A program made the position numbers and the translations under genes. The notes beneath the pieces are model-generated. The model had not been told where the DNA came from. It was given only the letters and a program-made list of their open reading frames with translations, and ran no database searches. This document shows, one piece after another, positions 1 through 64,000 of a DNA stretch of 64,000 nt (the stretch's first letter is position 1; each line of letters begins with the position of its first letter). Source of the DNA: Sulfurospirillum cavolei (GTDB taxonomy: Bacteria > Campylobacterota > Campylobacteria > Campylobacterales > Sulfurospirillaceae). The stretch covers positions 744,001 through 808,000 of the forward strand of contig NZ_AP014724.1 in the NCBI RefSeq assembly GCF_001548055.1. Reading direction: 5' to 3'.

Positions 1-493
1 TAAGGTTATTCGAAACGACGAGTTGAGCGTTGAAGAGATCGAAGCGTTGCATCCGGAAAAAATTATCATTTCCCCGGGGCCCGCAACTCCCAACGAAGCG
101 GGCGTGAGTTTGGACGTTATTCGATATTTCGGCGGTAAAATCCCTATTCTGGGTATTTGTCTAGGACACCAAGCTATCGGACAGGCGTTCGGGGCGAAAG
201 TCGTTCGCGCCAAACGTATGATGCACGGTAAAACTTCTCAAACCAAACAGCTTCACAACAGTTGTTTATTTGCAGGATTGCCTGAAGAATTTACGACGAC
301 ACGTTACCATTCGCTCATCGTGGAGCAAGAAGGGCTTCCCGAGTGTGTGATTCCTACGGCGTACAGTACCGACGACCACGAGATTATGGCGTTGCAAATC
401 AAAGATAAACCCATCTACGGCGTTCAGTTTCACCCCGAGTCTATTTTGAGTGAACACGGTCATGCCATTTTAAATAACTTTTTAAAACTATGA
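1..493 (+). CDS. trpG: Glutamine amidotransferase subunit of anthranilate/aminodeoxychorismate synthase (5' partial)
   Basis: The start lies before the window; the frame is open from base 2. About 163 codons show a class I glutamine amidotransferase: the SPGPATP motif, the nucleophile elbow [10 protein letters not shown] with its catalytic Cys, and the catalytic HPES near the C-terminus. This subunit hydrolyses glutamine and hands ammonia to TrpE or PabB, which act on chorismate. The sequence cannot tell TrpG from PabA, and one protein may serve both enzymes; a pabB homologue lies far away at about 53.8 kb. The stop overlaps the next start as ATGA, so translation of the two genes is probably coupled. 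Confidence 0.9.
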
Positions 494-1680
494 GAGAGCG
501 TCTTTTTCTCGGACTCATCTTACTTTTCAGTGCCGCGGCGTTGATGTTTGAGACGCAAACGCTTTCGATTAGCTACGACGAAGCCGAGATTTATTTCAAC
601 GCCCATACGATCGTGCATTATTTGGCGCATGCTTCGACGAGTCTTTTGGGACAAAATGATTTGGCGTTACGTTTGCCGTCCATCATTTTGCATTTACTTT
701 CGATCTTTTTGCTTTATAAAATCGGAAAATTATTTTTAAAAAGAACGATCGATCGCATTATCGCCGTGGCGATTTATGCGTTTCTTCCGGGCGTCAATAG
801 TGCGGCGTTACTGGTCAATCAAGGCAGTCTTGTCATCTTCTTAACGCTTCTTTTTACGTATTGCTATCTCAAAGAGTATAAAGTCGCTTCACATGTCATC
901 TTGATCGGCTCGCTTTTTGTCGATAATTCGTTTGCGATTTTTTACATTGCTTTGTTCATTTATGCGTTGATGCAGAAAAAAACCGACTTGGCGATTTTGA
1001 CGCTAATCTTGTTTAGTGCGGCGATGTATCTGTACGGTTTTGACACGGGAGGAAAGCCTAAGGGCTACTTCGTCGATACGCTCGGTATTTACGCGGCCGT
1101 ATTTTCCCCGTTGCTGTTTCTCTATTTTGTGTATGCGATGTACCGTATTTTGATTAAAGAAGAGAAAAATCTTCTATGGTACATCTCGTTTATCTCCTTG
1201 ATTGTTTCGTTTATTTTGTCGCTTCGTCAGCGTTTGGCATTGGAAGATTTTGCGCCGTTTGTCGTTTTGTCCGTTCCGTTGATGGTTAAAGTCTTTTTTA
1301 ACAGCTATCGCGTGCGCTTACCGCAATTTCGCAAATGGCATACTTTGGTCTTCGGGTTGATCCTGGCCACGCTTGTGTGCAATACGGTTTTAAGTTATTT
1401 ACACAAACCGCTATACTACTTTTTGGAAAATCCGTCGCGTAATTTTGCTATCAAATACCACATCGCTAAAGAGTTGGCGCAAGCTTTACATGAAAAAGGC
1501 ATCGATAAAATTATTCTCAAGGACGACAAACTCTCCTTGCGTTTGAAATTTTACGGTATTCAAAGCGGCGGTTTCGTCAAACTTAGCCCTCAAAAAGAGG
1601 TAGATGAAGGGTTTGAACAAATCGATATCGTTTATGTCGGAAAAGTCGTCAAAACATTTTACTTATACAGGCTAGGCTAA
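490..1680 (+). CDS. GT39-like multi-pass membrane glycosyltransferase, putative
   Basis: A 396-residue integral membrane protein with about nine hydrophobic segments. Right after the first helix comes SYDEAEIYF, which resembles the acidic first external loop of the dolichyl-phosphate-mannose mannosyltransferase/ArnT fold (GT39), where an Asp is catalytic. [20 protein letters not shown] also fits that family. Such enzymes move a sugar from a polyprenyl carrier onto a lipid or protein at the outer face of the inner membrane. The polar C-terminal 80 residues have no motif I recognise. It is coupled by ATGA to the amidotransferase upstream and sits 11 bp before a pilin gene. Donor and acceptor cannot be read from the sequence. 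Confidence 0.6.
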
Positions 1681-1691
1681 AAGAGGCTCGC

Positions 1692-2339
1692 ATGAAAAAA
1701 GCATTCACGATGTTGGAATTGGTTTTTGTCATTGTCGTCGTAGGCATTCTCTCCTATATGGTAGCCTCAAGCTTCACGCGCAACCCCCTCCGCGAAGCCG
1801 CCGATCAACTGGTAAGCCACATACGCTATACACAACACTTGGCGATGATGGATGATAAGTTTGATGTGAATGATGCAACTTGGTACCAGGAACGATGGCA
1901 AATAGTGTTTAACTCAGATGCTAATACTTATAATCAGTGGGCTTACACGATTTTTTCCGATGGCAATAAAAATGCAAATCCAAATCTTACGTTAAACGAA
2001 GTTGCTCTTAACCCTTTAGATCCTGCGAAATACCTTACTGGAGGATATACGGGAATTATTTTTTCTGACGGTGTAGGCGCTACGCAAGAGATGAATTTAG
2101 GAATGAAGTATGGAGTCTCTACAATAACTTTTAATGCGGCATGCCAGTTTGGCGGAAGCCAACGAATATCGTTTGATTATTTGGGACGGCCGCTTAAAGG
2201 AGTTCCTAGTGGATTTGGAGCAATTTACCAAAGGAATAGAATGATTACGGCTCAATGCCAGATCACATTAACCGATGTGTCCGGTAATGCAATCATTATT
2301 GCAATAGAACCGGAAACAGGGTATACGCATATTTTGTAG
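1692..2339 (+). CDS. Type II pseudopilin / prepilin-like protein
   Basis: A 215-residue protein with a class III signal: a short basic leader, then FTMLELVFVIVVVGILSYM, which has the invariant Glu at position +5 of the mature chain and a hydrophobic stalk. A PilD-type peptidase would cleave before the Phe, and the product would join a type II secretion or type IV pilus-like pseudopilus in the periplasm. The remaining 180 residues look like a globular head and contain two Cys. The first 45 codons match the neighbours in composition, while the part after about base 1840 is visibly richer in A and T. No other pilus gene is nearby, so the partner machine is unknown. Confidence 0.75.
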   Translation: MKKAFTMLELVFVIVVVGILSYMVASSFTRNPLREAADQLVSHIRYTQHLAMMDDKFDVNDATWYQERWQIVFNSDANTYNQWAYTIFSDGNKNANPNLTLNEVALNPLDPAKYLTGGYTGIIFSDGVGATQEMNLGMKYGVSTITFNAACQFGGSQRISFDYLGRPLKGVPSGFGAIYQRNRMITAQCQITLTDVSGNAIIIAIEPETGYTHIL

Positions 2340-2351
2340 CCTTTCTTTTCT

Positions 2352-2384
2352 TTAACCTTTTTTTAAGGAGTCTGGGTATATAAT
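2352..2384 (+). promoter_or_regulatory. rRNA operon 1 promoter
   Basis: A perfect TATAAT at 2379-2384 is preceded by TGGG and a T-rich block, with no good -35 box. That is typical of Campylobacterota sigma70 promoters. It lies about 270 bp before 16S and starts the region shared with operon 2. Confidence 0.6.
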
Positions 2385-2656
2385 TTCGTCCTCGTTTGAG
2401 AGAACGGGGTTAAAGAGAAGCCCCCAAAGTAGGGGATTAGCTTCACGTTCATTACCATTTTAACAATGTCAAATTCAATCTTTGAAATCTAAATAAGCGA
2501 CCGAGCTAGGACGCAAACATGTAAGAGATTATCAACTCTTCGGAATAAAAGAGATAAATCAAACTTCATTTATGAAGGATACAAAGGGCAGAAGCTTTGC
2601 TTCGTGCTTTAGTATTTGGTTCTTTAGCAAAGGTTTCCTTTGCGCTAAAAGAACAT
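2385..2656 (+). other. rRNA operon 1 leader with hairpins and boxA-like element
   Basis: Non-coding leader. It holds a GC-rich hairpin at about 2391-2409 (CCTCGTT against AACGGGG), a CCCC/GGGG hairpin just after, and a boxA-like GGTTCTTTAGCA at 2618-2629, close to the antitermination consensus TGCTCTTTAACA. A long imperfect inverted repeat at 2620-2653 lies immediately before 16S and is probably part of the RNA processing stem. One base (2456, C) differs from the second copy (9612, T). Confidence 0.5.
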
Positions 2657-4166
<1,510 letters not shown>

Positions 4167-4261
4167 CTAGAGTATAAGAGACACTATCTCACAATGGTGT
4201 CTCGGCGAGAATAGCTTGGTTGCTTATTTAGTTTTGAGAGATTGAAGAAATGAATGAAAAG

Positions 4262-4338
4262 GGGCTTATAGCTCAGGTGGTTAGAGCGTACCCCTGATAA
4301 GGGTAAGGTCAGAGGTTCGAGTCCTCTTAAGCCCACCA
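4262..4338 (+). tRNA. tRNA-Ile(GAT), rRNA spacer 1
   Basis: The acceptor stem GGGCTTA/TAAGCCC closes with an encoded CCA. The anticodon loop CTGATAA carries GAT at 4296-4298. It lies in the 16S-23S spacer, as in most bacterial rRNA operons, and is cut from the rRNA precursor. Confidence 0.95.
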
Positions 4339-4339
4339 T

Positions 4340-4415
4340 GGGGAATTAGCTCAGCTGGGAGAGCGCCTGCTTTGCACGCAGGAGGTCAGCGGTTCGATCC
4401 CGCTATTCTCCACCA
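4340..4415 (+). tRNA. tRNA-Ala(TGC), rRNA spacer 1
   Basis: The cloverleaf has acceptor GGGGAAT/ATTCTCC, anticodon stem CCTGC/GCAGG with TGC at 4373-4375, and an encoded CCA. Only one base separates it from tRNA-Ile. Confidence 0.95.
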
Positions 4416-4614
4416 TTTTTTATGGACATTGTAAAACGAGAGAAAGAAGTTTAATATCAGTTCTTACATGTAAGAGTTGATATTAGACTTTTTTAGTCTA
4501 AAGTTATTTAATTTAATATTGTCAAAGTCAACAAAACGCAAAAAAACAATTTACAACTTGTTGAATGTTTCATTACATTTAATAAGGGAGTGAAATGTGC
4601 ATTAGAATACAAAT
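4416..4614 (+). other. tRNA-Ala to 23S spacer, operon 1
   Basis: AT-rich spacer without genes. It contains the palindrome CTTACATGTAAG at 4463-4474, one of the window's recurrent ACATGT words, and a hairpin GACTTTTTTAGTC at about 4485-4498. Both probably belong to the processing stems for 23S. Confidence 0.5.
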
Positions 4615-7523
<2,909 letters not shown>

Positions 7524-7659
7524 TATATTAACGTATGATAATGCTATTTCACTTCCTTATTAAGTGTAAAGCGCTTTGTTGACAGACAATACTAAAATCA
7601 CCGAAAGAATGGTGAATTAAGCCTATTTCGCTATAATGCGACAATAGATTTAATTCACG

Positions 7660-7778
7660 ATTCTGGTGGCTATTGAGAAGAGGAAACGCCCTGTCCCATT
7701 TCGAACCAGGAAGCTAAGCTCTTCATCGCCGATAATACTCTCTCTTACTGAGATGGAAACGTAGGTCGCCGCCAGTTC
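7660..7778 (+). rRNA. rrf: 5S ribosomal RNA, copy 1
   Basis: A region of about 119 nt with the 5S signature CGAACCAGGAAGCTAAGCTC and a closing helix CTGGTGGC/GCCGCCAG. A further TCACGA/TCGTGA pairing outside it suggests the precursor stem reaches 7655-7784. A TATAAT lies upstream at 7632-7637, so 5S might also have its own start. Confidence 0.9.
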
Positions 7779-7784
7779 TCGTGA

Positions 7785-7990
7785 TTCCTTACTCTTTACC
7801 TTCTTGCCTATAATTCGTGTTTCATTTAATCACCGTTTCCTTTTTTAACTAACCTTATTCAATATCTTGTTTCCAGAATATATCTCTATATATCCATGTC
7901 TCATTCTGACGCTATATTTGTACGATTCCTCTATTCTTCTGTATATATACCTTCTCTTTCTATCTATAAAAATGATCTGGTTACACTAAA
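7785..7990 (+). other. Spacer between rRNA operon 1 and the IS element
   Basis: Non-coding and strongly pyrimidine-rich on this strand, with TATATATA-like runs near 7880-7955. I find no gene, tRNA or clear terminator. The last four bases (TAAA) are the left copy of the IS target duplication. Identity with operon 2 ends at base 7799. Confidence 0.6.
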
Positions 7991-8040
7991 TGATACACAG
8001 AGATGATAGAATTTCTGTAAATCATAAAGAGGATAAACGT

Positions 8041-8358
8041 ATGTCAGGGAGAGTACAAAGATATACCCAAGAATTTAAAGATTCAGCGATACAGTTGGCA
8101 TTAAACAGTGAGAAATCTGCGATGGTAATTGCCAAAGAGTTGGGGATGAGTGAGAAGACTTTATATGCATGGTTACGTCAATATCGTCAGAAGCATCATT
8201 TGGAATCTCCAATGATTGTACGTTCTTCAATCAACCATCATGCCAAAGAGAGCGTGGAAGAAGAGAACAAGCGCTTGCGTAAAGAGAATGCCCGTTTAAA
8301 GATGGAAAGAGATATCTTAAAAAAGGCAGCGGCGTTCTTCGCAAACGAAGCTCATTGA
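8041..8358 (+). CDS. IS3-family OrfA (transposase helix-turn-helix subunit)
   Basis: 105 residues. An N-terminal helix-turn-helix (IQLALNSEKSAMVIAKELGM, then SEKTLYAWLRQY) binds the element ends. It is followed by a leucine-zipper-like coiled coil (VEEENKRLRKENARLKMERD) for dimerisation. I chose the ATG at 8041 because AGAGG precedes it; an in-frame ATG at 7990 overlaps the terminal repeat and is unlikely to be used. The in-phase heptamer A AAA AAG at 8319-8325 would move some ribosomes into the orfB frame and give the OrfAB transposase. Confidence 0.92.
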   Translation: MSGRVQRYTQEFKDSAIQLALNSEKSAMVIAKELGMSEKTLYAWLRQYRQKHHLESPMIVRSSINHHAKESVEEENKRLRKENARLKMERDILKKAAAFFANEAH

Positions 8359-9227
8359 AGTACGCCTGGATCAAAGAGCATTGCAACGAATTCAATGTTG
8401 CATCAATGTGTCATATATTAGAGGTATCAAGGAACTGTTATTATCGATGGCTTCGTATTGAAAAACAAGAAGATACTTTTTTAAATACGATGATCAAGGA
8501 TATTTTTCTTGGAACCTATCAAACCTATGGCACGCGTCGTCTAAAAAAAAGACTTGAGCAACTCTATGGCTTGATCGTTTCTCGTAGACGAATTGCAAGG
8601 ATTATGAAAAAATTAGGACTCAGTTGTCGCAATAAACGTCGTTTTAGAGTGCTTACCACCAATTCCAATCATACGTATGCCATTGCCCCTAATCGAATAC
8701 AACAAGACTTTTATACATCAACGCCCGATCAAATGTATGTGGGCGATATCACCTATATTCCGACACAAGAAGGGTGGCTGTATTTAGCGGTTGTAATTGA
8801 TTTATATTCGAGAAGAGTCATCGGGTGGTCTATGGATACACATATGAGTTCCATGCTTGTCAATGATGCTTTATTTATGGCACTTAAAAAGCGTAATCCT
8901 CCTCATGGTGTTATCTGGCATACCGATCGCGGCAGTCAATATGCTTCTGATGCTCACAAAGCCTTACTTAAGGAATATGGCATCGTTCAGAGTATGAGTG
9001 CTAAGGGAAACTGTTACGATAATGCTGTTGCTGAGAGTTTTTTTCACTCGCTAAAAACCGAACTGACACATCACATGAAATTTGAAACAAGGAGCCAAGC
9101 CAATCAAGCAATATTTGAATATATTGAAGTGTTTTACAATAGACAGAGGTTACACTCAAGTAATGGCTATTTATCTCCGGTAGATTTTGAAAATAGATAC
9201 TTGTTACAAAACAACATCAGTGCTTAG
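8355..9227 (+). CDS. IS3-family OrfB (DDE transposase catalytic domain)
   Basis: 290 residues if started at the TTG that overlaps the orfA stop. The catalytic triad reads D131 (VGDITY), D191 (WHTDRGSQY) and E227 (DNAVAESFF), giving the DD(35)E spacing of the IS3/retroviral integrase fold. An HTH_21-like region lies near residues 45-95. In this family the active enzyme is normally the OrfAB frameshift fusion, which circularises the element and inserts it; OrfB alone is at most an accessory product. The frame is intact. Confidence 0.93.
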   Translation: MKYAWIKEHCNEFNVASMCHILEVSRNCYYRWLRIEKQEDTFLNTMIKDIFLGTYQTYGTRRLKKRLEQLYGLIVSRRRIARIMKKLGLSCRNKRRFRVLTTNSNHTYAIAPNRIQQDFYTSTPDQMYVGDITYIPTQEGWLYLAVVIDLYSRRVIGWSMDTHMSSMLVNDALFMALKKRNPPHGVIWHTDRGSQYASDAHKALLKEYGIVQSMSAKGNCYDNAVAESFFHSLKTELTHHMKFETRSQANQAIFEYIEVFYNRQRLHSSNGYLSPVDFENRYLLQNNISA

Positions 9228-9249
9228 ACATTTTCTTTTCTGTGTATCA

Positions 9250-9506
9250 TAAACTGTTGACAGATCAGTAAGATACTTCTTGGAATTACAAAACAATGAG
9301 GTGTCCACGGATTGAATTCTCGTCTACTCATTTGGGGTCATTCCAGTTTTTTAATGTATGACATAGTGATTTTGAATTGATTTTCTGTAGAAAATCATTA
9401 GTAAAATAGCCTATTTGTGTTTATTTCATTAGTTGTTATCAAGTCATTTTGGTGTTAATTAAGCTCAAAAAACTCATTTTAAATTTATTTCTTATTTTGT
9501 TCAAAT
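9250..9506 (+). other. Spacer between the IS element and rRNA operon 2
   Basis: AT-rich and without a recognisable gene. It contains the right IS target repeat, an odd GC-richer patch at about 9298-9350, and a perfect 8-bp hairpin GATTTTCT-GT-AGAAAATC at 9379-9396. It may be the remnant of an older insertion, but nothing identifies it. Confidence 0.5.
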
Positions 9507-9507
9507 T

Positions 9508-9540
9508 TTAACCTTTTTTTAAGGAGTCTGGGTATATAAT
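9508..9540 (+). promoter_or_regulatory. rRNA operon 2 promoter
   Basis: Same sequence as the operon 1 promoter, with TATAAT at 9535-9540. Identity between the two operons starts at 9507, so each operon keeps its own promoter. The upstream sequence differs and here is an A/T-rich tract that could act as an UP element. Confidence 0.6.
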
Positions 9541-9812
9541 TTCGTCCTCGTTTGAGAGAACGGGGTTAAAGAGAAGCCCCCAAAGTAGGGGATTAGCTTC
9601 ACGTTCATTACTATTTTAACAATGTCAAATTCAATCTTTGAAATCTAAATAAGCGACCGAGCTAGGACGCAAACATGTAAGAGATTATCAACTCTTCGGA
9701 ATAAAAGAGATAAATCAAACTTCATTTATGAAGGATACAAAGGGCAGAAGCTTTGCTTCGTGCTTTAGTATTTGGTTCTTTAGCAAAGGTTTCCTTTGCG
9801 CTAAAAGAACAT
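9541..9812 (+). other. rRNA operon 2 leader
   Basis: Copy of the operon 1 leader with the same hairpins and boxA-like element; the stem before 16S is at 9776-9809. The only difference seen is T at 9612. Confidence 0.5.
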
Positions 9813-11322
<1,510 letters not shown>

Positions 11323-11417
11323 CTAGAGTATAAGAGACACTATCTCACAATGGTGTCTCGGCGAGAATAGCTTGGTTGCTTATTTAGTTTTGAGAGATTG
11401 AAGAAATGAATGAAAAG

Positions 11418-11494
11418 GGGCTTATAGCTCAGGTGGTTAGAGCGTACCCCTGATAAGGGTAAGGTCAGAGGTTCGAGTCCTCTTAAGCCCACCA
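11418..11494 (+). tRNA. tRNA-Ile(GAT), rRNA spacer 2
   Basis: Identical to the first copy, with GAT in a CTGATAA loop and an encoded CCA. Confidence 0.95.
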
Positions 11495-11495
11495 T

Positions 11496-11571
11496 GGGGA
11501 ATTAGCTCAGCTGGGAGAGCGCCTGCTTTGCACGCAGGAGGTCAGCGGTTCGATCCCGCTATTCTCCACCA
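11496..11571 (+). tRNA. tRNA-Ala(TGC), rRNA spacer 2
   Basis: Identical to the first copy, with TGC in the loop TTTGCAC and an encoded CCA. Confidence 0.95.
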
Positions 11572-11770
11572 TTTTTTATGGACATTGTAAAACGAGAGAA
11601 AGAAGTTTAATATCAGTTCTTACATGTAAGAGTTGATATTAGACTTTTTTAGTCTAAAGTTATTTAATTTAATATTGTCAAAGTCAACAAAACGCAAAAA
11701 AACAATTTACAACTTGTTGAATGTTTCATTACATTTAATAAGGGAGTGAAATGTGCATTAGAATACAAAT

Positions 11771-14679
<2,909 letters not shown>

Positions 14680-14815
14680 TATATTAACGTATGATAATGC
14701 TATTTCACTTCCTTATTAAGTGTAAAGCGCTTTGTTGACAGACAATACTAAAATCACCGAAAGAATGGTGAATTAAGCCTATTTCGCTATAATGCGACAA
14801 TAGATTTAATTCACG

Positions 14816-14934
14816 ATTCTGGTGGCTATTGAGAAGAGGAAACGCCCTGTCCCATTTCGAACCAGGAAGCTAAGCTCTTCATCGCCGATAATACTCTCTC
14901 TTACTGAGATGGAAACGTAGGTCGCCGCCAGTTC
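14816..14934 (+). rRNA. rrf: 5S ribosomal RNA, copy 2
   Basis: Identical to copy 1. The shared region runs to base 14955, after which the flank is unique. No strong terminator is visible before the next gene at 14989, so some read-through into it is possible. Confidence 0.9.
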
Positions 14935-14988
14935 TCGTGATTCCTTACTCTTTACTCCTCATTTCGTCTTCTACAAAGGCGGTCTTCC

Positions 14989-15879
14989 TTGGAAAAAAAT
15001 CAATCAAAAGCTTATGTCTTTGCTCTTTTAGCAGTATTACTTTGGTCAACAGTAGCGAGTGCTTTTAAATTGACATTGGCTCATTTAAATGCCTTACAGC
15101 TCTTGCTCTCTGCCTCTTTTTTCTCCTTGTGTGTTTTTTTCCTTGCGATAATTTATCAAAAAAAATTTCCTTTATTACTAACCTATTCTAAAAAAACCTA
15201 TATGCAGTTGGCTCTACTAGGCTTGATTAATCCTTTTAGTTATTACCTCATTTTATTTCGTGCCTATGAGCTTTTACCAGCGCAAGAGGCTCAGCCAATC
15301 AATTATACATGGGCTTTGACACTGACCTATTTGTCTGTTTTTATTTTAAAACAAAAAATGAGCCTTTACGATGGCATTGCAGGCATACTGTGCTATTGCG
15401 GTGTATTGATCATCTCGACACATGGCGATTTATGGAATGTCTCTTTTTCTAGCCCTAAAGGTGTCTTTTTAGCGCTCTTTTCAACGGTCTTGTGGTCACT
15501 GTATTGGATCTATACGACAAAATTACATGTCGATCCTTTGGTAGGGCTTTTTGTCAATTTTCTTTTTGGTGTTCCTGCTATTTTCATCTATGCCTTATTG
15601 ACGTCTGATCCTTTAGTCTTTGATCTTTATGGTGTACTAGGGTCTTTGTATATTGGCGTTTTTGAGATGGGAATTACCTTTATTTTATGGCTTCAAGCGA
15701 TGAGGCTAAGTACCAATACGGCTAAAATTGCCAATCTCATTTTTATTTCACCTTTTTTATCGCTGCTTTTTATCTCACTGCTTGTTGGTGAGACGATTCT
15801 TTTCTCAACGTTTATGGGATTGGTTTTAATTATACTGGGGCTTTTGATACAACAAAAAGCCAAAAAGGAGAAGCTATGA
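14989..15879 (+). CDS. EamA/DMT-family transporter
   Basis: 296 residues with ten predicted membrane helices in two homologous halves of five, the drug/metabolite transporter layout. The first helix contains LLAVLLWSTVASAFKL, the usual N-terminal pattern of EamA domains. Such carriers export small metabolites through the inner membrane; the substrate cannot be inferred. The start is a TTG with AAGG upstream, only 33 bp past the end of the rRNA repeat. Codon use is less CpG-rich than in most of the window. The stop overlaps the next start by ATGA. Confidence 0.85.
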   Translation: MEKNQSKAYVFALLAVLLWSTVASAFKLTLAHLNALQLLLSASFFSLCVFFLAIIYQKKFPLLLTYSKKTYMQLALLGLINPFSYYLILFRAYELLPAQEAQPINYTWALTLTYLSVFILKQKMSLYDGIAGILCYCGVLIISTHGDLWNVSFSSPKGVFLALFSTVLWSLYWIYTTKLHVDPLVGLFVNFLFGVPAIFIYALLTSDPLVFDLYGVLGSLYIGVFEMGITFILWLQAMRLSTNTAKIANLIFISPFLSLLFISLLVGETILFSTFMGLVLIILGLLIQQKAKKEKL

Positions 15880-16271
15880 AAAGATGGCTTTCTTTCGTGC
15901 TTGTATTGGCAAGTATGGCGCTTTCTTTAAATGCGGACTTCTTAGATATTGAACGCCAAAGAGCTTTAAAAGAGCATAAATTGATTCTTTTAAGCGTTGA
16001 GAAAGAGGGATGTCCGTATTGTTTGAAGATGCAAAAGGAGGTGTTTGGCGTTACAACATTCGATCAACACATCGCGCAGCACTATTTACATGTAAGCATT
16101 CATCAAGAAGATCCAGCGTTACCCAAAGCGTTACATGTCAAATATTTCCCAACAAATTTAGTCTTATCACCGAAGGATTTAAAGATTATCGATGAGTTTG
16201 CAGGGTATATGGCACCCGAGAGCTTTATCGAGCTCTTAGATGAAGTGTACGCGCAGGAGTTTAAGCCCTAG
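15876..16271 (+). CDS. Periplasmic thioredoxin-like protein (CPYC)
   Basis: 131 residues: an N-terminal signal peptide (about residues 1-20, ending LSLNA), then a thioredoxin fold with the redox motif CPYC at Cys46 and Cys49, and a cis-Pro region KYFPTNLVL. This layout fits SoxW/thioredoxin_2-type periplasmic reductases. It is coupled to the DMT transporter by ATGA, but the functional link is unclear. Two ACATGT words fall inside it (16088 and 16133). Its 3' end overlaps a convergent gene by 11 bp. Confidence 0.75.
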   Translation: MKRWLSFVLVLASMALSLNADFLDIERQRALKEHKLILLSVEKEGCPYCLKMQKEVFGVTTFDQHIAQHYLHVSIHQEDPALPKALHVKYFPTNLVLSPKDLKIIDEFAGYMAPESFIELLDEVYAQEFKP

Positions 16272-17145
16272 CTCTTTGATAGTACCGGACAACCAGCATG
16301 GCAATCAGCGTTGCAAACACCAAGCGAAGCCCCACAATCACCCACGGATTTGCCCCAAAAATGACGAACAAGAGCGTATCTTCAATGATAGCGTGACAGA
16401 TCATAAGATAGGTGCCGATAAAAAGGATCTCACGATCTTTTAGGACACCTTTTTCATACTCCGAGATCAAAATGCCTGCCCCATAGGTAATGCCCAAAAT
16501 AACCCCCACTGTGATCGAAAATCCGCTGTTCACTTTTTGGGAGTGTTTTTCAATGATGGAAAGTGACTTGATAAAATCAAGAAAAAAGATCAGTAGAGTT
16601 ACTAAGATGATAACTTTAATCGAAAGCGAAAGCGATTCGTACAATGAGTTTTGCAAAAGCGCAAAGAGCGATTGATACATAGGGTGTTCTGGTGCCAAAG
16701 TTTCTTGTGTAGCAATATTCTCAAACCAGCTTTGTGGAAACTTGGATGCAAGCCCACCAACGAGAAGTCCTGCTCCTAAACGCAGTCCAATGGAGTAAAT
16801 CCTTGAAAGCCCCAATCGTTTCATGATCTCCGTCTCGACAATAAGCGCGTGAGCGATTCCTAAAAAAACGGCCAAAACAGTCCACTCTTTCGCGCTAAGT
16901 CCCAAAGGAGCCGCAAAAGCAATGGCGGCATAGATATTCAAAAACAGTCCGCTGACAATGGCAAGAGCTGCTTCAGGTGGAAGATCCAAGAGTGCAACAA
17001 GCGGTTTGAACACAAATGTAATATGCGCTAAAAGATTGTAATAAAAAAGAATATCTGCCAAAATGTAGATGGGGACAATCAATTTTAAGATCGTCCATGA
17101 ACTTTTTAACGCTGTTTTGAGTGATTTTTGATAACTAAATGCCAT
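16261..17145 (-). CDS. Nucleoside-recognition (Gate) domain membrane protein
   Basis: 294 residues, hydrophobic throughout with about seven or eight helices. The repeated pattern VSGLFLNIYAAIAFAAPLGL and the later GVILGITYGAGILIS match the Gate/nucleoside-recognition fold shared by SpmA/SpmB-like proteins and concentrative nucleoside transporters. The transported or sensed ligand is not known for most members. It is transcribed toward the thioredoxin-like gene and diverges from tRNA-Arg. Composition resembles the two preceding genes. Confidence 0.75.
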   Translation of the reverse strand: MAFSYQKSLKTALKSSWTILKLIVPIYILADILFYYNLLAHITFVFKPLVALLDLPPEAALAIVSGLFLNIYAAIAFAAPLGLSAKEWTVLAVFLGIAHALIVETEIMKRLGLSRIYSIGLRLGAGLLVGGLASKFPQSWFENIATQETLAPEHPMYQSLFALLQNSLYESLSLSIKVIILVTLLIFFLDFIKSLSIIEKHSQKVNSGFSITVGVILGITYGAGILISEYEKGVLKDREILFIGTYLMICHAIIEDTLLFVIFGANPWVIVGLRLVFATLIAMLVVRYYQRARA

Positions 17146-17184
17146 TTTGACTCTTTTTTAATACTTAATTTATATTAGCTAAGC

Positions 17185-17190
17185 TATAAT
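17185..17190 (+). promoter_or_regulatory. tRNA-Arg -10 box
   Basis: A perfect TATAAT lies 22 bp before the tRNA, with an AT-rich upstream region and no clear -35 box. It sits in the divergent gap with the nucleoside-recognition gene. Confidence 0.55.
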
Positions 17191-17212
17191 ACCGACCTCA
17201 AAAGAGAAATGT

Positions 17213-17289
17213 GCGCTCGTAGCTCAGCTGGATAGAGCATCGGTTTGCGGTACCGGAGGTCAGGGATTCGAATTCCTTCGGGCGCACCA
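17213..17289 (+). tRNA. tRNA-Arg(GCG)
   Basis: A 77-nt cloverleaf: acceptor GCGCTCG/CGGGCGC (one T-G pair), D arm GCTC/GAGC, anticodon stem TCGGT/ACCGG with loop TTGCGGT giving anticodon GCG at 17247-17249, and an encoded CCA. It reads CGC and, by wobble, CGU. Many bacteria read these with an inosine-modified ACG anticodon instead. Confidence 0.9.
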
Positions 17290-17345
17290 CTTCGTTTTTC
17301 ACCTCTTGATAGCGAACTTTTGGTTATCTCAAACACTTACATTAT

Positions 17346-17804
17346 TTAGAACGTCTCTTCAAATACCCTATATTTTGTTTTTTGTAATCCTAACTCTTCA
17401 TAAGCTTTTTGAGTCGTTTTATCGTCTTTGTGAACATAAAGTCGAATTCCGCAGACGTCGTAATGCTCTTTTGCGAGACTTTTGGCTTTATCTAACAATG
17501 CGTCGTGAATCTCTTTTTCATGCTCATGGTCGGTCACGAAAATACTTTGAATGCAATAATACGCTCCGTTGTTCCAATCGCTCCATTCTCTTGTGATCAT
17601 CGTCAATCCGACAATAGTTTGATTGACTTCCGCCATCAGGTAAAAACCGTTGTGAAATTTAGCAAAAACTTGATGGACGCCCTCGGTGGTCAATGCGAGC
17701 GAAACGTTTTTATTAACGGTTTCTTTAGCGAACAAAACGTTAAAAGCGGCAATTTCTTTGGCATCGTCGCGCGTTGCGATACGAACGATTAAGTTTTCTA
17801 ACAT
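17346..17804 (-). CDS. GNAT-family N-acetyltransferase
   Basis: 152 residues with the GNAT layout: an N-terminal IRIATRDDAKEIAAF, a central strand AEVNQTIVGLTMI, then YCIQSIFVTDHEHEKEIHDALL, where the acetyl-CoA pyrophosphate loop lies. The canonical Q/RxxGxG/A loop is degenerate, so activity is less certain. A C-terminal strand ends in a YEELGLQKTKYRVFEE-type tail, as in many amino- or polyamine acetyltransferases. It overlaps the end of murG by 7 bp on the same strand and is probably co-transcribed with it. The substrate is unknown. Confidence 0.8.
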   Translation of the reverse strand: MLENLIVRIATRDDAKEIAAFNVLFAKETVNKNVSLALTTEGVHQVFAKFHNGFYLMAEVNQTIVGLTMITREWSDWNNGAYYCIQSIFVTDHEHEKEIHDALLDKAKSLAKEHYDVCGIRLYVHKDDKTTQKAYEELGLQKTKYRVFEETF

Positions 17805-18832
17805 GTTGACTCCTTAGGTTGATTTTGCAGTATTGTATCGACAATCGCTTTAGCTCCGCCTTCATGAATTAACGCGGTCAGTTTTTGCGATAAAGAGGCA
17901 AGATCGCATGCCAAAATCATCTCAAATAGCTTTTGAGAATCGACGTGCGCTTGTTCCATCATCAGTGCGGCACCTTGATCGACCAATGTTTTGGCATTGT
18001 AATATTGGTGGTTGGCGGCGGCATGCGGGTAGGGAATAAAACAAGCAGGCAAAGAAACGGCGCAAAGTTCCCAAAGCGTGCTTGCACCCGATCGGCTGAT
18101 CGCAAAATCGGCACGTGAGAGCTTTTGGGCAATCTCTTTGGAAAAGTCGAATACGTCGGCGGGGATAGCGGTCTCGTCATAGAAACGTCGTATGCGTTCA
18201 AACTCTTTCGCTCCCGTTTGGTGGATAATTGCAATGCCTCTTTCATGGAAAAACGGGGCAAGCGTACATGCAAGTTCGTTAATAAACGTTGCGCCTTGAC
18301 TTCCGCCTAAAAAGATGACGGTTTTGAGTGTTTGACGCTGTTTACGGATCGCAAAAAACGCATCGCTTACGGGATAATCCGTCATAATTGCGTCATGTCG
18401 ATAAGAGTTAAAAAACGCTTTAGCAAACGGCTTGAGCAGTCGGTTGAGCTTTCCCTCTACGGCATTTTGCTCATGGATATAAAGCGGTAACCTTGCGATC
18501 AACGCACCGAAGGATGCCGGTGCCGCCGAATATCCGCCGACGGAAAAGACGGCACTTACGCCGTGTTGTTTAAAAAGACGTCTACATGTAAAGGCCAAAC
18601 GCACCGTCGTGAAAAGCGAACGAAGTTTGTGAATACCTTTTTTATTGACCACGCCTCTACTCTCCAAAAAGTACGTGCGCTCAAACGCATCGTCGCCTTC
18701 AAACCATGCACGGTCTTGCCCTGCGGTTGAACCGATATAAAGCGGTTTATGACCTCGTTTGAGTAACTCTTCTTTAATCGCCCGTGCGATGACCAAATGG
18801 CCACCCGTGCCGCCTCCGGTAATTGCAATCAT
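17798..18832 (-). CDS. murG: UDP-GlcNAc:lipid I N-acetylglucosaminyltransferase MurG
   Basis: 344 residues of the GT-B fold. Visible family motifs: GGTGGHL at the N-terminus (lipid I/phosphate loop), FSVGGYSAAP, HEQNAVEGKLNRLL, GGSQGA at the start of the second domain, and SRSGASTLWELCA near the UDP-GlcNAc site. MurG adds GlcNAc to lipid I to make lipid II at the cytoplasmic face of the inner membrane. The start overlaps the ftsW stop by ATGA. The next membrane steps (FtsW, then the class B PBP across the divergent promoter region) lie beside it, giving a local peptidoglycan cluster. Confidence 0.95.
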   Translation of the reverse strand: MIAITGGGTGGHLVIARAIKEELLKRGHKPLYIGSTAGQDRAWFEGDDAFERTYFLESRGVVNKKGIHKLRSLFTTVRLAFTCRRLFKQHGVSAVFSVGGYSAAPASFGALIARLPLYIHEQNAVEGKLNRLLKPFAKAFFNSYRHDAIMTDYPVSDAFFAIRKQRQTLKTVIFLGGSQGATFINELACTLAPFFHERGIAIIHQTGAKEFERIRRFYDETAIPADVFDFSKEIAQKLSRADFAISRSGASTLWELCAVSLPACFIPYPHAAANHQYYNAKTLVDQGAALMMEQAHVDSQKLFEMILACDLASLSQKLTALIHEGGAKAIVDTILQNQPKESTC

Positions 18833-19989
18833 AATTTTGCCTTTTTGCTGATCATTAACACCATTCCGATACCGACCGAGAGGGCTAAAATGGAGCTACC
18901 TCCGTAGCTGATAAAGGGAACGGAAATACCTTTAATCGGCGTGATCGAGGTAATGCCGTAGGCATTCATTAAAAATGAAAAAACGATCAAAAGACCGATA
19001 CCCAAAGAAAAAAGATAGTAGACTTTACTATGACTTCTGGAAGCGATTTTAAAGATACGGTAAATAATCGTCACAATGACGAGCGTTAAGAGCGTGACGC
19101 CTAAAGCTCCGACTTCTTCGGCGATTCCCGCAAGGGCAAAGTCGGTGTGCACTTCACTCAAATAGCCGAGCTTGAAAAGTCCGTTGCCGATACCTTCACC
19201 GAAAATACCGCCGTGTTTGATGGCATTGAGCGAGTGGGAAATTTGATAAGGCTCGGGTGCGTCTTCGACACGCAAAACGGATGCGATGCTTTCGGGAAAC
19301 ATTGAAAGAACCATGTTCTGAATCGTCGCCCACCATGTTTTGATTCTTAAAATACGGTGCGTTGAGCTAAAGATGGCGACTAAAAAAACGAAAATAGAAC
19401 CTAAAATCGCGAGCATAAAGAGTTGCGCGCTGGTGCCGGCGAAAAATGCCATCACGGCAAACGTCAAGGCAAGGACGACGACTTGCCCTAAATCGTTTTG
19501 CATAACGGCGATCAAATAAATGACCAAAACGAACATAGCGATATACGGCAAAATCAGTAACATCTCTTCTTTGAGGCTTTTTTTATCGTTGTTCAGTTTG
19601 CGTGCAAAACTCCACGCAAGGAAATAGACAAATCCGATTTTGAAAAACTCAACCGGAGCTAACGAAAAGCCCGGAAGACGAATCCACCGTTTCGCCCCGC
19701 CTGCGGAGGTGACGAGTGATTCGGGAAGGTAGTGCATGACGCCCATTAACAAGAGGCAACTTAAAAAAATCGTAAAGCCGATATGCATTAAGAACTTATC
19801 GGGATCGAGTTGCGAAAGCGACCACATGATAAAAATACACAGCATTCCTACGGCAAATTGGCGAATGAAAAAATGGTATTCGGAATAGTCGAAAAAAAGT
19901 GTCGTAAACACCGGTAGAGAGAGTGAAAAGACCATCCCTACAAAGAGTGCAAAAGCACAGAGTGAAAAAAGTATTTTATCGGTTTGCAT
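18829..19989 (-). CDS. ftsW: FtsW/RodA-type peptidoglycan glycosyltransferase
   Basis: 386 residues from the ATG at 19989 (MQTDKILFS). A longer frame begins 69 bp upstream but lacks a ribosome site and conserved sequence; AAAGAAAG precedes the chosen start. There are about ten membrane helices. The SEDS signature is seen as ENDLGQ-like MQNDLGQVVVLA, GLFKLGYLSEVHTDFALAGI and the C-terminal PFISYGGSSILALSVGIGM. SEDS proteins polymerise lipid II together with a class B PBP. FtsW (division) is chosen over RodA because murG follows; the motifs alone do not decide it. Confidence 0.9.
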   Translation of the reverse strand: MQTDKILFSLCAFALFVGMVFSLSLPVFTTLFFDYSEYHFFIRQFAVGMLCIFIMWSLSQLDPDKFLMHIGFTIFLSCLLLMGVMHYLPESLVTSAGGAKRWIRLPGFSLAPVEFFKIGFVYFLAWSFARKLNNDKKSLKEEMLLILPYIAMFVLVIYLIAVMQNDLGQVVVLALTFAVMAFFAGTSAQLFMLAILGSIFVFLVAIFSSTHRILRIKTWWATIQNMVLSMFPESIASVLRVEDAPEPYQISHSLNAIKHGGIFGEGIGNGLFKLGYLSEVHTDFALAGIAEEVGALGVTLLTLVIVTIIYRIFKIASRSHSKVYYLFSLGIGLLIVFSFLMNAYGITSITPIKGISVPFISYGGSSILALSVGIGMVLMISKKAKL

Positions 19990-20063
19990 GCTTTCTTTGT
20001 GTATAATTAGATTTTGATCTATTCTACACAAAAATAGATTAAAGCTTGGTTGAAGCATATTTT

Positions 20064-20077
20064 GGAATAAAAATTGC
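20064..20077 (+). promoter_or_regulatory. Sigma54 (RpoN) promoter of the flgB operon
   Basis: TTGGAATAAAAATTGCTTG has GG at 20064-20065 and GC at 20076-20077 with exactly ten bases between, the invariant -24/-12 spacing. It lies 34 bp before flgB. In Campylobacterota, rod and hook genes are RpoN-dependent and are activated by FlgR. Confidence 0.8.
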
Positions 20078-20110
20078 TTGCATAAGGCAAGATTCGAGAA
20101 AGGGTAACAA

Positions 20111-20548
20111 ATGGGATTTGAGATCAGTAAATCAAACGCTTTGATGGTCGAAGGCTTAAACGCAAGAGCCTTGCGTCAAGATTTGATTTCAAGCAATATC
20201 GCCAATATCGATACCCCTTTTTATAAATCGAGAGACGTTGATTTTGAGACGGCTTTGATCGAAAAAACCAAAGAGATTTACGGTGCGGGCGAGACAGGAA
20301 ACGCAACATTGGAAATGGCGCAAACCGACATGTCGCATTTAAGCGGAGATAAAAGTTTTGATACTTCCAAAGCGACGATTTACCTCAGAGACGGGCATAC
20401 GGCACGCAATGACGGTAATACCGTTGATTTGGACGTCGAGACTTCCGAGCTCGGTAAAAATGCGATGATGTTTAACGCACTCACGTCGGCGTTGCAAAAA
20501 AACGGTGCTATTTTTAAAAGCGTCATCGAATATTCGTCTAAACTATAA
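20111..20548 (+). CDS. flgB: Flagellar basal-body rod protein FlgB
   Basis: 145 residues. The N-terminal region contains ARALRQDLISSNIANIDTP, the conserved rod/hook protein motif (xxSxNIANxxTPxYK), and the C-terminus is a heptad helix that packs in the rod core. FlgB forms part of the proximal rod after export by the flagellar type III system; no signal peptide is present. First gene of flgB-flgC-fliE under the sigma54 promoter. Confidence 0.95.
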   Translation: MGFEISKSNALMVEGLNARALRQDLISSNIANIDTPFYKSRDVDFETALIEKTKEIYGAGETGNATLEMAQTDMSHLSGDKSFDTSKATIYLRDGHTARNDGNTVDLDVETSELGKNAMMFNALTSALQKNGAIFKSVIEYSSKL

Positions 20549-20558
20549 GGATTGAGCT

Positions 20559-21053
20559 ATGGCATACTTGAGCAGTTTCGATATTAGCAGCTACGGACTT
20601 TCCGCGCAACGCTTCCGTATGGAAGTGATCAGCTCCAATATCGCCAACGCCAATACCACGCGAACAAGCGAGGGCGGTCCTTACCAACGTCGCGACGTCG
20701 TCTTTAAAGCGACGGATTTCAATCAAACGCTCAATGACAAACTGGCGAGCCAAAATAACCTCTTAAGTTATGAAAATCCCTTAGACGATCCGTTCTTGCA
20801 AGAGAATGCCAATCCTGCTATAATGAGCGTTGCCGTGGATAAGGTGGTACGCGACGAGAGCGAGTTCCGCTACAAATACGACCCGACGCATCCGGACGCC
20901 AACGAGGAAGGATACGTGGCATATCCGAATATTAATCCCGTCATCGAGATGTCCAATCTCATCGAAGCGACCCGTGCGTATCAAGCCAACGTTTCGGCGT
21001 TTCAAAGTGCTAAATCCATCGCTCAAAATGCGATAGATCTTTTAAAAGGATAA
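20559..21053 (+). CDS. flgC: Flagellar basal-body rod protein FlgC
   Basis: 164 residues. N-terminal LSAQRFRMEVISSNIANANT and C-terminal MSNLIEATRAYQANVSAFQS are both diagnostic for the FlgC family; the terminal helices form the coiled-coil rod core. Ten bases separate it from flgB. Confidence 0.95.
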   Translation: MAYLSSFDISSYGLSAQRFRMEVISSNIANANTTRTSEGGPYQRRDVVFKATDFNQTLNDKLASQNNLLSYENPLDDPFLQENANPAIMSVAVDKVVRDESEFRYKYDPTHPDANEEGYVAYPNINPVIEMSNLIEATRAYQANVSAFQSAKSIAQNAIDLLKG

Positions 21054-21058
21054 GCTAA

Positions 21059-21355
21059 ATGCCTAGTAGCATTGATAAACTTTCATCACTCAATACCTTG
21101 CTCTCAACCGGTGACAAAAGTGATGTTAAAAGCGGTGACGATTTTTCAAAGATTTTAGAACAATCGATTGCCGAAATTAACGATTCGCAGGTCAAAGGCG
21201 ATCGTGCTATGGCGGATATTGCAACCGGTGAAGTCAAAGATTTGCATCAAGCCGCTATTGCTATCAATAAAGCCGAAACAAGTATGAAACTAATGCTAGA
21301 GATTCGCAATAAAGCCCTTAGTGCTTATAAAGAGATCTCTAAAACTCAAATTTAA
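21059..21355 (+). CDS. fliE: Flagellar hook-basal body complex protein FliE
   Basis: 98 residues. The C-terminal half (DLHQAAIAINKAETSMKLML, then EIRNKALSAYKEISKTQI) is the conserved FliE region that links the MS ring to the rod. It starts 5 bp after flgC. The next gene, a penicillin-binding protein, follows by 14 bp, so rod assembly and a cell-wall enzyme share a transcript, an order also found in Campylobacter. Confidence 0.95.
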   Translation: MPSSIDKLSSLNTLLSTGDKSDVKSGDDFSKILEQSIAEINDSQVKGDRAMADIATGEVKDLHQAAIAINKAETSMKLMLEIRNKALSAYKEISKTQI

Positions 21356-21369
21356 CTTTTTGCCTTTGC

Positions 21370-23151
21370 ATGGAACCCTCAGATACTAAAAAAATTAAAA
21401 TTCTCTTCTTATTCGTCGTCGTACTTTTAGGGTTTATGATCTTTTTGGGAACCCTTTTTTATTGGGCTACCATCGAACGACGATTGCCTCGTTTGGAACA
21501 CAGCGAAGTCAACCATGCATTGCGCGGTAATATCGTGAGTGCGGACGGTTTTAAAATTGCAACAAGCCAACAACTCTACAAAGCCATCGTCGACACGCGC
21601 AATATCGATCCTAAAAAGCTAGACCTTTTCGTGCGTTTGTATTCGCTTTACAGCGGAGACGATCCTAAAGCGGTCGCCGCGACGCTTGGTTCCAATTCCG
21701 GCAGTACGGTGTTATCGTATCGTATCGATTCAAAAACGGCCAAATACCTGCAAGAACTTTCACGAAAGCTCTACAAGCTCGGTGTTTTTAAAAGTTATGA
21801 AGACCCCAAAACGGGCGTAGCGTTTTTGCACGGACTGAGCGTGGTCGAAAGCGGCGAAGACAGGCTTTATCCGGCGGTGGATTCGCTGACGCCGATTGTC
21901 GGCTACGTACGTAAAGTCGAGCAAAAAAACATCACGAAAACGACCGGCGTTAAAGGTATCGAGCGCTACTATGAAGACAAGCTCTCTTCGGTACAAGACT
22001 CGTTGGTCTACGGTTTTCGCGATATCGCCAATACGGTTATTTTGGACGGAAATAGCGTCTCTTCACGCCGCTTTGACGGTTACGACGTGCATCTGACGAT
22101 CTCGTTAAAAATGCAAAAAATTATCGAAAGCGTCTTGGATCAATATCAAAAAAACTTAGAAGCCAAAGAGATTATCGTGGGTATCTTAAACAGCGACACG
22201 GCCGAATTCGTTGCGTTGGCGTCGAGCAATCGTTTCAATCCCGATCTGATCGAGAAAAAAGATTACGGTTCTTTGAACGTATCGGCGATCGAGTATATTT
22301 ACGAACCCGGTTCGGTTTTGAAAAGCATTACGTTTGCGCTATTGCTTAAAGCAAATAAAGTCAATCCCTACGATATCGTGAACGTGTACGGCGGAAGTTA
22401 TAAACTCGGTACGAAAGTCATTAAAGATACGCACAAGGCGGACAAACTGACCGCCGAAGATATTATCGTCTATTCCAGTAACGTCGGAACGGCGCAAATT
22501 GCTCAAAAACTCGATGCAATGGAGTTTTACCAAGGACTCAAAGATTTTGGGTTTTCGGTGCGAAGCGGCGTGGATTTGCCTTTTGAAAATCCGGGGATTA
22601 TTCCTACGATCAACCGCTTCAATTCTCCGATTTACAAAGCTACGGTCGGATACGGATACGGTATGAACGCGACTTTTATGCAAGTGATTCGCGCGTACAA
22701 CGTTTTCAATAACAACGGACGTATTTTAACGCCGATGTTGGTTAAAAAGTTGGTTTCGCCTATCGGGCAAGAACTGTTTCCCGAAAAAAGCCCCGAAAAT
22801 CAAATTATCCCCGTTTCGGTGGCGAAACGAATGCAAAAGATTTTAATTAAAGTCGTTCAACAAGGTACGGGAACGGGTGCCAAAATCGAAGGACTCGAAA
22901 TCGGCGGTAAAACCGGTACGGCACATATCGCGGAGGACGGAGAATACGTTCGAAGTTATAACGGCTCGTTTTTCGGCTTTGCCAACGATAAAAAAAATCG
23001 CTACACGATCGGCGTCTTAGTTCGCGAAGCCAAAAAACGACAAGCGTATTTTGCGGCGCAAAGCGCGGTTCCCGTTTTTAAAGAAGTGGTCGAAAAGCTT
23101 GTTGAAAACGGCTACCTTACTCCTTCAAGCGATCTTGTACCCAGCAACTAA
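21370..23151 (+). CDS. pbpB: Class B penicillin-binding protein (FtsI/PBP2-type transpeptidase)
   Basis: 593 residues: a short cytoplasmic tail, one membrane helix (about residues 10-32), a PBP dimer domain beginning LRGNIVSADG, then the transpeptidase. Active-site motifs are SVLK (serine near residue 315, in YEPGSVLKS), SSN near 368 and KTGT near 514. It cross-links peptidoglycan in the periplasm together with a SEDS partner such as the ftsW product encoded divergently. No PASTA domain is visible. The last 35 bp overlap the convergent hemH. Confidence 0.92.
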   Translation: MEPSDTKKIKILFLFVVVLLGFMIFLGTLFYWATIERRLPRLEHSEVNHALRGNIVSADGFKIATSQQLYKAIVDTRNIDPKKLDLFVRLYSLYSGDDPKAVAATLGSNSGSTVLSYRIDSKTAKYLQELSRKLYKLGVFKSYEDPKTGVAFLHGLSVVESGEDRLYPAVDSLTPIVGYVRKVEQKNITKTTGVKGIERYYEDKLSSVQDSLVYGFRDIANTVILDGNSVSSRRFDGYDVHLTISLKMQKIIESVLDQYQKNLEAKEIIVGILNSDTAEFVALASSNRFNPDLIEKKDYGSLNVSAIEYIYEPGSVLKSITFALLLKANKVNPYDIVNVYGGSYKLGTKVIKDTHKADKLTAEDIIVYSSNVGTAQIAQKLDAMEFYQGLKDFGFSVRSGVDLPFENPGIIPTINRFNSPIYKATVGYGYGMNATFMQVIRAYNVFNNNGRILTPMLVKKLVSPIGQELFPEKSPENQIIPVSVAKRMQKILIKVVQQGTGTGAKIEGLEIGGKTGTAHIAEDGEYVRSYNGSFFGFANDKKNRYTIGVLVREAKKRQAYFAAQSAVPVFKEVVEKLVENGYLTPSSDLVPSN

Positions 23152-24067
23152 TCGCTTCAACGAAACCATCATCGTCGTTGGGGCATTGTGCCACAAGGTA
23201 GCGCTCAAATCCTAATTCGTGCGCAAGATGCGCATACTCTATGCTCAGTTCAAACTCCGTTTCGGAATTGTCGATCGTAAATGAAATGGGCACGATAAGT
23301 GCGTTTTTATTCTCCAGCGTTTTGAGCTTCTCTTCTAAAGAAGGCTCTAACCATTTAACCGGTCCTAGTTTGGACTGATACGCCAGATGCACCGCTTTAA
23401 AGTGAAGCTTTTCTGCTTCCAAAAGTTTTTCCATCGCTTTTACATGTAACGTAATTTCTTTCTCATACGGATCGCCACTCGCAACGATTTTTTGCGGCAA
23501 AGAGTGCGCCGAGAAGATCAGCTCCATCTGTGTTGGGTCATTTTCGGCAAGTGCTTCTTTGATCTTTTTGAGCAAAAGGCGGTTGTAGCGTTCGTTTTCA
23601 TAAAAGTGGTCGATCACGCGTATTTTAGCACCCAATCCCAACGCTTTTGCCGTTTTCATGAAATCTTCTACCGAAGATTTGGTCGTCGTGGTCGAGTAGT
23701 GTGGATACAAAGGCAACAAGATAACTTCCTCTATTCCTTGTGCTTGAAGCTCGCGGATCACTTCATCGCAAAAAGGCGGCGTATAGCGCATCGCGAAAGT
23801 TACATGTAAAGAGGGAAGGGCACTTTGCAGTTTTGAAACGAGTTGTTTGGTATAGCCCACCAAAGGCGATTTGCCGCCTAATTTGGCGTAGTTGGCTTGT
23901 GCCGTTTTCGTGCGAGAGGTCGTGATCATAAACGCGATCAAACGGCGTAAGAGAGAGCTTTTAACGGTGATAATATTGGCATCGTTGAACATGTTGGATA
24001 AAAAGAGTTTGACTTCATCAAGATTGTTTGGACCTCCCATGTTCAGAAGTACCAGTGCTTTTTTCAT
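23117..24067 (-). CDS. hemH: Ferrochelatase
   Basis: 316 residues. It starts KALVLLNMGGPNNLDEVKLF, the ferrochelatase N-terminus. Later motifs are LLPLYPHYSTTT, the catalytic-site FSAHSLPQKIV with its His, and the PISFTIDNSETEFE region carrying the acidic metal-path residues. It inserts Fe2+ into protoporphyrin IX, the last step of protohaem synthesis, at the inner membrane. Two TTACATGTAA words lie inside the gene. The 3' end overlaps the penicillin-binding protein gene tail to tail. Confidence 0.94.
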   Translation of the reverse strand: MKKALVLLNMGGPNNLDEVKLFLSNMFNDANIITVKSSLLRRLIAFMITTSRTKTAQANYAKLGGKSPLVGYTKQLVSKLQSALPSLHVTFAMRYTPPFCDEVIRELQAQGIEEVILLPLYPHYSTTTTKSSVEDFMKTAKALGLGAKIRVIDHFYENERYNRLLLKKIKEALAENDPTQMELIFSAHSLPQKIVASGDPYEKEITLHVKAMEKLLEAEKLHFKAVHLAYQSKLGPVKWLEPSLEEKLKTLENKNALIVPISFTIDNSETEFELSIEYAHLAHELGFERYLVAQCPNDDDGFVEAISCWVQDRLKE

Positions 24068-24205
24068 TCTAAAACCTTTGCGTAAGATAATCTCTATTGT
24101 ACATGTAAGATGCTAAAGAGTGCTTTACATGTCAAAAGTGCTGAAACGATTAAGCGGTGCTGTGGTATGTTTTGAAAGAGTGTTTCCAAAGACGAGGATA
24201 AATCG

Positions 24206-24691
24206 ATGAAAAAATATATAGCAACTTTCCTTGGTTGCGCGCTAAACGTAGCGGCAGAATGTTCCTTTCCCGCAAATACTTTGATCGCCACCGCGGACGA
24301 AGTGCGCGACACAAAAACAGGACTCATTTGGAAACGCTGTGCCCTTGGGCAAACGTGGCAGAAAAACAGAGGATGTGTGGGTGAGGTCGAGCTGATGCGG
24401 CGCGTGGAAGTTGATGAAAAAGTACGCTCGCTTGGCGAAAAATGGCGTTTACCAACGGTCGATGAACTGCTGACCCTAGTCGATGCTCGCTGTCAAAATC
24501 CCGTGATCAACACAAAGATTTTCGGCAAGGTGGTCGATGTGACGGGCGAGGGGGCAAACTACCTCACTGCGTCCGTCTACCTTGAGGGCGATGAGGTCAT
24601 ACCGACACTTTTTTACACGATTGATCTCTTAAACGGAGGTGTTGACGCGCACACCAAAGGCTTTGTGGGAGCCGTGCGGTTGGTGCGTTAG
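24206..24691 (+). CDS. Exported DUF1566-type protein
   Basis: 161 residues: a signal peptide (MKKYIATFLGCALNVAAEC), then a compact domain with VRDTKTGLIWKRC, EKWRLPTVDELLTLVD and a C-terminal FVGAVRLVR. These are the hallmarks of the DUF1566 (Lcl C-terminal) fold, related to formylglycine-generating/lectin-like folds and found in secreted proteins of unknown role. Four mature-part Cys could form disulfides. A monocistronic unit; the stop overlaps the next gene's stop by 4 bp. Confidence 0.7.
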   Translation: MKKYIATFLGCALNVAAECSFPANTLIATADEVRDTKTGLIWKRCALGQTWQKNRGCVGEVELMRRVEVDEKVRSLGEKWRLPTVDELLTLVDARCQNPVINTKIFGKVVDVTGEGANYLTASVYLEGDEVIPTLFYTIDLLNGGVDAHTKGFVGAVRLVR

Positions 24692-24852
24692 AGCTTTTTA
24701 AGGGGCACACCATGGCATAAATGCTTTTCATCTTTTGCCACACGCGCGCATTTTTCGCAGATAAACTTGGGTTTGGAGACGATCTTGACGATCTTTTTGG
24801 CATACGCTTTCACGTCGTCTTTTTTCAGAGAACAGAGTTTTTTGATTTTCAT
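24688..24852 (-). CDS. Small Cys-containing basic protein, function unknown
   Basis: 54 residues from the ATG at 24852, preceded by AAAGGCG. A longer frame of 83 residues exists but its extra part overlaps the neighbouring gene and looks non-coding. The protein is lysine-rich, with CEKCARVAKDEKHLCHG: a CxxC plus a Cys-His group that could bind one zinc ion. No family recognised. It probably shares a transcript with the 186-residue gene upstream. Confidence 0.6.
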   Translation of the reverse strand: MKIKKLCSLKKDDVKAYAKKIVKIVSKPKFICEKCARVAKDEKHLCHGVPLKKL

Positions 24853-24904
24853 GCTACGCCTTTTTTTGACATGTAAAAGTGTAGCATGAAATAAGGCAGT
24901 ATGC

Positions 24905-25465
24905 TTAAACCGCACCCATGATTTTTTTGGAGCTCTCACCTTTGTGGCTTAACACCTCTTCAAAACTCATCGCCGTAGCAGTGCAGTCAGAGCCTAAAAG
25001 AGCTTCGTAAAGTGCTTCGATCTTCTCGGCATTGTCCATTTTTTTGAGTTCACCTTTCTCTAAGTTGGAGAGGTCTAAAAGCTCGTTCCAAACGGAGCTT
25101 TCCGCAAGCGAGTAGGCATTGAAAGTAACGCCCTCATACGTAAACGTACCGTTTTTATCCAAGTCGGTGACGTAGAGAACGACCAAAGTCGCGGGTGTAA
25201 AAAATGCTTTGTACTTTTCGAAAAAAGGCTCAAAATGCGCAATACTTTCAAGTTCGCATGCAAAAAATTTAATACTCGCATCGTCGGCTACGACCAAAAC
25301 TTGTTTCGCTTGAATTTTCGGCGGCAAAACTCTATCGGCAGAGAGCTGCTTCCCCGCTTCGATAATTAAAGCACCTCGGTAACCGACCAGTCCTTGCCCC
25401 AATTCTCCGCTAAAAGAGGGCTGCCACGCAAGATTGTTCTCTTTAATATACGCTACGATCGACAT
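24905..25465 (-). CDS. Hypothetical cytoplasmic protein
   Basis: 186 residues, no signal peptide or membrane segment. A repeated alpha/beta pattern (KQVLVVADDASIKFFACE, then ATLVVLYVTDLDKNGTF) suggests a soluble globular protein. I recognise no family. AGGAAACATC before the ATG is a good ribosome site. Confidence 0.6.
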   Translation of the reverse strand: MSIVAYIKENNLAWQPSFSGELGQGLVGYRGALIIEAGKQLSADRVLPPKIQAKQVLVVADDASIKFFACELESIAHFEPFFEKYKAFFTPATLVVLYVTDLDKNGTFTYEGVTFNAYSLAESSVWNELLDLSNLEKGELKKMDNAEKIEALYEALLGSDCTATAMSFEEVLSHKGESSKKIMGAV

Positions 25466-25635
25466 GATGTTTCCTTTTTGTGTGATAAAAAGGCTTATAC
25501 AAGAACTATTCCACGAAGTGTGAAGCGGCAGAGTAAGGTACTTTTGAAATAATGTAATAATAAAAACGCTGTATAAAGATTAGAACAAATACTCTTAAAA
25601 TTGATCTACATGTCAACCCTTAAACCCAATTTCTG

Positions 25636-25641
25636 TATAAT
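25636..25641 (+). promoter_or_regulatory. -10 box for the GH17 gene
   Basis: TGTATAAT, a near-consensus -10 directly preceded by TG, lies 30 bp before the start codon, followed by TAGGGAG as ribosome site. Confidence 0.5.
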
Positions 25642-25670
25642 CGCGCCATTTTAGTAGGGAGTATTGTTTT

Positions 25671-27626
25671 ATGAAGCATACGCTTAAAATCACGCTTTTT
25701 TATTTGGTCATGTTTGTCAGTCTCGGGCTTTTTTGGTTTTGGGCGGCAAAACCTTCCGATTCTCTTGTAACGCTTCCCGAGGACGTCAAGCTTCAATGCC
25801 TCTCTTACGCGCCTTTCGGGAAAGACGATTCGCCGTTTGATATTCCAAACGGGTTTAAGCCTTCGCTTGAACAGATGGACAAAGATTTGGCGCATTTGGC
25901 GACGATTACGGGGTGTATTCGAACGTATTCGAGCGTCGGGCTGGAGGCGTTACCCGAAATTGCCCGCAAGCACGGGCTGAAACTTTGGTTGGGTGCATGG
26001 GTCAGCAGTGATGCGAGTTTGACGAAAAAAGAGATCGAAACCGTGATCGCGCTTGCGCAAGAGAACAAAGACATCGTCGAGACCGTCGTCGTCGGCAATG
26101 AAGCGTTATTGCGCCGCGACGTGAGTGCGTCTCAGTTGGTCGCGTATATTCAAAGCGTTAAAGAGGCGTTGCCCGATATGACGATCACGTATGCCGACGT
26201 ATGGGAGTTTTGGAACAAACATCCCGAAGTCGCACCCGCGGTCGATCGCGTGACGATACACATTTTGCCGTATTGGGAAGATAAGCCTATTAGCGTCGAT
26301 AAAGCACTCTTACATGTCAAAGCGATTCGCGAAGCGATGATGCAAAAAATCCCCGACAAAGAGATCGTCATCGGTGAGACGGGTTGGCCGAGTTTCGGGC
26401 GAATGCGCGAAGGTGCTTACCCGAGTGCGGAAAATCAAGCGATTTTTACGCGCGGTTTTGTGAAAATGGCGCAAGAAGGCGGATGGAAATACAACTTTAT
26501 CGAGGCGTTTGACCAACCGTGGAAACGTGTGAGTGAGGGTGCGGTCGGCGGTTATTGGGGACTTTTTGACGCAGATCGCGCGGATAAACATATCTTGCAC
26601 GGATTTGTGAGCAATTATCCGTACGCGCAATGGATGTTTGCGGGAAGTTTTGCTTTAAGTTTGCTCGGGTTGATTTGGCTGGTGCGTATCCAGACGTGCG
26701 CATGTAAAAAAGCGGCGTATTGGTTTGTAAGTTTGTGGGGCGGATCGGTAGCGCTTGTGTGGCAAGCGTATCAGTATTGGATGGTTTCGAGAAATACCCT
26801 TGAGGTCGTTTGGGCGATTTTGTGTTTGGGGCTTGCGTTGATCTTATGGCTCAAAATCGTACGCTACGTGATGACCGAAGAGATGGTTTTTCCGGCACGT
26901 ATGAGCCGTTTGATGTCGGTCGTAACGCTTAGCGAGCCGTTTCAAAAAAGCTTTTTTGCGCATGATCTGTTGCATACGCTCAGCAGCGGCGTTGCTCTTG
27001 TCATGGCACTTTCGATGGCGTTTGACGGACGCTACTTGAATTTCGAGATCGGAACGCTCGGCATCATTACGGCATTTTACGCGATCGCGTATGTGACGAC
27101 CGATCGCAAAGCGTTGAACGGGCTTTTAGAAAAAGTGACGGGCTTGGCACTTTTTATCGCCGCATTGGCGGTACTTTTACACGAAAGCGCACGCAACGAT
27201 TTTGCGCTCAATTGGGTGGTTATGATGGTCGTTTTAGGCTCGACTTTATGGCTTTCCTTGTCTAAAATGTGTGGAATAGTCCGAACGTTCTCGTTTTTGC
27301 TCGTTGCGGCATTGGCGATTTTTGCACTTAAAGAGGGAATTTACGTGAACGAAAAATGGATCGACGTATGCGCGAGCAATCCTTCTCTTTTAACATGTCA
27401 GTTCAAAGTTTGGTTAGGTAAGATCATTTACCTCAATTACGTCGGACTTTCAGGTAGCGTCGTTGCCCTATTTGCCGTGCTCTCGGGCAGTTATCTTTTA
27501 GGCGTGCTCGCGATGGTGATGGGACTGTTTGGTTTGCTAACGTTTAATGGATTTTTAGGCGCGATTCTGGTCGTTTTGGGTTGGTGGGTCGTCGGATACC
27601 GTTTGGGCGAAAAATGTACGTTATAA
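25671..27626 (+). CDS. GH17-domain membrane protein (beta-1,3-glucan-active, putative)
   Basis: 651 residues. One N-terminal helix (about 8-28) leads to a periplasmic TIM-barrel domain (about 40-310) of glycoside hydrolase family 17. The acid/base Glu lies in VVGNEALLR (near E144) and the nucleophile Glu in IGETGWPSFG (near E236). About eight membrane helices fill residues 320-650. The same GH17 domain occurs in NdvB-type cyclic beta-glucan synthases, where it acts as transglycosylase. Here no GT2 synthase is adjacent; alaS follows after 105 bp. It may trim or rearrange a periplasmic or surface glucan, but the substrate is not proven. Confidence 0.75.
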   Translation: MKHTLKITLFYLVMFVSLGLFWFWAAKPSDSLVTLPEDVKLQCLSYAPFGKDDSPFDIPNGFKPSLEQMDKDLAHLATITGCIRTYSSVGLEALPEIARKHGLKLWLGAWVSSDASLTKKEIETVIALAQENKDIVETVVVGNEALLRRDVSASQLVAYIQSVKEALPDMTITYADVWEFWNKHPEVAPAVDRVTIHILPYWEDKPISVDKALLHVKAIREAMMQKIPDKEIVIGETGWPSFGRMREGAYPSAENQAIFTRGFVKMAQEGGWKYNFIEAFDQPWKRVSEGAVGGYWGLFDADRADKHILHGFVSNYPYAQWMFAGSFALSLLGLIWLVRIQTCACKKAAYWFVSLWGGSVALVWQAYQYWMVSRNTLEVVWAILCLGLALILWLKIVRYVMTEEMVFPARMSRLMSVVTLSEPFQKSFFAHDLLHTLSSGVALVMALSMAFDGRYLNFEIGTLGIITAFYAIAYVTTDRKALNGLLEKVTGLALFIAALAVLLHESARNDFALNWVVMMVVLGSTLWLSLSKMCGIVRTFSFLLVAALAIFALKEGIYVNEKWIDVCASNPSLLTCQFKVWLGKIIYLNYVGLSGSVVALFAVLSGSYLLGVLAMVMGLFGLLTFNGFLGAILVVLGWWVVGYRLGEKCTL

Positions 27627-27731
27627 CGTTAAAAGCTCCCTTCAACAGAGTATTTTAGGGCATTTAATAATAGCCTTTAGGTTTTTTCGTTAAAATAGAT
27701 CAATTTTGAATCATGAAATAGGGAAAAAAGT

Positions 27732-30278
27732 ATGGATGTAAGAGCCGAGTTTCTAAAGTTTTTCGAGCAAAAAGGGCATCAGATCGTCGAGAGTTCGCCT
27801 CTCGTTCCCGATGATGCGACGCTGCTGTTTACCAATGCCGGTATGGTTCCTTTTAAGAGTATTTTCACGGGCGAAGTTCCTCGTCCTAACCCGCCGCGCG
27901 CGACGAGTTGTCAGACGTGTATTCGAGCCGGGGGTAAACATAACGACCTTGATAACGTCGGCTACACCGCACGCCATCATACTTTTTTCGAGATGCTCGG
28001 AAACTTTTCGTTCGGCGATTATTTTAAAGAAGATGCTATCTCTCATGCGTGGGAGTTCGTCACCGAAGTGTTAAAACTTCCCAAAGAAAAACTGTGGGTG
28101 ACCGTACATGAAAGCGACGACGAAGCCGAAGCGATTTGGAAAAAACACATCGACGCCTCTCGCATTATGCGCTTTGGCGATAAAGACAACTTTTGGCAAA
28201 TGGGCGATACGGGACCGTGTGGTCCGTGCAGTGAAATCTTCATCGACCAAGGCGCAGAGCATTTTAACACGCCCGAAGATTATATGGGCGGCGACGGCGA
28301 TCGCTTTTTAGAGATTTGGAATCTGGTTTTTATGCAGTACGAGCGCGATAAAGCGGGCGTTTTACACAAACTTCCCAAACCTTCGATCGATACGGGAATG
28401 GGGCTAGAGCGCGTTACGGCGGTCAAAGAGGGTGTGTTTAGCAACTACGACTCATCGCTTTTTATGCCGCTTCTCAATCACGTTGCGACACTGTGCGGTA
28501 AACCTTACGCGTATGCTAGCGGGGCGAGCTATCGCGTCATCGCCGATCATATTCGCGCGGTCTCCTTTTTGTTAGCGCAAGGAACGACGTTCGGTCGCGT
28601 AGGTCGCGGATACGTTTTACGTCGAATTTTACGCCGTGCGGTACGACACGGATACCTTTTAGGACTTCGCGAGCCGTTTATGTACCGCTTGCTCGATACC
28701 TTGTGTGATTTGATGGCGCAGCAGTATCCTTATTTGGCGGAGAAAAAAGAGACGATTGCCGAACAGATCAAAAACGAAGAAGAGAGCTTTTTCACGACGA
28801 TTGCTTCAGGGCTTGAATTGTTTGAAAAAGAGCTTCCCAACACCAAAGAGACGTTTAGCGGCGAAGTGGCGTTTAAACTGTACGACACTTACGGATTTCC
28901 TTTAGATTTGACGGCGGATATGCTCAGAGAAAAAGGACTTAGCGTTAACGAAGCGGAGTTTGAACACTTGATGGCAGAACAAAAAGCACGTTCAAAAGCT
29001 TCTTGGAAAGGCAGCGGCGATAAAGCGACGCAGGGCGATTTTAAACCGCTCTTGGAAAAATTCGGACACAACGCGTTCGTCGGTTACACGCACCAGAGGG
29101 CAACGGGTAAGATATTGGCCTTGTTGGATGAGAACTTCAAAGAGGTTCAAAGCTTGGACGAAAACGGTTGGGTGATGTTTGATCAAACACCGTTTTACGC
29201 GATGAGCGGCGGACAAAGCGGAGATGAAGGAATCGTAGAAGGCTACGGAAAAGTGCTCGATACGAAGAAATTTTTTGATTTGAACCTTTCGTTGGTCGAA
29301 CTTGAAAAACCTTTACATGTCGGCGATACGGTGAACTTAATCGTCGATACGTCACGCTTGGAGATCGAAAAGCACCACAGTGCGACACACTTGCTTCACA
29401 GCGCGCTTCGCAAGGTTTTGGGCGAACATGTCAGTCAAGCGGGCAGTTTGGTCGAAAAAGACCGACTTCGTTTCGATTTTTCCCATCCTAAAGCACTCAA
29501 CAGCGAAGAGTTGACTCAGATCGAAGCTTTCGTCAATGCCGTCGTTGCAAGCGGCGTCGAGGGCATTACGCGATTGATGAACGTCGATGAAGCGAAAAAA
29601 AGCGGTGCGATGGCGTTGTTCGGCGAAAAATACGGTAACGAAGTGCGCGTCGTCAGTTTCGGCGACGCCAGCGTCGAACTTTGCGGCGGAACGCACGTAC
29701 GCAATACGGCCCATATCGGAAGCTTTTTCATCTTAAAAGAGAGCGGCGTGAGTGCCGGCGTGCGACGTATCGAAGCCGTGTGCGGCGGTGCGGCGTTGGC
29801 GTACGCGCAAAACATGCGAAGCGAGCTTGAAGCGATTAAAGAGAGCGTGAAACATAAAGAGCCGTTGATCGGTATTAACCGTCTGAAAGAAGAGCTCAAA
29901 ACGTTAAAATCCGAAGTAGAATCGCTCAACGCACAGGCAGGAAAAGCCGTCGAATCCTTGCAGATGAACGGCGTCGAAGTGATCGTCGATGTTTTAAGCG
30001 CGGGTGACATCAAAGCGCGAATCGACGATTTAAAAAACGAAAGAGACGCGGTTGCGGTTTTATTGCTTCAAGAAAAAGATGACAAAGTGATGATCGCCGC
30101 GGGCGTTAAAAACGCGCCGATTAAAGCGGGTGCATGGATTAAAGCGATTGCTCCGATCGTCGGCGGCGGAGGCGGAGGAAGAGATGATTTCGCACAAGCG
30201 GGCGGGAAAGACGCTTCTAAGATCGAAGAGGCAAAACAAGCCGCCCTTGCGTATGCCAAGGCGGGACTTCAAGGATAA
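27732..30278 (+). CDS. alaS: Alanine--tRNA ligase
   Basis: 848 residues with all AlaRS parts: a class II catalytic core from the start ([20 protein letters not shown], then [10 protein letters not shown]), the editing domain with the zinc ligands [12 protein letters not shown] and CGGTH, and a C-terminal domain with the glycine run [15 protein letters not shown]. It charges tRNA-Ala and hydrolyses mischarged Ser and Gly. One ACATGT word at 29315. Confidence 0.97.
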
Positions 30279-30281
30279 ACG

Positions 30282-30779
30282 ATGCGGGATCTGATTACGG
30301 AAATCTTCAGCGATTTTAGTCGAATCATCGTCTTTTTGCATATCATCAGTGCCGCTATTCTTATCGGCAGTATGTTTGTGATGCGCTTTGTGATTCAACC
30401 GGTCGAAGTGGACATTCCCGACGTAAAGATTAAATTTACCAGTTGCATCAATATGCTACGTCGGTATATCGTTTTTCTGGTTCCGGTGATGTTGATTATC
30501 GCCGGTACGTCCGTGTTTATGCATATCGGATTAGGGTTTAAAAACGGTCATCCGATGAGTAACATTATGGTGCATACGAAAGAGGCGTTGTGGACGTTTA
30601 TTACTTTCAATTTTATTTACATGTACTTCAAATATCTGAAAGCCAAAAAAGGTTTTGACGAAGAAAATTACATCGAGACGGAAGAAAACGTCATCTTGAT
30701 GGTGCGCTATTTGATCCCGCTCAATCTTTTATTGGCATTGATTTCAGTCTATTTCGGCGTGATTTTGAGGGGTTATTAA
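30282..30779 (+). CDS. Small four-helix membrane protein, function unknown
   Basis: 165 residues with four hydrophobic helices (about 16-38, 63-85, 103-118, 140-160) and short loops. The arrangement FLHIISAAILIGSMFVMRF resembles the start of CopD/DUF2269-like inner-membrane proteins, but I cannot assign a family firmly. It starts 3 bp after alaS and ends 1 bp before maf, so it belongs to that operon. Confidence 0.7.
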   Translation: MRDLITEIFSDFSRIIVFLHIISAAILIGSMFVMRFVIQPVEVDIPDVKIKFTSCINMLRRYIVFLVPVMLIIAGTSVFMHIGLGFKNGHPMSNIMVHTKEALWTFITFNFIYMYFKYLKAKKGFDEENYIETEENVILMVRYLIPLNLLLALISVYFGVILRGY

Positions 30780-30780
30780 G

Positions 30781-31332
30781 ATGCAAACCATCGTACTAGG
30801 CTCTTCTTCGATAACCCGAGCGGAACTTTTGAGTCGATTTTGCGTTCCTTTCGTGCAAAGGGATACGGGATTTGACGAAGAACAATTATGCATCGACGAT
30901 CCGGCACATTTCGTGTATCACGCCACGAAAGGAAAGATGCAAAGTTATCTTGACACTTACGCGTTAGATATGCCCGTTTTATGCGCCGATACGGTTGTTA
31001 CGGCAAACCGCCAGATTTTACGAAAAGCCAAAGATCGAGCGGACGCCAAACGCATTTTAGAGCTTCAAAGCGGGAATACGGTCAGCATTATTACATGTAT
31101 GATTTATAAATCCAAAACGTGCGAGTTGATCGACCTTGCGTCAACGAATTATCGTTTTGCGCCGTTTGAAAAAGCGGATTTGGAAGCCTATTTAAACACT
31201 GACGCGTGGGTCGGCAAAGCAGGGGCATGCATGGTCGAAGGCTTTTGTAAATCTTACATTCAAGAGGTCACGGGACTGGAAAGTACCGCCATGGGCTTAA
31301 GCGTCGAAAGACTGCTACCGTTTTTATCCTAA
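30781..31332 (+). CDS. maf: Maf-type nucleotide pyrophosphatase
   Basis: 183 residues. It opens with VLGSSSITRAELLSRF, the phosphate-binding N-terminus of Maf (usually SxSPRRxELL), and has the catalytic CADTVV. Maf proteins hydrolyse the pyrophosphate bond of non-canonical or canonical NTPs, cleaning the nucleotide pool. The ASPRR-type arginines are changed to SSITR, so specificity may differ. As I remember it, alaS-maf-pbpA is also the order in Campylobacter. Confidence 0.88.
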   Translation: MQTIVLGSSSITRAELLSRFCVPFVQRDTGFDEEQLCIDDPAHFVYHATKGKMQSYLDTYALDMPVLCADTVVTANRQILRKAKDRADAKRILELQSGNTVSIITCMIYKSKTCELIDLASTNYRFAPFEKADLEAYLNTDAWVGKAGACMVEGFCKSYIQEVTGLESTAMGLSVERLLPFLS

Positions 31333-31334
31333 CG

Positions 31335-32426
31335 ATGTACGAACACGAACTTCAAGCCATCCGCAAAGCCAACCGATACCGAACCAAAACAGTATACGAT
31401 GAAGGCATTCACGATTTCAGCTCCAACGACTATTTGGGACTTGCCGAAAATAAAACGCTTTTTGAACGTGCGGTTGCGCACGTTTCGATGTACAAAACGC
31501 ATGCACCCAAAGCATCGATTTTGGTCAACGGCTATCACCCGATTCATGAAGAATTTGAAACATTGGTCGCGCGTCAAAACGGATTTGAAACGGCGTTGGT
31601 ATGCGGAAGCGGTTTTTTAGCCAATTTTTCGTTGATAGAAGCGTTACCGCGTAAAAAAGACCTGTTGATTTTGGATGAAGAGTATCATGCCAGCGGTATG
31701 GTGGCGTCCAAAACGGTGGATGCGGAAGTCTTGACGTTTCGACACAACGACGCCGATCATTTGGAAAGCCTCATCAACTCTCGTCCTCATAACCGCGTGA
31801 TTATCGCGGTCGAGGGCATTTACTCCATGAGCGGAGATCTTCTCAACCGTGCGATTTTCGAGATTGCCGATCGCTACAACGCCTTATTGATCGTCGATGA
31901 AGCGCACAGTGTGGGCGTCGTGGGAGACCATCTTCGCGGTGTTTTCGACTTATTCGGCATTACGCCCCAAGCCAATCATATCAAAATGGGCACGCTTGGA
32001 AAAGCGTTAGGCAGTTACGGAGCGTATATCTTATGCAGTGCGCATATTGCCGAGTTTTTAAATAACCGCGCCAAGGCGATTATTTACACGACGGCTCCTT
32101 CGCTTTTTGACATTGCGCTGGGATACCAAGGTTTTTTATACGTGATGAAACACGTACACAGCTTAAAAGAGGCGATTAACGTGCGCCAAACGCTGATGCA
32201 AAAATGCCTCCAGATCACGATGCCCGGACTGATCGGCTCGTATGCGATGGAAGATAACGCACAAACTTTAGCCTTGCAAAAGAGTCTTTTGGAAGCAGGA
32301 TTTACGGTCGGTGCGATTCGACCGCCGACCGTTCCCGCGCCTATTTTGCGGATCATTCCGCGACTAGCGGAGTCTATCGAAGATTTGGAAACGCTTTGCT
32401 TGTTGATCGAAAAGGCGCGTGCTTGA
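31335..32426 (+). CDS. bioF: BioF-like alpha-oxoamine synthase (8-amino-7-oxononanoate synthase)
   Basis: 363 residues of the PLP fold-type I alpha-oxoamine synthase family. Visible: FSSNDYLGLA near the start, VEGIYSMSGD, IVDEAHSVGVVG (the Asp and His that hold PLP) and the Schiff-base lysine region HIKMGTLGKALGSYGAY. The expected reaction is pimeloyl-ACP plus alanine to 8-amino-7-oxononanoate, the first committed biotin step. bioD is in the same window but 19 kb away. Length is slightly below the usual 380-390; a different alpha-oxoamine synthase role cannot be fully excluded. Confidence 0.85.
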   Translation: MYEHELQAIRKANRYRTKTVYDEGIHDFSSNDYLGLAENKTLFERAVAHVSMYKTHAPKASILVNGYHPIHEEFETLVARQNGFETALVCGSGFLANFSLIEALPRKKDLLILDEEYHASGMVASKTVDAEVLTFRHNDADHLESLINSRPHNRVIIAVEGIYSMSGDLLNRAIFEIADRYNALLIVDEAHSVGVVGDHLRGVFDLFGITPQANHIKMGTLGKALGSYGAYILCSAHIAEFLNNRAKAIIYTTAPSLFDIALGYQGFLYVMKHVHSLKEAINVRQTLMQKCLQITMPGLIGSYAMEDNAQTLALQKSLLEAGFTVGAIRPPTVPAPILRIIPRLAESIEDLETLCLLIEKARA

Positions 32427-33118
32427 GCTTTACATGTCAGCGTTTAACGATCCGCCATCAAGAACACGTTCTTGTCGACACGGCGTTTTCGTTTGAACGC
32501 TCGTTTGCTCTGATCGGGCAAAGCGGCAGTGGAAAAAGTTTGACGCTCAAAGCACTTTTGGGGATGTTGCCTCAAGCCTTGGACGTGACGTTGGAGTATC
32601 ACGCTTCGTATGAACTCGTTCGCGGTCATACGGTCGCATTTGTTCCTCAAAACCCGTTTACGGCACTCTCTCCCTTAACCAAAATAGGGCGGCAATTTCT
32701 TCGGGACGAAGCCAAAACAAACGCCTATTTAGAAATGGTCGAACTGGATCCTGCTTTAGCCAATCGCTTTCCTTCCGAACTCAGCGGCGGGCAATTGCAA
32801 CGTATTTGTATTGCGATGGCACTTTCTTTGGAGCCGAAACTCTTGCTTTTAGACGAACCGACGACGGCGTTGGACGAAGAGAGCAAAGAGACCGTATTGC
32901 GCTTGATACGGCGGTTGCAAAACGTTTACGGTTTTGATATGCTTTTTGTCACGCACGATATCGAAACCATTCGCAACGTGTGCGACGAAGTCGGTATTTT
33001 ACAAAACGGACGATTGATCGAGCAAGGGCGCGGTTCGGACATTTTTTCGTCTCCGAAAGAAGCCTATACGCAAGCCTTATTTGCTTCCGGATTTAAACAA
33101 AGGAGTTTTAGAACGTGA
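32423..33118 (+). CDS. ABC transporter ATP-binding protein (dipeptide/nickel-type)
   Basis: 231 residues from the TTG that overlaps the bioF stop (TTGA). It has Walker A GQSGSGKS, Q-loop FVPQNP, signature LSGGQLQR, Walker B LLLLDEPT and H-loop FVTHD. The helical region and the VGILQNGRLIEQGRGSDIF end fit the DppD/NikD-OppF group, yet no permease or binding protein is nearby, so its partners must be encoded elsewhere. It overlaps the PBP1A start by 4 bp. TTACATGTCA sits a few bases inside the start. Confidence 0.85.
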   Translation: MSFTCQRLTIRHQEHVLVDTAFSFERSFALIGQSGSGKSLTLKALLGMLPQALDVTLEYHASYELVRGHTVAFVPQNPFTALSPLTKIGRQFLRDEAKTNAYLEMVELDPALANRFPSELSGGQLQRICIAMALSLEPKLLLLDEPTTALDEESKETVLRLIRRLQNVYGFDMLFVTHDIETIRNVCDEVGILQNGRLIEQGRGSDIFSSPKEAYTQALFASGFKQRSFRT

Positions 33119-35037
33119 AATTTATTTTAACGACGATTTTTATGATTATGTTTGCCGGCATTTTAGCCGTACTTTTTCTCTACGCGCAAATTCGTTTCGA
33201 TGCCGATAAAATTATTCATTACAGTCCGAAACTAACCACGCAGATTTACGATCGTAACGGCGAATTGATAGCCAATTTATTTGATGAAGAAAACCGTTTG
33301 TTCGTCGAGTACAAAGAGATTCCCGCGCGGGTGATCGAAGCTTTGGTCGCAACCGAAGATACGTCGTTTTTCGAGCACAGCGGTATTAATCTCGAAGCGA
33401 TTTTCAGAGCACTCGTCAAAGACCTTCAAGCGATGAAGATGGTCGAGGGGGCTAGTACGGTGACGCAACAATTGATTAAAAATACCGTTTTAACACGTCA
33501 AAAAACGCTTTCGCGCAAACTGAACGAAGCGGTTTTAGCTTACATCGTCGAAGCGGAGCTTAGTAAAGAAGAGATTTTAGAACGCTATTTTAACCATGTG
33601 TATTTCGGACACGGCTATTACGGTATTAAAACAGCGGCACTCGGGTATTTCAAAAAAAACCTCGATGCTTTGAGCATCAAAGAGATCGCGATTTTGGTCG
33701 GGCTTCCGAAAGCTCCGAGTTCGTACGATCCGACGCGTCATATGGACCTCTCTTTGAGCCGTGCCAATCAAGTCGTCAATCGTATGTATACGCTCGGTTG
33801 GATCAGCGAAGCAGAATACACCAAAGCTACGTTAGAGCATCCCGTCGTATATGACGAAACCTTAACGCGCAATCGCGCTCCTTATGTCGTCGATGAGGTC
33901 GTAAAAGCGGTCGGAAGCGAATACGACGATCTGAAAAAAGGCGGTTATCAGATCTATACGACCGTGGATTTGAAGCTCCAGCATTTGGCACAAGAAGCGT
34001 TAAAAGTCGGTTATAACGGTATGGCATCGCGCGCGAAAGATATGAATCTCTCCGAACTCAACGGTGCGATGGTGGTTATGGAAAACGGTTCGGGTAACGT
34101 GTTGGCTTTGGTCGGCGGTATCGATTATGCCAAAAGCAGTTTTAACCGTGCCACCCAAAGTAAACGCCAACCCGGTTCGAGTTTTAAACCGTTTATTTAT
34201 CAAAAAGCATTGGATTGGGGGTATTCGCCGCTTTCCGAAATTCCCGATATTTCGCGTACGTTCGTCAACAGCGAAACGGACGAAGAGTGGAAACCGAAAA
34301 ATTATGAAAACGATTTTGAGGGCTTGATTACGCTTAAAGAAGCGTTGGTGCATTCGCGCAACCTTGCGACGATCAATCTACTCTCGATCTTGGGACTCGA
34401 TAGCGTTTATAAAGAGTTGAAAAAAGACGGATTTAAAAGCCTTTCGATGGACTTGACTTTAGCCCTCGGAAGTTTCGGTATTTCACCTTTGGAATTCAGC
34501 AGTTTTTATTCAATGTTTCCGAATTACGGGGTTAAAACGGAGCCGCTTTTGGTCAAAAAAGTCATCAATCGTGACGGCGTCGAAAAGGTTTACGAGACGA
34601 AGTCTACGACGGTAACGACTCCGGAGCAAAGCTTTTTGATGATCGATATGATGCGTGAAGTCGTTAAGCGCGGTACCGGAAGAAATGCACAAGTTGCGGG
34701 CATTGAAATCGCCGGAAAAACCGGTACGACGAACAGCAACGTAGATACATGGTTTTGCGGGTTTTCTCCGGACATCGAAATCATCACATGGTACGGCAAC
34801 GATAACAACACGCCGCTGAAAAAAGGCGAAACAGGCGGTCGTGCGGCAGCTCCGGCATTTAAATATTTTATGGGTAAATACCTTGAGATGTACCCTGAAA
34901 CGACGAGAGAATTTAAAATGCCAGAAGGCGTCGGTTCACGCAAAATTAACGGCGTTATCGAATACTTCACCGAAAAATCGCCTTTTCCGAAAGTGACGAT
35001 TAAACAGCAACAAGACGAAGGCGGCTTGATGTTCTAA
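33115..35037 (+). CDS. pbpA: Class A penicillin-binding protein 1A
   Basis: 640 residues starting at a GTG coupled to the ABC gene. One membrane helix (about 3-24) is followed by a GT51 glycosyltransferase domain with EDTSFFEHSGIN and EGASTVTQQLIKN, then a transpeptidase with SSFK (in QPGSSFKPF), SRN and KTGTT. It polymerises lipid II and cross-links the strands in the periplasm. Last gene of the alaS-maf-bioF-ABC-pbpA run. Confidence 0.95.
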   Translation: MKFILTTIFMIMFAGILAVLFLYAQIRFDADKIIHYSPKLTTQIYDRNGELIANLFDEENRLFVEYKEIPARVIEALVATEDTSFFEHSGINLEAIFRALVKDLQAMKMVEGASTVTQQLIKNTVLTRQKTLSRKLNEAVLAYIVEAELSKEEILERYFNHVYFGHGYYGIKTAALGYFKKNLDALSIKEIAILVGLPKAPSSYDPTRHMDLSLSRANQVVNRMYTLGWISEAEYTKATLEHPVVYDETLTRNRAPYVVDEVVKAVGSEYDDLKKGGYQIYTTVDLKLQHLAQEALKVGYNGMASRAKDMNLSELNGAMVVMENGSGNVLALVGGIDYAKSSFNRATQSKRQPGSSFKPFIYQKALDWGYSPLSEIPDISRTFVNSETDEEWKPKNYENDFEGLITLKEALVHSRNLATINLLSILGLDSVYKELKKDGFKSLSMDLTLALGSFGISPLEFSSFYSMFPNYGVKTEPLLVKKVINRDGVEKVYETKSTTVTTPEQSFLMIDMMREVVKRGTGRNAQVAGIEIAGKTGTTNSNVDTWFCGFSPDIEIITWYGNDNNTPLKKGETGGRAAAPAFKYFMGKYLEMYPETTREFKMPEGVGSRKINGVIEYFTEKSPFPKVTIKQQQDEGGLMF

Positions 35038-35205
35038 CAAGCGTTCATGCACCGATAACATCTTTAAGAATATCGGTCTCAACGCCTTTACCGGTAAAAA
35101 TAGGTTACAATCTCTTCTACATGTTGGATTGGATTCTGTGACTCGAAGTCAAGCTTTAGTGCGCAGTCACAACGTAGCTTTGCGGGCTTTGCCCGAAAAG
35201 CGTGT
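35038..35205. other. Intergenic region with hairpins between pbpA and the glnA terminator
   Basis: No open frame of note. It carries a TTTACCGGTAAA palindrome near 35090, a TGTGACT/AGTCACA inverted repeat around 35138-35171, and a compact hairpin built on CGGGC-TTT-GCCCG near 35183-35195 with flanking GCTTT/AAAGC. One of these could end pbpA transcription, but none has a T-run on this strand. Confidence 0.4.
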
Positions 35206-35248
35206 AAAATAAAAAAGGGAAGGCGACTCTTGCGAGTCGCGCTTCCCT
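35206..35248 (-). terminator. Rho-independent terminator of glnA
   Basis: Read on the minus strand: GGGAAGCGCGACTCG, a three-base loop, then CGAGTCGCCTTCCC, followed by TTTTTTATTT. A long GC-rich stem with a T-tract, 22 bp after the glnA stop. Confidence 0.85.
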
Positions 35249-35269
35249 TGAGGCGTGTTAGGGCTTAGA

Positions 35270-36700
35270 CTAGCACGAAAATACGGTTTTAAATTCAAAC
35301 GCCGTAGGTCTTGCCTCATCTGGCCAAACTTGAGTTTCGAATTTGTAGTGTTGGTATGTATCCAAAAATTCTGGAGTCATAACAGGTTTTAAGTATTCAT
35401 TGTCACGGATTAACGCTTCAAGTGAACCTCTTAGGGTATGAGGCATTTGGTTAATACCTTTTTCTCTAATTTCATCCAGTGTCAATTCAAACAAGTCTTC
35501 ATCCATTGGACCAACAGGCTCAGCTTTTGTTTTGATACCATCAATTCCTGCAAGAAGCATGGAAGCAAACGCAAGGTATGGACATGAAGTTGAGTCTGGG
35601 AAACGCATCTCAACACGAACGGATTTCTCGCCCGCACCGTAAGGAATACGGCAAGATGCTGAACGGTTTTGCATAGAGTAAGTAAGGATTGATGGTGCTT
35701 CAAATCCAGGAATTAAACGTTTGTATGAGTTGGTTGAAGGGTTTGTAAACGCCGCAACACTTCGTGCGTGTTTCAAAATACCACCGATGTACCAGCGTGC
35801 CATGTCGCTAAGGTTAGCGTATTCGCCAGCTTTATAGAACATGTTTTTGCCATCTTTCCAGATTGATTGGTGAACGTGCATACCGCTACCATTGTCACCG
35901 TAAAGTGGTTTTGGCATAAATGTAGCTGTTTTTCCATTGAGGTGAGCTACCATTTTAACAACGTATTTGTATTTTTGAACGTTATCAGCTGCTTCAATTA
36001 ATGTTCCAAATTTAACACCGATTTCGCCTTGTGCTTGAGCAACTTCGTGATGTACAACGAAAACTTCAAGACCAATTTGTTTAAGAGTTTGTACCATCTC
36101 AGCACGTAAATCTACCATTGAGTCGATTGGTTGAACGGGGAAGTATCCGCCTTTTGTGCCTGGGCGGTGACCTGTATTGTAACCATCTGTATAACTTTTT
36201 GCGCTATTCCATGTACCTTCTTCGGAGTCGACTTCATAGTATGAGCAGTTGATATCGTCTCTGATTTTAACGTCGTCGAATACGAAAAATTCATTTTCTG
36301 GTCCAAAATAAGCCACATCGCCTAATCCTGTTTCGGCAAGGTATTTCAATGTTTTTTTCGCGATACTTCTTGGGCATTTTTCGTACAATTCGCCTTTGTA
36401 AATATCAAAAACGTCGCAAAAAACAACAACGGTCGAATCTGCCGTAAAAGGGTCTAAAAATGCCGTTTCGGCTTCCGGTTTCAATAACATGTCGGATTTA
36501 TTAATCGGTTGCCATGCTTCGATAGAAGAACCGTCAAAAGGGATACCGTTTGTAAAAGAATCTGTACTGATGGCTTCCATCGTATACGTAAGGTGATGCC
36601 ATGTTCCTTTCATGTCCGTGAAACGAAAATCGACGAATTCAACTTCATTGTCAGCACAGTATTTGAAAAATTCTTCAACACTGTTAACGAATTTACCCAT
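35270..36700 (-). CDS. glnA: Glutamine synthetase type I
   Basis: 476 residues. Motifs: FDGSSIEAW near the start, FGPENEFF (metal ligands), [13 protein letters not shown] and the C-terminal [11 protein letters not shown]. The enzyme makes glutamine from glutamate, ammonia and ATP. At the place where GlnE adenylylates Tyr397 in enterobacteria (NLYDL) this protein reads DLFEL, with Phe404, so adenylylation control is absent. Codon use is the low-CpG type seen in highly expressed genes. AGGAG lies before the ATG. Confidence 0.97.
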
Positions 36701-36730
36701 GGTGTAACTCCTAGAATTTAAATTTCAGTA

Positions 36731-36736
36731 ATTTTA
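36731..36736 (-). promoter_or_regulatory. glnA -10 box, tentative
   Basis: On the minus strand TGATAAAAT precedes glnA by about 30 bp within an AT-rich gap. No sigma54 consensus is visible here. Confidence 0.35.
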
Positions 36737-36771
36737 TCAGAATGAGCTGAAAATAAAGCCGAAAAGGGTGC

Positions 36772-37551
36772 TTAAAAATTAACCATTTCCCGTTCTCTCT
36801 TTTCAAATAATGCACATTTTTTATACCCGTATCGTTTGGCGACTTGACGGATTTCTTCTTGGCAAAAACCGATTTGATCGATCGCGTGCGCGTCGGATCC
36901 GAACGTAATCGGAATATCGCTTTGTGCCAGTAATTCCAGCAGGACATCTCCGGGATACTGTTCTTTAACAGGTTTGCGCAATCCGGCGGCATTGATTTCG
37001 ACGACCATATCGGCTTTTTTAATGGCGTTAATCGCCTTTTGGGCAATGCTGCGAATATCCTTTTTAGGAAGGTAGTTAAAAATTTTGATCAGATCGAGAT
37101 GTCCTACGACCTCAAACAAGCGGCTTTGTGCCAATGCTTCGATCGCGTCGAAATAACGTTGCCAAATCACGTCGATATCGTGATGCGTGTACTCTCCGAT
37201 AAATTCAGGATTGTCAAATCCCCATTTGCCTAAAAAATGTACCGAACCGATGAAATAATCGACATCGCGCTTTAAAACGCTTTCATCGATATAACCGTCT
37301 AAAAAATCGACTTCGTACGCCAGTAAAATTTTGATAGTATCGCGGTGTTTTTCGCGAAGTAAAAGCACTTCTTGCTCATATCCTTGCATTTCGTCAAAGC
37401 GCATACGATAAGCTTCGTCAAAGCGCATCGGGGCATGATCCGAAAATCCGAAAACGTCGATTTTTCGGGCAACGGCTTGTTCGACGAAGGATTGCATGCT
37501 TCCCTTCGCATGGTGGCATAAAGGCGTATGGTTGTGTAGGTCGATGATCAT
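36772..37551 (-). CDS. PHP-domain histidinol-phosphatase
   Basis: 259 residues. The PHP metal motif DLHNHTPLCHHA opens the protein. Further metal ligands appear in FSDHAP, YEVDFLDG, GSVHFL, HLDLIKIF and FGSDAHA. This pattern is that of HisJ/HisK-type histidinol-phosphate phosphatases, which dephosphorylate histidinol phosphate in histidine synthesis. A different phosphoesterase role is possible. It lies upstream of glnA on the same strand, separated by 71 bp that hold a possible glnA promoter. Confidence 0.85.
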   Translation of the reverse strand: MIIDLHNHTPLCHHAKGSMQSFVEQAVARKIDVFGFSDHAPMRFDEAYRMRFDEMQGYEQEVLLLREKHRDTIKILLAYEVDFLDGYIDESVLKRDVDYFIGSVHFLGKWGFDNPEFIGEYTHHDIDVIWQRYFDAIEALAQSRLFEVVGHLDLIKIFNYLPKKDIRSIAQKAINAIKKADMVVEINAAGLRKPVKEQYPGDVLLELLAQSDIPITFGSDAHAIDQIGFCQEEIRQVAKRYGYKKCALFEKREREMVNF

Positions 37552-37604
37552 CGTGCGTTCTCCGCGCTTTTGGTGTCTTAAATAAAATTATATAAAAAGT
37601 TCAC

Positions 37605-37610
37605 TATAAT
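37605..37610 (+). promoter_or_regulatory. cheZ -10 box
   Basis: TATAAT in CACTATAATAG, 33 bp before cheZ and followed by the ribosome site AGGAGAAAG. Confidence 0.55.
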
Positions 37611-37642
37611 AGACCATAATTTGTCACTTTAGGAGAAAGCTT

Positions 37643-38383
37643 ATGACGCAAGAAGAACTGGATGCTTTAATGGCGGGTGATTTAGACGACGCCGACGAAA
37701 CGTTGCCTTCCCTCGCTACACTCGACGAAGAATCGGACGAAGGGGTCAATGCGCACGAAAACCAAGAGTCCGATATGCCAAGCGATGAAGATTTGGCGCA
37801 CCATAAAATGATACACGAATACCGACCGTCTTCCACGATGGCTTGGCCACCGCCTCCTCCGACGGACGATCATAAAATGGTGCATCAACTTGACGACGTG
37901 ACGAAAGATTCCGAGATTAAAGCCACTCAAGTCTTCGACAAACTTGAAACCGTCAATAACTTTATGATGAGTGCCGAAGAAAATGCCAAAGAAGTCATTA
38001 AATTGATCGAGAGTAACATTGCTCTTTTTGAAACTTTGGTGACGAAATTTCCTAAAATCGAGCAATTCCAAAATGCTCTAGACGACAATAAAACCATGAA
38101 AGTACGCGTTGAAGATATGTTGATGAACGCACAGATGGCGGAAGACGAGATCATGATGACGATGGATATTATGCAGTATCAAGACATTCATCGCCAAAAA
38201 ATCGAACGCGTTATCAACGTTATGCGTGCGCTTTCGAAATACATGAGTGCGCTTTTTGAAGGTGCGAAAGACGACACCAAACGGGTCAGCTCCGCGGTGC
38301 ATATTCACGGAGACGAAACGACCGAAGACGTCGTTAGCAACGAAGATATCGAAGCGTTGATCGCTAGTTTAGGAAAAAAATAG
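37643..38383 (+). CDS. cheZ: CheZ-type CheY phosphatase
   Basis: 246 residues. The conserved CheZ segment is seen as MDIMQYQDIHRQKIERV (about residues 171-187), with the Asp and the Gln that enters the CheY active site, inside a long helical hairpin (about 95-215). The first 75 residues are acidic and disordered, with PPPPP. The N-terminus (TQEELDALMAG) resembles the FliM peptide that docks CheY, and the C-terminus (NEDIEALIASLG) resembles the CheZ docking peptide. It should remove phosphate from CheY and so reset flagellar switching. As in C. jejuni (Cj0700, from memory) it follows glnA. Confidence 0.82.
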   Translation: MTQEELDALMAGDLDDADETLPSLATLDEESDEGVNAHENQESDMPSDEDLAHHKMIHEYRPSSTMAWPPPPPTDDHKMVHQLDDVTKDSEIKATQVFDKLETVNNFMMSAEENAKEVIKLIESNIALFETLVTKFPKIEQFQNALDDNKTMKVRVEDMLMNAQMAEDEIMMTMDIMQYQDIHRQKIERVINVMRALSKYMSALFEGAKDDTKRVSSAVHIHGDETTEDVVSNEDIEALIASLGKK

Positions 38384-39655
38384 GTGTCTAACGTCGAACT
38401 GCTTTCTCCTGCCGGAAATTTTGAAAAGTTAAAAATCGCGCTCTCATACGGTGCGGATGCCGTTTACGCGGGGGTGAGCCACTTCTCTTTGCGTATCAGG
38501 TCGGGTAAAGAGTTTACGTACGAGAGTTTCGAAGAGGCAATCGCGTATACGCATGCGAAAAACAAACGCTTGCATGCGACGATTAACGGATTTCCGTTTA
38601 ATGCGCAGATTCCTCTTTTGGAAAAGCATATCGAACGCGTCAGCGCGATGAATCCCGATGCTTTTATCGTTGCGGCTCCGGGCGTCATCAAACTTGCGCA
38701 AAAGATTGCTCCGCATATTCCCGTGCACCTTTCGACGCAAGCCAACGTGTTAAGTTATTTGGACGCGGAAGTGTATGCGGATATGGGCGTTAAGCGCATT
38801 ATCGCCGCGCGCGAAGTCAGCCTCAAAGATTTGGAACAGATCAAAAAACACTTGCCGCATATCGAACTCGAAGTTTTCGTCCACGGTTCCATGTGCTTCG
38901 CGTATAGCGGGCGTTGTCTGATCAGCTCTGTGCAAAGCGGTCGCGTTTCCAATCGCGGAAGTTGTGCCAATGATTGCCGTTTTCCTTACACGCTTTACGC
39001 GCATAATGAAGAGAGCGGAACCCTTTTTAGACTTGAAGAGAACGAAGAGGGAACGCATATTATGAATGCAAAAGACCTCAATTTAAGTGCACATGTCAAA
39101 GAAATTTTAGATTCGGGCGTGATCGATTCGTTGAAAATCGAAGGACGTACGAAGAGTGCTTATTACGTAGGTATCACGACCAAGACGTATCGCCAAGCGA
39201 TTGACGATTATGAGCGCGGAGCTTTTGATGCAAACGTCTATGCGAAAGAGCTTGCCACGACGAAAAACAGAGGCTTTAGCGACGGTTATTTGGTCAACCG
39301 TCCTTACGAAAAAAACGATACGCAAAATTTGGCGCATTCGATCAGCGAAGGGTCGCATCAGGTGGCGGCGCAAGTCGACGAATCGGGTAAAACCTGTTTG
39401 TGCAAAGACGTTTTGGCGTTACATGTAGCCTATGAAATCATCGCTCCCTCATCGGCACACGTTGAAGCGGTTGACAATGAGATTGGGACGATTTTTAAAG
39501 AAGACGGTCTTTGGAAAATTCGGTTTAAAAAGCTTCAAACGCCTTCAGGAAAACAGTTTAAAGAGATTCATAGCGGCAACGTCAATGCGATCGTTTTACC
39601 GACGTTGTTGGCGGGATTTACGTTTTTTAGAATACAACAAAAGGATAGTATGTGA
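38384..39655 (+). CDS. U32 peptidase-family protein (RNA hydroxylation, TrhP/RlhA-like)
   Basis: 423 residues from a GTG directly after the cheZ stop. It begins VELLSPAGNFEKLKIALSYG and has the U32 signature EVFVHGSMCFAYSGRCLISS with conserved Cys residues, plus MNAKDLNL and IDSLKIEGRTKSAYYV. Family members once called collagenases are now linked to prephenate-dependent hydroxylation of tRNA (TrhP) or 23S rRNA (RlhA) through an Fe-S cluster. Which RNA is modified here is unknown. The stop overlaps purE. Confidence 0.88.
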   Translation: MSNVELLSPAGNFEKLKIALSYGADAVYAGVSHFSLRIRSGKEFTYESFEEAIAYTHAKNKRLHATINGFPFNAQIPLLEKHIERVSAMNPDAFIVAAPGVIKLAQKIAPHIPVHLSTQANVLSYLDAEVYADMGVKRIIAAREVSLKDLEQIKKHLPHIELEVFVHGSMCFAYSGRCLISSVQSGRVSNRGSCANDCRFPYTLYAHNEESGTLFRLEENEEGTHIMNAKDLNLSAHVKEILDSGVIDSLKIEGRTKSAYYVGITTKTYRQAIDDYERGAFDANVYAKELATTKNRGFSDGYLVNRPYEKNDTQNLAHSISEGSHQVAAQVDESGKTCLCKDVLALHVAYEIIAPSSAHVEAVDNEIGTIFKEDGLWKIRFKKLQTPSGKQFKEIHSGNVNAIVLPTLLAGFTFFRIQQKDSM

Positions 39656-40149
39656 AATTCGTTTCTATATTAATGGGAAGTAAAAGCGATTACGGCGTGA
39701 TGGAAGAGTGTGCCAAAACGTTGGAGAAATTCGGCGTCATGTACGAATTGATCGTTTCTTCGGCGCACCGAAGTCCGGATCGTACCCATGCTTACGTTAA
39801 AAATGCGGAAGCAAAAGGTGCAAAAGTGTTTATTTGCGCAGCGGGAATGGCGGCGCATTTAGCGGGAGTCGTCGCTTCGTTAACGACGAAACCCGTTATC
39901 GGCGTTCCAATGAAAGGCGGCGTCATGGAGGGGATGGACGCTCTTTTAAGTACGGTCCAAATGCCCGGAGGCATGCCCGTAGGTACGGTGGCGATCGGTT
40001 CGGCGGGTGCAATGAACAGTGCGTATTTGGCAATGCAAATTCTCGCAATCGACGATGAGGAGTTGGCGGCTAAATTGAAAGAAGATCGCATCTTAAAAGC
40101 CAAAAAAGTCGAAACCGATTCTTCAGGGATTGAAGTTATTTTATCGTAA
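39652..40149 (+). CDS. purE: N5-carboxyaminoimidazole ribonucleotide mutase
   Basis: 165 residues. Motifs: SILMGSKSDYGVM, SAHRSPDRTHAY and FICAAGMAAHLAGVVAS, which place the catalytic Ser and His of class I PurE. It moves the carboxyl group from N5-CAIR to CAIR in purine synthesis. GTG start overlapping the previous stop. Confidence 0.95.
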   Translation: MKFVSILMGSKSDYGVMEECAKTLEKFGVMYELIVSSAHRSPDRTHAYVKNAEAKGAKVFICAAGMAAHLAGVVASLTTKPVIGVPMKGGVMEGMDALLSTVQMPGGMPVGTVAIGSAGAMNSAYLAMQILAIDDEELAAKLKEDRILKAKKVETDSSGIEVILS

Positions 40150-40160
40150 GGAGACGCATA

Positions 40161-40652
40161 ATGAACAGTTGGTTAGAAATTGAGGCATTTAGCCGTTTGG
40201 TCAACTTAGATATACCCGCTGTTCGTTTATTGATAGACGAAGGAAAACTTGCGTCCAAAGAAGAAGAGGGGCAATGCTTCGTCGAAATCAGCCGCAGTGC
40301 GCAAGCTTTGATTCCGGCAACGCAAGGCGTCGTCGTTGAAGACGGCTTTAGCAATACCGGAAATCTGACGATGAGCTCGGAATTCGTCGAAAAAACCGTC
40401 GGGGCTATTTTAAGCTTGCACGAAAAGGTTTTGGATGCGAAAGAAGAGACGCTAGACGCGCTCAAAAGTGAAAACCGTTTTTTAAAAGAGGCCCTCTTTT
40501 CGATGCAGGAGCTTTACGACGAAGATCGCAAAACGATCGAAACGCTGAGTAAGCAAATCGAATTTTTAAAAGACGAGCTTGATTTTACCAAACGAAAATA
40601 TAAAATGATGTGGAATAAAGCGGTGGAGGGTTATACCCCGCCTACGAAATAA
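40161..40652 (+). CDS. Conserved hypothetical with HTH-like N-terminus and coiled coil (Cj0703-like)
   Basis: 163 residues. Residues 1-45 read like a MerR/excisionase-type winged helix ([27 protein letters not shown]). Residues 75-150 form a heptad coiled coil ([16 protein letters not shown] onward). I believe the family is DUF3972, found mostly in Campylobacterota between purE and glyQ. Function unknown; a DNA-bound structural or regulatory role is only a guess. Confidence 0.7.
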
Positions 40653-40681
40653 TCTTTACATGTAAGAAAAAGGATCTGTGC

Positions 40682-41539
40682 GTGCTTACTTTTAGTCAAA
40701 TGCTTTTAAACCTCCAAACCTATTGGCAGCAAGAGGGATGTACGATCGTTCAGCCCTACGATATGCCAGCAGGTGCGGGAACGTTTCACAATGCAACGTT
40801 TTTACGTAGCCTCAGTTCAAAACCGTGGGCAACGGCATACGTCGCTCCGAGCCGAAGACCAACCGATGGACGTTACGGCGAAAATCCCAATCGTTTGGGA
40901 AGTTATTACCAGTTTCAAGTGTTGATCAAACCAAGCCCCGATAATATTCAAGAGCTTTACCTTAAAAGCCTTGAAATGCTAGGGCTCGACATTAAAAAAC
41001 ACGATATTCGTTTCGTGGAAGACAACTGGGAATCGCCGACTTTAGGCGCATGGGGCTTAGGCTGGGAAGTGTGGCTAGACGGTATGGAAGTAACGCAATT
41101 TACGTACTTTCAGCAAGTCGGCGGTATCGCATGCAATCCCGTTTCGGTTGAAATTACCTACGGCGTCGAGCGCTTGGCGATGTACCTTCAAGAAAAAGAG
41201 TCCGTTTTCGATCTCGTGTGGAACGAAAACGCGTTTGGCGTAACGACGTACGGCGACGTGCATAAACAAAGCGAATACGAGTTTAGCCGTTATAATTTTG
41301 AAGTCGCAAACGTTGCAATGCTTTTTGAACATTTTGAAAACGCGCAAGCCGAATGCAAGCGTTGTTTGGACGAAAATTTGCCGTTACCTGCGTACGATTA
41401 TTGTTTGGCGGCGTCGCATACGTTTAACGTATTGGATGCTCGAAAAGCGATTTCGGTAACGCAACGTCAAAATTATATTTTAAAAATTCGTGAGCTTGCC
41501 AAAGGGTGCGCGCTCAAATACAAAGAAGTAGTCGGATAA
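40682..41539 (+). CDS. glyQ: Glycine--tRNA ligase alpha subunit
   Basis: 285 residues from a GTG. It contains [20 protein letters not shown] near the start, [17 protein letters not shown] and [17 protein letters not shown], diagnostic for the class II alpha chain of the heterotetrameric glycyl-tRNA synthetase. The beta subunit (glyS) is not in this window. A TTACATGTAA word lies just before it. Confidence 0.96.
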
Positions 41540-42258
41540 TGCGCTTAGGCGAGATTTACGACTTTCTAGACGCCTTAAGCCCCTTTGCGACGCAAGCTTC
41601 TTGGGACAACAGCGGTTTACTGATCGGAACGCGATCCGATGCCATCGAGCGTATCTATTTAAGTCTCGACGTTGATCGCGCTTTGGTCGAAGCGGCGGAA
41701 AAACACTCGTTGATTATCACGCATCATCCGCTCATTTTTAGCGGCTTGAAACAGCTCGATTTTTCGCGTTATCCGTCAAATTTGATTCAAACAATCGTAC
41801 AGAAAAATATTGCGTTGATTGCAATGCACACCAATTTCGATCTTTCACATCTCAATGCGTACGTCGCTCGAAAATTGGGTTTTGAGATTGCGCTGACGAA
41901 AGATTTCGTGGCGTATTGCGACGTCGATGAAAGTTTTGAAGCTTTGACATGTAAGGTTAAAAACGCCTTAGGGATAAAGCACCTGCGCGTCGTTCAAACC
42001 TGCGAACACGTTAAGCGTTGCGCGTTAACGACGGGTGCCGGCGGAGATTTGATCCGCACCGTCGAGGCCGATTGTTTTCTAACGGGCGATTTAAAATACC
42101 ATCAAGCTTTAGAAGCCAAAGAAAACGGGCTTAGTTTAATCGACATCGGACACTTTGAGAGTGAAGCGTATTTTGGGGCGTGTTTAAGTGAGCATTTGAA
42201 AAATTTGCCATTAAAAGCTATAATATCAAATTCTAAAAACCCCTTCCAACACATATAG
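41539..42258 (+). CDS. Nif3-like dinuclear metal-centre protein
   Basis: 239 residues from the ATG that shares a base with the glyQ stop. Metal-ligand motifs of the Nif3/YbgI family: LIITHHPLIFSG near residue 60, MHTNFD near 96, then ETGAGGD-like TTGAGGDLIR and the late GHFESE. The family forms hexamers with two metals per subunit; its reaction is unclear (GTP cyclohydrolase-like folate activity has been suggested for some). Confidence 0.85.
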   Translation: MRLGEIYDFLDALSPFATQASWDNSGLLIGTRSDAIERIYLSLDVDRALVEAAEKHSLIITHHPLIFSGLKQLDFSRYPSNLIQTIVQKNIALIAMHTNFDLSHLNAYVARKLGFEIALTKDFVAYCDVDESFEALTCKVKNALGIKHLRVVQTCEHVKRCALTTGAGGDLIRTVEADCFLTGDLKYHQALEAKENGLSLIDIGHFESEAYFGACLSEHLKNLPLKAIISNSKNPFQHI

Positions 42259-42272
42259 AGGACACAGAGCAT

Positions 42273-42992
42273 ATGAATAAGTACTTAGAGCAGTTAATTG
42301 AGCTTTCCAATTTAGACAAAGAGATTGACGATTTTGCACCGCGCATCGCTAAAGTGGAGAAGACGTTAAAACTCTCTTTAGATAAAGAAAAAGAGCTAAA
42401 ATCGCAAACCGAGGTTTTTCAAGCCGACATCGCCGACGCTAAACTCAAAAAAGCAAAAAACGAAGCACATTTGGCGGAACTTTCTGCTAAATTAAAAGAT
42501 TTTACGAAAAAAAGTGCGTTGGTAAAAACGGCAAAAGAGATTAAAGCCTTGCAACTTGAAGAGGAAATCGCCAAAGAACAATGCGATTTTGCGAACGAAG
42601 AGATCGCTCGTTTGGAAAAAATCATCGATCTAAAACAAAACAGCATCAGTGCCCTTCAAGAAAAAATCGCGCAAGCCGCAGCCGAAGCCGAAAAGATTAA
42701 AGAGACGATCGATTCGCAAATTCAAGCGATTGAAGAAGAACGCAAAAACGTTTACAAAGCCAAAGACGAATTGGTTTCCGATATGAGTCATAAAATTTTG
42801 ACGTTTTACCAAAAAATTCGTAAATGGGCAGGAAACTCTACGGTCGTGCCGGTCAAAAAACAGGCTTGCTACGGATGTTTTATGCGTATCAACGATAAAA
42901 CGTATGCGAGTGTTTTAAAACAAGACGATATCGTGACATGTCCTCATTGCGGTCGCATTTTATACAAAGAGATCGAGGAAGAGAAGGCGTAA
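42273..42992 (+). CDS. Coiled-coil zinc-ribbon protein (Cj0706-like)
   Basis: 239 residues. Residues 5-175 are an almost continuous charged coiled coil; the C-terminus carries a C4 zinc ribbon, CYGC and CPHC. This is the zf-RING_7/CT398-like layout. Related proteins have been tied to flagellar or type III-associated functions in other phyla, but no role is known in this lineage. It lies between the Nif3-like gene and waaA. Confidence 0.75.
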   Translation: MNKYLEQLIELSNLDKEIDDFAPRIAKVEKTLKLSLDKEKELKSQTEVFQADIADAKLKKAKNEAHLAELSAKLKDFTKKSALVKTAKEIKALQLEEEIAKEQCDFANEEIARLEKIIDLKQNSISALQEKIAQAAAEAEKIKETIDSQIQAIEEERKNVYKAKDELVSDMSHKILTFYQKIRKWAGNSTVVPVKKQACYGCFMRINDKTYASVLKQDDIVTCPHCGRILYKEIEEEKA

Positions 42993-42995
42993 GGG

Positions 42996-44159
42996 TTGCG
43001 CTTTATCTATTACGGTGCGGCGGTGTTGCTCTATGTAGCGGCACTGCCTTTTTTAGTTTTCCTTTGCTTTAAATCTAAATATACGTTTTCGATTCCCGCA
43101 CGCTTTTTTCTGAAAAATAACGCTCCTTTCGAACCGAATGCCCGTATGTGGTTTCACGCGTGTTCTTTAGGCGAGGTGCGATCGTTGAAGCCTTTGGTGG
43201 AGACTTTTGCGCCGAGCGACGTTCGCATTAGCGTTATGACGCAAACCGGATTTCGCGAAGCCGCTTTACTTCATACGGCGGTGCGTTATTTGCCGTTTGA
43301 AATTTTTTTACCGTTTTGGACACGCCCTCAAGACGTTTTAGTCGTGATGGAAGCCGAGCTTTGGCCGCTTTTGTTTATCAGCGCGAAAGCCAAAGGGATA
43401 CGAACGGTGTTATTGAATGCAAGAATATCGGATCATTCCTATGCTTCGTACGCAAAATTTGCATGGTTTTACCGTTGGATTTTTCGCTACGTCGATACGG
43501 TATTGGCGCAAAGCGAAGAGGATAAGGAGCGTTTGGCTTTTTTAGGCGCGAAGCGCATCAGCGTCGTCGGCAATATCAAACAGTACCAACGCTACGGCGT
43601 TACAAAAGTTTACGATAAGCCGAAAAACAAGCGATTGATCGTCATCGCAAGTACGCATGAAAAAGAAGAGGCGTTGATCTTAGAGCATATCGCGATCAAA
43701 GAAAACGATACGATCGTCGTCGTACCCAGACATCCGGAGCGTTTTGAAAAAATTCGACGTTGGTTGGCATCGTATGCGACAGAGCATCGACGTTCATTTG
43801 ACTCTCTTTCGCACAGCGAGCGCTTGGATAGCGATTTTATTTTATGCGACCAAATGGGACGCTTGATCGATCTTTATGCCGTTGCCGACGTGGTTATCTT
43901 AGGCGGCTCGTTTGTGGAAGGCGTCGGCGGGCACAATCCGCTAGAGCCAGCATTTTTCGGCGTTAAATTAATTAGCGGAGCATCGATCTTCAATCAAAAA
44001 GTGCTTTTTGAAGCGGTAGAAAACGCCAAAATCGTTGCGATCGACGCACTTTACGATGTTTTTGAACACATCGACGAAGTCCGTCCTTCTTTCATTACTC
44101 CCAAAGATGCGATTGAGCCTCTTTTGGAAAAAATCAGAGGAACAGACCATGATAGATAA
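42996..44159 (+). CDS. waaA: 3-deoxy-D-manno-octulosonic acid transferase
   Basis: 387 residues from a TTG. An N-terminal membrane anchor (about 1-25) is followed by the GT-B fold of Kdo transferase: WFHACSLGEVRSLKPL, VVMEAELWPLL, VLLNARIS and, near the end, GGSFVEGVGGHNPLEPA. It adds Kdo to lipid IVA, the first inner-core step of lipopolysaccharide at the inner membrane. The last 11 bp overlap the next gene. Confidence 0.92.
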   Translation: MRFIYYGAAVLLYVAALPFLVFLCFKSKYTFSIPARFFLKNNAPFEPNARMWFHACSLGEVRSLKPLVETFAPSDVRISVMTQTGFREAALLHTAVRYLPFEIFLPFWTRPQDVLVVMEAELWPLLFISAKAKGIRTVLLNARISDHSYASYAKFAWFYRWIFRYVDTVLAQSEEDKERLAFLGAKRISVVGNIKQYQRYGVTKVYDKPKNKRLIVIASTHEKEEALILEHIAIKENDTIVVVPRHPERFEKIRRWLASYATEHRRSFDSLSHSERLDSDFILCDQMGRLIDLYAVADVVILGGSFVEGVGGHNPLEPAFFGVKLISGASIFNQKVLFEAVENAKIVAIDALYDVFEHIDEVRPSFITPKDAIEPLLEKIRGTDHDR

Positions 44160-44883
44160 AGCCTATAAACTTTTGGCCCTTCAAGAAAAAATCTCCAATC
44201 GCGCCGCAAAAGAGTTAATCGATCGAGGCGTTGTTTACGCGGCGGGAAAAAAAGTAAGTGTTGCGCGCGGAGAGTTGGACAGTTCGACGAAGTTTAAAGT
44301 CGAAAAAATCGCACCGATTCGCGTTTTATTTGAAGACGCGTTTCTTATGGCGGTCGATAAGCCGGCATTTATGACTTCCGAAGAGGTCGCAGAAGCGAAA
44401 AATTTACCGTTGTTACATCGTTTGGATCGCGAGACGAGCGGAGTTTTATTATTAACCAAAGACGATGATTTTCGTAAAAAAGTGGTCAATGCATTTAAAA
44501 AACGCGATGTTCAAAAAGAGTATATTGCGATCGTCGAAGGTAAAGTCGTTGAAGCTATGGAGATTAACGCTCCGATTTTGACGATTAAAAAGGGCAATAC
44601 GGCGTACAGTAAAATTAGCGATGACGGTAAAGAAGCGATCAGTTACATCGAACCTTTAATGATCGAAGGTAAACGCTCCAAGATTCGCGTCAAGATCGAA
44701 ACGGGACGAACGCATCAAATTCGCGTGCATTTAAAGAGTATCGGAGCTTCCATTTTAGGTGATACCGAATACGGCGGACGACCGTACAAACGCTTAATGC
44801 TCCATGCGTCCAAAATCGCACTTTTAGGGTATAAATTTGAGAGTAAAGAACCTGAAGATTTCATTAAATTCGCGGCAGTATAA
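44149..44883 (+). CDS. RluA-family pseudouridine synthase
   Basis: 244 residues from the ATG inside the waaA end (an open frame extends upstream but within waaA). An S4-like N-terminal segment (ISNRAAKELIDRGVVYAAGK) precedes the catalytic domain with LLHRLDRETSGVLLLTK, where the Asp is catalytic, and KIETGRTHQIRVHLKSIG. It isomerises uridine in rRNA or tRNA; the target site is not predictable. As I recall, the homologous position in C. jejuni is Cj0708. Confidence 0.9.
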   Translation: MIDKAYKLLALQEKISNRAAKELIDRGVVYAAGKKVSVARGELDSSTKFKVEKIAPIRVLFEDAFLMAVDKPAFMTSEEVAEAKNLPLLHRLDRETSGVLLLTKDDDFRKKVVNAFKKRDVQKEYIAIVEGKVVEAMEINAPILTIKKGNTAYSKISDDGKEAISYIEPLMIEGKRSKIRVKIETGRTHQIRVHLKSIGASILGDTEYGGRPYKRLMLHASKIALLGYKFESKEPEDFIKFAAV

Positions 44884-45051
44884 ATTAGAATAGGAGCACT
44901 CAAAACTACGATAAAATCGTTGTTTAGAAACGATAAAGCTCTTTTAGATATAGGCAAAAATTAAGGTTTAATTTAGTTTAAAGTATTGGTTGGATACAAT
45001 ACGAGCTCTTTTTCAAATGAAGATGTTTGAATAGCTTAGGAAGGATAATGC
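44884..45051 (+). promoter_or_regulatory. Gap with ffh promoter and weak hairpin
   Basis: TACAAT at 44995-45000 with an AT-rich upstream tract is the best -10 for ffh. Upstream, ATCGTT and AACGAT around 44913-44932 form a short hairpin followed by a T-rich stretch, perhaps ending the waaA transcript. No gene seen. Confidence 0.45.
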
Positions 45052-46389
45052 GTGTTTGAGGTTTTAACCGATTCATTTCGTACGGCCGTTAATAAAATTC
45101 GTTTCAGCGACGATGAAAAGTCGCTCAAAAATGCGCTAGAAAATTTAAAAAAAGCATTACTCAAAGCCGATGTGCATCATAAAATCGTTCGAGACTTGCT
45201 CAAACAAGTTGAGATCGAGACCAAAGCGAAAGGCATCGGACAGGTTAATTTTTTACGTGCACTCAAAACAAATTTGACGCAAATTTTGACGGTTCCCGGT
45301 CGCCAAGGATTCGTTTATGCGTCAAAGCCGCCGACCAAAGTTTTGATGGTCGGTCTCCAAGGTAGCGGTAAAACAACGACGACCGTGAAATTGGCAAATT
45401 ATTTAAAATTAAAACAGAAAAAAGTGTTGGTCGTTGCTTGCGATTTACAGCGTTTAGCCGCCGTAGAGCAGTTAAGACAGTTGTGTAGCGCTAACGAAAT
45501 CGATCTTTATTTTGAAGAAAACGGCAATCCCTTAACGATTGCCAAAAATGCGCTCAAAAAAGCCAATGAAGGCTTATACGACGTCGTTTTGGTCGATACC
45601 GCAGGTCGATTGGCAATCGATGCGGAGTTAATGGATCAACTCGAAGCGATTAAAAAAGAGACTTTGCCCGATGAAATCTTTTACGTTGCCGATTCGATGA
45701 CGGGTCAAGATGCGGTGCGAAGTGCGGTAAGTTTTCATGAAAAAATTACTTTAAGCGGCGTGATTCTCAGTAAATTTGACGGTGACGGTAAAGGCGGCGT
45801 AGCGTTAGGTATCGCCGAACAAACCGGCGTTCCGCTTCGTTTCGTGGGCGTGGGCGAAAAAGTAGCGGATTTAGAGCATTTTATTCCCGATCGTATCGTT
45901 AACCGTTTAATGGGCGAGGGCGATCTTGAAACTTTGGCGGAGAAGACCGGTTCAATTATCAATGAGCAGCAAGCTAAAGCGATTACGAAAAAGATCAAAA
46001 AAGGCGAGTTTAACTTTAACGACTTTTTGGAACAAATGGAGCAGATGAAAAAGCTCGGAAGTATGAAGTCGTTGATCGGGATGATTCCGGGACTCTCGTC
46101 GGTCGCGGGAAAACTTCAAGACGTTGATATGGAAAATTCCGTTGAGATGAAACGCATCAAAGCGATGATCGGCTCAATGACCAAAAAAGAGCGCGAAGAT
46201 CCGGAGCTTTTAAACAACAGTCGCAAAAGAAGAATTGCGGAAGGTTCCGGACTTTCTCAAGTCGAAGTCAACCGCTTTTTAAAGCAGTTTGCCAATGCCG
46301 CGAAAATGGCAAAGAAGTTTTCGGGCAAAAAGGGAATGCAAGATTTGCAAAATATGCTATCCCAAAATAAACACGCACATCTTCGTTAA
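45052..46389 (+). CDS. ffh: Signal recognition particle protein Ffh
   Basis: 445 residues from a GTG. N domain, then the G domain with GLQGSGKTTT (G1), DLQRLAAVEQL, DTAGRL (G3) and a SKFDGDGKGGVAL region (G4/G5), and a methionine-rich M domain (EQMEQMKKLGSMKSL, MKRIKAMIGSM) that binds 4.5S RNA and signal sequences. It targets inner-membrane proteins with FtsY. The 4.5S RNA gene was not found in this window. Confidence 0.97.
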   Translation: MFEVLTDSFRTAVNKIRFSDDEKSLKNALENLKKALLKADVHHKIVRDLLKQVEIETKAKGIGQVNFLRALKTNLTQILTVPGRQGFVYASKPPTKVLMVGLQGSGKTTTTVKLANYLKLKQKKVLVVACDLQRLAAVEQLRQLCSANEIDLYFEENGNPLTIAKNALKKANEGLYDVVLVDTAGRLAIDAELMDQLEAIKKETLPDEIFYVADSMTGQDAVRSAVSFHEKITLSGVILSKFDGDGKGGVALGIAEQTGVPLRFVGVGEKVADLEHFIPDRIVNRLMGEGDLETLAEKTGSIINEQQAKAITKKIKKGEFNFNDFLEQMEQMKKLGSMKSLIGMIPGLSSVAGKLQDVDMENSVEMKRIKAMIGSMTKKEREDPELLNNSRKRRIAEGSGLSQVEVNRFLKQFANAAKMAKKFSGKKGMQDLQNMLSQNKHAHLR

Positions 46390-46401
46390 GATGTGACGGT
46401 T

Positions 46402-46433
46402 TATATCTACATGTAGACTGACATGTAGATATA
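46402..46433 (+). repeat. Inverted pair of ACATGT words forming a 13-bp hairpin
   Basis: TATATCTACATGT at 46402-46414 and its exact complement ACATGTAGATATA at 46421-46433 flank a 6-base loop. It sits between ffh and rpsP. A T-tract is missing, so termination would be weak; the paired arrangement resembles inverted uptake-sequence pairs. Confidence 0.7.
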
Positions 46434-46472
46434 AGTTGTAACAAACGAAACATAAACATAGGAGACCATAAA

Positions 46473-46703
46473 ATGGCAACAGTTGTAAGATTAACACGAA
46501 TGGGTAGAAACAAAACTCCGTTTTACAGAATCGTCGTAACGGACAGCAGAAAAAAACGCGACGGCGGTTGGATCGAGTCTATCGGTTATTACAATCCTCT
46601 CACCAATCCCGAAAGCATTAAATTCGATGCGGAAAGACTTGCTTATTGGAAAAGCGTCGGCGCAAAGCTTAGCGACAGGGTTGCAAAAATTACCGGTAAA
46701 TAA
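46473..46703 (+). CDS. rpsP: 30S ribosomal protein S16
   Basis: 76 residues: [19 protein letters not shown] and [14 protein letters not shown] are the S16 signature. AGGAGACC precedes the ATG. It opens the rpsP-KH-rimM-trmD-rplS operon, a widely conserved order. Confidence 0.97.
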
Positions 46704-46951
46704 TGATGATTGATAAATTCCTCGAAGAGTTTGCAAAACTTTTGGTAGACAATCCTAAAGGCGTAAGAGTCGAACGAAGCGATGTCGACGGTAGTTTTTG
46801 CGAAGTGGTCATTTATGCGGACAAAATCGATACGGGTAAATTGATCGGTAAAGACGGCAAAATGATTAACTCGCTTAAAACGCTTATTTCCGGTTGTAAA
46901 GCCAAAGACGGCAAGTCTTATAGAGTTACCGTTAAAGCCAACGATGAATAA
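46703..46951 (+). CDS. KH-domain RNA-binding protein (KhpA-like)
   Basis: 82 residues. KLIGKDGKMINSLKTLI holds the GxxG loop of a type II KH domain. KhpA-type proteins bind RNA and often act with KhpB/Jag. The start shares a base with the rpsP stop. Confidence 0.88.
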   Translation: MMIDKFLEEFAKLLVDNPKGVRVERSDVDGSFCEVVIYADKIDTGKLIGKDGKMINSLKTLISGCKAKDGKSYRVTVKANDE

Positions 46952-47483
46952 TCAATCTTCTCTCATCGAAGTCGCCGTTCTCGGGCGACTCGTGGGACTT
47001 AAGGGAGAACTCAAACTTCATTTGGAGTGTGATTTTCCGGAACAGTTTAGAAAAGGCAAAACGTTTACGACCCAAAAAGGCGAAACGCTTGAAGTCTTTT
47101 CGTACCACCAAGCGCGCTCGCTCATCTCTTTTGTCGGCTATCTTGACCGAGAATCTGCCGTAAAGCTCGTCAATACTCAGTTGTTTACGTCGAAGGAAAC
47201 TTCGCTTAAAGAGTGTGCGCTTCAAAAAGACGAATTCTTTTGGTTTGAGCTGATCGATGCTCGCGTGATCGATGAAGACGGGACACTCTTAGGCACCGTC
47301 GATGAGATCGAGCGTATCGTAACGACGGATTATTTGGTAGTTCGAACCGATGCGGAGTTGGTCAAAAAAGGACATGTCACATCCTTTTATCTTCCGTATA
47401 TCGAGCGGTATATTCTCTCGTTCGACCCAAGTGCAAAAGAGATACGTAGTAAAGATGCTTTAGGAATTCTGGAGAATTCGTGA
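46944..47483 (+). CDS. rimM: Ribosome maturation factor RimM
   Basis: 179 residues: an N-terminal beta barrel ([15 protein letters not shown]) and a C-terminal PRC-barrel region ([12 protein letters not shown]). RimM assists 30S head assembly by binding S19. It overlaps the KH gene by 8 bp and trmD by a base. Confidence 0.93.
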
Positions 47484-48175
47484 TGCGTTTTTCTTACGTG
47501 ACGCTTTTTGAGGGATTGATCGCTTCGTATTTTGAAGATTCTATTTTGAAGAGGGCAATCGCCAAAGGGCTCTTAAGCGTGGATTTTTTTAATCCTCGCG
47601 ATTTTACCGACAACAAACACGGTAAAGTAGACGACTATCAAGCCAGCGGCGGAGCAGGACTCGTGTTGTTTCCGCAACCGCTTTTTGATCTGTTACGTCG
47701 GATCAAAGAGTCTTCGCCCGAGGCATATATGATTTTTCCGACACCCGCCGGAAAACTTTTTACGCAAAACGATGCGAAACGCTTGGCGCAAAAAGAGCAT
47801 ATTGTTTTTGTTAGCGGACGGTATGAGGGGATCGACGAACGCGTTATTGAGACGTTCGCCGATGAGCTCTTTTGCATCGGGGATTATGTCCTAACCGGCG
47901 GGGAACTTCCGAGTTTGGTACTCAGCGATGCCATTAGCCGTAACATCAAAGGTGTTTTAGGCAACAGTGATTCGTTAAACGTGGAGAGCTTTGAAGAGCC
48001 TCTTTTAGAGGCCCCGTGTTTCTCAAAGCCGGCAATTTATGAAAATAAATCCGTGCCCTCAGAGTTTTTAAAGGGAAACCACGCTAAAATCACAAGCTTA
48101 AAAAATAAAATGTCTGAATCAAAGACGAAATATTTCAGACCGGATCTGTTTTCTCGCTTTAGCGTGAAGCATTAG
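47483..48175 (+). CDS. trmD: tRNA (guanine-N1)-methyltransferase TrmD
   Basis: 230 residues. SPOUT-class knot motifs: [28 protein letters not shown] and [14 protein letters not shown]. TrmD methylates G37 in tRNAs with G36, which prevents frameshifting. GTG three bases earlier is an alternative start. The C-terminal domain is short but ends typically. Confidence 0.95.
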
Positions 48176-48197
48176 AAATGATATAAAGGATGATGCA

Positions 48198-48554
48198 ATG
48201 AGAAATAAATATATTGAAGCTTTTGAAGCAGGACAGATTTCTGCGAAGAATATTCCTGATTTTAGAGCAGGTGATACGATTAAAGTTGCCGTTAAAATTA
48301 TCGAAGGCGACAAACAACGTGTTCAAAATTTTGAGGGTATCTGTATCGCAAGACGCGGAACCGGTACGGGTGAAACATTTATCGTACGTAAAATCGGTGC
48401 TAACGGCGTAGGCGTTGAGAGAATTTTCCCTATTTTCTCCGACAGTATCGAAGAAATCGCTGTCGTAAGACGTGGTATCGTTAGACGTTCAAAACTCTTC
48501 TATCTTCGTGATAGACGCGGTAAAGCTGCAAAAATTAAAGAACTCAGAAAATAA
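48198..48554 (+). CDS. rplS: 50S ribosomal protein L19
   Basis: 118 residues: [28 protein letters not shown] and [20 protein letters not shown] are the L19 pattern. Low-CpG codons as expected for a highly expressed gene. Last gene of the S16-L19 operon. Confidence 0.97.
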
Positions 48555-48563
48555 TTTTTTTTC

Positions 48564-48607
48564 GAAGCGGTGGATGTCTTGGTTTCGCCGCTTCTTCTCC
48601 TTTTTTC
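48564..48607 (+). terminator. Terminator after rplS
   Basis: GAAGCGG (48564-48570) pairs with CCGCTTC (48588-48594) and is followed by TTCTCCTTTTTTC. The loop is long (17 bases) but the T-rich tail and position fit. Confidence 0.6.
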
Positions 48608-48634
48608 TTCGCGTATCTTCTTTGAAAGTTTGTA

Positions 48635-49492
48635 ATGTATCTTGATCAACGCTGTTTAACCTGTATTTACGACCAAAGTAAACGCGTGGGTACGCTCTTA
48701 AATCTAACGTCGGAACAAAAAAACGCTATCGACTCCTTGGCACGCCGATTGATTGAGAATTTTGATACCGATCAAACGCCGCCTCACAATGCCGCACCTC
48801 TTTATGAAGCAATAGCTCGGTTATTGGGCGTTCGGGATTTGTACGGTGACTTCAAAAAAGCTTCGTCTCTCAAAGCCAAAGCCTTTCTTCCTTTATGCCA
48901 AATGTATATCGAGCAAAGTACTGACCCTCTTTTAAGTGCGCTTAAAACCGCAGTGGCGGGTAATGTGATCGATTTGGCGGCGGTTATGCTCTACGACCTC
49001 TCCGAAGAACTGGAAAAAATCTATCATACCCCTTTTGCAATCGACGATTTTTCGACACTGCAAGCAACACTTCAAAAAACGAAAACCTTAGTTTACCTTG
49101 CGGACAATGCGGGGGAAGAAATTTTTGATAAACTCTGTATTCAGACGATTCGAAGGATTTACCCGACGATCGACGTCTATTATTTCGTGCGCGGTCGACC
49201 GATTATTAACGATTTGACGTATGAAGATGCTATGGCTTCGGGCATGGATGAAGTGGCGACGCTCGTTAACAGCGGCGTTCCGACGCCCGGACTGGCGTTT
49301 GAGTTGATGTCGCCGTCGGCTAGAGAACTTTATGAAAAAGCCGACTGTATTCTTTCCAAGGGAATGGGTAATTTTGAATGTCTGAACGAACGAAGCGATG
49401 ATCCGATTTTTTTTCTGTTTAAAGTCAAATGTCAGGTTGTCGCCGAAGCCGTAGGGGCAACGCTCGGCGACATCGTGTGTAAAAAATCTTAA
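48635..49492 (+). CDS. DUF89/ARMT1-like damage-control phosphatase
   Basis: 285 residues. CLTCIYDQSKRV at the start and the later YLADNAGEEIFDKL, FVRGRPIINDLT and DCILSKGMGNFECL match the metal-dependent DUF89 fold, whose members dephosphorylate damaged or unwanted phosphometabolites. Asp and Asn in LADNAGE and the Asp in INDLT are the expected metal ligands. The substrate is unknown. It converges with the aminotransferase gene, overlapping by 4 bp. Confidence 0.8.
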   Translation: MYLDQRCLTCIYDQSKRVGTLLNLTSEQKNAIDSLARRLIENFDTDQTPPHNAAPLYEAIARLLGVRDLYGDFKKASSLKAKAFLPLCQMYIEQSTDPLLSALKTAVAGNVIDLAAVMLYDLSEELEKIYHTPFAIDDFSTLQATLQKTKTLVYLADNAGEEIFDKLCIQTIRRIYPTIDVYYFVRGRPIINDLTYEDAMASGMDEVATLVNSGVPTPGLAFELMSPSARELYEKADCILSKGMGNFECLNERSDDPIFFLFKVKCQVVAEAVGATLGDIVCKKS

Positions 49493-50649
49493 AGTTCGCT
49501 ATAAGCTTGTTGTAATTTTCTCACGCCTTCATCGATTTGCTCTAAGCTCGAGTTGGTATAGTTGAGTCTTCCGTAACCGCTTTCATGTTTGTCGGCAAAG
49601 AAAACCGAACCGGGTACAAACGCAACCCCTTTTTGAATGGCAAGGTCGAACAGTTTCATACTGTCGTTGCATTTTTTAAAATGAACCCAAATAAACATAC
49701 CGCCCTCCGGTACGACAAAATCGATACTCTCGCCAAAATAACGTTTGAGTGCCGCTACCATCGCATCGCGTTTCGGACGATAATAATCGACGAGGCTTTT
49801 GACATGTGCTTGCAATTCGCCGCTTTGCATCATTCGTGCGCAGACGAGTTGAAAAAATTTGGAATTTTGAAGGTCCGTACTCTCTTTGGAAAGGGTTAGC
49901 GCACTGATAATCTCTTTGGGTGCTCTGATCCAACCGATACGAAAATCCGGTGCCAAAGTTTTCGAAAACGTTCCCAATGCAACGGTCCATTCGGGTAAGA
50001 GATCGGCAAACGAAGTCGTCGATACGCCTTCGTAGCGAAGCGCTTCGTACGGGCTATCTTCCAAAAGGATGACGTGATATGCTTTCGCCAAACGTACTAC
50101 TTCAAGACGGGTTTGCAGGGTGTACGAATAGCCTGTTGGGTTTTGAAAAATCGGTATCGTATAAAAAAATTTGGGACGATAGGTTTTAAAAAGAACTTCC
50201 AATGCTTCGGTGTCAACGCCATCGGGCGTTAAGGGTGCCGCTTTGATCGTGACGTCGTACATGCGAAAAAGTCCCAAGGCCGCAAGATAGCTCGGGTCTT
50301 CGACGATAATGCAATCGTTCGGGTCCAAAAACGTTTTACACATCAAATCAAGCCCTTGTTGAGAGCCGTTCGTTAACATAATCTCTTCTGCGTGCGTGTC
50401 GCGGTAGTGTTTGGCGATTTGCTCTTTGAGGGCAACAACGCCTGAAGCATTGCTGTATTGGAAAAGACGATTGTCTTTTTCGGCAAAAAGTGCTTTGGAG
50501 TGTTTTTCGATAGCATCCGCCGGAAACAACGCCGCATCGGGAAGTCCGCCGGCAAAAGAGATAATCGTATTTTGTGCCGTCAAATCTAAAATCGTCCGCG
50601 TAAACGAGCGTGAAGCGGTTGTAATGCGTTTGGCTAATTTGGTTTGCAT
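49489..50649 (-). CDS. PLP-dependent aminotransferase (LysN/MocR-like class I)
   Basis: 386 residues from ATG 50649 (MQTKLAKRI); a TTG six codons upstream is possible. Motifs: ISFAGGLPDAALFP, LTNGSQQGLDLMCK, YTIPIFQNPTGYS, LLEDSPYEALRY and the Schiff-base segment LGTFSKTLAPDFRIGWI. This subgroup includes 2-aminoadipate and aromatic or branched-chain transaminases. The exact amino acid is not readable. It diverges from the AraC regulator, which may control it. Confidence 0.85.
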   Translation of the reverse strand: MQTKLAKRITTASRSFTRTILDLTAQNTIISFAGGLPDAALFPADAIEKHSKALFAEKDNRLFQYSNASGVVALKEQIAKHYRDTHAEEIMLTNGSQQGLDLMCKTFLDPNDCIIVEDPSYLAALGLFRMYDVTIKAAPLTPDGVDTEALEVLFKTYRPKFFYTIPIFQNPTGYSYTLQTRLEVVRLAKAYHVILLEDSPYEALRYEGVSTTSFADLLPEWTVALGTFSKTLAPDFRIGWIRAPKEIISALTLSKESTDLQNSKFFQLVCARMMQSGELQAHVKSLVDYYRPKRDAMVAALKRYFGESIDFVVPEGGMFIWVHFKKCNDSMKLFDLAIQKGVAFVPGSVFFADKHESGYGRLNYTNSSLEQIDEGVRKLQQAYSEL

Positions 50650-50743
50650 AAGAAGAACCTTTTTCAAAATATAAAGTGTTATTATAGAAAAGATACGATG
50701 AAATAACCACCGATAAACACCGATTTCCTTTGTCCGTTTGTGC

Positions 50744-50749
50744 TATAAT
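50744..50749 (+). promoter_or_regulatory. -10 box very close to the araC-type start codon
   Basis: A perfect TATAAT ends six bases before the ATG at 50756. Normal spacing would place transcription start at or next to the A of the ATG, giving a leaderless mRNA. No ribosome site is visible. Confidence 0.5.
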
Positions 50750-50755
50750 TGTTGC

Positions 50756-51619
50756 ATGAAACACAAAAGAACGACTCAAAACGACCATATCGAGCGTATC
50801 AACGAAACGTTGTATACGATTCATGCCGACTTGTCGCAAAATTTAAGCGTCGAAACCTTGGCGGGTAACGTTGCGATGTCGGTCTTTCATTTTAACCGCA
50901 TTTTTAAAGAAGTCGTCGGCGAGAGTGTTCATGCGTATGCGAAGCGCGTCAAACTCGAACATTCCGCCAACGTGTTACTTTTCACGCCTGAGGCAACGAT
51001 TACGCATATTATGCGCGAAGTCGGATTTCACTCCAATGCTTCTTTTACGCAGGCTTTTAAAGAAAACTTCGGTGTTACGCCCAGTAAATGGCGCGAAGTC
51101 GACCAAATCAATGCTCATCGCGATTTGAGTTTCTCGGGGAAACCCTTACATGTCAAAGTGGCGGCGATGCCTTCGTTTGAGGTTGCCTACGTTCGGCATA
51201 AAGGTTACGACAAGAGCATTCAAACCGCATGGTTAAAACTTCAGGCGTGGGCATTGCAAGAGGGTATCGCATTTAACGCGCAAACCATGATCGCCCTACA
51301 CCATAGTAATCCGCGTTTTGTCGAGGCTTCCAAATGCCATTACGTTGCGTGTCTAGAACTTCCCAAAACACGCAAATTTTACCGAAGCGGCGAAATCGGC
51401 GTAATGAAAATACCGCAAACCTTTTGTGCCATTTTCTCGTTGCAAGGCGTCTACGGCGACTTGAAAAAGTATATGGACGTCATTTACCATGAATGGTTTC
51501 CTAAAAGCGATTATGAAAAAGTCTCGTTACCTTCGTTTGCGATCTATCGGCAAAACCACTTCATCGATCCGTGCGAACGTTTCGACCTCGACTTTTGCGT
51601 TCCCGTACGGTTTAAGTAA
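50756..51619 (+). CDS. AraC-family regulator with GyrI-like effector domain
   Basis: 287 residues. N-terminal double helix-turn-helix (about 8-110): LSVETLAGNVAMSVFHFNRIF, then HIMREVGFHSNASFTQAFKE and FGVTPSKWR. Residues 130-285 form a GyrI-like small-molecule-binding domain (AAMPSFEVAYVRHKGYD at its start; FDLDFCVPV at its end). This is the Rob/SoxS-with-effector layout that senses drugs or hydrophobic ligands. Likely targets include the divergent aminotransferase. Confidence 0.87.
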   Translation: MKHKRTTQNDHIERINETLYTIHADLSQNLSVETLAGNVAMSVFHFNRIFKEVVGESVHAYAKRVKLEHSANVLLFTPEATITHIMREVGFHSNASFTQAFKENFGVTPSKWREVDQINAHRDLSFSGKPLHVKVAAMPSFEVAYVRHKGYDKSIQTAWLKLQAWALQEGIAFNAQTMIALHHSNPRFVEASKCHYVACLELPKTRKFYRSGEIGVMKIPQTFCAIFSLQGVYGDLKKYMDVIYHEWFPKSDYEKVSLPSFAIYRQNHFIDPCERFDLDFCVPVRFK

Positions 51620-51681
51620 ACGTTGGATTTTGATTGCATCTTTATTTTTTAAGAGTATAATTTTGTAAAAAAAGAAGCTTC

Positions 51682-52365
51682 ATGATGAAATATCCTCCTA
51701 TATTTATAAGTGCGACCAATACCGATATCGGTAAAACCTATACGACGCTTAGGTTACTTGAAACATTGAGCCAACAAGGCTTGAACGTCGGTGTGATGAA
51801 ACCTATCGAGACGGGCGTAGCCCCTGTTCCTTTGGACGGGACGCTTTTGTTCGAAACTGCCAAAGCGCACAATAAGGCGTTAGAATCTTTGACGATCAAC
51901 GACATCGTTCCATACCGATTTGAATTGCCCGCGGCACCGTATGTTGCCAAAGGGCGTAAAAAAATCGATCCGGACGTTTTACGCCATGCTTACGAAAAGA
52001 TCGAAGCTTTAAGCGACATCGTTTTAATTGAGGGGGCGGGCGGTTTGCTCGTACCGATCGAAGAAGATTTTTACATGTACGACCTGATGCGTCTTTTTAA
52101 TGCCCGAACACTCTTGGTGGCGCACGATAGACTAGGGTGCATTAACGATTTATTGCTTAATTTGCATTTGTTGGATTCATTAGGCGTCGATAACTACGAA
52201 TGGTGCGTCAATTCCAAATGCGCGGAGGATCGTGCGGCGTTTGAGAAGATTTCCCTGCCGTTTTTAAAAAAGCTTTTCGGCAGGGTTTTAAGCGTGCAAG
52301 AGGATATGCCCGCAATCGCACGCAGTTTAGTAACTTACCGTGACGTTAATGCGAATATAGTCTAA
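51682..52365 (+). CDS. bioD: Dethiobiotin synthetase
   Basis: 227 residues. It starts with PIFISATNTDIGKTYTT, the BioD P-loop variant, followed by VMKPIETG and IEGAGGLLVPI. It closes the ureido ring of dethiobiotin from DAPA, CO2 and ATP. The last 39 bp overlap the convergent glycine-zipper gene. ATG at 51685 is an equal start choice. Confidence 0.93.
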   Translation: MMKYPPIFISATNTDIGKTYTTLRLLETLSQQGLNVGVMKPIETGVAPVPLDGTLLFETAKAHNKALESLTINDIVPYRFELPAAPYVAKGRKKIDPDVLRHAYEKIEALSDIVLIEGAGGLLVPIEEDFYMYDLMRLFNARTLLVAHDRLGCINDLLLNLHLLDSLGVDNYEWCVNSKCAEDRAAFEKISLPFLKKLFGRVLSVQEDMPAIARSLVTYRDVNANIV

Positions 52366-52827
52366 AGGACGATCGGAGTATTTGACGATCGGTTGGTTTT
52401 TATAATACGCGGTGTTGCGAAAAAGCGGCGCACCGTCGTTTCGTTCTTCATAACGTGTCGTACAACGTCTTTGCGTTTTATACGTCGGTCCAGAATTGTT
52501 TTCCGCAACGTTTTTTCCGACCATCGTTCCGACCACCGCTCCGCCGATCGTTGCTGCCGTTTTACCCGTTCCGCCGCCGACTTGATGTCCTAAAACACCG
52601 CCGGCAACACCGCCGATAATCGCACCCACGGTTCCTTCATTTCCCGAAGAGGAAGAGGGTACTTCGACTTGCTCGTCCCAACACTCTTGATACGGAACGC
52701 TTGAGGATGAACCGTGGTATTCGCGTTGGCTATTGGAGACGCGAACGTCTTCTTGAAACGTAAAACTTTCGGCATAAAGGGCAGAAGCAAAAAAGCATAC
52801 GCATGAGAGATAAAGGTGTTTTTTCAT
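52327..52827 (-). CDS. Secreted glycine-zipper 2TM-domain protein
   Basis: 166 residues from ATG 52827 (MKKHLYLSCV), with GGAGAAAAACG before it; the longer frame upstream is not supported. Signal peptide to about residue 19 (ALYA). The centre holds GAIIGGVAGGVLGHQVGGG and AATIGGAVVGTMVGKNV, two glycine-zipper helices as in SlyB/RcnB-associated outer-membrane or periplasmic proteins. The C-terminus is polar with Cys. Function unknown, perhaps envelope stability. Confidence 0.8.
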   Translation of the reverse strand: MKKHLYLSCVCFFASALYAESFTFQEDVRVSNSQREYHGSSSSVPYQECWDEQVEVPSSSSGNEGTVGAIIGGVAGGVLGHQVGGGTGKTAATIGGAVVGTMVGKNVAENNSGPTYKTQRRCTTRYEERNDGAPLFRNTAYYKNQPIVKYSDRPLDYIRINVTVSY

Positions 52828-52939
52828 AACGTTTTTCTCCTTTTTTTCGGAATTGTAGCACATCTTGAACAATAAAACGTTAATCAAACTTACAGTCATG
52901 CTTTGTTACAATTTTGGCAGATTTTGCAAGGAGCAACGC

Positions 52940-53812
52940 GTGAAACATTTGATCAATACGCGAGATTTTTCATTGGAGGAAGTCGAACATATCTTGGCGC
53001 GCGCCGATGAATTTTTAGACGAAAAACCAAGAGATATTTTGAACAATAAAACGGTCATTACGATTTTTTTCGAAAATTCGACGCGAACGCGCAGTAGTTT
53101 TGAGATTGCCGCAAAACGGCTCGGTGCGATGGTCGTGAGTTTGGACGTTTCACGCAGTTCTTCGAGCAAGGGCGAAACGCTTTTCGATACGGCGGCCAAT
53201 CTCGATGCGATGGGCCCCGATGCGATCGTCGTGCGTCATAAAAGTTCGGGCGTTCCGCATATCTTAGCCAATTACGTCAATTGCCCTATCGTGAACGGCG
53301 GCGACGGTTCGCATGCGCATCCGACGCAGGCTTTATTGGACCTTTTTACGATGCGACGCCATTTCGGCGACGTGCGCGGTAAAAAGGTCGCGATTGTCGG
53401 CGATATTAAAAATTCCCGCGTCGCCAACAGCAATATCGAGCTTTTAGGCCGTATGGGCGTCGAGGTTATTTTGGTTGCTCCGCCGCATTTCCTACCGCAA
53501 ACGCATTTACGTACCTCTCATCGCATTGAAGAGGTGATCGACGAAGTTAACGTCATTATGAGTCTTCGTACGCAAACCGAACGCCATACCAATCAAATTT
53601 ACGCTTCGCTCAAAGATTACGCGACCGATTTTTGCATTACGTCCAAGTTGATGCAAGATCGCGATATTATCGTTTTGCATCCAGGTCCCGTGCATCGCAA
53701 CGTGGACGTAGACGATTTTATGATGAAAGATCCGCGCTCTAAGATTTTGGAGCAGGTTAAAAACGGCGTTGCCGTTCGAATGGCGGTTTTGGAGAAGCTG
53801 ATTGCCCATTGA
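52940..53812 (+). CDS. pyrB: Aspartate carbamoyltransferase catalytic subunit
   Basis: 290 residues from the GTG with AAGGAGCAAC upstream; the frame is open further 5' but without homology. Carbamoyl-phosphate loop [15 protein letters not shown], then [11 protein letters not shown] and [11 protein letters not shown]. It makes carbamoyl-aspartate in pyrimidine synthesis. No pyrI partner is seen. It overlaps pabB by 11 bp. Confidence 0.95.
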
Positions 53813-54752
53813 GTTCGTTCAAACGCTCAATCGCTTCGGACAACAACGTACGCCTTTTTTCTTTGTCGTCGATTATAACATTAAACAGTTTTATGCCCAA
53901 GCGCTTCAAACGCTTGATCCGGATATTTTGTATGCGCTCGATGCCGAGTGCCCTTCTTTGAAACAGACGTTTACGTTTGAAAAATCGTTTCCGGATTTTC
54001 ACAATTACCTTCGCAAAATCGAGGCGGTTCAAGAAGCGATACGCTCGGGTAATACCTACCTTCTCAATTTGACCGCACCGACGTTGTTGCACGGCGATTT
54101 AGACCTTCGTGCGATTTTTCATGCGGCAAATGCGCCGTTTAAACTCTGTTTCAAAGATCGGTTCGTCTGCTTTTCGCCCGAACGTTTCGTCAAAATCGAA
54201 AACGATTGCATTATGGCGTATCCGATGAAGGGAACGATCGATGCGAGCATTGATAATGCGAAAGAACGTATTTTAAACGACGAAAAAGAAAAAGCCGAAC
54301 ATGTGATGGTCGTCGATCTTTTACGCAACGATCTTGCACGCGTCGCGACAAACGTCCGTGTCAAGCGTTTTCGTTACGTCGAGGCTATCCAAGCAGGCGA
54401 AAAAGAGCTTTTACATGTCAGTTCGCATATTAGCGCGTGCTTAGAGCCGACATGGCATGATCGTATCGGCGAGATTATCGCCGATTTATTGCCGGCGGGG
54501 TCGATTAGCGGAACGCCGAAACGAAAAAGCGTCGAGTTGATCGAACAAATCGAAGGCTATGAACGCGGCTTTTTTACCGGAATTTTCGGCGTATACGACG
54601 CAAAAGGGCTGGACAGTGCGGTGATGATCCGTTTTATCGAAAAAACCGATGAAGGGTTTGTCTACAAAAGCGGCGGAGGAATCACGCTTTTAAGCGATCC
54701 GCTAAAAGAGTACGAAGAGGTGTGCCATAAAGTCTATATCCCCGTGCTTTGA
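53802..54752 (+). CDS. pabB: Aminodeoxychorismate synthase component I (PabB domain)
   Basis: 316 residues from a TTG inside the pyrB end. Chorismate-binding core: [61 protein letters not shown] and [15 protein letters not shown], with Glu and Lys residues as in the TrpE/PabB family. It aminates chorismate using ammonia from a PabA/TrpG subunit, toward folate. The stop is CTT TGA, and the PabC domain continues one base out of frame, so the gene looks like a split PabBC fusion. Confidence 0.88.
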
Positions 54753-55308
54753 AACGATCAAGGCCGTTGATGGCACGTTATTGCATTTGGAGTACCATCA
54801 AGCCCGCTTCGATCAAACGAGGCGAGCACTGTTTACATGTCAAGAGCCGATCGCGCTTTCACGAGCGATCATTCCGCCTTGCCGCGGCGTTTTTCGGGTG
54901 CGCGTCGAATACTGTGAAACGATTACGCACATCGACTACCGCGCGTACGAACCTACACCGATCCAGACGATCGCTTTGGTCGAAAGCCCGCTTGCGTACG
55001 ACTACAAATATTGCGATCGCGAAGCGTTGAATCTGCTGAAACGCGACGATACCGATGAGGTGTTGATCGTTCGTCACGGCGAATTAAAAGATACGACGAT
55101 TGCCAATATCGCTTTATGGATCGACGGCGAATGGAAAACGCCTTTGTGTCCGCTTTTAGAAGGAACGACACGGGCAAGATTGCTGGCACAAGGGAAGATT
55201 AAAGCCGAAAGTTTATCCGTAGGAGACATTCAAAAAGCCCGAAAATTTGCTATAATGAATGCTCTTAGAGGATTTGAAATTCTTGAAAACGTATGTGTGA
55301 AGGATTAA
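54751..55308 (+). CDS. pabC: 4-amino-4-deoxychorismate lyase (PabC) domain, probably expressed as PabBC by frameshift
   Basis: The class IV aminotransferase domain reads from [20 protein letters not shown], which begins at the pabB stop, in the +1 frame. It includes the conserved DEVLIVRHGELKDTTIANIA and PLLEGTTRARLL. There is no ATG, GTG or TTG in this frame between an upstream stop (54703) and TTG 54781; starting there would remove the first strand and no ribosome site precedes it. Hence fusion to PabB by a +1 shift, a real frameshift mutation, or a base error is likely. PabC releases p-aminobenzoate and pyruvate. Confidence 0.75.
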   Translation, partial: ETIKAVDGTLLHLEYHQARFDQTRRALFTCQEPIALSRAIIPPCRGVFRVRVEYCETITHIDYRAYEPTPIQTIALVESPLAYDYKYCDREALNLLKRDDTDEVLIVRHGELKDTTIANIALWIDGEWKTPLCPLLEGTTRARLLAQGKIKAESLSVGDIQKARKFAIMNALRGFEILENVCVKD

Positions 55309-55311
55309 GTA

Positions 55312-57033
55312 TTGAATTGGGATTTATCCGCTTTATACAAGCACGAATCTGACTTAGAAGCAGATTTGAACGAGGCACGAAATCGTGCGATCGGTTTTGA
55401 GAACGTCTGCAAAGGCAAGCTCAAAGAGCTGAGCGGTCACGAATTTTTAGAATCGATTCGTGAGTACGAGGCGATTAACGAGATTTTGGGTCGCATTATG
55501 ACGTATGCTTTTTTAAACTTTGCGACCGACAGCGACAAAGGCGGTTTTTTCGCCCGTTACCAGCAAGAACAAAGTCGTATCGGCGAGCATTTGCTTTTTT
55601 TCGAACTTGAATTTAACAAACTAACAAAAGCCAAACAAGAAGAACTCATCGCGCTAAGCCCGCATTACGCCTTTTATTTGGAATCGCTTATCGAAGAAAA
55701 ACCCTATCAGCTTTCTCAAAAAGAAGAGCGTATTTTATTGAAAAAAGAGATGACGTCCGCTTCGGCGTTTAGCCGTTTGTTCGATGAACACTTTAGCCGG
55801 TTGACGTTTACCTTTGAAGGTCAAAAGCTCTCCGAAGAAGAGATTCTCAGTAAGCTTCAAGACCCTTCCCGCGAGGTGCGTAAAAAAGCTGCCGACGTTT
55901 TTACGAAAGGCTTAAAACCCCATCAGCCGTTGTTAGCGTATATTTTTAACATGATCAAAACCGATTTGGCAAGCGAATGTGAACTTCGCGGTTATAAAAA
56001 TGCCGAACAACCACGCCATTTGGACAATAAAATCACGCAAAAAAGCGTTGATGCGCTCATCGCCGCCGCCGAAAACAGTTTCCACCTCGTGCATGAATAT
56101 TATGCGTTGAAAGCCAAGCTTTTGGGATTGGAAACGTTGTACGAGTACGATCGTTACGCACCTTTGGAAGAGAGCAAGGCGTGCTATGATTTTGAAAACT
56201 CGAAACAGATCGTCTTAGACGCGTTTGCCAAATTTAATCCCAAATTTTACGAGATCGCTTCAATGGCATTTACGCAAGGTTGGATCGACGTTTTCCCTCA
56301 AACGAAAAAACGCGGCGGCGCATTTTCGCATCCGGCGACGCCTAGCACGCATCCGTACGTGTTGCTCAACCACACCGATACGCGACGTGATCTGTTTACC
56401 TTGGCGCACGAGCTTGGGCATGCGATTCATCAGTATCTTTCTCGCGACGTCGGTTATTTAGGCAGCGATACGCCCTTAACGACCTCCGAAACCGCTTCGG
56501 TTTTTGCCGAAATGCTTGTTTTCGACGCCATTAAAGAGGGATTGAGCTTAGACGAAAAACGCTCTTTATATGCCAGTAAAATCGAAGATATTTTTTCAAC
56601 GCTTTACCGTCAGATTAACTTTACGACGTTTGAGCGCAAAGTGCATGCGCATGAAGGCGAATTGGATACGGCAACGTTCAATCGTTACTGGATGCAAGAG
56701 AGTCAAAAAATGTTCGGTTCGAGCATTACGCTGAGTTCCAACTATCATTTGTGGTGGAGTTATATTCCGCATTTTATTCATTCTCCGTTTTATTGCTACG
56801 CTTACAGTTACGGGCAATTGTTGGTACTTGCGTTGTTCGGTCTGTATAAAAAAAGCGATAAAGCGACGTTTGTCCAACACTATACGAGTTTTTTAAGTGC
56901 CGGAGGAAGTCAAAGTCCTAAGACGTTGATTCAAAAGTTCGGATTTGACATCGACGACGAGCGTTTTTGGCTTTTGGGTATCGGCGAAATCGAAAACTTA
57001 CTCCAAGAATTCAAAGGAATGTGCGATGCTTGA
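55312..57033 (+). CDS. pepF: Oligoendopeptidase F (M3 family)
   Basis: 573 residues from a TTG. The zinc motif HELGH sits near residue 366 (TLAHELGHAIHQ), with the downstream Glu in SETASVFAEMLVF. The PepF N-terminal segment WDLSALY is present. A cytoplasmic metallopeptidase that degrades oligopeptides. It overlaps the next gene by 8 bp. Confidence 0.94.
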   Translation: MNWDLSALYKHESDLEADLNEARNRAIGFENVCKGKLKELSGHEFLESIREYEAINEILGRIMTYAFLNFATDSDKGGFFARYQQEQSRIGEHLLFFELEFNKLTKAKQEELIALSPHYAFYLESLIEEKPYQLSQKEERILLKKEMTSASAFSRLFDEHFSRLTFTFEGQKLSEEEILSKLQDPSREVRKKAADVFTKGLKPHQPLLAYIFNMIKTDLASECELRGYKNAEQPRHLDNKITQKSVDALIAAAENSFHLVHEYYALKAKLLGLETLYEYDRYAPLEESKACYDFENSKQIVLDAFAKFNPKFYEIASMAFTQGWIDVFPQTKKRGGAFSHPATPSTHPYVLLNHTDTRRDLFTLAHELGHAIHQYLSRDVGYLGSDTPLTTSETASVFAEMLVFDAIKEGLSLDEKRSLYASKIEDIFSTLYRQINFTTFERKVHAHEGELDTATFNRYWMQESQKMFGSSITLSSNYHLWWSYIPHFIHSPFYCYAYSYGQLLVLALFGLYKKSDKATFVQHYTSFLSAGGSQSPKTLIQKFGFDIDDERFWLLGIGEIENLLQEFKGMCDA

Positions 57034-57481
57034 CGCTTTATTGGGGGACGAAGAGTTTTGTCAATTGATGAAGAAGCACGGTAAAGAGATGGTAGAGTTG
57101 CTTTTAAAGCGAGGCGTTCATTTTTCCGTTTTGACCAATATCGCCGATGTGACGTTTGAGCCGGAACTTCCGCCTGAAATTCGACAAAATTTTAAACCCA
57201 TTACGATGTTTTATTTGGCAGGTTATACGTTTGAAAGTACGCAGGTATATAACGGGACGATCAGTTTTGAAGCGGGATTCGGAAGCCATAATTTCGGCTC
57301 TTTGGTGACGTTCCCGTTGGAGTCGATTTTACAAATTATCGTCGAGGAAGTGCCTATTTTTATCAACCTCGGTACTGCTTCTAGCAAAAAAGCACCCAAA
57401 GAAGACAAATCAAACGGGCTTCAACGCTCCATGAGCGCGTTCCTCTCCAATCCCCACAATCAAAAATTGATTAAAAAATAA
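57026..57481 (+). CDS. Conserved hypothetical (Cj1100-like)
   Basis: 151 residues from the ATG at 57026 inside the pepF end. No signal peptide. It contains PELPPEIRQNFKPITMF, a mixed alpha/beta middle, and a hydrophobic ESILQIIVEEVPIFINLG. I do not recognise the family, but the position after pepF and before the helicase seems kept in Campylobacter. Confidence 0.65.
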   Translation: MLDALLGDEEFCQLMKKHGKEMVELLLKRGVHFSVLTNIADVTFEPELPPEIRQNFKPITMFYLAGYTFESTQVYNGTISFEAGFGSHNFGSLVTFPLESILQIIVEEVPIFINLGTASSKKAPKEDKSNGLQRSMSAFLSNPHNQKLIKK

Positions 57482-57497
57482 CGAAGGATCGAAGAAG

Positions 57498-57530
57498 GCG
57501 GGTTGTACGAAACAGCCCGCTTTGATTCTT
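57498..57530 (+). terminator. Terminator of the pepF operon
   Basis: A 9-bp stem GCGGGTTGT/ACAGCCCGC (one T-G pair) with loop ACGAA, followed by TTTGATTCTT, 16 bp after the stop. Confidence 0.75.
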
Positions 57531-57554
57531 ACATGTAAAGCTTACATGTAAGAA
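57526..57554. repeat. Inverted pair of TTACATGTAA words forming a 13-bp hairpin
   Basis: TTCTTACATGTAA and its exact complement TTACATGTAAGAA flank the 3-base loop AGC. It lies between two convergent genes, just after the pepF-operon terminator and 7 bp from the lysR-type stop, so it could serve as terminator for either side. Confidence 0.75.
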
Positions 57555-57561
57555 AAATCCA

Positions 57562-58467
57562 TTAGTTCTTGAGCTCTTGTTTGCTCATAATGTAATTAAT
57601 GACGTTATCGATCAAAGCATCGTGTTTGCGGTCTTTGATATGGCAAAGATAGAGCATTCGCGTGAGTTTAAGCCCTTTCATTTTCGTCGTAAACAGTAAG
57701 CCTTGCTCGACCTCTTCGCTGATAATATGTTTCGAGAGAATCGATACGGTCGGCTTTTCTTCGATGTTGGCTTTCATGAGCGTATTTTTGACGGCGGTCG
57801 AACTTGTGACGATACTTTTGACCTTAAAGCTTTTGCAATCGATGTCCATCTTCTCAAACGTTTCGTGAATAATTTTACGCGTGTTGGACTCCTCTTCGCG
57901 ACAAATCCAATTGTAGGAGAGTAAATCTTCTTTGCGAACGATTTTGGGAAGCGGGGAACGGCTGGTAATGACCAATTCGTCTTCAAGCCATTCGCGATAG
58001 ATAATCCCTTCTTGGAAGATCGGTGCTTCGATCAATGCCAAATCGATTTTTTTATCGAGCAGTTTTTCGGTAATACCCGCGGCGTCTTCAACTTTCAGCA
58101 TCACGTTGTTTTTAATCGCTTCTTGGATGTCGTTGAGAAAGTTGGGCAGGATATAATTTCCGATGACGGGAGAGGCTCCCAAGACAAAAATAACCTCTTT
58201 GTTGACGAGGCGTAACATCTCGCGTTCCGCCGCTAAAATCTGTTTTTCGAGTTTAACCGCGACCTTGAAAAGTTCTTCTCCTGCGGTCGTTAATTTAATG
58301 CCGTTTTTTTTACGATCGACGATTTGCAAGTCCAGATACTCTTCTAAAAGCTTAATTTGTTGCGTAACGGCGGGTTGACTGATGCCGAGTTTTTTAGAAG
58401 CTTTTGAAAAGCTTTTTTCGCGAACGACCGTCAAAAAGGTTTCTATTTTAGAGAAATCTTTTAACAT
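57562..58467 (-). CDS. LysR-family transcriptional regulator
   Basis: 301 residues from ATG 58467 (MLKDFSKIETF). Winged helix at 3-62 (FSKASKKLGISQPAVTQQIKLLE), linker helix, then a LysR substrate-binding domain (about 90-295) with VILGASPVIGNYILP-type start. Regulators with this layout in Campylobacterota include CysB- or selenium/sulfur-type controllers, but nothing fixes the ligand. It is divergent from the helicase gene. Confidence 0.88.
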   Translation of the reverse strand: MLKDFSKIETFLTVVREKSFSKASKKLGISQPAVTQQIKLLEEYLDLQIVDRKKNGIKLTTAGEELFKVAVKLEKQILAAEREMLRLVNKEVIFVLGASPVIGNYILPNFLNDIQEAIKNNVMLKVEDAAGITEKLLDKKIDLALIEAPIFQEGIIYREWLEDELVITSRSPLPKIVRKEDLLSYNWICREEESNTRKIIHETFEKMDIDCKSFKVKSIVTSSTAVKNTLMKANIEEKPTVSILSKHIISEEVEQGLLFTTKMKGLKLTRMLYLCHIKDRKHDALIDNVINYIMSKQELKN

Positions 58468-58597
58468 AAAAATCCTTGTATTTTCGTAGTGTATAACCGT
58501 GCTTCGTTTGAGCATTTTATTATAACCAAAAATAATAGTAAAAACAATGACGACCTGCTTTGCGCGCTCTTTAGAGGTTTGCTTAAACTTTTTTTGC

Positions 58598-58603
58598 TAT
58601 AAT
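58598..58603 (+). promoter_or_regulatory. -10 box for the helicase operon
   Basis: TATAAT in TTGCTATAATAAAAA, 23 bp before the start, in the divergent gap with the LysR gene. Confidence 0.55.
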
Positions 58604-58626
58604 AAAAATAAAAAGTAGACCGAACG

Positions 58627-60675
58627 ATGCAAGATGCAGCCACACTGAACGAATCGCAACAAAAAGCCGTTGAATGTATCGACGGTCCTATTTTGATTTT
58701 GGCGGGAGCCGGTAGCGGTAAAACGAAAACGATCACCGCTCGCTTGGCGTACCTTTTAGACCAAGGCATTCCTCCATCCAATACGTTGACCTTAACGTTT
58801 ACCAACAAAGCCGCAAGCGAAATGCGCGAACGTGCGATGGCGTTGTTGGGAGATCACCAGTCGTATCCTCCGTTATTGTGTACGTTTCACAAATTCGGGT
58901 TGCTTTTTTTGAAGTTTCACATCGAGAAAATCGGGCGAAAAAACAGCTTTGTCGTGATCGATACCGATGATAAAAAACGCATTTTAAAAGCACTTAATAC
59001 CTCGACGGAGTTACCGACCGGTATGATCTCAAGCGAAATTTCACGCTATAAAACTTCCTTGCTCGATCCGCAAACGGCATGGGAAAAAGCCGAACAAAAG
59101 CACTATCAAAGCATCGCGAAAATCTACGAACGTTACGAAACGTACCTACAAGAGAACAATCTAGTTGATTTTGACGATTTGCTGGTTTTACCCTATCTCA
59201 TTTTAGAAAAAGACGAAGCCTTGTGCGAAGAGATGAGCCGACGTTATCAGTACATCATGGTCGACGAATATCAAGACACGAACGAATTGCAGTACAAATT
59301 GCTTCGCAAACTCTGCCATACGCACAACAATCTTTGCGTCGTCGGCGACGACGATCAAAGTATTTACGGTTGGCGCGGTGCAAACATCAAAAATATTTTG
59401 GAATTTCACGAATCGTTTGAGGACGTGACGATTATTAAGCTTGAAAAAAATTACCGCTCAAGCGCTCAGATCCTTAAAGCCGCCAACGATTTGATCGATC
59501 ATAACCGTGGACGTATCGGAAAAGTTTTGGAGAGCACCAAAGGCGAGGGAAAAGAGATCGAAGTGATCGAATCGAGCGACGAGAATCAAGAAGCGTCCAC
59601 GATCGCCAAGCGCATTAAAAAACTGATCGAAAGCGGCGTCAATCCTAAAGACATTGCCGTTTTGTACCGCATTAACGCCTTAAGCCGTTCTTTGGAAGAG
59701 GGACTCAATAAAGCGCAAATTCCTTACAATATGGTCGGCGGCGTCAAATTTTACGAGCGTGCGGAAGTCAAAGACGTGATTAGCTATTTGCGTATGATCG
59801 CCAACCCGCATGACGATTTCTCTATCAAACGCATTATCAACCGCCCCAAACGCGGACTCGGAAAAGTGACGATGGAGCGTATTTTTAAAGCCGCATACGA
59901 TCAACGTTTATCGGTGTACGAATACATCGGGAAAAACGAAGAGATCATCGAAAAAGAAGCGACGAAAAAAGCGGCCGTCGCCCTCAAAGCGTTTGTGCAA
60001 AATATCGACCGTATGCGCGAGATTCAACAAAATTCTACCTACGACATGATCGATGCGATTGAAGAGGCGTTTGCGATCAAGTCCTATTACGACAACCAGC
60101 CCGATTCGGTGGAAAGGCTTTCCAACATCGACGAGTTTTACGGACTTTTCCGCGATTACGTTAAACAAAATCCGCAGATGAACGTGGACGATTTTCTCAA
60201 CGAACTTGCGCTTCAAAGCGACCAAGATCAAATCGACAGTGAAAATATTTCAATTATGAGCATTCATGCCAGCAAAGGATTGGAGTTTGAATACCTTTTC
60301 GTTATCGGATTGGAAGAGGGTTTTTTCCCGTTAATCGGAGACGGAAGTGATATCGAAGAAGAAAGACGCTTAGGCTACGTCGCGATTACGCGTGCGAAAA
60401 AAGAGTTGACGCTGAGTTATTCGAGTAGCCGTTTTTACAAAGGACGCCGTGCCGAACTCAGTAAAAGCCGTTTTCTCAAAGAGGCGGGCGTCTGTGAGGG
60501 AAGTTTGATTTTTGAAAAGACGACGTCGTTTAAAAAAGGCGATTTGGTCAAACATAAGATCTTCGGTATCGGTCGCGTGAGCGAAGTCAGTAAAGTCGGC
60601 AGAGAATTCAAGCTTCAAATTAATTTTAGCGGAACGAAACGCGATATTTTAGCGTCGTTCGTGGAAAAAATCTAA
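58627..60675 (+). CDS. UvrD/Rep/PcrA-type superfamily 1 DNA helicase
   Basis: 682 residues. Helicase motifs in order: LNESQQKAVE (Q motif), AGAGSGKTKT (I), TFTNKAASEMRER (Ia), VDEYQDTNELQ (II), GDDDQSIYGWRGA (III), YRSS (IV), SIHASKGLEFEYLF (V) and RLGYVAITRAKK (VI). It translocates 3' to 5' on single strands and acts in repair or replication restart. UvrD, Rep and PcrA cannot be separated by eye. The stop shares a base with the truB start. Confidence 0.93.
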   Translation: MQDAATLNESQQKAVECIDGPILILAGAGSGKTKTITARLAYLLDQGIPPSNTLTLTFTNKAASEMRERAMALLGDHQSYPPLLCTFHKFGLLFLKFHIEKIGRKNSFVVIDTDDKKRILKALNTSTELPTGMISSEISRYKTSLLDPQTAWEKAEQKHYQSIAKIYERYETYLQENNLVDFDDLLVLPYLILEKDEALCEEMSRRYQYIMVDEYQDTNELQYKLLRKLCHTHNNLCVVGDDDQSIYGWRGANIKNILEFHESFEDVTIIKLEKNYRSSAQILKAANDLIDHNRGRIGKVLESTKGEGKEIEVIESSDENQEASTIAKRIKKLIESGVNPKDIAVLYRINALSRSLEEGLNKAQIPYNMVGGVKFYERAEVKDVISYLRMIANPHDDFSIKRIINRPKRGLGKVTMERIFKAAYDQRLSVYEYIGKNEEIIEKEATKKAAVALKAFVQNIDRMREIQQNSTYDMIDAIEEAFAIKSYYDNQPDSVERLSNIDEFYGLFRDYVKQNPQMNVDDFLNELALQSDQDQIDSENISIMSIHASKGLEFEYLFVIGLEEGFFPLIGDGSDIEEERRLGYVAITRAKKELTLSYSSSRFYKGRRAELSKSRFLKEAGVCEGSLIFEKTTSFKKGDLVKHKIFGIGRVSEVSKVGREFKLQINFSGTKRDILASFVEKI

Positions 60676-61511
60676 TGTCAAATCGCCTTTTTGTCGCTTA
60701 CAAACCCGAAAATACGGTGTGCAACCATTTTTTAAGCCGTATTAAACGACGTTACGGCGTTAAGAAAGCGGGCTTTTCGGGAACGCTTGATCCGTTTGCC
60801 AAAGGCGTTTTGATCGTCGCTTTCGGAAGTTATACCAAGCTTTTTCGTTTTTTGAAAAAAGCTCCCAAGCGTTATCGCGCGACGCTTTGGATCGGCGCAC
60901 ATAGCCCGAGTTTGGACATCGAAAAGATCGATCGCGTCGAGCAGATGATGCCTTTTCATCCCGATTCGATCGCTATCGTTTTAAAGAGTATGATCGGGAA
61001 GATAACCTACGTACCGCCTAAATATTCGGCAAAGAAGATCGAAGGCGAACGCGCGTACGATTTGGCGCGTGCCGATAAAGCGTTTGAGCTCAAACAGATT
61101 ACCAGCGAAGTTTTTGACTGTACGTTGGTGCATTACGCGCATCCGTTTTTAACGTTTGATATCACGATCTCAGAGGGCGGTTACGTACGCAGTATCGGCG
61201 AAATGATCGCACGAAAATTGGGATTTGAGGGCGCGTTAAGTGCTTTGGAACGCTTGAGCGAAGGCGATTTTACGTACGAAAACGAACGCGCTTTAGCTCC
61301 TTTAGATTATCTGGATTTACCGAGAAATACGTATTGTGGTGATCCGAGCGATATTGCGTTGGGTCGAAAGCTTGATGTTACAAATTTCGAATGCCGTGAA
61401 GTGGGCGTCTATGCTCTCGTCATCGATGAGGTCTTAAGCATTGTGCAAATCAGCGCAAATGGAGTAGAATATCTTCTCAATTCACTATCGCTCAAAGGCG
61501 TTACATGTTAA
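60675..61511 (+). CDS. truB: tRNA pseudouridine-55 synthase TruB
   Basis: 278 residues. KPENTVCNHF at the start, GFSGTLDPFAKGVLIVA with the catalytic Asp, and YVPPKYSAKKIEGERAYDLAR are TruB marks. It makes pseudouridine 55 in the T loop of tRNAs. It overlaps csrA by 7 bp. Confidence 0.93.
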   Translation: MSNRLFVAYKPENTVCNHFLSRIKRRYGVKKAGFSGTLDPFAKGVLIVAFGSYTKLFRFLKKAPKRYRATLWIGAHSPSLDIEKIDRVEQMMPFHPDSIAIVLKSMIGKITYVPPKYSAKKIEGERAYDLARADKAFELKQITSEVFDCTLVHYAHPFLTFDITISEGGYVRSIGEMIARKLGFEGALSALERLSEGDFTYENERALAPLDYLDLPRNTYCGDPSDIALGRKLDVTNFECREVGVYALVIDEVLSIVQISANGVEYLLNSLSLKGVTC

Positions 61512-61732
61512 TACTTACACGAAAAACCGGCGAGGGCATCGTTTTAAACGACAACGTCACGATACGCGTCGTTGAAATTTCCAAAGGCGTCGTGAAACTC
61601 GGTTTCGATGCGCCCAAAGAGACGTTGATTTTGCGTGAAGAGTTAGCGCGCGCCATCAAGCAAAGCAACATTGAAGCCAGTCGACATGTCGAAACGGAAC
61701 TGCTTTTAAGTCTCAGCCAAAAGCTCAAATAA
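61505..61732 (+). CDS. csrA: Carbon storage regulator CsrA
   Basis: 75 residues: MLILTRKTGEGIVLNDNVTI is the CsrA N-terminus. It is a dimeric RNA-binding repressor that blocks ribosome sites carrying GGA; in Campylobacter it controls flagellin mRNA and is antagonised by FliW. The start codon lies within an ACATGT word at 61503. It overlaps truB before it and ispE after it. Confidence 0.96.
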   Translation: MLILTRKTGEGIVLNDNVTIRVVEISKGVVKLGFDAPKETLILREELARAIKQSNIEASRHVETELLLSLSQKLK

Positions 61733-62505
61733 TGCACTATTTTGCTCACGCTAAAGTCAATATTTTTCTGAAAATCGTCGGTACGCGCGGAAACTATCAC
61801 GAACTTTATTCCCGATTTATGCGCGTTCGCGATCTGTACGACACGCTTTCTTTCGTCCCGAAACAAACGACGCAAGCGTTTGAATTGGTCGGTGATTTTA
61901 ATTGTGCGCTCGAACACAATACGCTTTACAAAATCTATCGCGTTTTGCAAGAGCAGGGATTTTCCAAAGAGATCGAGCGCGTGATGCAAACGTACGCCTT
62001 ACATGTCAAGAAACAAATTCCAACAGGAGCGGGTCTTGGCGGCGGAAGCAGCGACGCGGCAACCTTTTTACGGATGCTAAACGACAGGGCAGGGCTTTTC
62101 TTATCGAACGAAGAGATGATGCGTATCGGCTCGAGCGTGGGAGCCGACGTCGCTTTTTTCGCCTCTGGCTATGAAAGTGCCAACGTCAGTGGCATCGGCG
62201 AAACTGTCTCATTATACGAAGAAGAGGCGTTGGAGCTTGAGGTTTTCACGCCCGATCTCGCATGCGACACCGCACGCGTCTATACGACTTTTCGGGAGTT
62301 TTTTTTAGCGTCGATCGCACCGCAAGACGCTTTGCCTATGCTTTCGTGCAAAAGCGCGGAGCTTTTAGCGTCGTATGAACCTCAAAGGCTCAACGACTTG
62401 TACGCCGCGTGTTTAAAAGCCTACCCTGAGCTTCCGACGATGGCAAACGAAGGATGGTTTTTTAGCGGTAGCGGCAGCAGTTTTTTTCGAATCAAAGCAC
62501 ACTAG
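61732..62505 (+). CDS. ispE: 4-diphosphocytidyl-2-C-methyl-D-erythritol kinase
   Basis: 257 residues. GHMP kinase motifs: AHAKVNIFLKIVGTRGNYHE near the start and the glycine loop PTGAGLGGGSSDAATFL. It phosphorylates CDP-ME in the MEP isoprenoid pathway. The start shares a base with the csrA stop. Confidence 0.94.
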   Translation: MHYFAHAKVNIFLKIVGTRGNYHELYSRFMRVRDLYDTLSFVPKQTTQAFELVGDFNCALEHNTLYKIYRVLQEQGFSKEIERVMQTYALHVKKQIPTGAGLGGGSSDAATFLRMLNDRAGLFLSNEEMMRIGSSVGADVAFFASGYESANVSGIGETVSLYEEEALELEVFTPDLACDTARVYTTFREFFLASIAPQDALPMLSCKSAELLASYEPQRLNDLYAACLKAYPELPTMANEGWFFSGSGSSFFRIKAH

Positions 62506-62518
62506 AAGAGGTTTTTAA

Positions 62519-62983
62519 ATGGGTGAACCCGTTGCACGCAATAAAAAAGCGTATCACGATTATGAAATTTTAGAAAAATTAGAAGCGGGAATCGTCTTGC
62601 AAGGCAGCGAAGTAAAAGCCATTCGCCAAGGCAAGATCAATCTGAAAGATTCGTTTGTTCGATTGATTAAGGGCGAGGCGTTTTTGCTCAATGCCCATAT
62701 TTCGCATTTAAGTACCGCCAATCCGCATTTTACGCCGAACGAACGAAGCGATCGCAAATTATTGCTTCATCTCAAAGAACTTCGAAAGTGGGATGCTAAA
62801 GTCGCAAAAGAGGGGCTGACGATCGTTCCTTTGTCGGTTTACTTTAACGTCAAAAATATCGTTAAAGTCGAAATTGCATTGGTACGCGGTAAAAACTTGC
62901 ACGACAAGCGCGAGGATTTGAAGCGTAAAGATGCGGAACGAGAGGCTAAAACGGCTATCAAAAATCATCTTTATAAAGAGTAA
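62519..62983 (+). CDS. smpB: SsrA-binding protein SmpB
   Basis: 154 residues: [39 protein letters not shown] and a basic C-terminal tail. It carries tmRNA to stalled ribosomes for trans-translation. The tmRNA gene (ssrA) is not in this window. Confidence 0.96.
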
Positions 62984-63038
62984 TTTACATATTATTTATA
63001 TAAAGCATGTAGAATTTTGAAAAAATGAGGATGATCTT

Positions 63039-63644
63039 ATGAAACATTTCTTACGACTTTTTTTGACAATAATGTCACTCACGTTTTTTGTCGGTTGCGA
63101 TTCTTCGACTCCCAAAGCGTCGCCTAGCGTCGTCGAACCGTTTAAAAACGGCGATAAAGTCGAGCTCAAAAGCGTTTCGGGCGCGAAAATAACGCTTTTG
63201 CGCCAAAACGGCGGATTTGTGATTGAAGACGATGAAGAGAAGATTCTTATGTTTGATATCTTCGGTACGTTTTGTGCACCTTGCCAAGAAGAAGCTCCTT
63301 CCTTGATGGACTTTCAGTTGCAAAACAGCGACAACGTGATGTTAATAGGTCTCAACTTCTTTGAAGAGGTGAGCGACGAGTACGTGGTCGAAAATTTCGC
63401 CGCGAAATACAACGCCTATTATTTTATCAGCAACGCCGCTGCCAATAAGCGTTTGGTCGAGACGATTTTGCGTGATATTCAGTATAAAGCGACGTTGCAA
63501 GTCCCTTTTAAAGTCGTTCTGAAAAAAGGCGTTTATCAAAACGTTCGGGATATTTACACGAATCTTCCCGACACTAAATTTTACATCGGTAAAGTCGGTT
63601 TGGACGTGATTCAACGCGACATCGACCGTATCGTGGAAAAGTAG
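63039..63644 (+). CDS. TlpA-like thioredoxin-fold lipoprotein
   Basis: 201 residues. A signal peptide ends in a lipobox FFVGC with the lipidated Cys at position 20. The thioredoxin fold shows FGTFCAPCQEEAP with the redox pair near Cys79 and Cys82. It probably faces the periplasm from a membrane anchor and reduces or isomerises disulfides, as in cytochrome c maturation. It precedes clpS as in C. jejuni (Cj1106, from memory). Confidence 0.82.
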   Translation: MKHFLRLFLTIMSLTFFVGCDSSTPKASPSVVEPFKNGDKVELKSVSGAKITLLRQNGGFVIEDDEEKILMFDIFGTFCAPCQEEAPSLMDFQLQNSDNVMLIGLNFFEEVSDEYVVENFAAKYNAYYFISNAAANKRLVETILRDIQYKATLQVPFKVVLKKGVYQNVRDIYTNLPDTKFYIGKVGLDVIQRDIDRIVEK

Positions 63645-63650
63645 GAAAAT

Positions 63651-63962
63651 ATGCATTCAAAGGCGCAAGGGGAAGTTCAAAACGACACTGCCGAGGCGAT
63701 CAGGGTTCAAGAGCCTAAACTCTATAAAGTTTTGCTTTTAAACGACGATTACAGCAGTATGGATTTTGTGATTAAAGTCTTGATGCAAGTCTTTCATCAT
63801 CGTTTTGAAAAAGCTGCCGAAATTATGTTAAACGTGCACGAACAAGGCAAAGGCTTATGCGGCGTTTACGTTTACGAAATCGCCGAAACCAAAGTGGCAC
63901 GCGTGCGCAAAATGGCGAAAGAGGAAAAATTTCCTCTTCGCGCCGTCATGGAAGAAGATTGA
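63651..63962 (+). CDS. clpS: ATP-dependent Clp protease adaptor ClpS
   Basis: 103 residues: YKVLLLNDDYSSMDFVIKVL and HEQGKGLCGVYVYEIAETKV are the ClpS core that holds N-end-rule residues and delivers them to ClpA. The clpA start follows after 11 bp. Confidence 0.95.
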   Translation: MHSKAQGEVQNDTAEAIRVQEPKLYKVLLLNDDYSSMDFVIKVLMQVFHHRFEKAAEIMLNVHEQGKGLCGVYVYEIAETKVARVRKMAKEEKFPLRAVMEED

Positions 63963-63973
63963 AAGGATGAAAA

Positions 63974-64000
63974 ATGGTTAGCCAAGAACTCAACTTCGTT
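63974..64000 (+). CDS. clpA: ClpA ATPase start (3' partial)
   Basis: Only nine codons fit in the window: ATG then VSQELNFV, preceded by AAAGGATG. Assigned to ClpA from its place after clpS and from the SQEL-type N-terminus; too short to prove. Confidence 0.6.

Follow-up and report, generated by a model that had tools for sequence, protein, structure and literature searches.

An iterated ACATGT-centred word in Sulfurospirillum cavolei and its link to a D12-class adenine methyltransferase

An over-represented palindrome in the 64-kb window

The window analyzed here is the whole 64,000-nucleotide stretch of the Sulfurospirillum cavolei genome (contig NZ_AP014724.1, positions 744,001 to 808,000). 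The hexamer ACATGT is found 49 times in it, compared with approximately 45 copies counted in a reading made from the letters of the window (the sequence-only reading). The palindrome TTACATGTAA is present 8 times and TTACATGTCA, counted on both strands, 10 times, as that reading had it, with every listed start exact (Table 1). Its estimate that chance would give less than one of each agrees with 100 dinucleotide shuffles, which produced 0.04 and 0.07 copies, respectively, and never reached the observed number. The top 8-mer of the window is ACATGTAA, with 37 copies when word and complement are pooled. Because the TTACATGTAA copies at 4464 and 11620 lie 7156 bases apart within the identical surroundings of two rRNA operons, there are 7 rather than 8 independent TTACATGTAA loci. 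When ORFs are called automatically (ATG start, at least 100 aa), 3/8 TTACATGTAA and 6/10 TTACATGTCA copies fall inside them, and for ORFs of at least 150 aa the numbers are 2/8 and 7/10; the claim that many copies lie in genes is therefore fair, although non-coding DNA is enriched in the word. The initial observation is correct, and even understated.

Table 1. Positions of the two 10-base words in the window
Word	Position	Strand	Context
TTACATGTAA	4464..4473		first rRNA operon, tRNA-Ala / 23S interval
TTACATGTAA	11620..11629		second rRNA operon; dependent on copy at 4464
TTACATGTAA	16086..16095		convergent gap, ORFs 14989-15879(+) / 16261-17145(-)
TTACATGTCA	16131..16140	+	convergent gap, ORFs 14989-15879(+) / 16261-17145(-)
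TTACATGTAA	23440..23449		within ORF 23117-24067(-)
TTACATGTAA	23800..23809		within ORF 23117-24067(-)
TTACATGTCA	24125..24134	+	divergent gap, ORFs 23117-24067(-) / 24206-24691(+)
TTACATGTCA	24867..24876	-	convergent gap, ORFs 24206-24691(+) / 24905-25465(-)
TTACATGTCA	26310..26319	+	within ORF 25671-27626(+)
TTACATGTCA	32430..32439	+	within ORF 32396-33118(+)
TTACATGTAA	40656..40665		short gap: ORF end 40652 / next ORF start 40682
TTACATGTCA	41945..41954	-	within ORF 41506-42258(+)
TTACATGTCA	51146..51155	+	within ORF 50738-51619(+)
TTACATGTCA	54411..54420	+	within ORF 53802-54752(+)
TTACATGTCA	54833..54842	+	within ORF 54781-55308(+)
TTACATGTAA	57529..57538		close pair, copy 1; convergent gap, ORFs 56945-57481(+) / 57562-58515(-)
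TTACATGTAA	57542..57551		close pair, copy 2; convergent gap, ORFs 56945-57481(+) / 57562-58515(-)
TTACATGTCA	61999..62008	+	within ORF 61732-62505(+)

Genome-wide abundance and site conservation

Genome-wide, TTACATGTAA is found 411 times in S. cavolei (G000) and up to 1496 times in relatives, compared with 1-9 times for the backward control, and TTACATGTMA has 563 forward matches in the whole genome vs 3 for its backward control. The word is dispersed, with both strands equally rich, and is over-represented and strand-balanced in the manner of a DNA uptake sequence. Its density is one per 2-6 kb, spacing is Poisson-like (CV 1.03), 9/98 gaps between words are shorter than 100 bases, and convergent gaps are richer in the word, with 2.91 per kb vs 0.55-0.63 in other gaps (33 sites, 20 stretches). 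In a 464 kb sample of this genome, consisting of the window and 20 stretches of 20 kb, 100 synonymous-codon shuffles gave 1.25 copies of TTACATGTAA in ORFs (maximum 5) against 36 observed, and 2.36 of TTACATGTCA (maximum 7) against 35. Protein coding is thereby ruled out as the cause of the word, which, like a HIP-type palindrome, is over-represented genome-wide beyond composition and, in that sample, codon effects.

In alignments of five species (20 ordered, non-independent pairs; 5 of the 10 named loci L001-L010), 172/196 word sites are identical vs 14/94 control palindromes, and identity is 0.92-0.98 within the word compared with a mean of about 0.75 (0.54-0.96) in the flanks. One further locus comparison used 8 of the 10 named loci, and one locus survey took loci of at least 8 kb. 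The word is maintained by selection, and the earlier proposal that the DNA and not the protein is selected is borne out by both the codon shuffle and the site-by-site conservation between species.

Near-misses reveal a fixed ACATGT core with variable outer letters, in the S. cavolei sample and in 14/14 tabulated genomes of the genus that carry the methyltransferase described below. Single-letter deviants are mostly at outer positions, as in HIP-type words: the excess of core variants relative to perfect copies is 0.01-0.05 in every one of the 14 genomes, and position 2/9 variants are at 18-52 in the 12 clade-A genomes vs 17-27 for the control share. Core near-misses are scarcer than a slow uptake drive would lead us to expect. 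The near-miss table covers 24 of 30 counted genomes, the six others (G012, G015, G018, G019, G020, and G022) having no perfect-match count, and includes every one of the 22 family-f7 genomes drawn; G148, with its enzyme in two pieces, was scored as having the enzyme and G137, with a match of only E 2.9e-61, as lacking it.

A D12-class methyltransferase largely in step with the word

Outside the window, at G000:C1:269305-270312, lies the gene for a 335-aa D12-class adenine methyltransferase. No nuclease or restriction gene, such as a restriction-modification system would have beside its methyltransferase, is present among the neighbors examined at the loci of G000, G001, G004, and G014; of five neighbors scanned with Pfam (G000, G004), four have other functions and one has no match. 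A sequence comparison with solved structures gave no match to the enzyme at E 0.01, and NCBIfam gave only sub-threshold matches for 3/4 enzymes and none for the Campylobacter jejuni one.

The 14 tabulated genus genomes with the D12 enzyme have 411-1496 copies each, with intact cores, whereas the four without it have 49, 238, 412, and 934 (Mann-Whitney p 0.006, kinship uncorrected). Cores decay in three enzyme-less genomes of two lineages (G010, 2.11; G017, 0.71; G021, 0.24). G010, a complete genome with 49 copies, and G017 group with G001 (1127 copies) and G008 (1056 copies); the AlaS grouping was made without G023, whose AlaS is in pieces, and G012, G018, and G019 are scored as incomplete assemblies for the enzyme. 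Among 298 genomes of the order, the enzyme (E < 1e-90) is present in 20/26 genomes with at least 90 copies, compared with 56/272 of the others (Fisher p 1e-8, kinship uncorrected). The six exceptions with at least 90 copies are G013, G017, G021, G110, G143, and G266; in a Pfam search, G013 (934 copies, with no core decay), G110 (567), and G143 (340) gave no D12 match. On this comparison, the methyltransferase is a putative match for the word. A beta-class methyltransferase (PF01555) was rejected as partner, with no match in 22/51 genomes, including G000-G007 and G011. The comparison of enzyme and word across genomes supports the earlier guess of a methyltransferase partner, and both the link itself and the active, site-by-site maintenance of the word where the D12 enzyme is present are well supported.

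The enzymes of G000 and G014 belong to another clade, and these genomes contain 311 and 187 copies of TTACATGTCA; in the 12 clade-A genomes the range is 7-37. The TTACATGTCA form also occurs in genomes without the G000-type enzyme: G021 and G017, which lack the enzyme, have 112 and 48 copies, or 61% and 60% of all their variants at position 2/9, a share that plain decay would not favor. A flank code was not found in the enzyme tree (constructed without G202, whose frame is broken by a stop), where G123, with TACATGTA, and G217, with TCATGA, have neighboring enzymes.

Other CATG-centred words and related methyltransferases

Other CATG-centred words are over-represented in genomes carrying the same enzyme family: ATCATGAT occurs 43 times vs 2.9 expected in G064, and TTCATGAA 14 times vs 0.7 in G178 and 7 vs 0.5 in G114. 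Dialect samples of only 6-12 kb (G089, G231, G042, and G289) were left out as evidence. Two S. diekertiae plasmids have TACATGTA 14 and 13 times, whereas TTACATGTAA occurs just 4 times on each. In several genomes, CATG hexamers outside the dialect are depleted, e.g., TCATGA with 7 vs 25.9 in the G145 sample, and in G045, G047, G061, and G106, CATG itself reaches 0.38-0.47 of its expected frequency.

We take the D12 enzyme of C. jejuni to be one that gates DNA uptake, presumably with RAATTY as its motif. By BLASTP, the Sulfurospirillum enzyme is its homolog, with 30% identity over nearly the full length (E 3e-36), and both have the same best PADLOC model (PDLC03257). The C. jejuni ORF is probably Cj0208 (CtsM), because that genome has no other D12 hit and the gene length fits. 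RAATTY, with 27,280 motifs in NCTC 11168 (PMC4889913), is over-represented in 4/4 Campylobacter loci, with an excess that shrinks to 1.2 to 2.4 times with an order 1 model. The two systems belong to the same order and share related D12 adenine methyltransferases and a palindromic over-represented target; however, RAATTY is short and very frequent, whereas the Sulfurospirillum word has 10 bases and hundreds to 1500 copies, and its uptake role is inferred. In Helicobacter pylori, M.HpyI (hpyIM) targets CATG, the center of the dialects found here, but is described with an adjoining IceA1-type nuclease (PMC4450513), unlike the Sulfurospirillum enzyme, beside which no nuclease was seen. Strong profile A1 matches occur among enzymes of family f14, which would be Helicobacter.

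Discussion

We propose that TTACATGT(A/C)A, a highly iterated word coupled to a methyltransferase, is written by the D12 methylase and most likely serves as a self-label for transformation, a reading to which we give an even chance. The enzyme would methylate the adenine of the ACATGT/CATG core, and a second, sequence-reading protein would prefer methylated cores flanked by TT...AA, with the TT strict in one half and relaxed in the other in S. cavolei. The reader would most likely be the natural-transformation machinery; DNA of the same kind would be preferentially taken up and recombined, and biased uptake would spread and repair the word, much as in the C. jejuni CtsM/RAATTY system, where the word is shorter and commoner. 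A DNA-uptake-like role, also raised in the sequence-only reading, is thus the function that we prefer. A ComEC domain, the single competence component searched, is present in 40/41 genomes; word-poor G010 is among them, so ComEC content does not explain word-poor genomes. Against a methylase-written self-label are the word-rich genomes with no D12 match and the 56/272 word-poor genomes with an enzyme relative, together with flanks that do not follow the enzyme tree, the TACATGTA-bearing plasmids, and TTACATGTCA in enzyme-less G021 and G017.

Neisseria and Haemophilus DNA uptake sequences are asymmetric and are not known to be tied to a methyltransferase. Like the Sulfurospirillum word, they are present in many copies on either strand, within genes as well as gaps, and have dialects between relatives; unlike them, it combines a palindromic core with a methyltransferase. 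That a pilin receptor reads it as an unmethylated classical uptake sequence, with a coincidental methyltransferase association, is unlikely. The word is dispersed, strand-symmetric, and dense in convergent gaps, and G013, G110, and G143 retain it with no D12 match, but cores decay in enzyme-less genomes, other dialects in enzyme-bearing genomes are CATG-centred too, and we know of no classical uptake word in Neisseria or Haemophilus that is palindromic. A chromosome-organizing or transcriptional site (for a nucleoid protein, terminator, or regulator), the former suggested in the sequence-only reading, is scarcely credible: the excess in convergent gaps, close pairs such as 57529/57542, and the 9/98 gaps below 100 bases would suit it, but many copies lie within genes, the even spacing of an architecture site is rejected by the CV, the near-palindrome has little polarity, and relatives can be word-poor, complete genome G010 among them.

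The cyanobacterial palindrome HIP1 (GCGATCGC) and its alternates are over-represented genome-wide and longer than the methyltransferase site that they enclose; deviants peak at the outer letters, a matching methyltransferase generally occurs where the word is frequent, some relatives have alternates, and the introduction of that account describes their function as little known (Elhai 2015, PMC4390886). The Sulfurospirillum word is likewise an iterated palindrome with a methyltransferase, variable outer letters, and alternate words in relatives, whereas HIP1 belongs to another phylum with GATC/CGATCG methyltransferases and lacks the AT-rich flanks, the D12 adenine enzyme, and dialects sharing CATG. 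It is therefore possible, if rather doubtful, that the word has no uptake role and is a methyl-marked site for chromosome maintenance (repair strand choice, recombination, or replication), or that it arises as a by-product of methyl-directed mismatch repair, along the lines of Elhai's proposal for cyanobacteria. The fixed core with variable outer letters, the tight maintenance of each site, and the density of the word are consistent with this. Elhai's ratchet, however, uses MutS/MutL, absent from some pathogens in one review, a table row of which, with column order inferred, fits C. jejuni and H. pylori without either protein (PMC2734928), and G010 is viable without the enzyme and with 49 copies. 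A restriction-modification remnant, in which CATG is cut and only well-protected contexts persist, is very improbable. Depleted off-dialect hexamers and the H. pylori CATG methylase with its IceA1 nuclease (PMC4450513) speak for it, but no restriction gene was found among the neighbors examined, and restriction avoidance was rejected as a cause since it predicts depletion, as for CATG in the four genomes above, rather than a word excess of the order of 100-fold.

In searches of the open-access literature, judged by titles and the starts of abstracts, we found no description of the word, and the main text of Elhai (PMC4390886) yielded no mention of Sulfuro-, Campylobacter, or ACATGT. What is new is the fixed ACATGT core with variable outer letters, as in cyanobacterial HIP1; the D12 methyltransferase, with no nuclease seen beside it, that is largely in step with the word, which decays in two lineages lacking the enzyme but not in enzyme-less G013; and the other CATG-centred words in relatives with the same enzyme family, the enzyme being distantly related to the presumed uptake-marking methylase of Campylobacter.

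Related species in which the word is present, shifted to another dialect, or decaying, largely in line with one enzyme, make cause and effect testable by gene removal in bacteria that are harmless. Dehalogenating members of Sulfurospirillum are useful for clean-up, and the self-label reading would suggest a labeling route for DNA used in their transformation. More tentatively, D12 methyltransferases may write, and a transformation receptor may read, species-specific CATG-centred words throughout Campylobacterota (TTACATGTAA, TTACATGTMA, ATCATGAT, and TTCATGAA), with RAATTY as another dialect, and HIP1-kind palindromes and uptake words would then amount to the same phenomenon. If this is true, both would be self-labels marked by methylation, which biased uptake maintains and which disappear once their writer is lost.

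An iterated word in the genome of S. cavolei

The sequence-only reading had proposed an over-represented word, TTACATGTMA, and all 18 copies that it listed, of the palindromic form TTACATGTAA and the other form TTACATGTCA, were recovered in the window. Its estimate of well under one chance occurrence also held: shuffle expectations were 0.04 for TTACATGTAA and 0.07 for TTACATGTCA, and the observed number was reached in no shuffle. Two TTACATGTAA copies sit in rRNA operons 7156 bases apart with identical surroundings, and seven of the eight window copies are therefore independent. The S. cavolei genome (G000) is a single contig of 2,698,323 bases, with the window at positions 744001-808000. It contains 563 forward and 570 reverse copies of TTACATGTMA; the backward control, in which the letters of the word are reversed, has 3 and 2, respectively. 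In 464 kb of this genome, the core ACATGT occurs 354 times vs 63.5 expected from an order-2 Markov model, and TTACATGTAA occurs 64 times vs 0.44.

The excess is not a coding effect. Synonymous-codon shuffles, the comparison that the earlier reading had suggested, gave 1.25 (maximum 5) ORF copies of TTACATGTAA where 36 are observed, 2.36 of TTACATGTCA (35 observed), and 84 of ACATGT (251 observed). Word density is higher in non-genic DNA than in genes, with 2.91 words/kb in convergent gaps, 0.63 in co-directional gaps, and 0.55 in divergent gaps (20 stretches; 12, 15, and 6 sites, respectively). Spacing, also singled out in that reading, is Poisson-like overall (CV 1.03), with 9 of 98 inter-word gaps shorter than 100 bases. 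One 20-kb stretch (L100) contains 17 copies of ACATGT and no ten-base word. Features located by coordinate are listed in the table.

Coordinates of features in the window and on plasmid pSDCE1
Location	Feature	Remark
Window 2351-14933	Two complete rRNA operons	Direct repeat, 7156-base spacing
Window 8355-9227	IS3-type integrase ORF	Between the rRNA operons
Window 45052-46389	ORF	
Window 46405-46430	Inverted ACATGT pair (ATCTACATGTAGACTGACATGTAGAT)	Hairpin-capable; immediately past ORF 45052-46389
L283:1692-2732	pSDCE1 methyltransferase	Family of the D12 enzyme; adjoins an IS21 element

Distribution and conservation of word sites

The nearest named Sulfurospirillum relatives have AlaS identities of 95% (L001) and 89% (L005, S. 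diekertiae JPD-1). Across 24 genus genomes, including that of S. cavolei, forward counts of TTACATGTMA span 68-1503. At least 90 copies of TTACATGTAA are found in 26 of 298 genomes of the order Campylobacterales: 17 from the genus, six from other genera of the family, and three from family f17. The remaining genomes have 0-10 copies, save seven with 12-49.

Individual word sites are conserved in relatives, a point that the sequence-only reading had marked for checking. Across 20 ordered pairs from five species, 172 of 196 aligned TTACATGTAA sites are identical, three have one mismatch and 21 at least two, and 32 further sites were unaligned; control palindromes of similar composition were identical at 14 of 94 sites. 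Identity is 0.92-0.98 within the ten bases and averages ~0.75 outside (single positions 0.54-0.96). From the window to the S. diekertiae locus, four of seven sites aligned and all four were kept (three identical, one in the other form). In the reverse direction 10 of 12 sites aligned, of which four are perfect, three keep the core, two have lost it, and one is gapped; the window's lineage has thus lost or altered sites kept by others.

The outer letters of the word vary, and its core is fixed. In the S. cavolei sample there are 40 single-letter variants at position 1, 78 at position 2, and 8 at the pooled core positions, where ~9.5 are expected by chance. In whole-genome counts from 14 tabulated enzyme-positive genus genomes, the core-variant excess is 0.01-0.05 of perfect copies, with controls scaled by plain share of positions (0.6 for the core, 0.2 for positions 2/9). 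Position 1/10 variants are common in the genus (116-367 in enzyme-positive genomes). Position 2/9 variants number 18-52 in 12 genomes of one enzyme clade (control share 17-27), 411 in G000, and 235 in its relative G014, which corresponds by coordinates to UBA4058; TTACATGTCA accounts for 311 and 187 of the latter two.

A D12 adenine methyltransferase is tied to the word

A D12-class adenine methyltransferase of ~320-335 aa is present in S. cavolei (PF02086, E 1e-47) and many relatives. The neighboring genes examined encode a two-component pair together with CheY-like and transglutaminase-like proteins; the product of one further neighbor matches no Pfam family. The enzyme (E < 1e-90) is found in 20 of 26 word-rich genomes vs 56 of 272 other order genomes (Fisher p 1e-8, uncorrected for kinship). 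In the enzyme tree, 14 genus enzymes form one clade, and those of G000 and G014, 88% alike, fall in another.

Among tabulated genus genomes, no enzyme was found in G010, G013, G017, and G021, which have 49, 934, 238, and 412 word copies, respectively. Core decay (core-variant excess relative to perfect copies) is 2.11 in G010, 0.71 in G017, 0.24 in G021, and 0.03 in G013. The AlaS tree joins G010 to G017 in a group that also includes G001 and G008; G021 pairs there with G022, which has solely a shorter D12 match of a different kind. Taken with the decay values, the tree shows core decay in two enzyme-less lineages and none in a third. The form TTACATGTCA, otherwise typical of G000 and G014, makes up ~60% of position 2/9 variants in G021 (112/183) and G017 (48/80), a share that plain decay leaves unexplained. 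Outside the genus, the word persists in G110 and G143, neither of which has a D12 match; their core excess of 0.15 is similar to that of enzyme-bearing G121 (0.14) and G233 (0.18). The word is real, strong, conserved, and tied to the methyltransferase.

The S. diekertiae plasmids pSDCE1 and pSDIE1 carry four TTACATGTAA apiece in 38-40 kb, compared with 11 in the 22.5-kb locus from the JPD-1 chromosome; TACATGTA occurs 14 and 13 times on the respective plasmids. The methyltransferase of pSDCE1 may be a sign of an element adapted to its host's mark.

Other palindromes and enzyme carriers without the word

Some carriers of this enzyme family have other CATG-centered palindromes: ATCATGAT in G064 (43 vs 2.9 expected) and G059 (18 vs 5.4), and TTCATGAA in G178, G114, and locus L021. 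Loci L020 and L050 also have a CATG-centered palindrome other than the word. In family f7, whole-genome TCATGA per Mb is higher with the enzyme (230-1236, n=11) than without it (225-579, n=11; p 0.008, uncorrected for kinship). Enzyme carriers G045, G047, G061, and G106 have no word, and thus the enzyme is not sufficient; their CATG depletion would suit a true restriction pair.

TCATGA is low in G027 (76 in 3.0 Mb vs 293 for its backward control) despite a methyltransferase, as if CATG were restricted. The backward control AGTACT is nearly missing (5-11 copies) from seven of 11 genomes drawn from genus g49 of family f14, an avoidance signal. A Campylobacterales MAG locus (L076) has another highly iterated palindrome, TTGGCCAA (12 vs 1.6 in 13 kb).

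Potential function of the word

The S. cavolei-type enzyme is related to a C. jejuni enzyme with which it shares its best PADLOC model, and which is very likely CtsM/Cj0208, being the sole D12 match in that genome and of fitting length. Passages in PMC10046745 state that C. jejuni uptake requires RAATTY methylated by CtsM, and passages in PMC4889913 identify Cj0208 as M.CjeNI. RAATTY is over-represented in all four Campylobacter loci (observed/expected 220/47, 66/21.5, 203/118, and 164/101.5, order-2 Markov; 1.2-2.4 times with an order-1 model) and near expectation in two other loci tested (47/43 and 25/21.5, order-2). The Campylobacter MAG loci L058 and L059 have 3 to 5 times the order-2 expectation, and C. 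jejuni L080 is weaker (1.6 times). ComEC, the competence channel, was detected in all but one of 41 genomes, and the exception is an assembly that is 86% complete. The kinship with CtsM, the RAATTY excess, and the presence of ComEC lead us to prefer, by analogy, a role for the word as a methylated self-label for DNA uptake. A word of the type of HIP1, the iterated cyanobacterial palindrome (Elhai), is a close alternative, since the near-miss pattern of the word resembles that of HIP. The word is probably a HIP-like or methyl-dependent uptake word with a putative reader.
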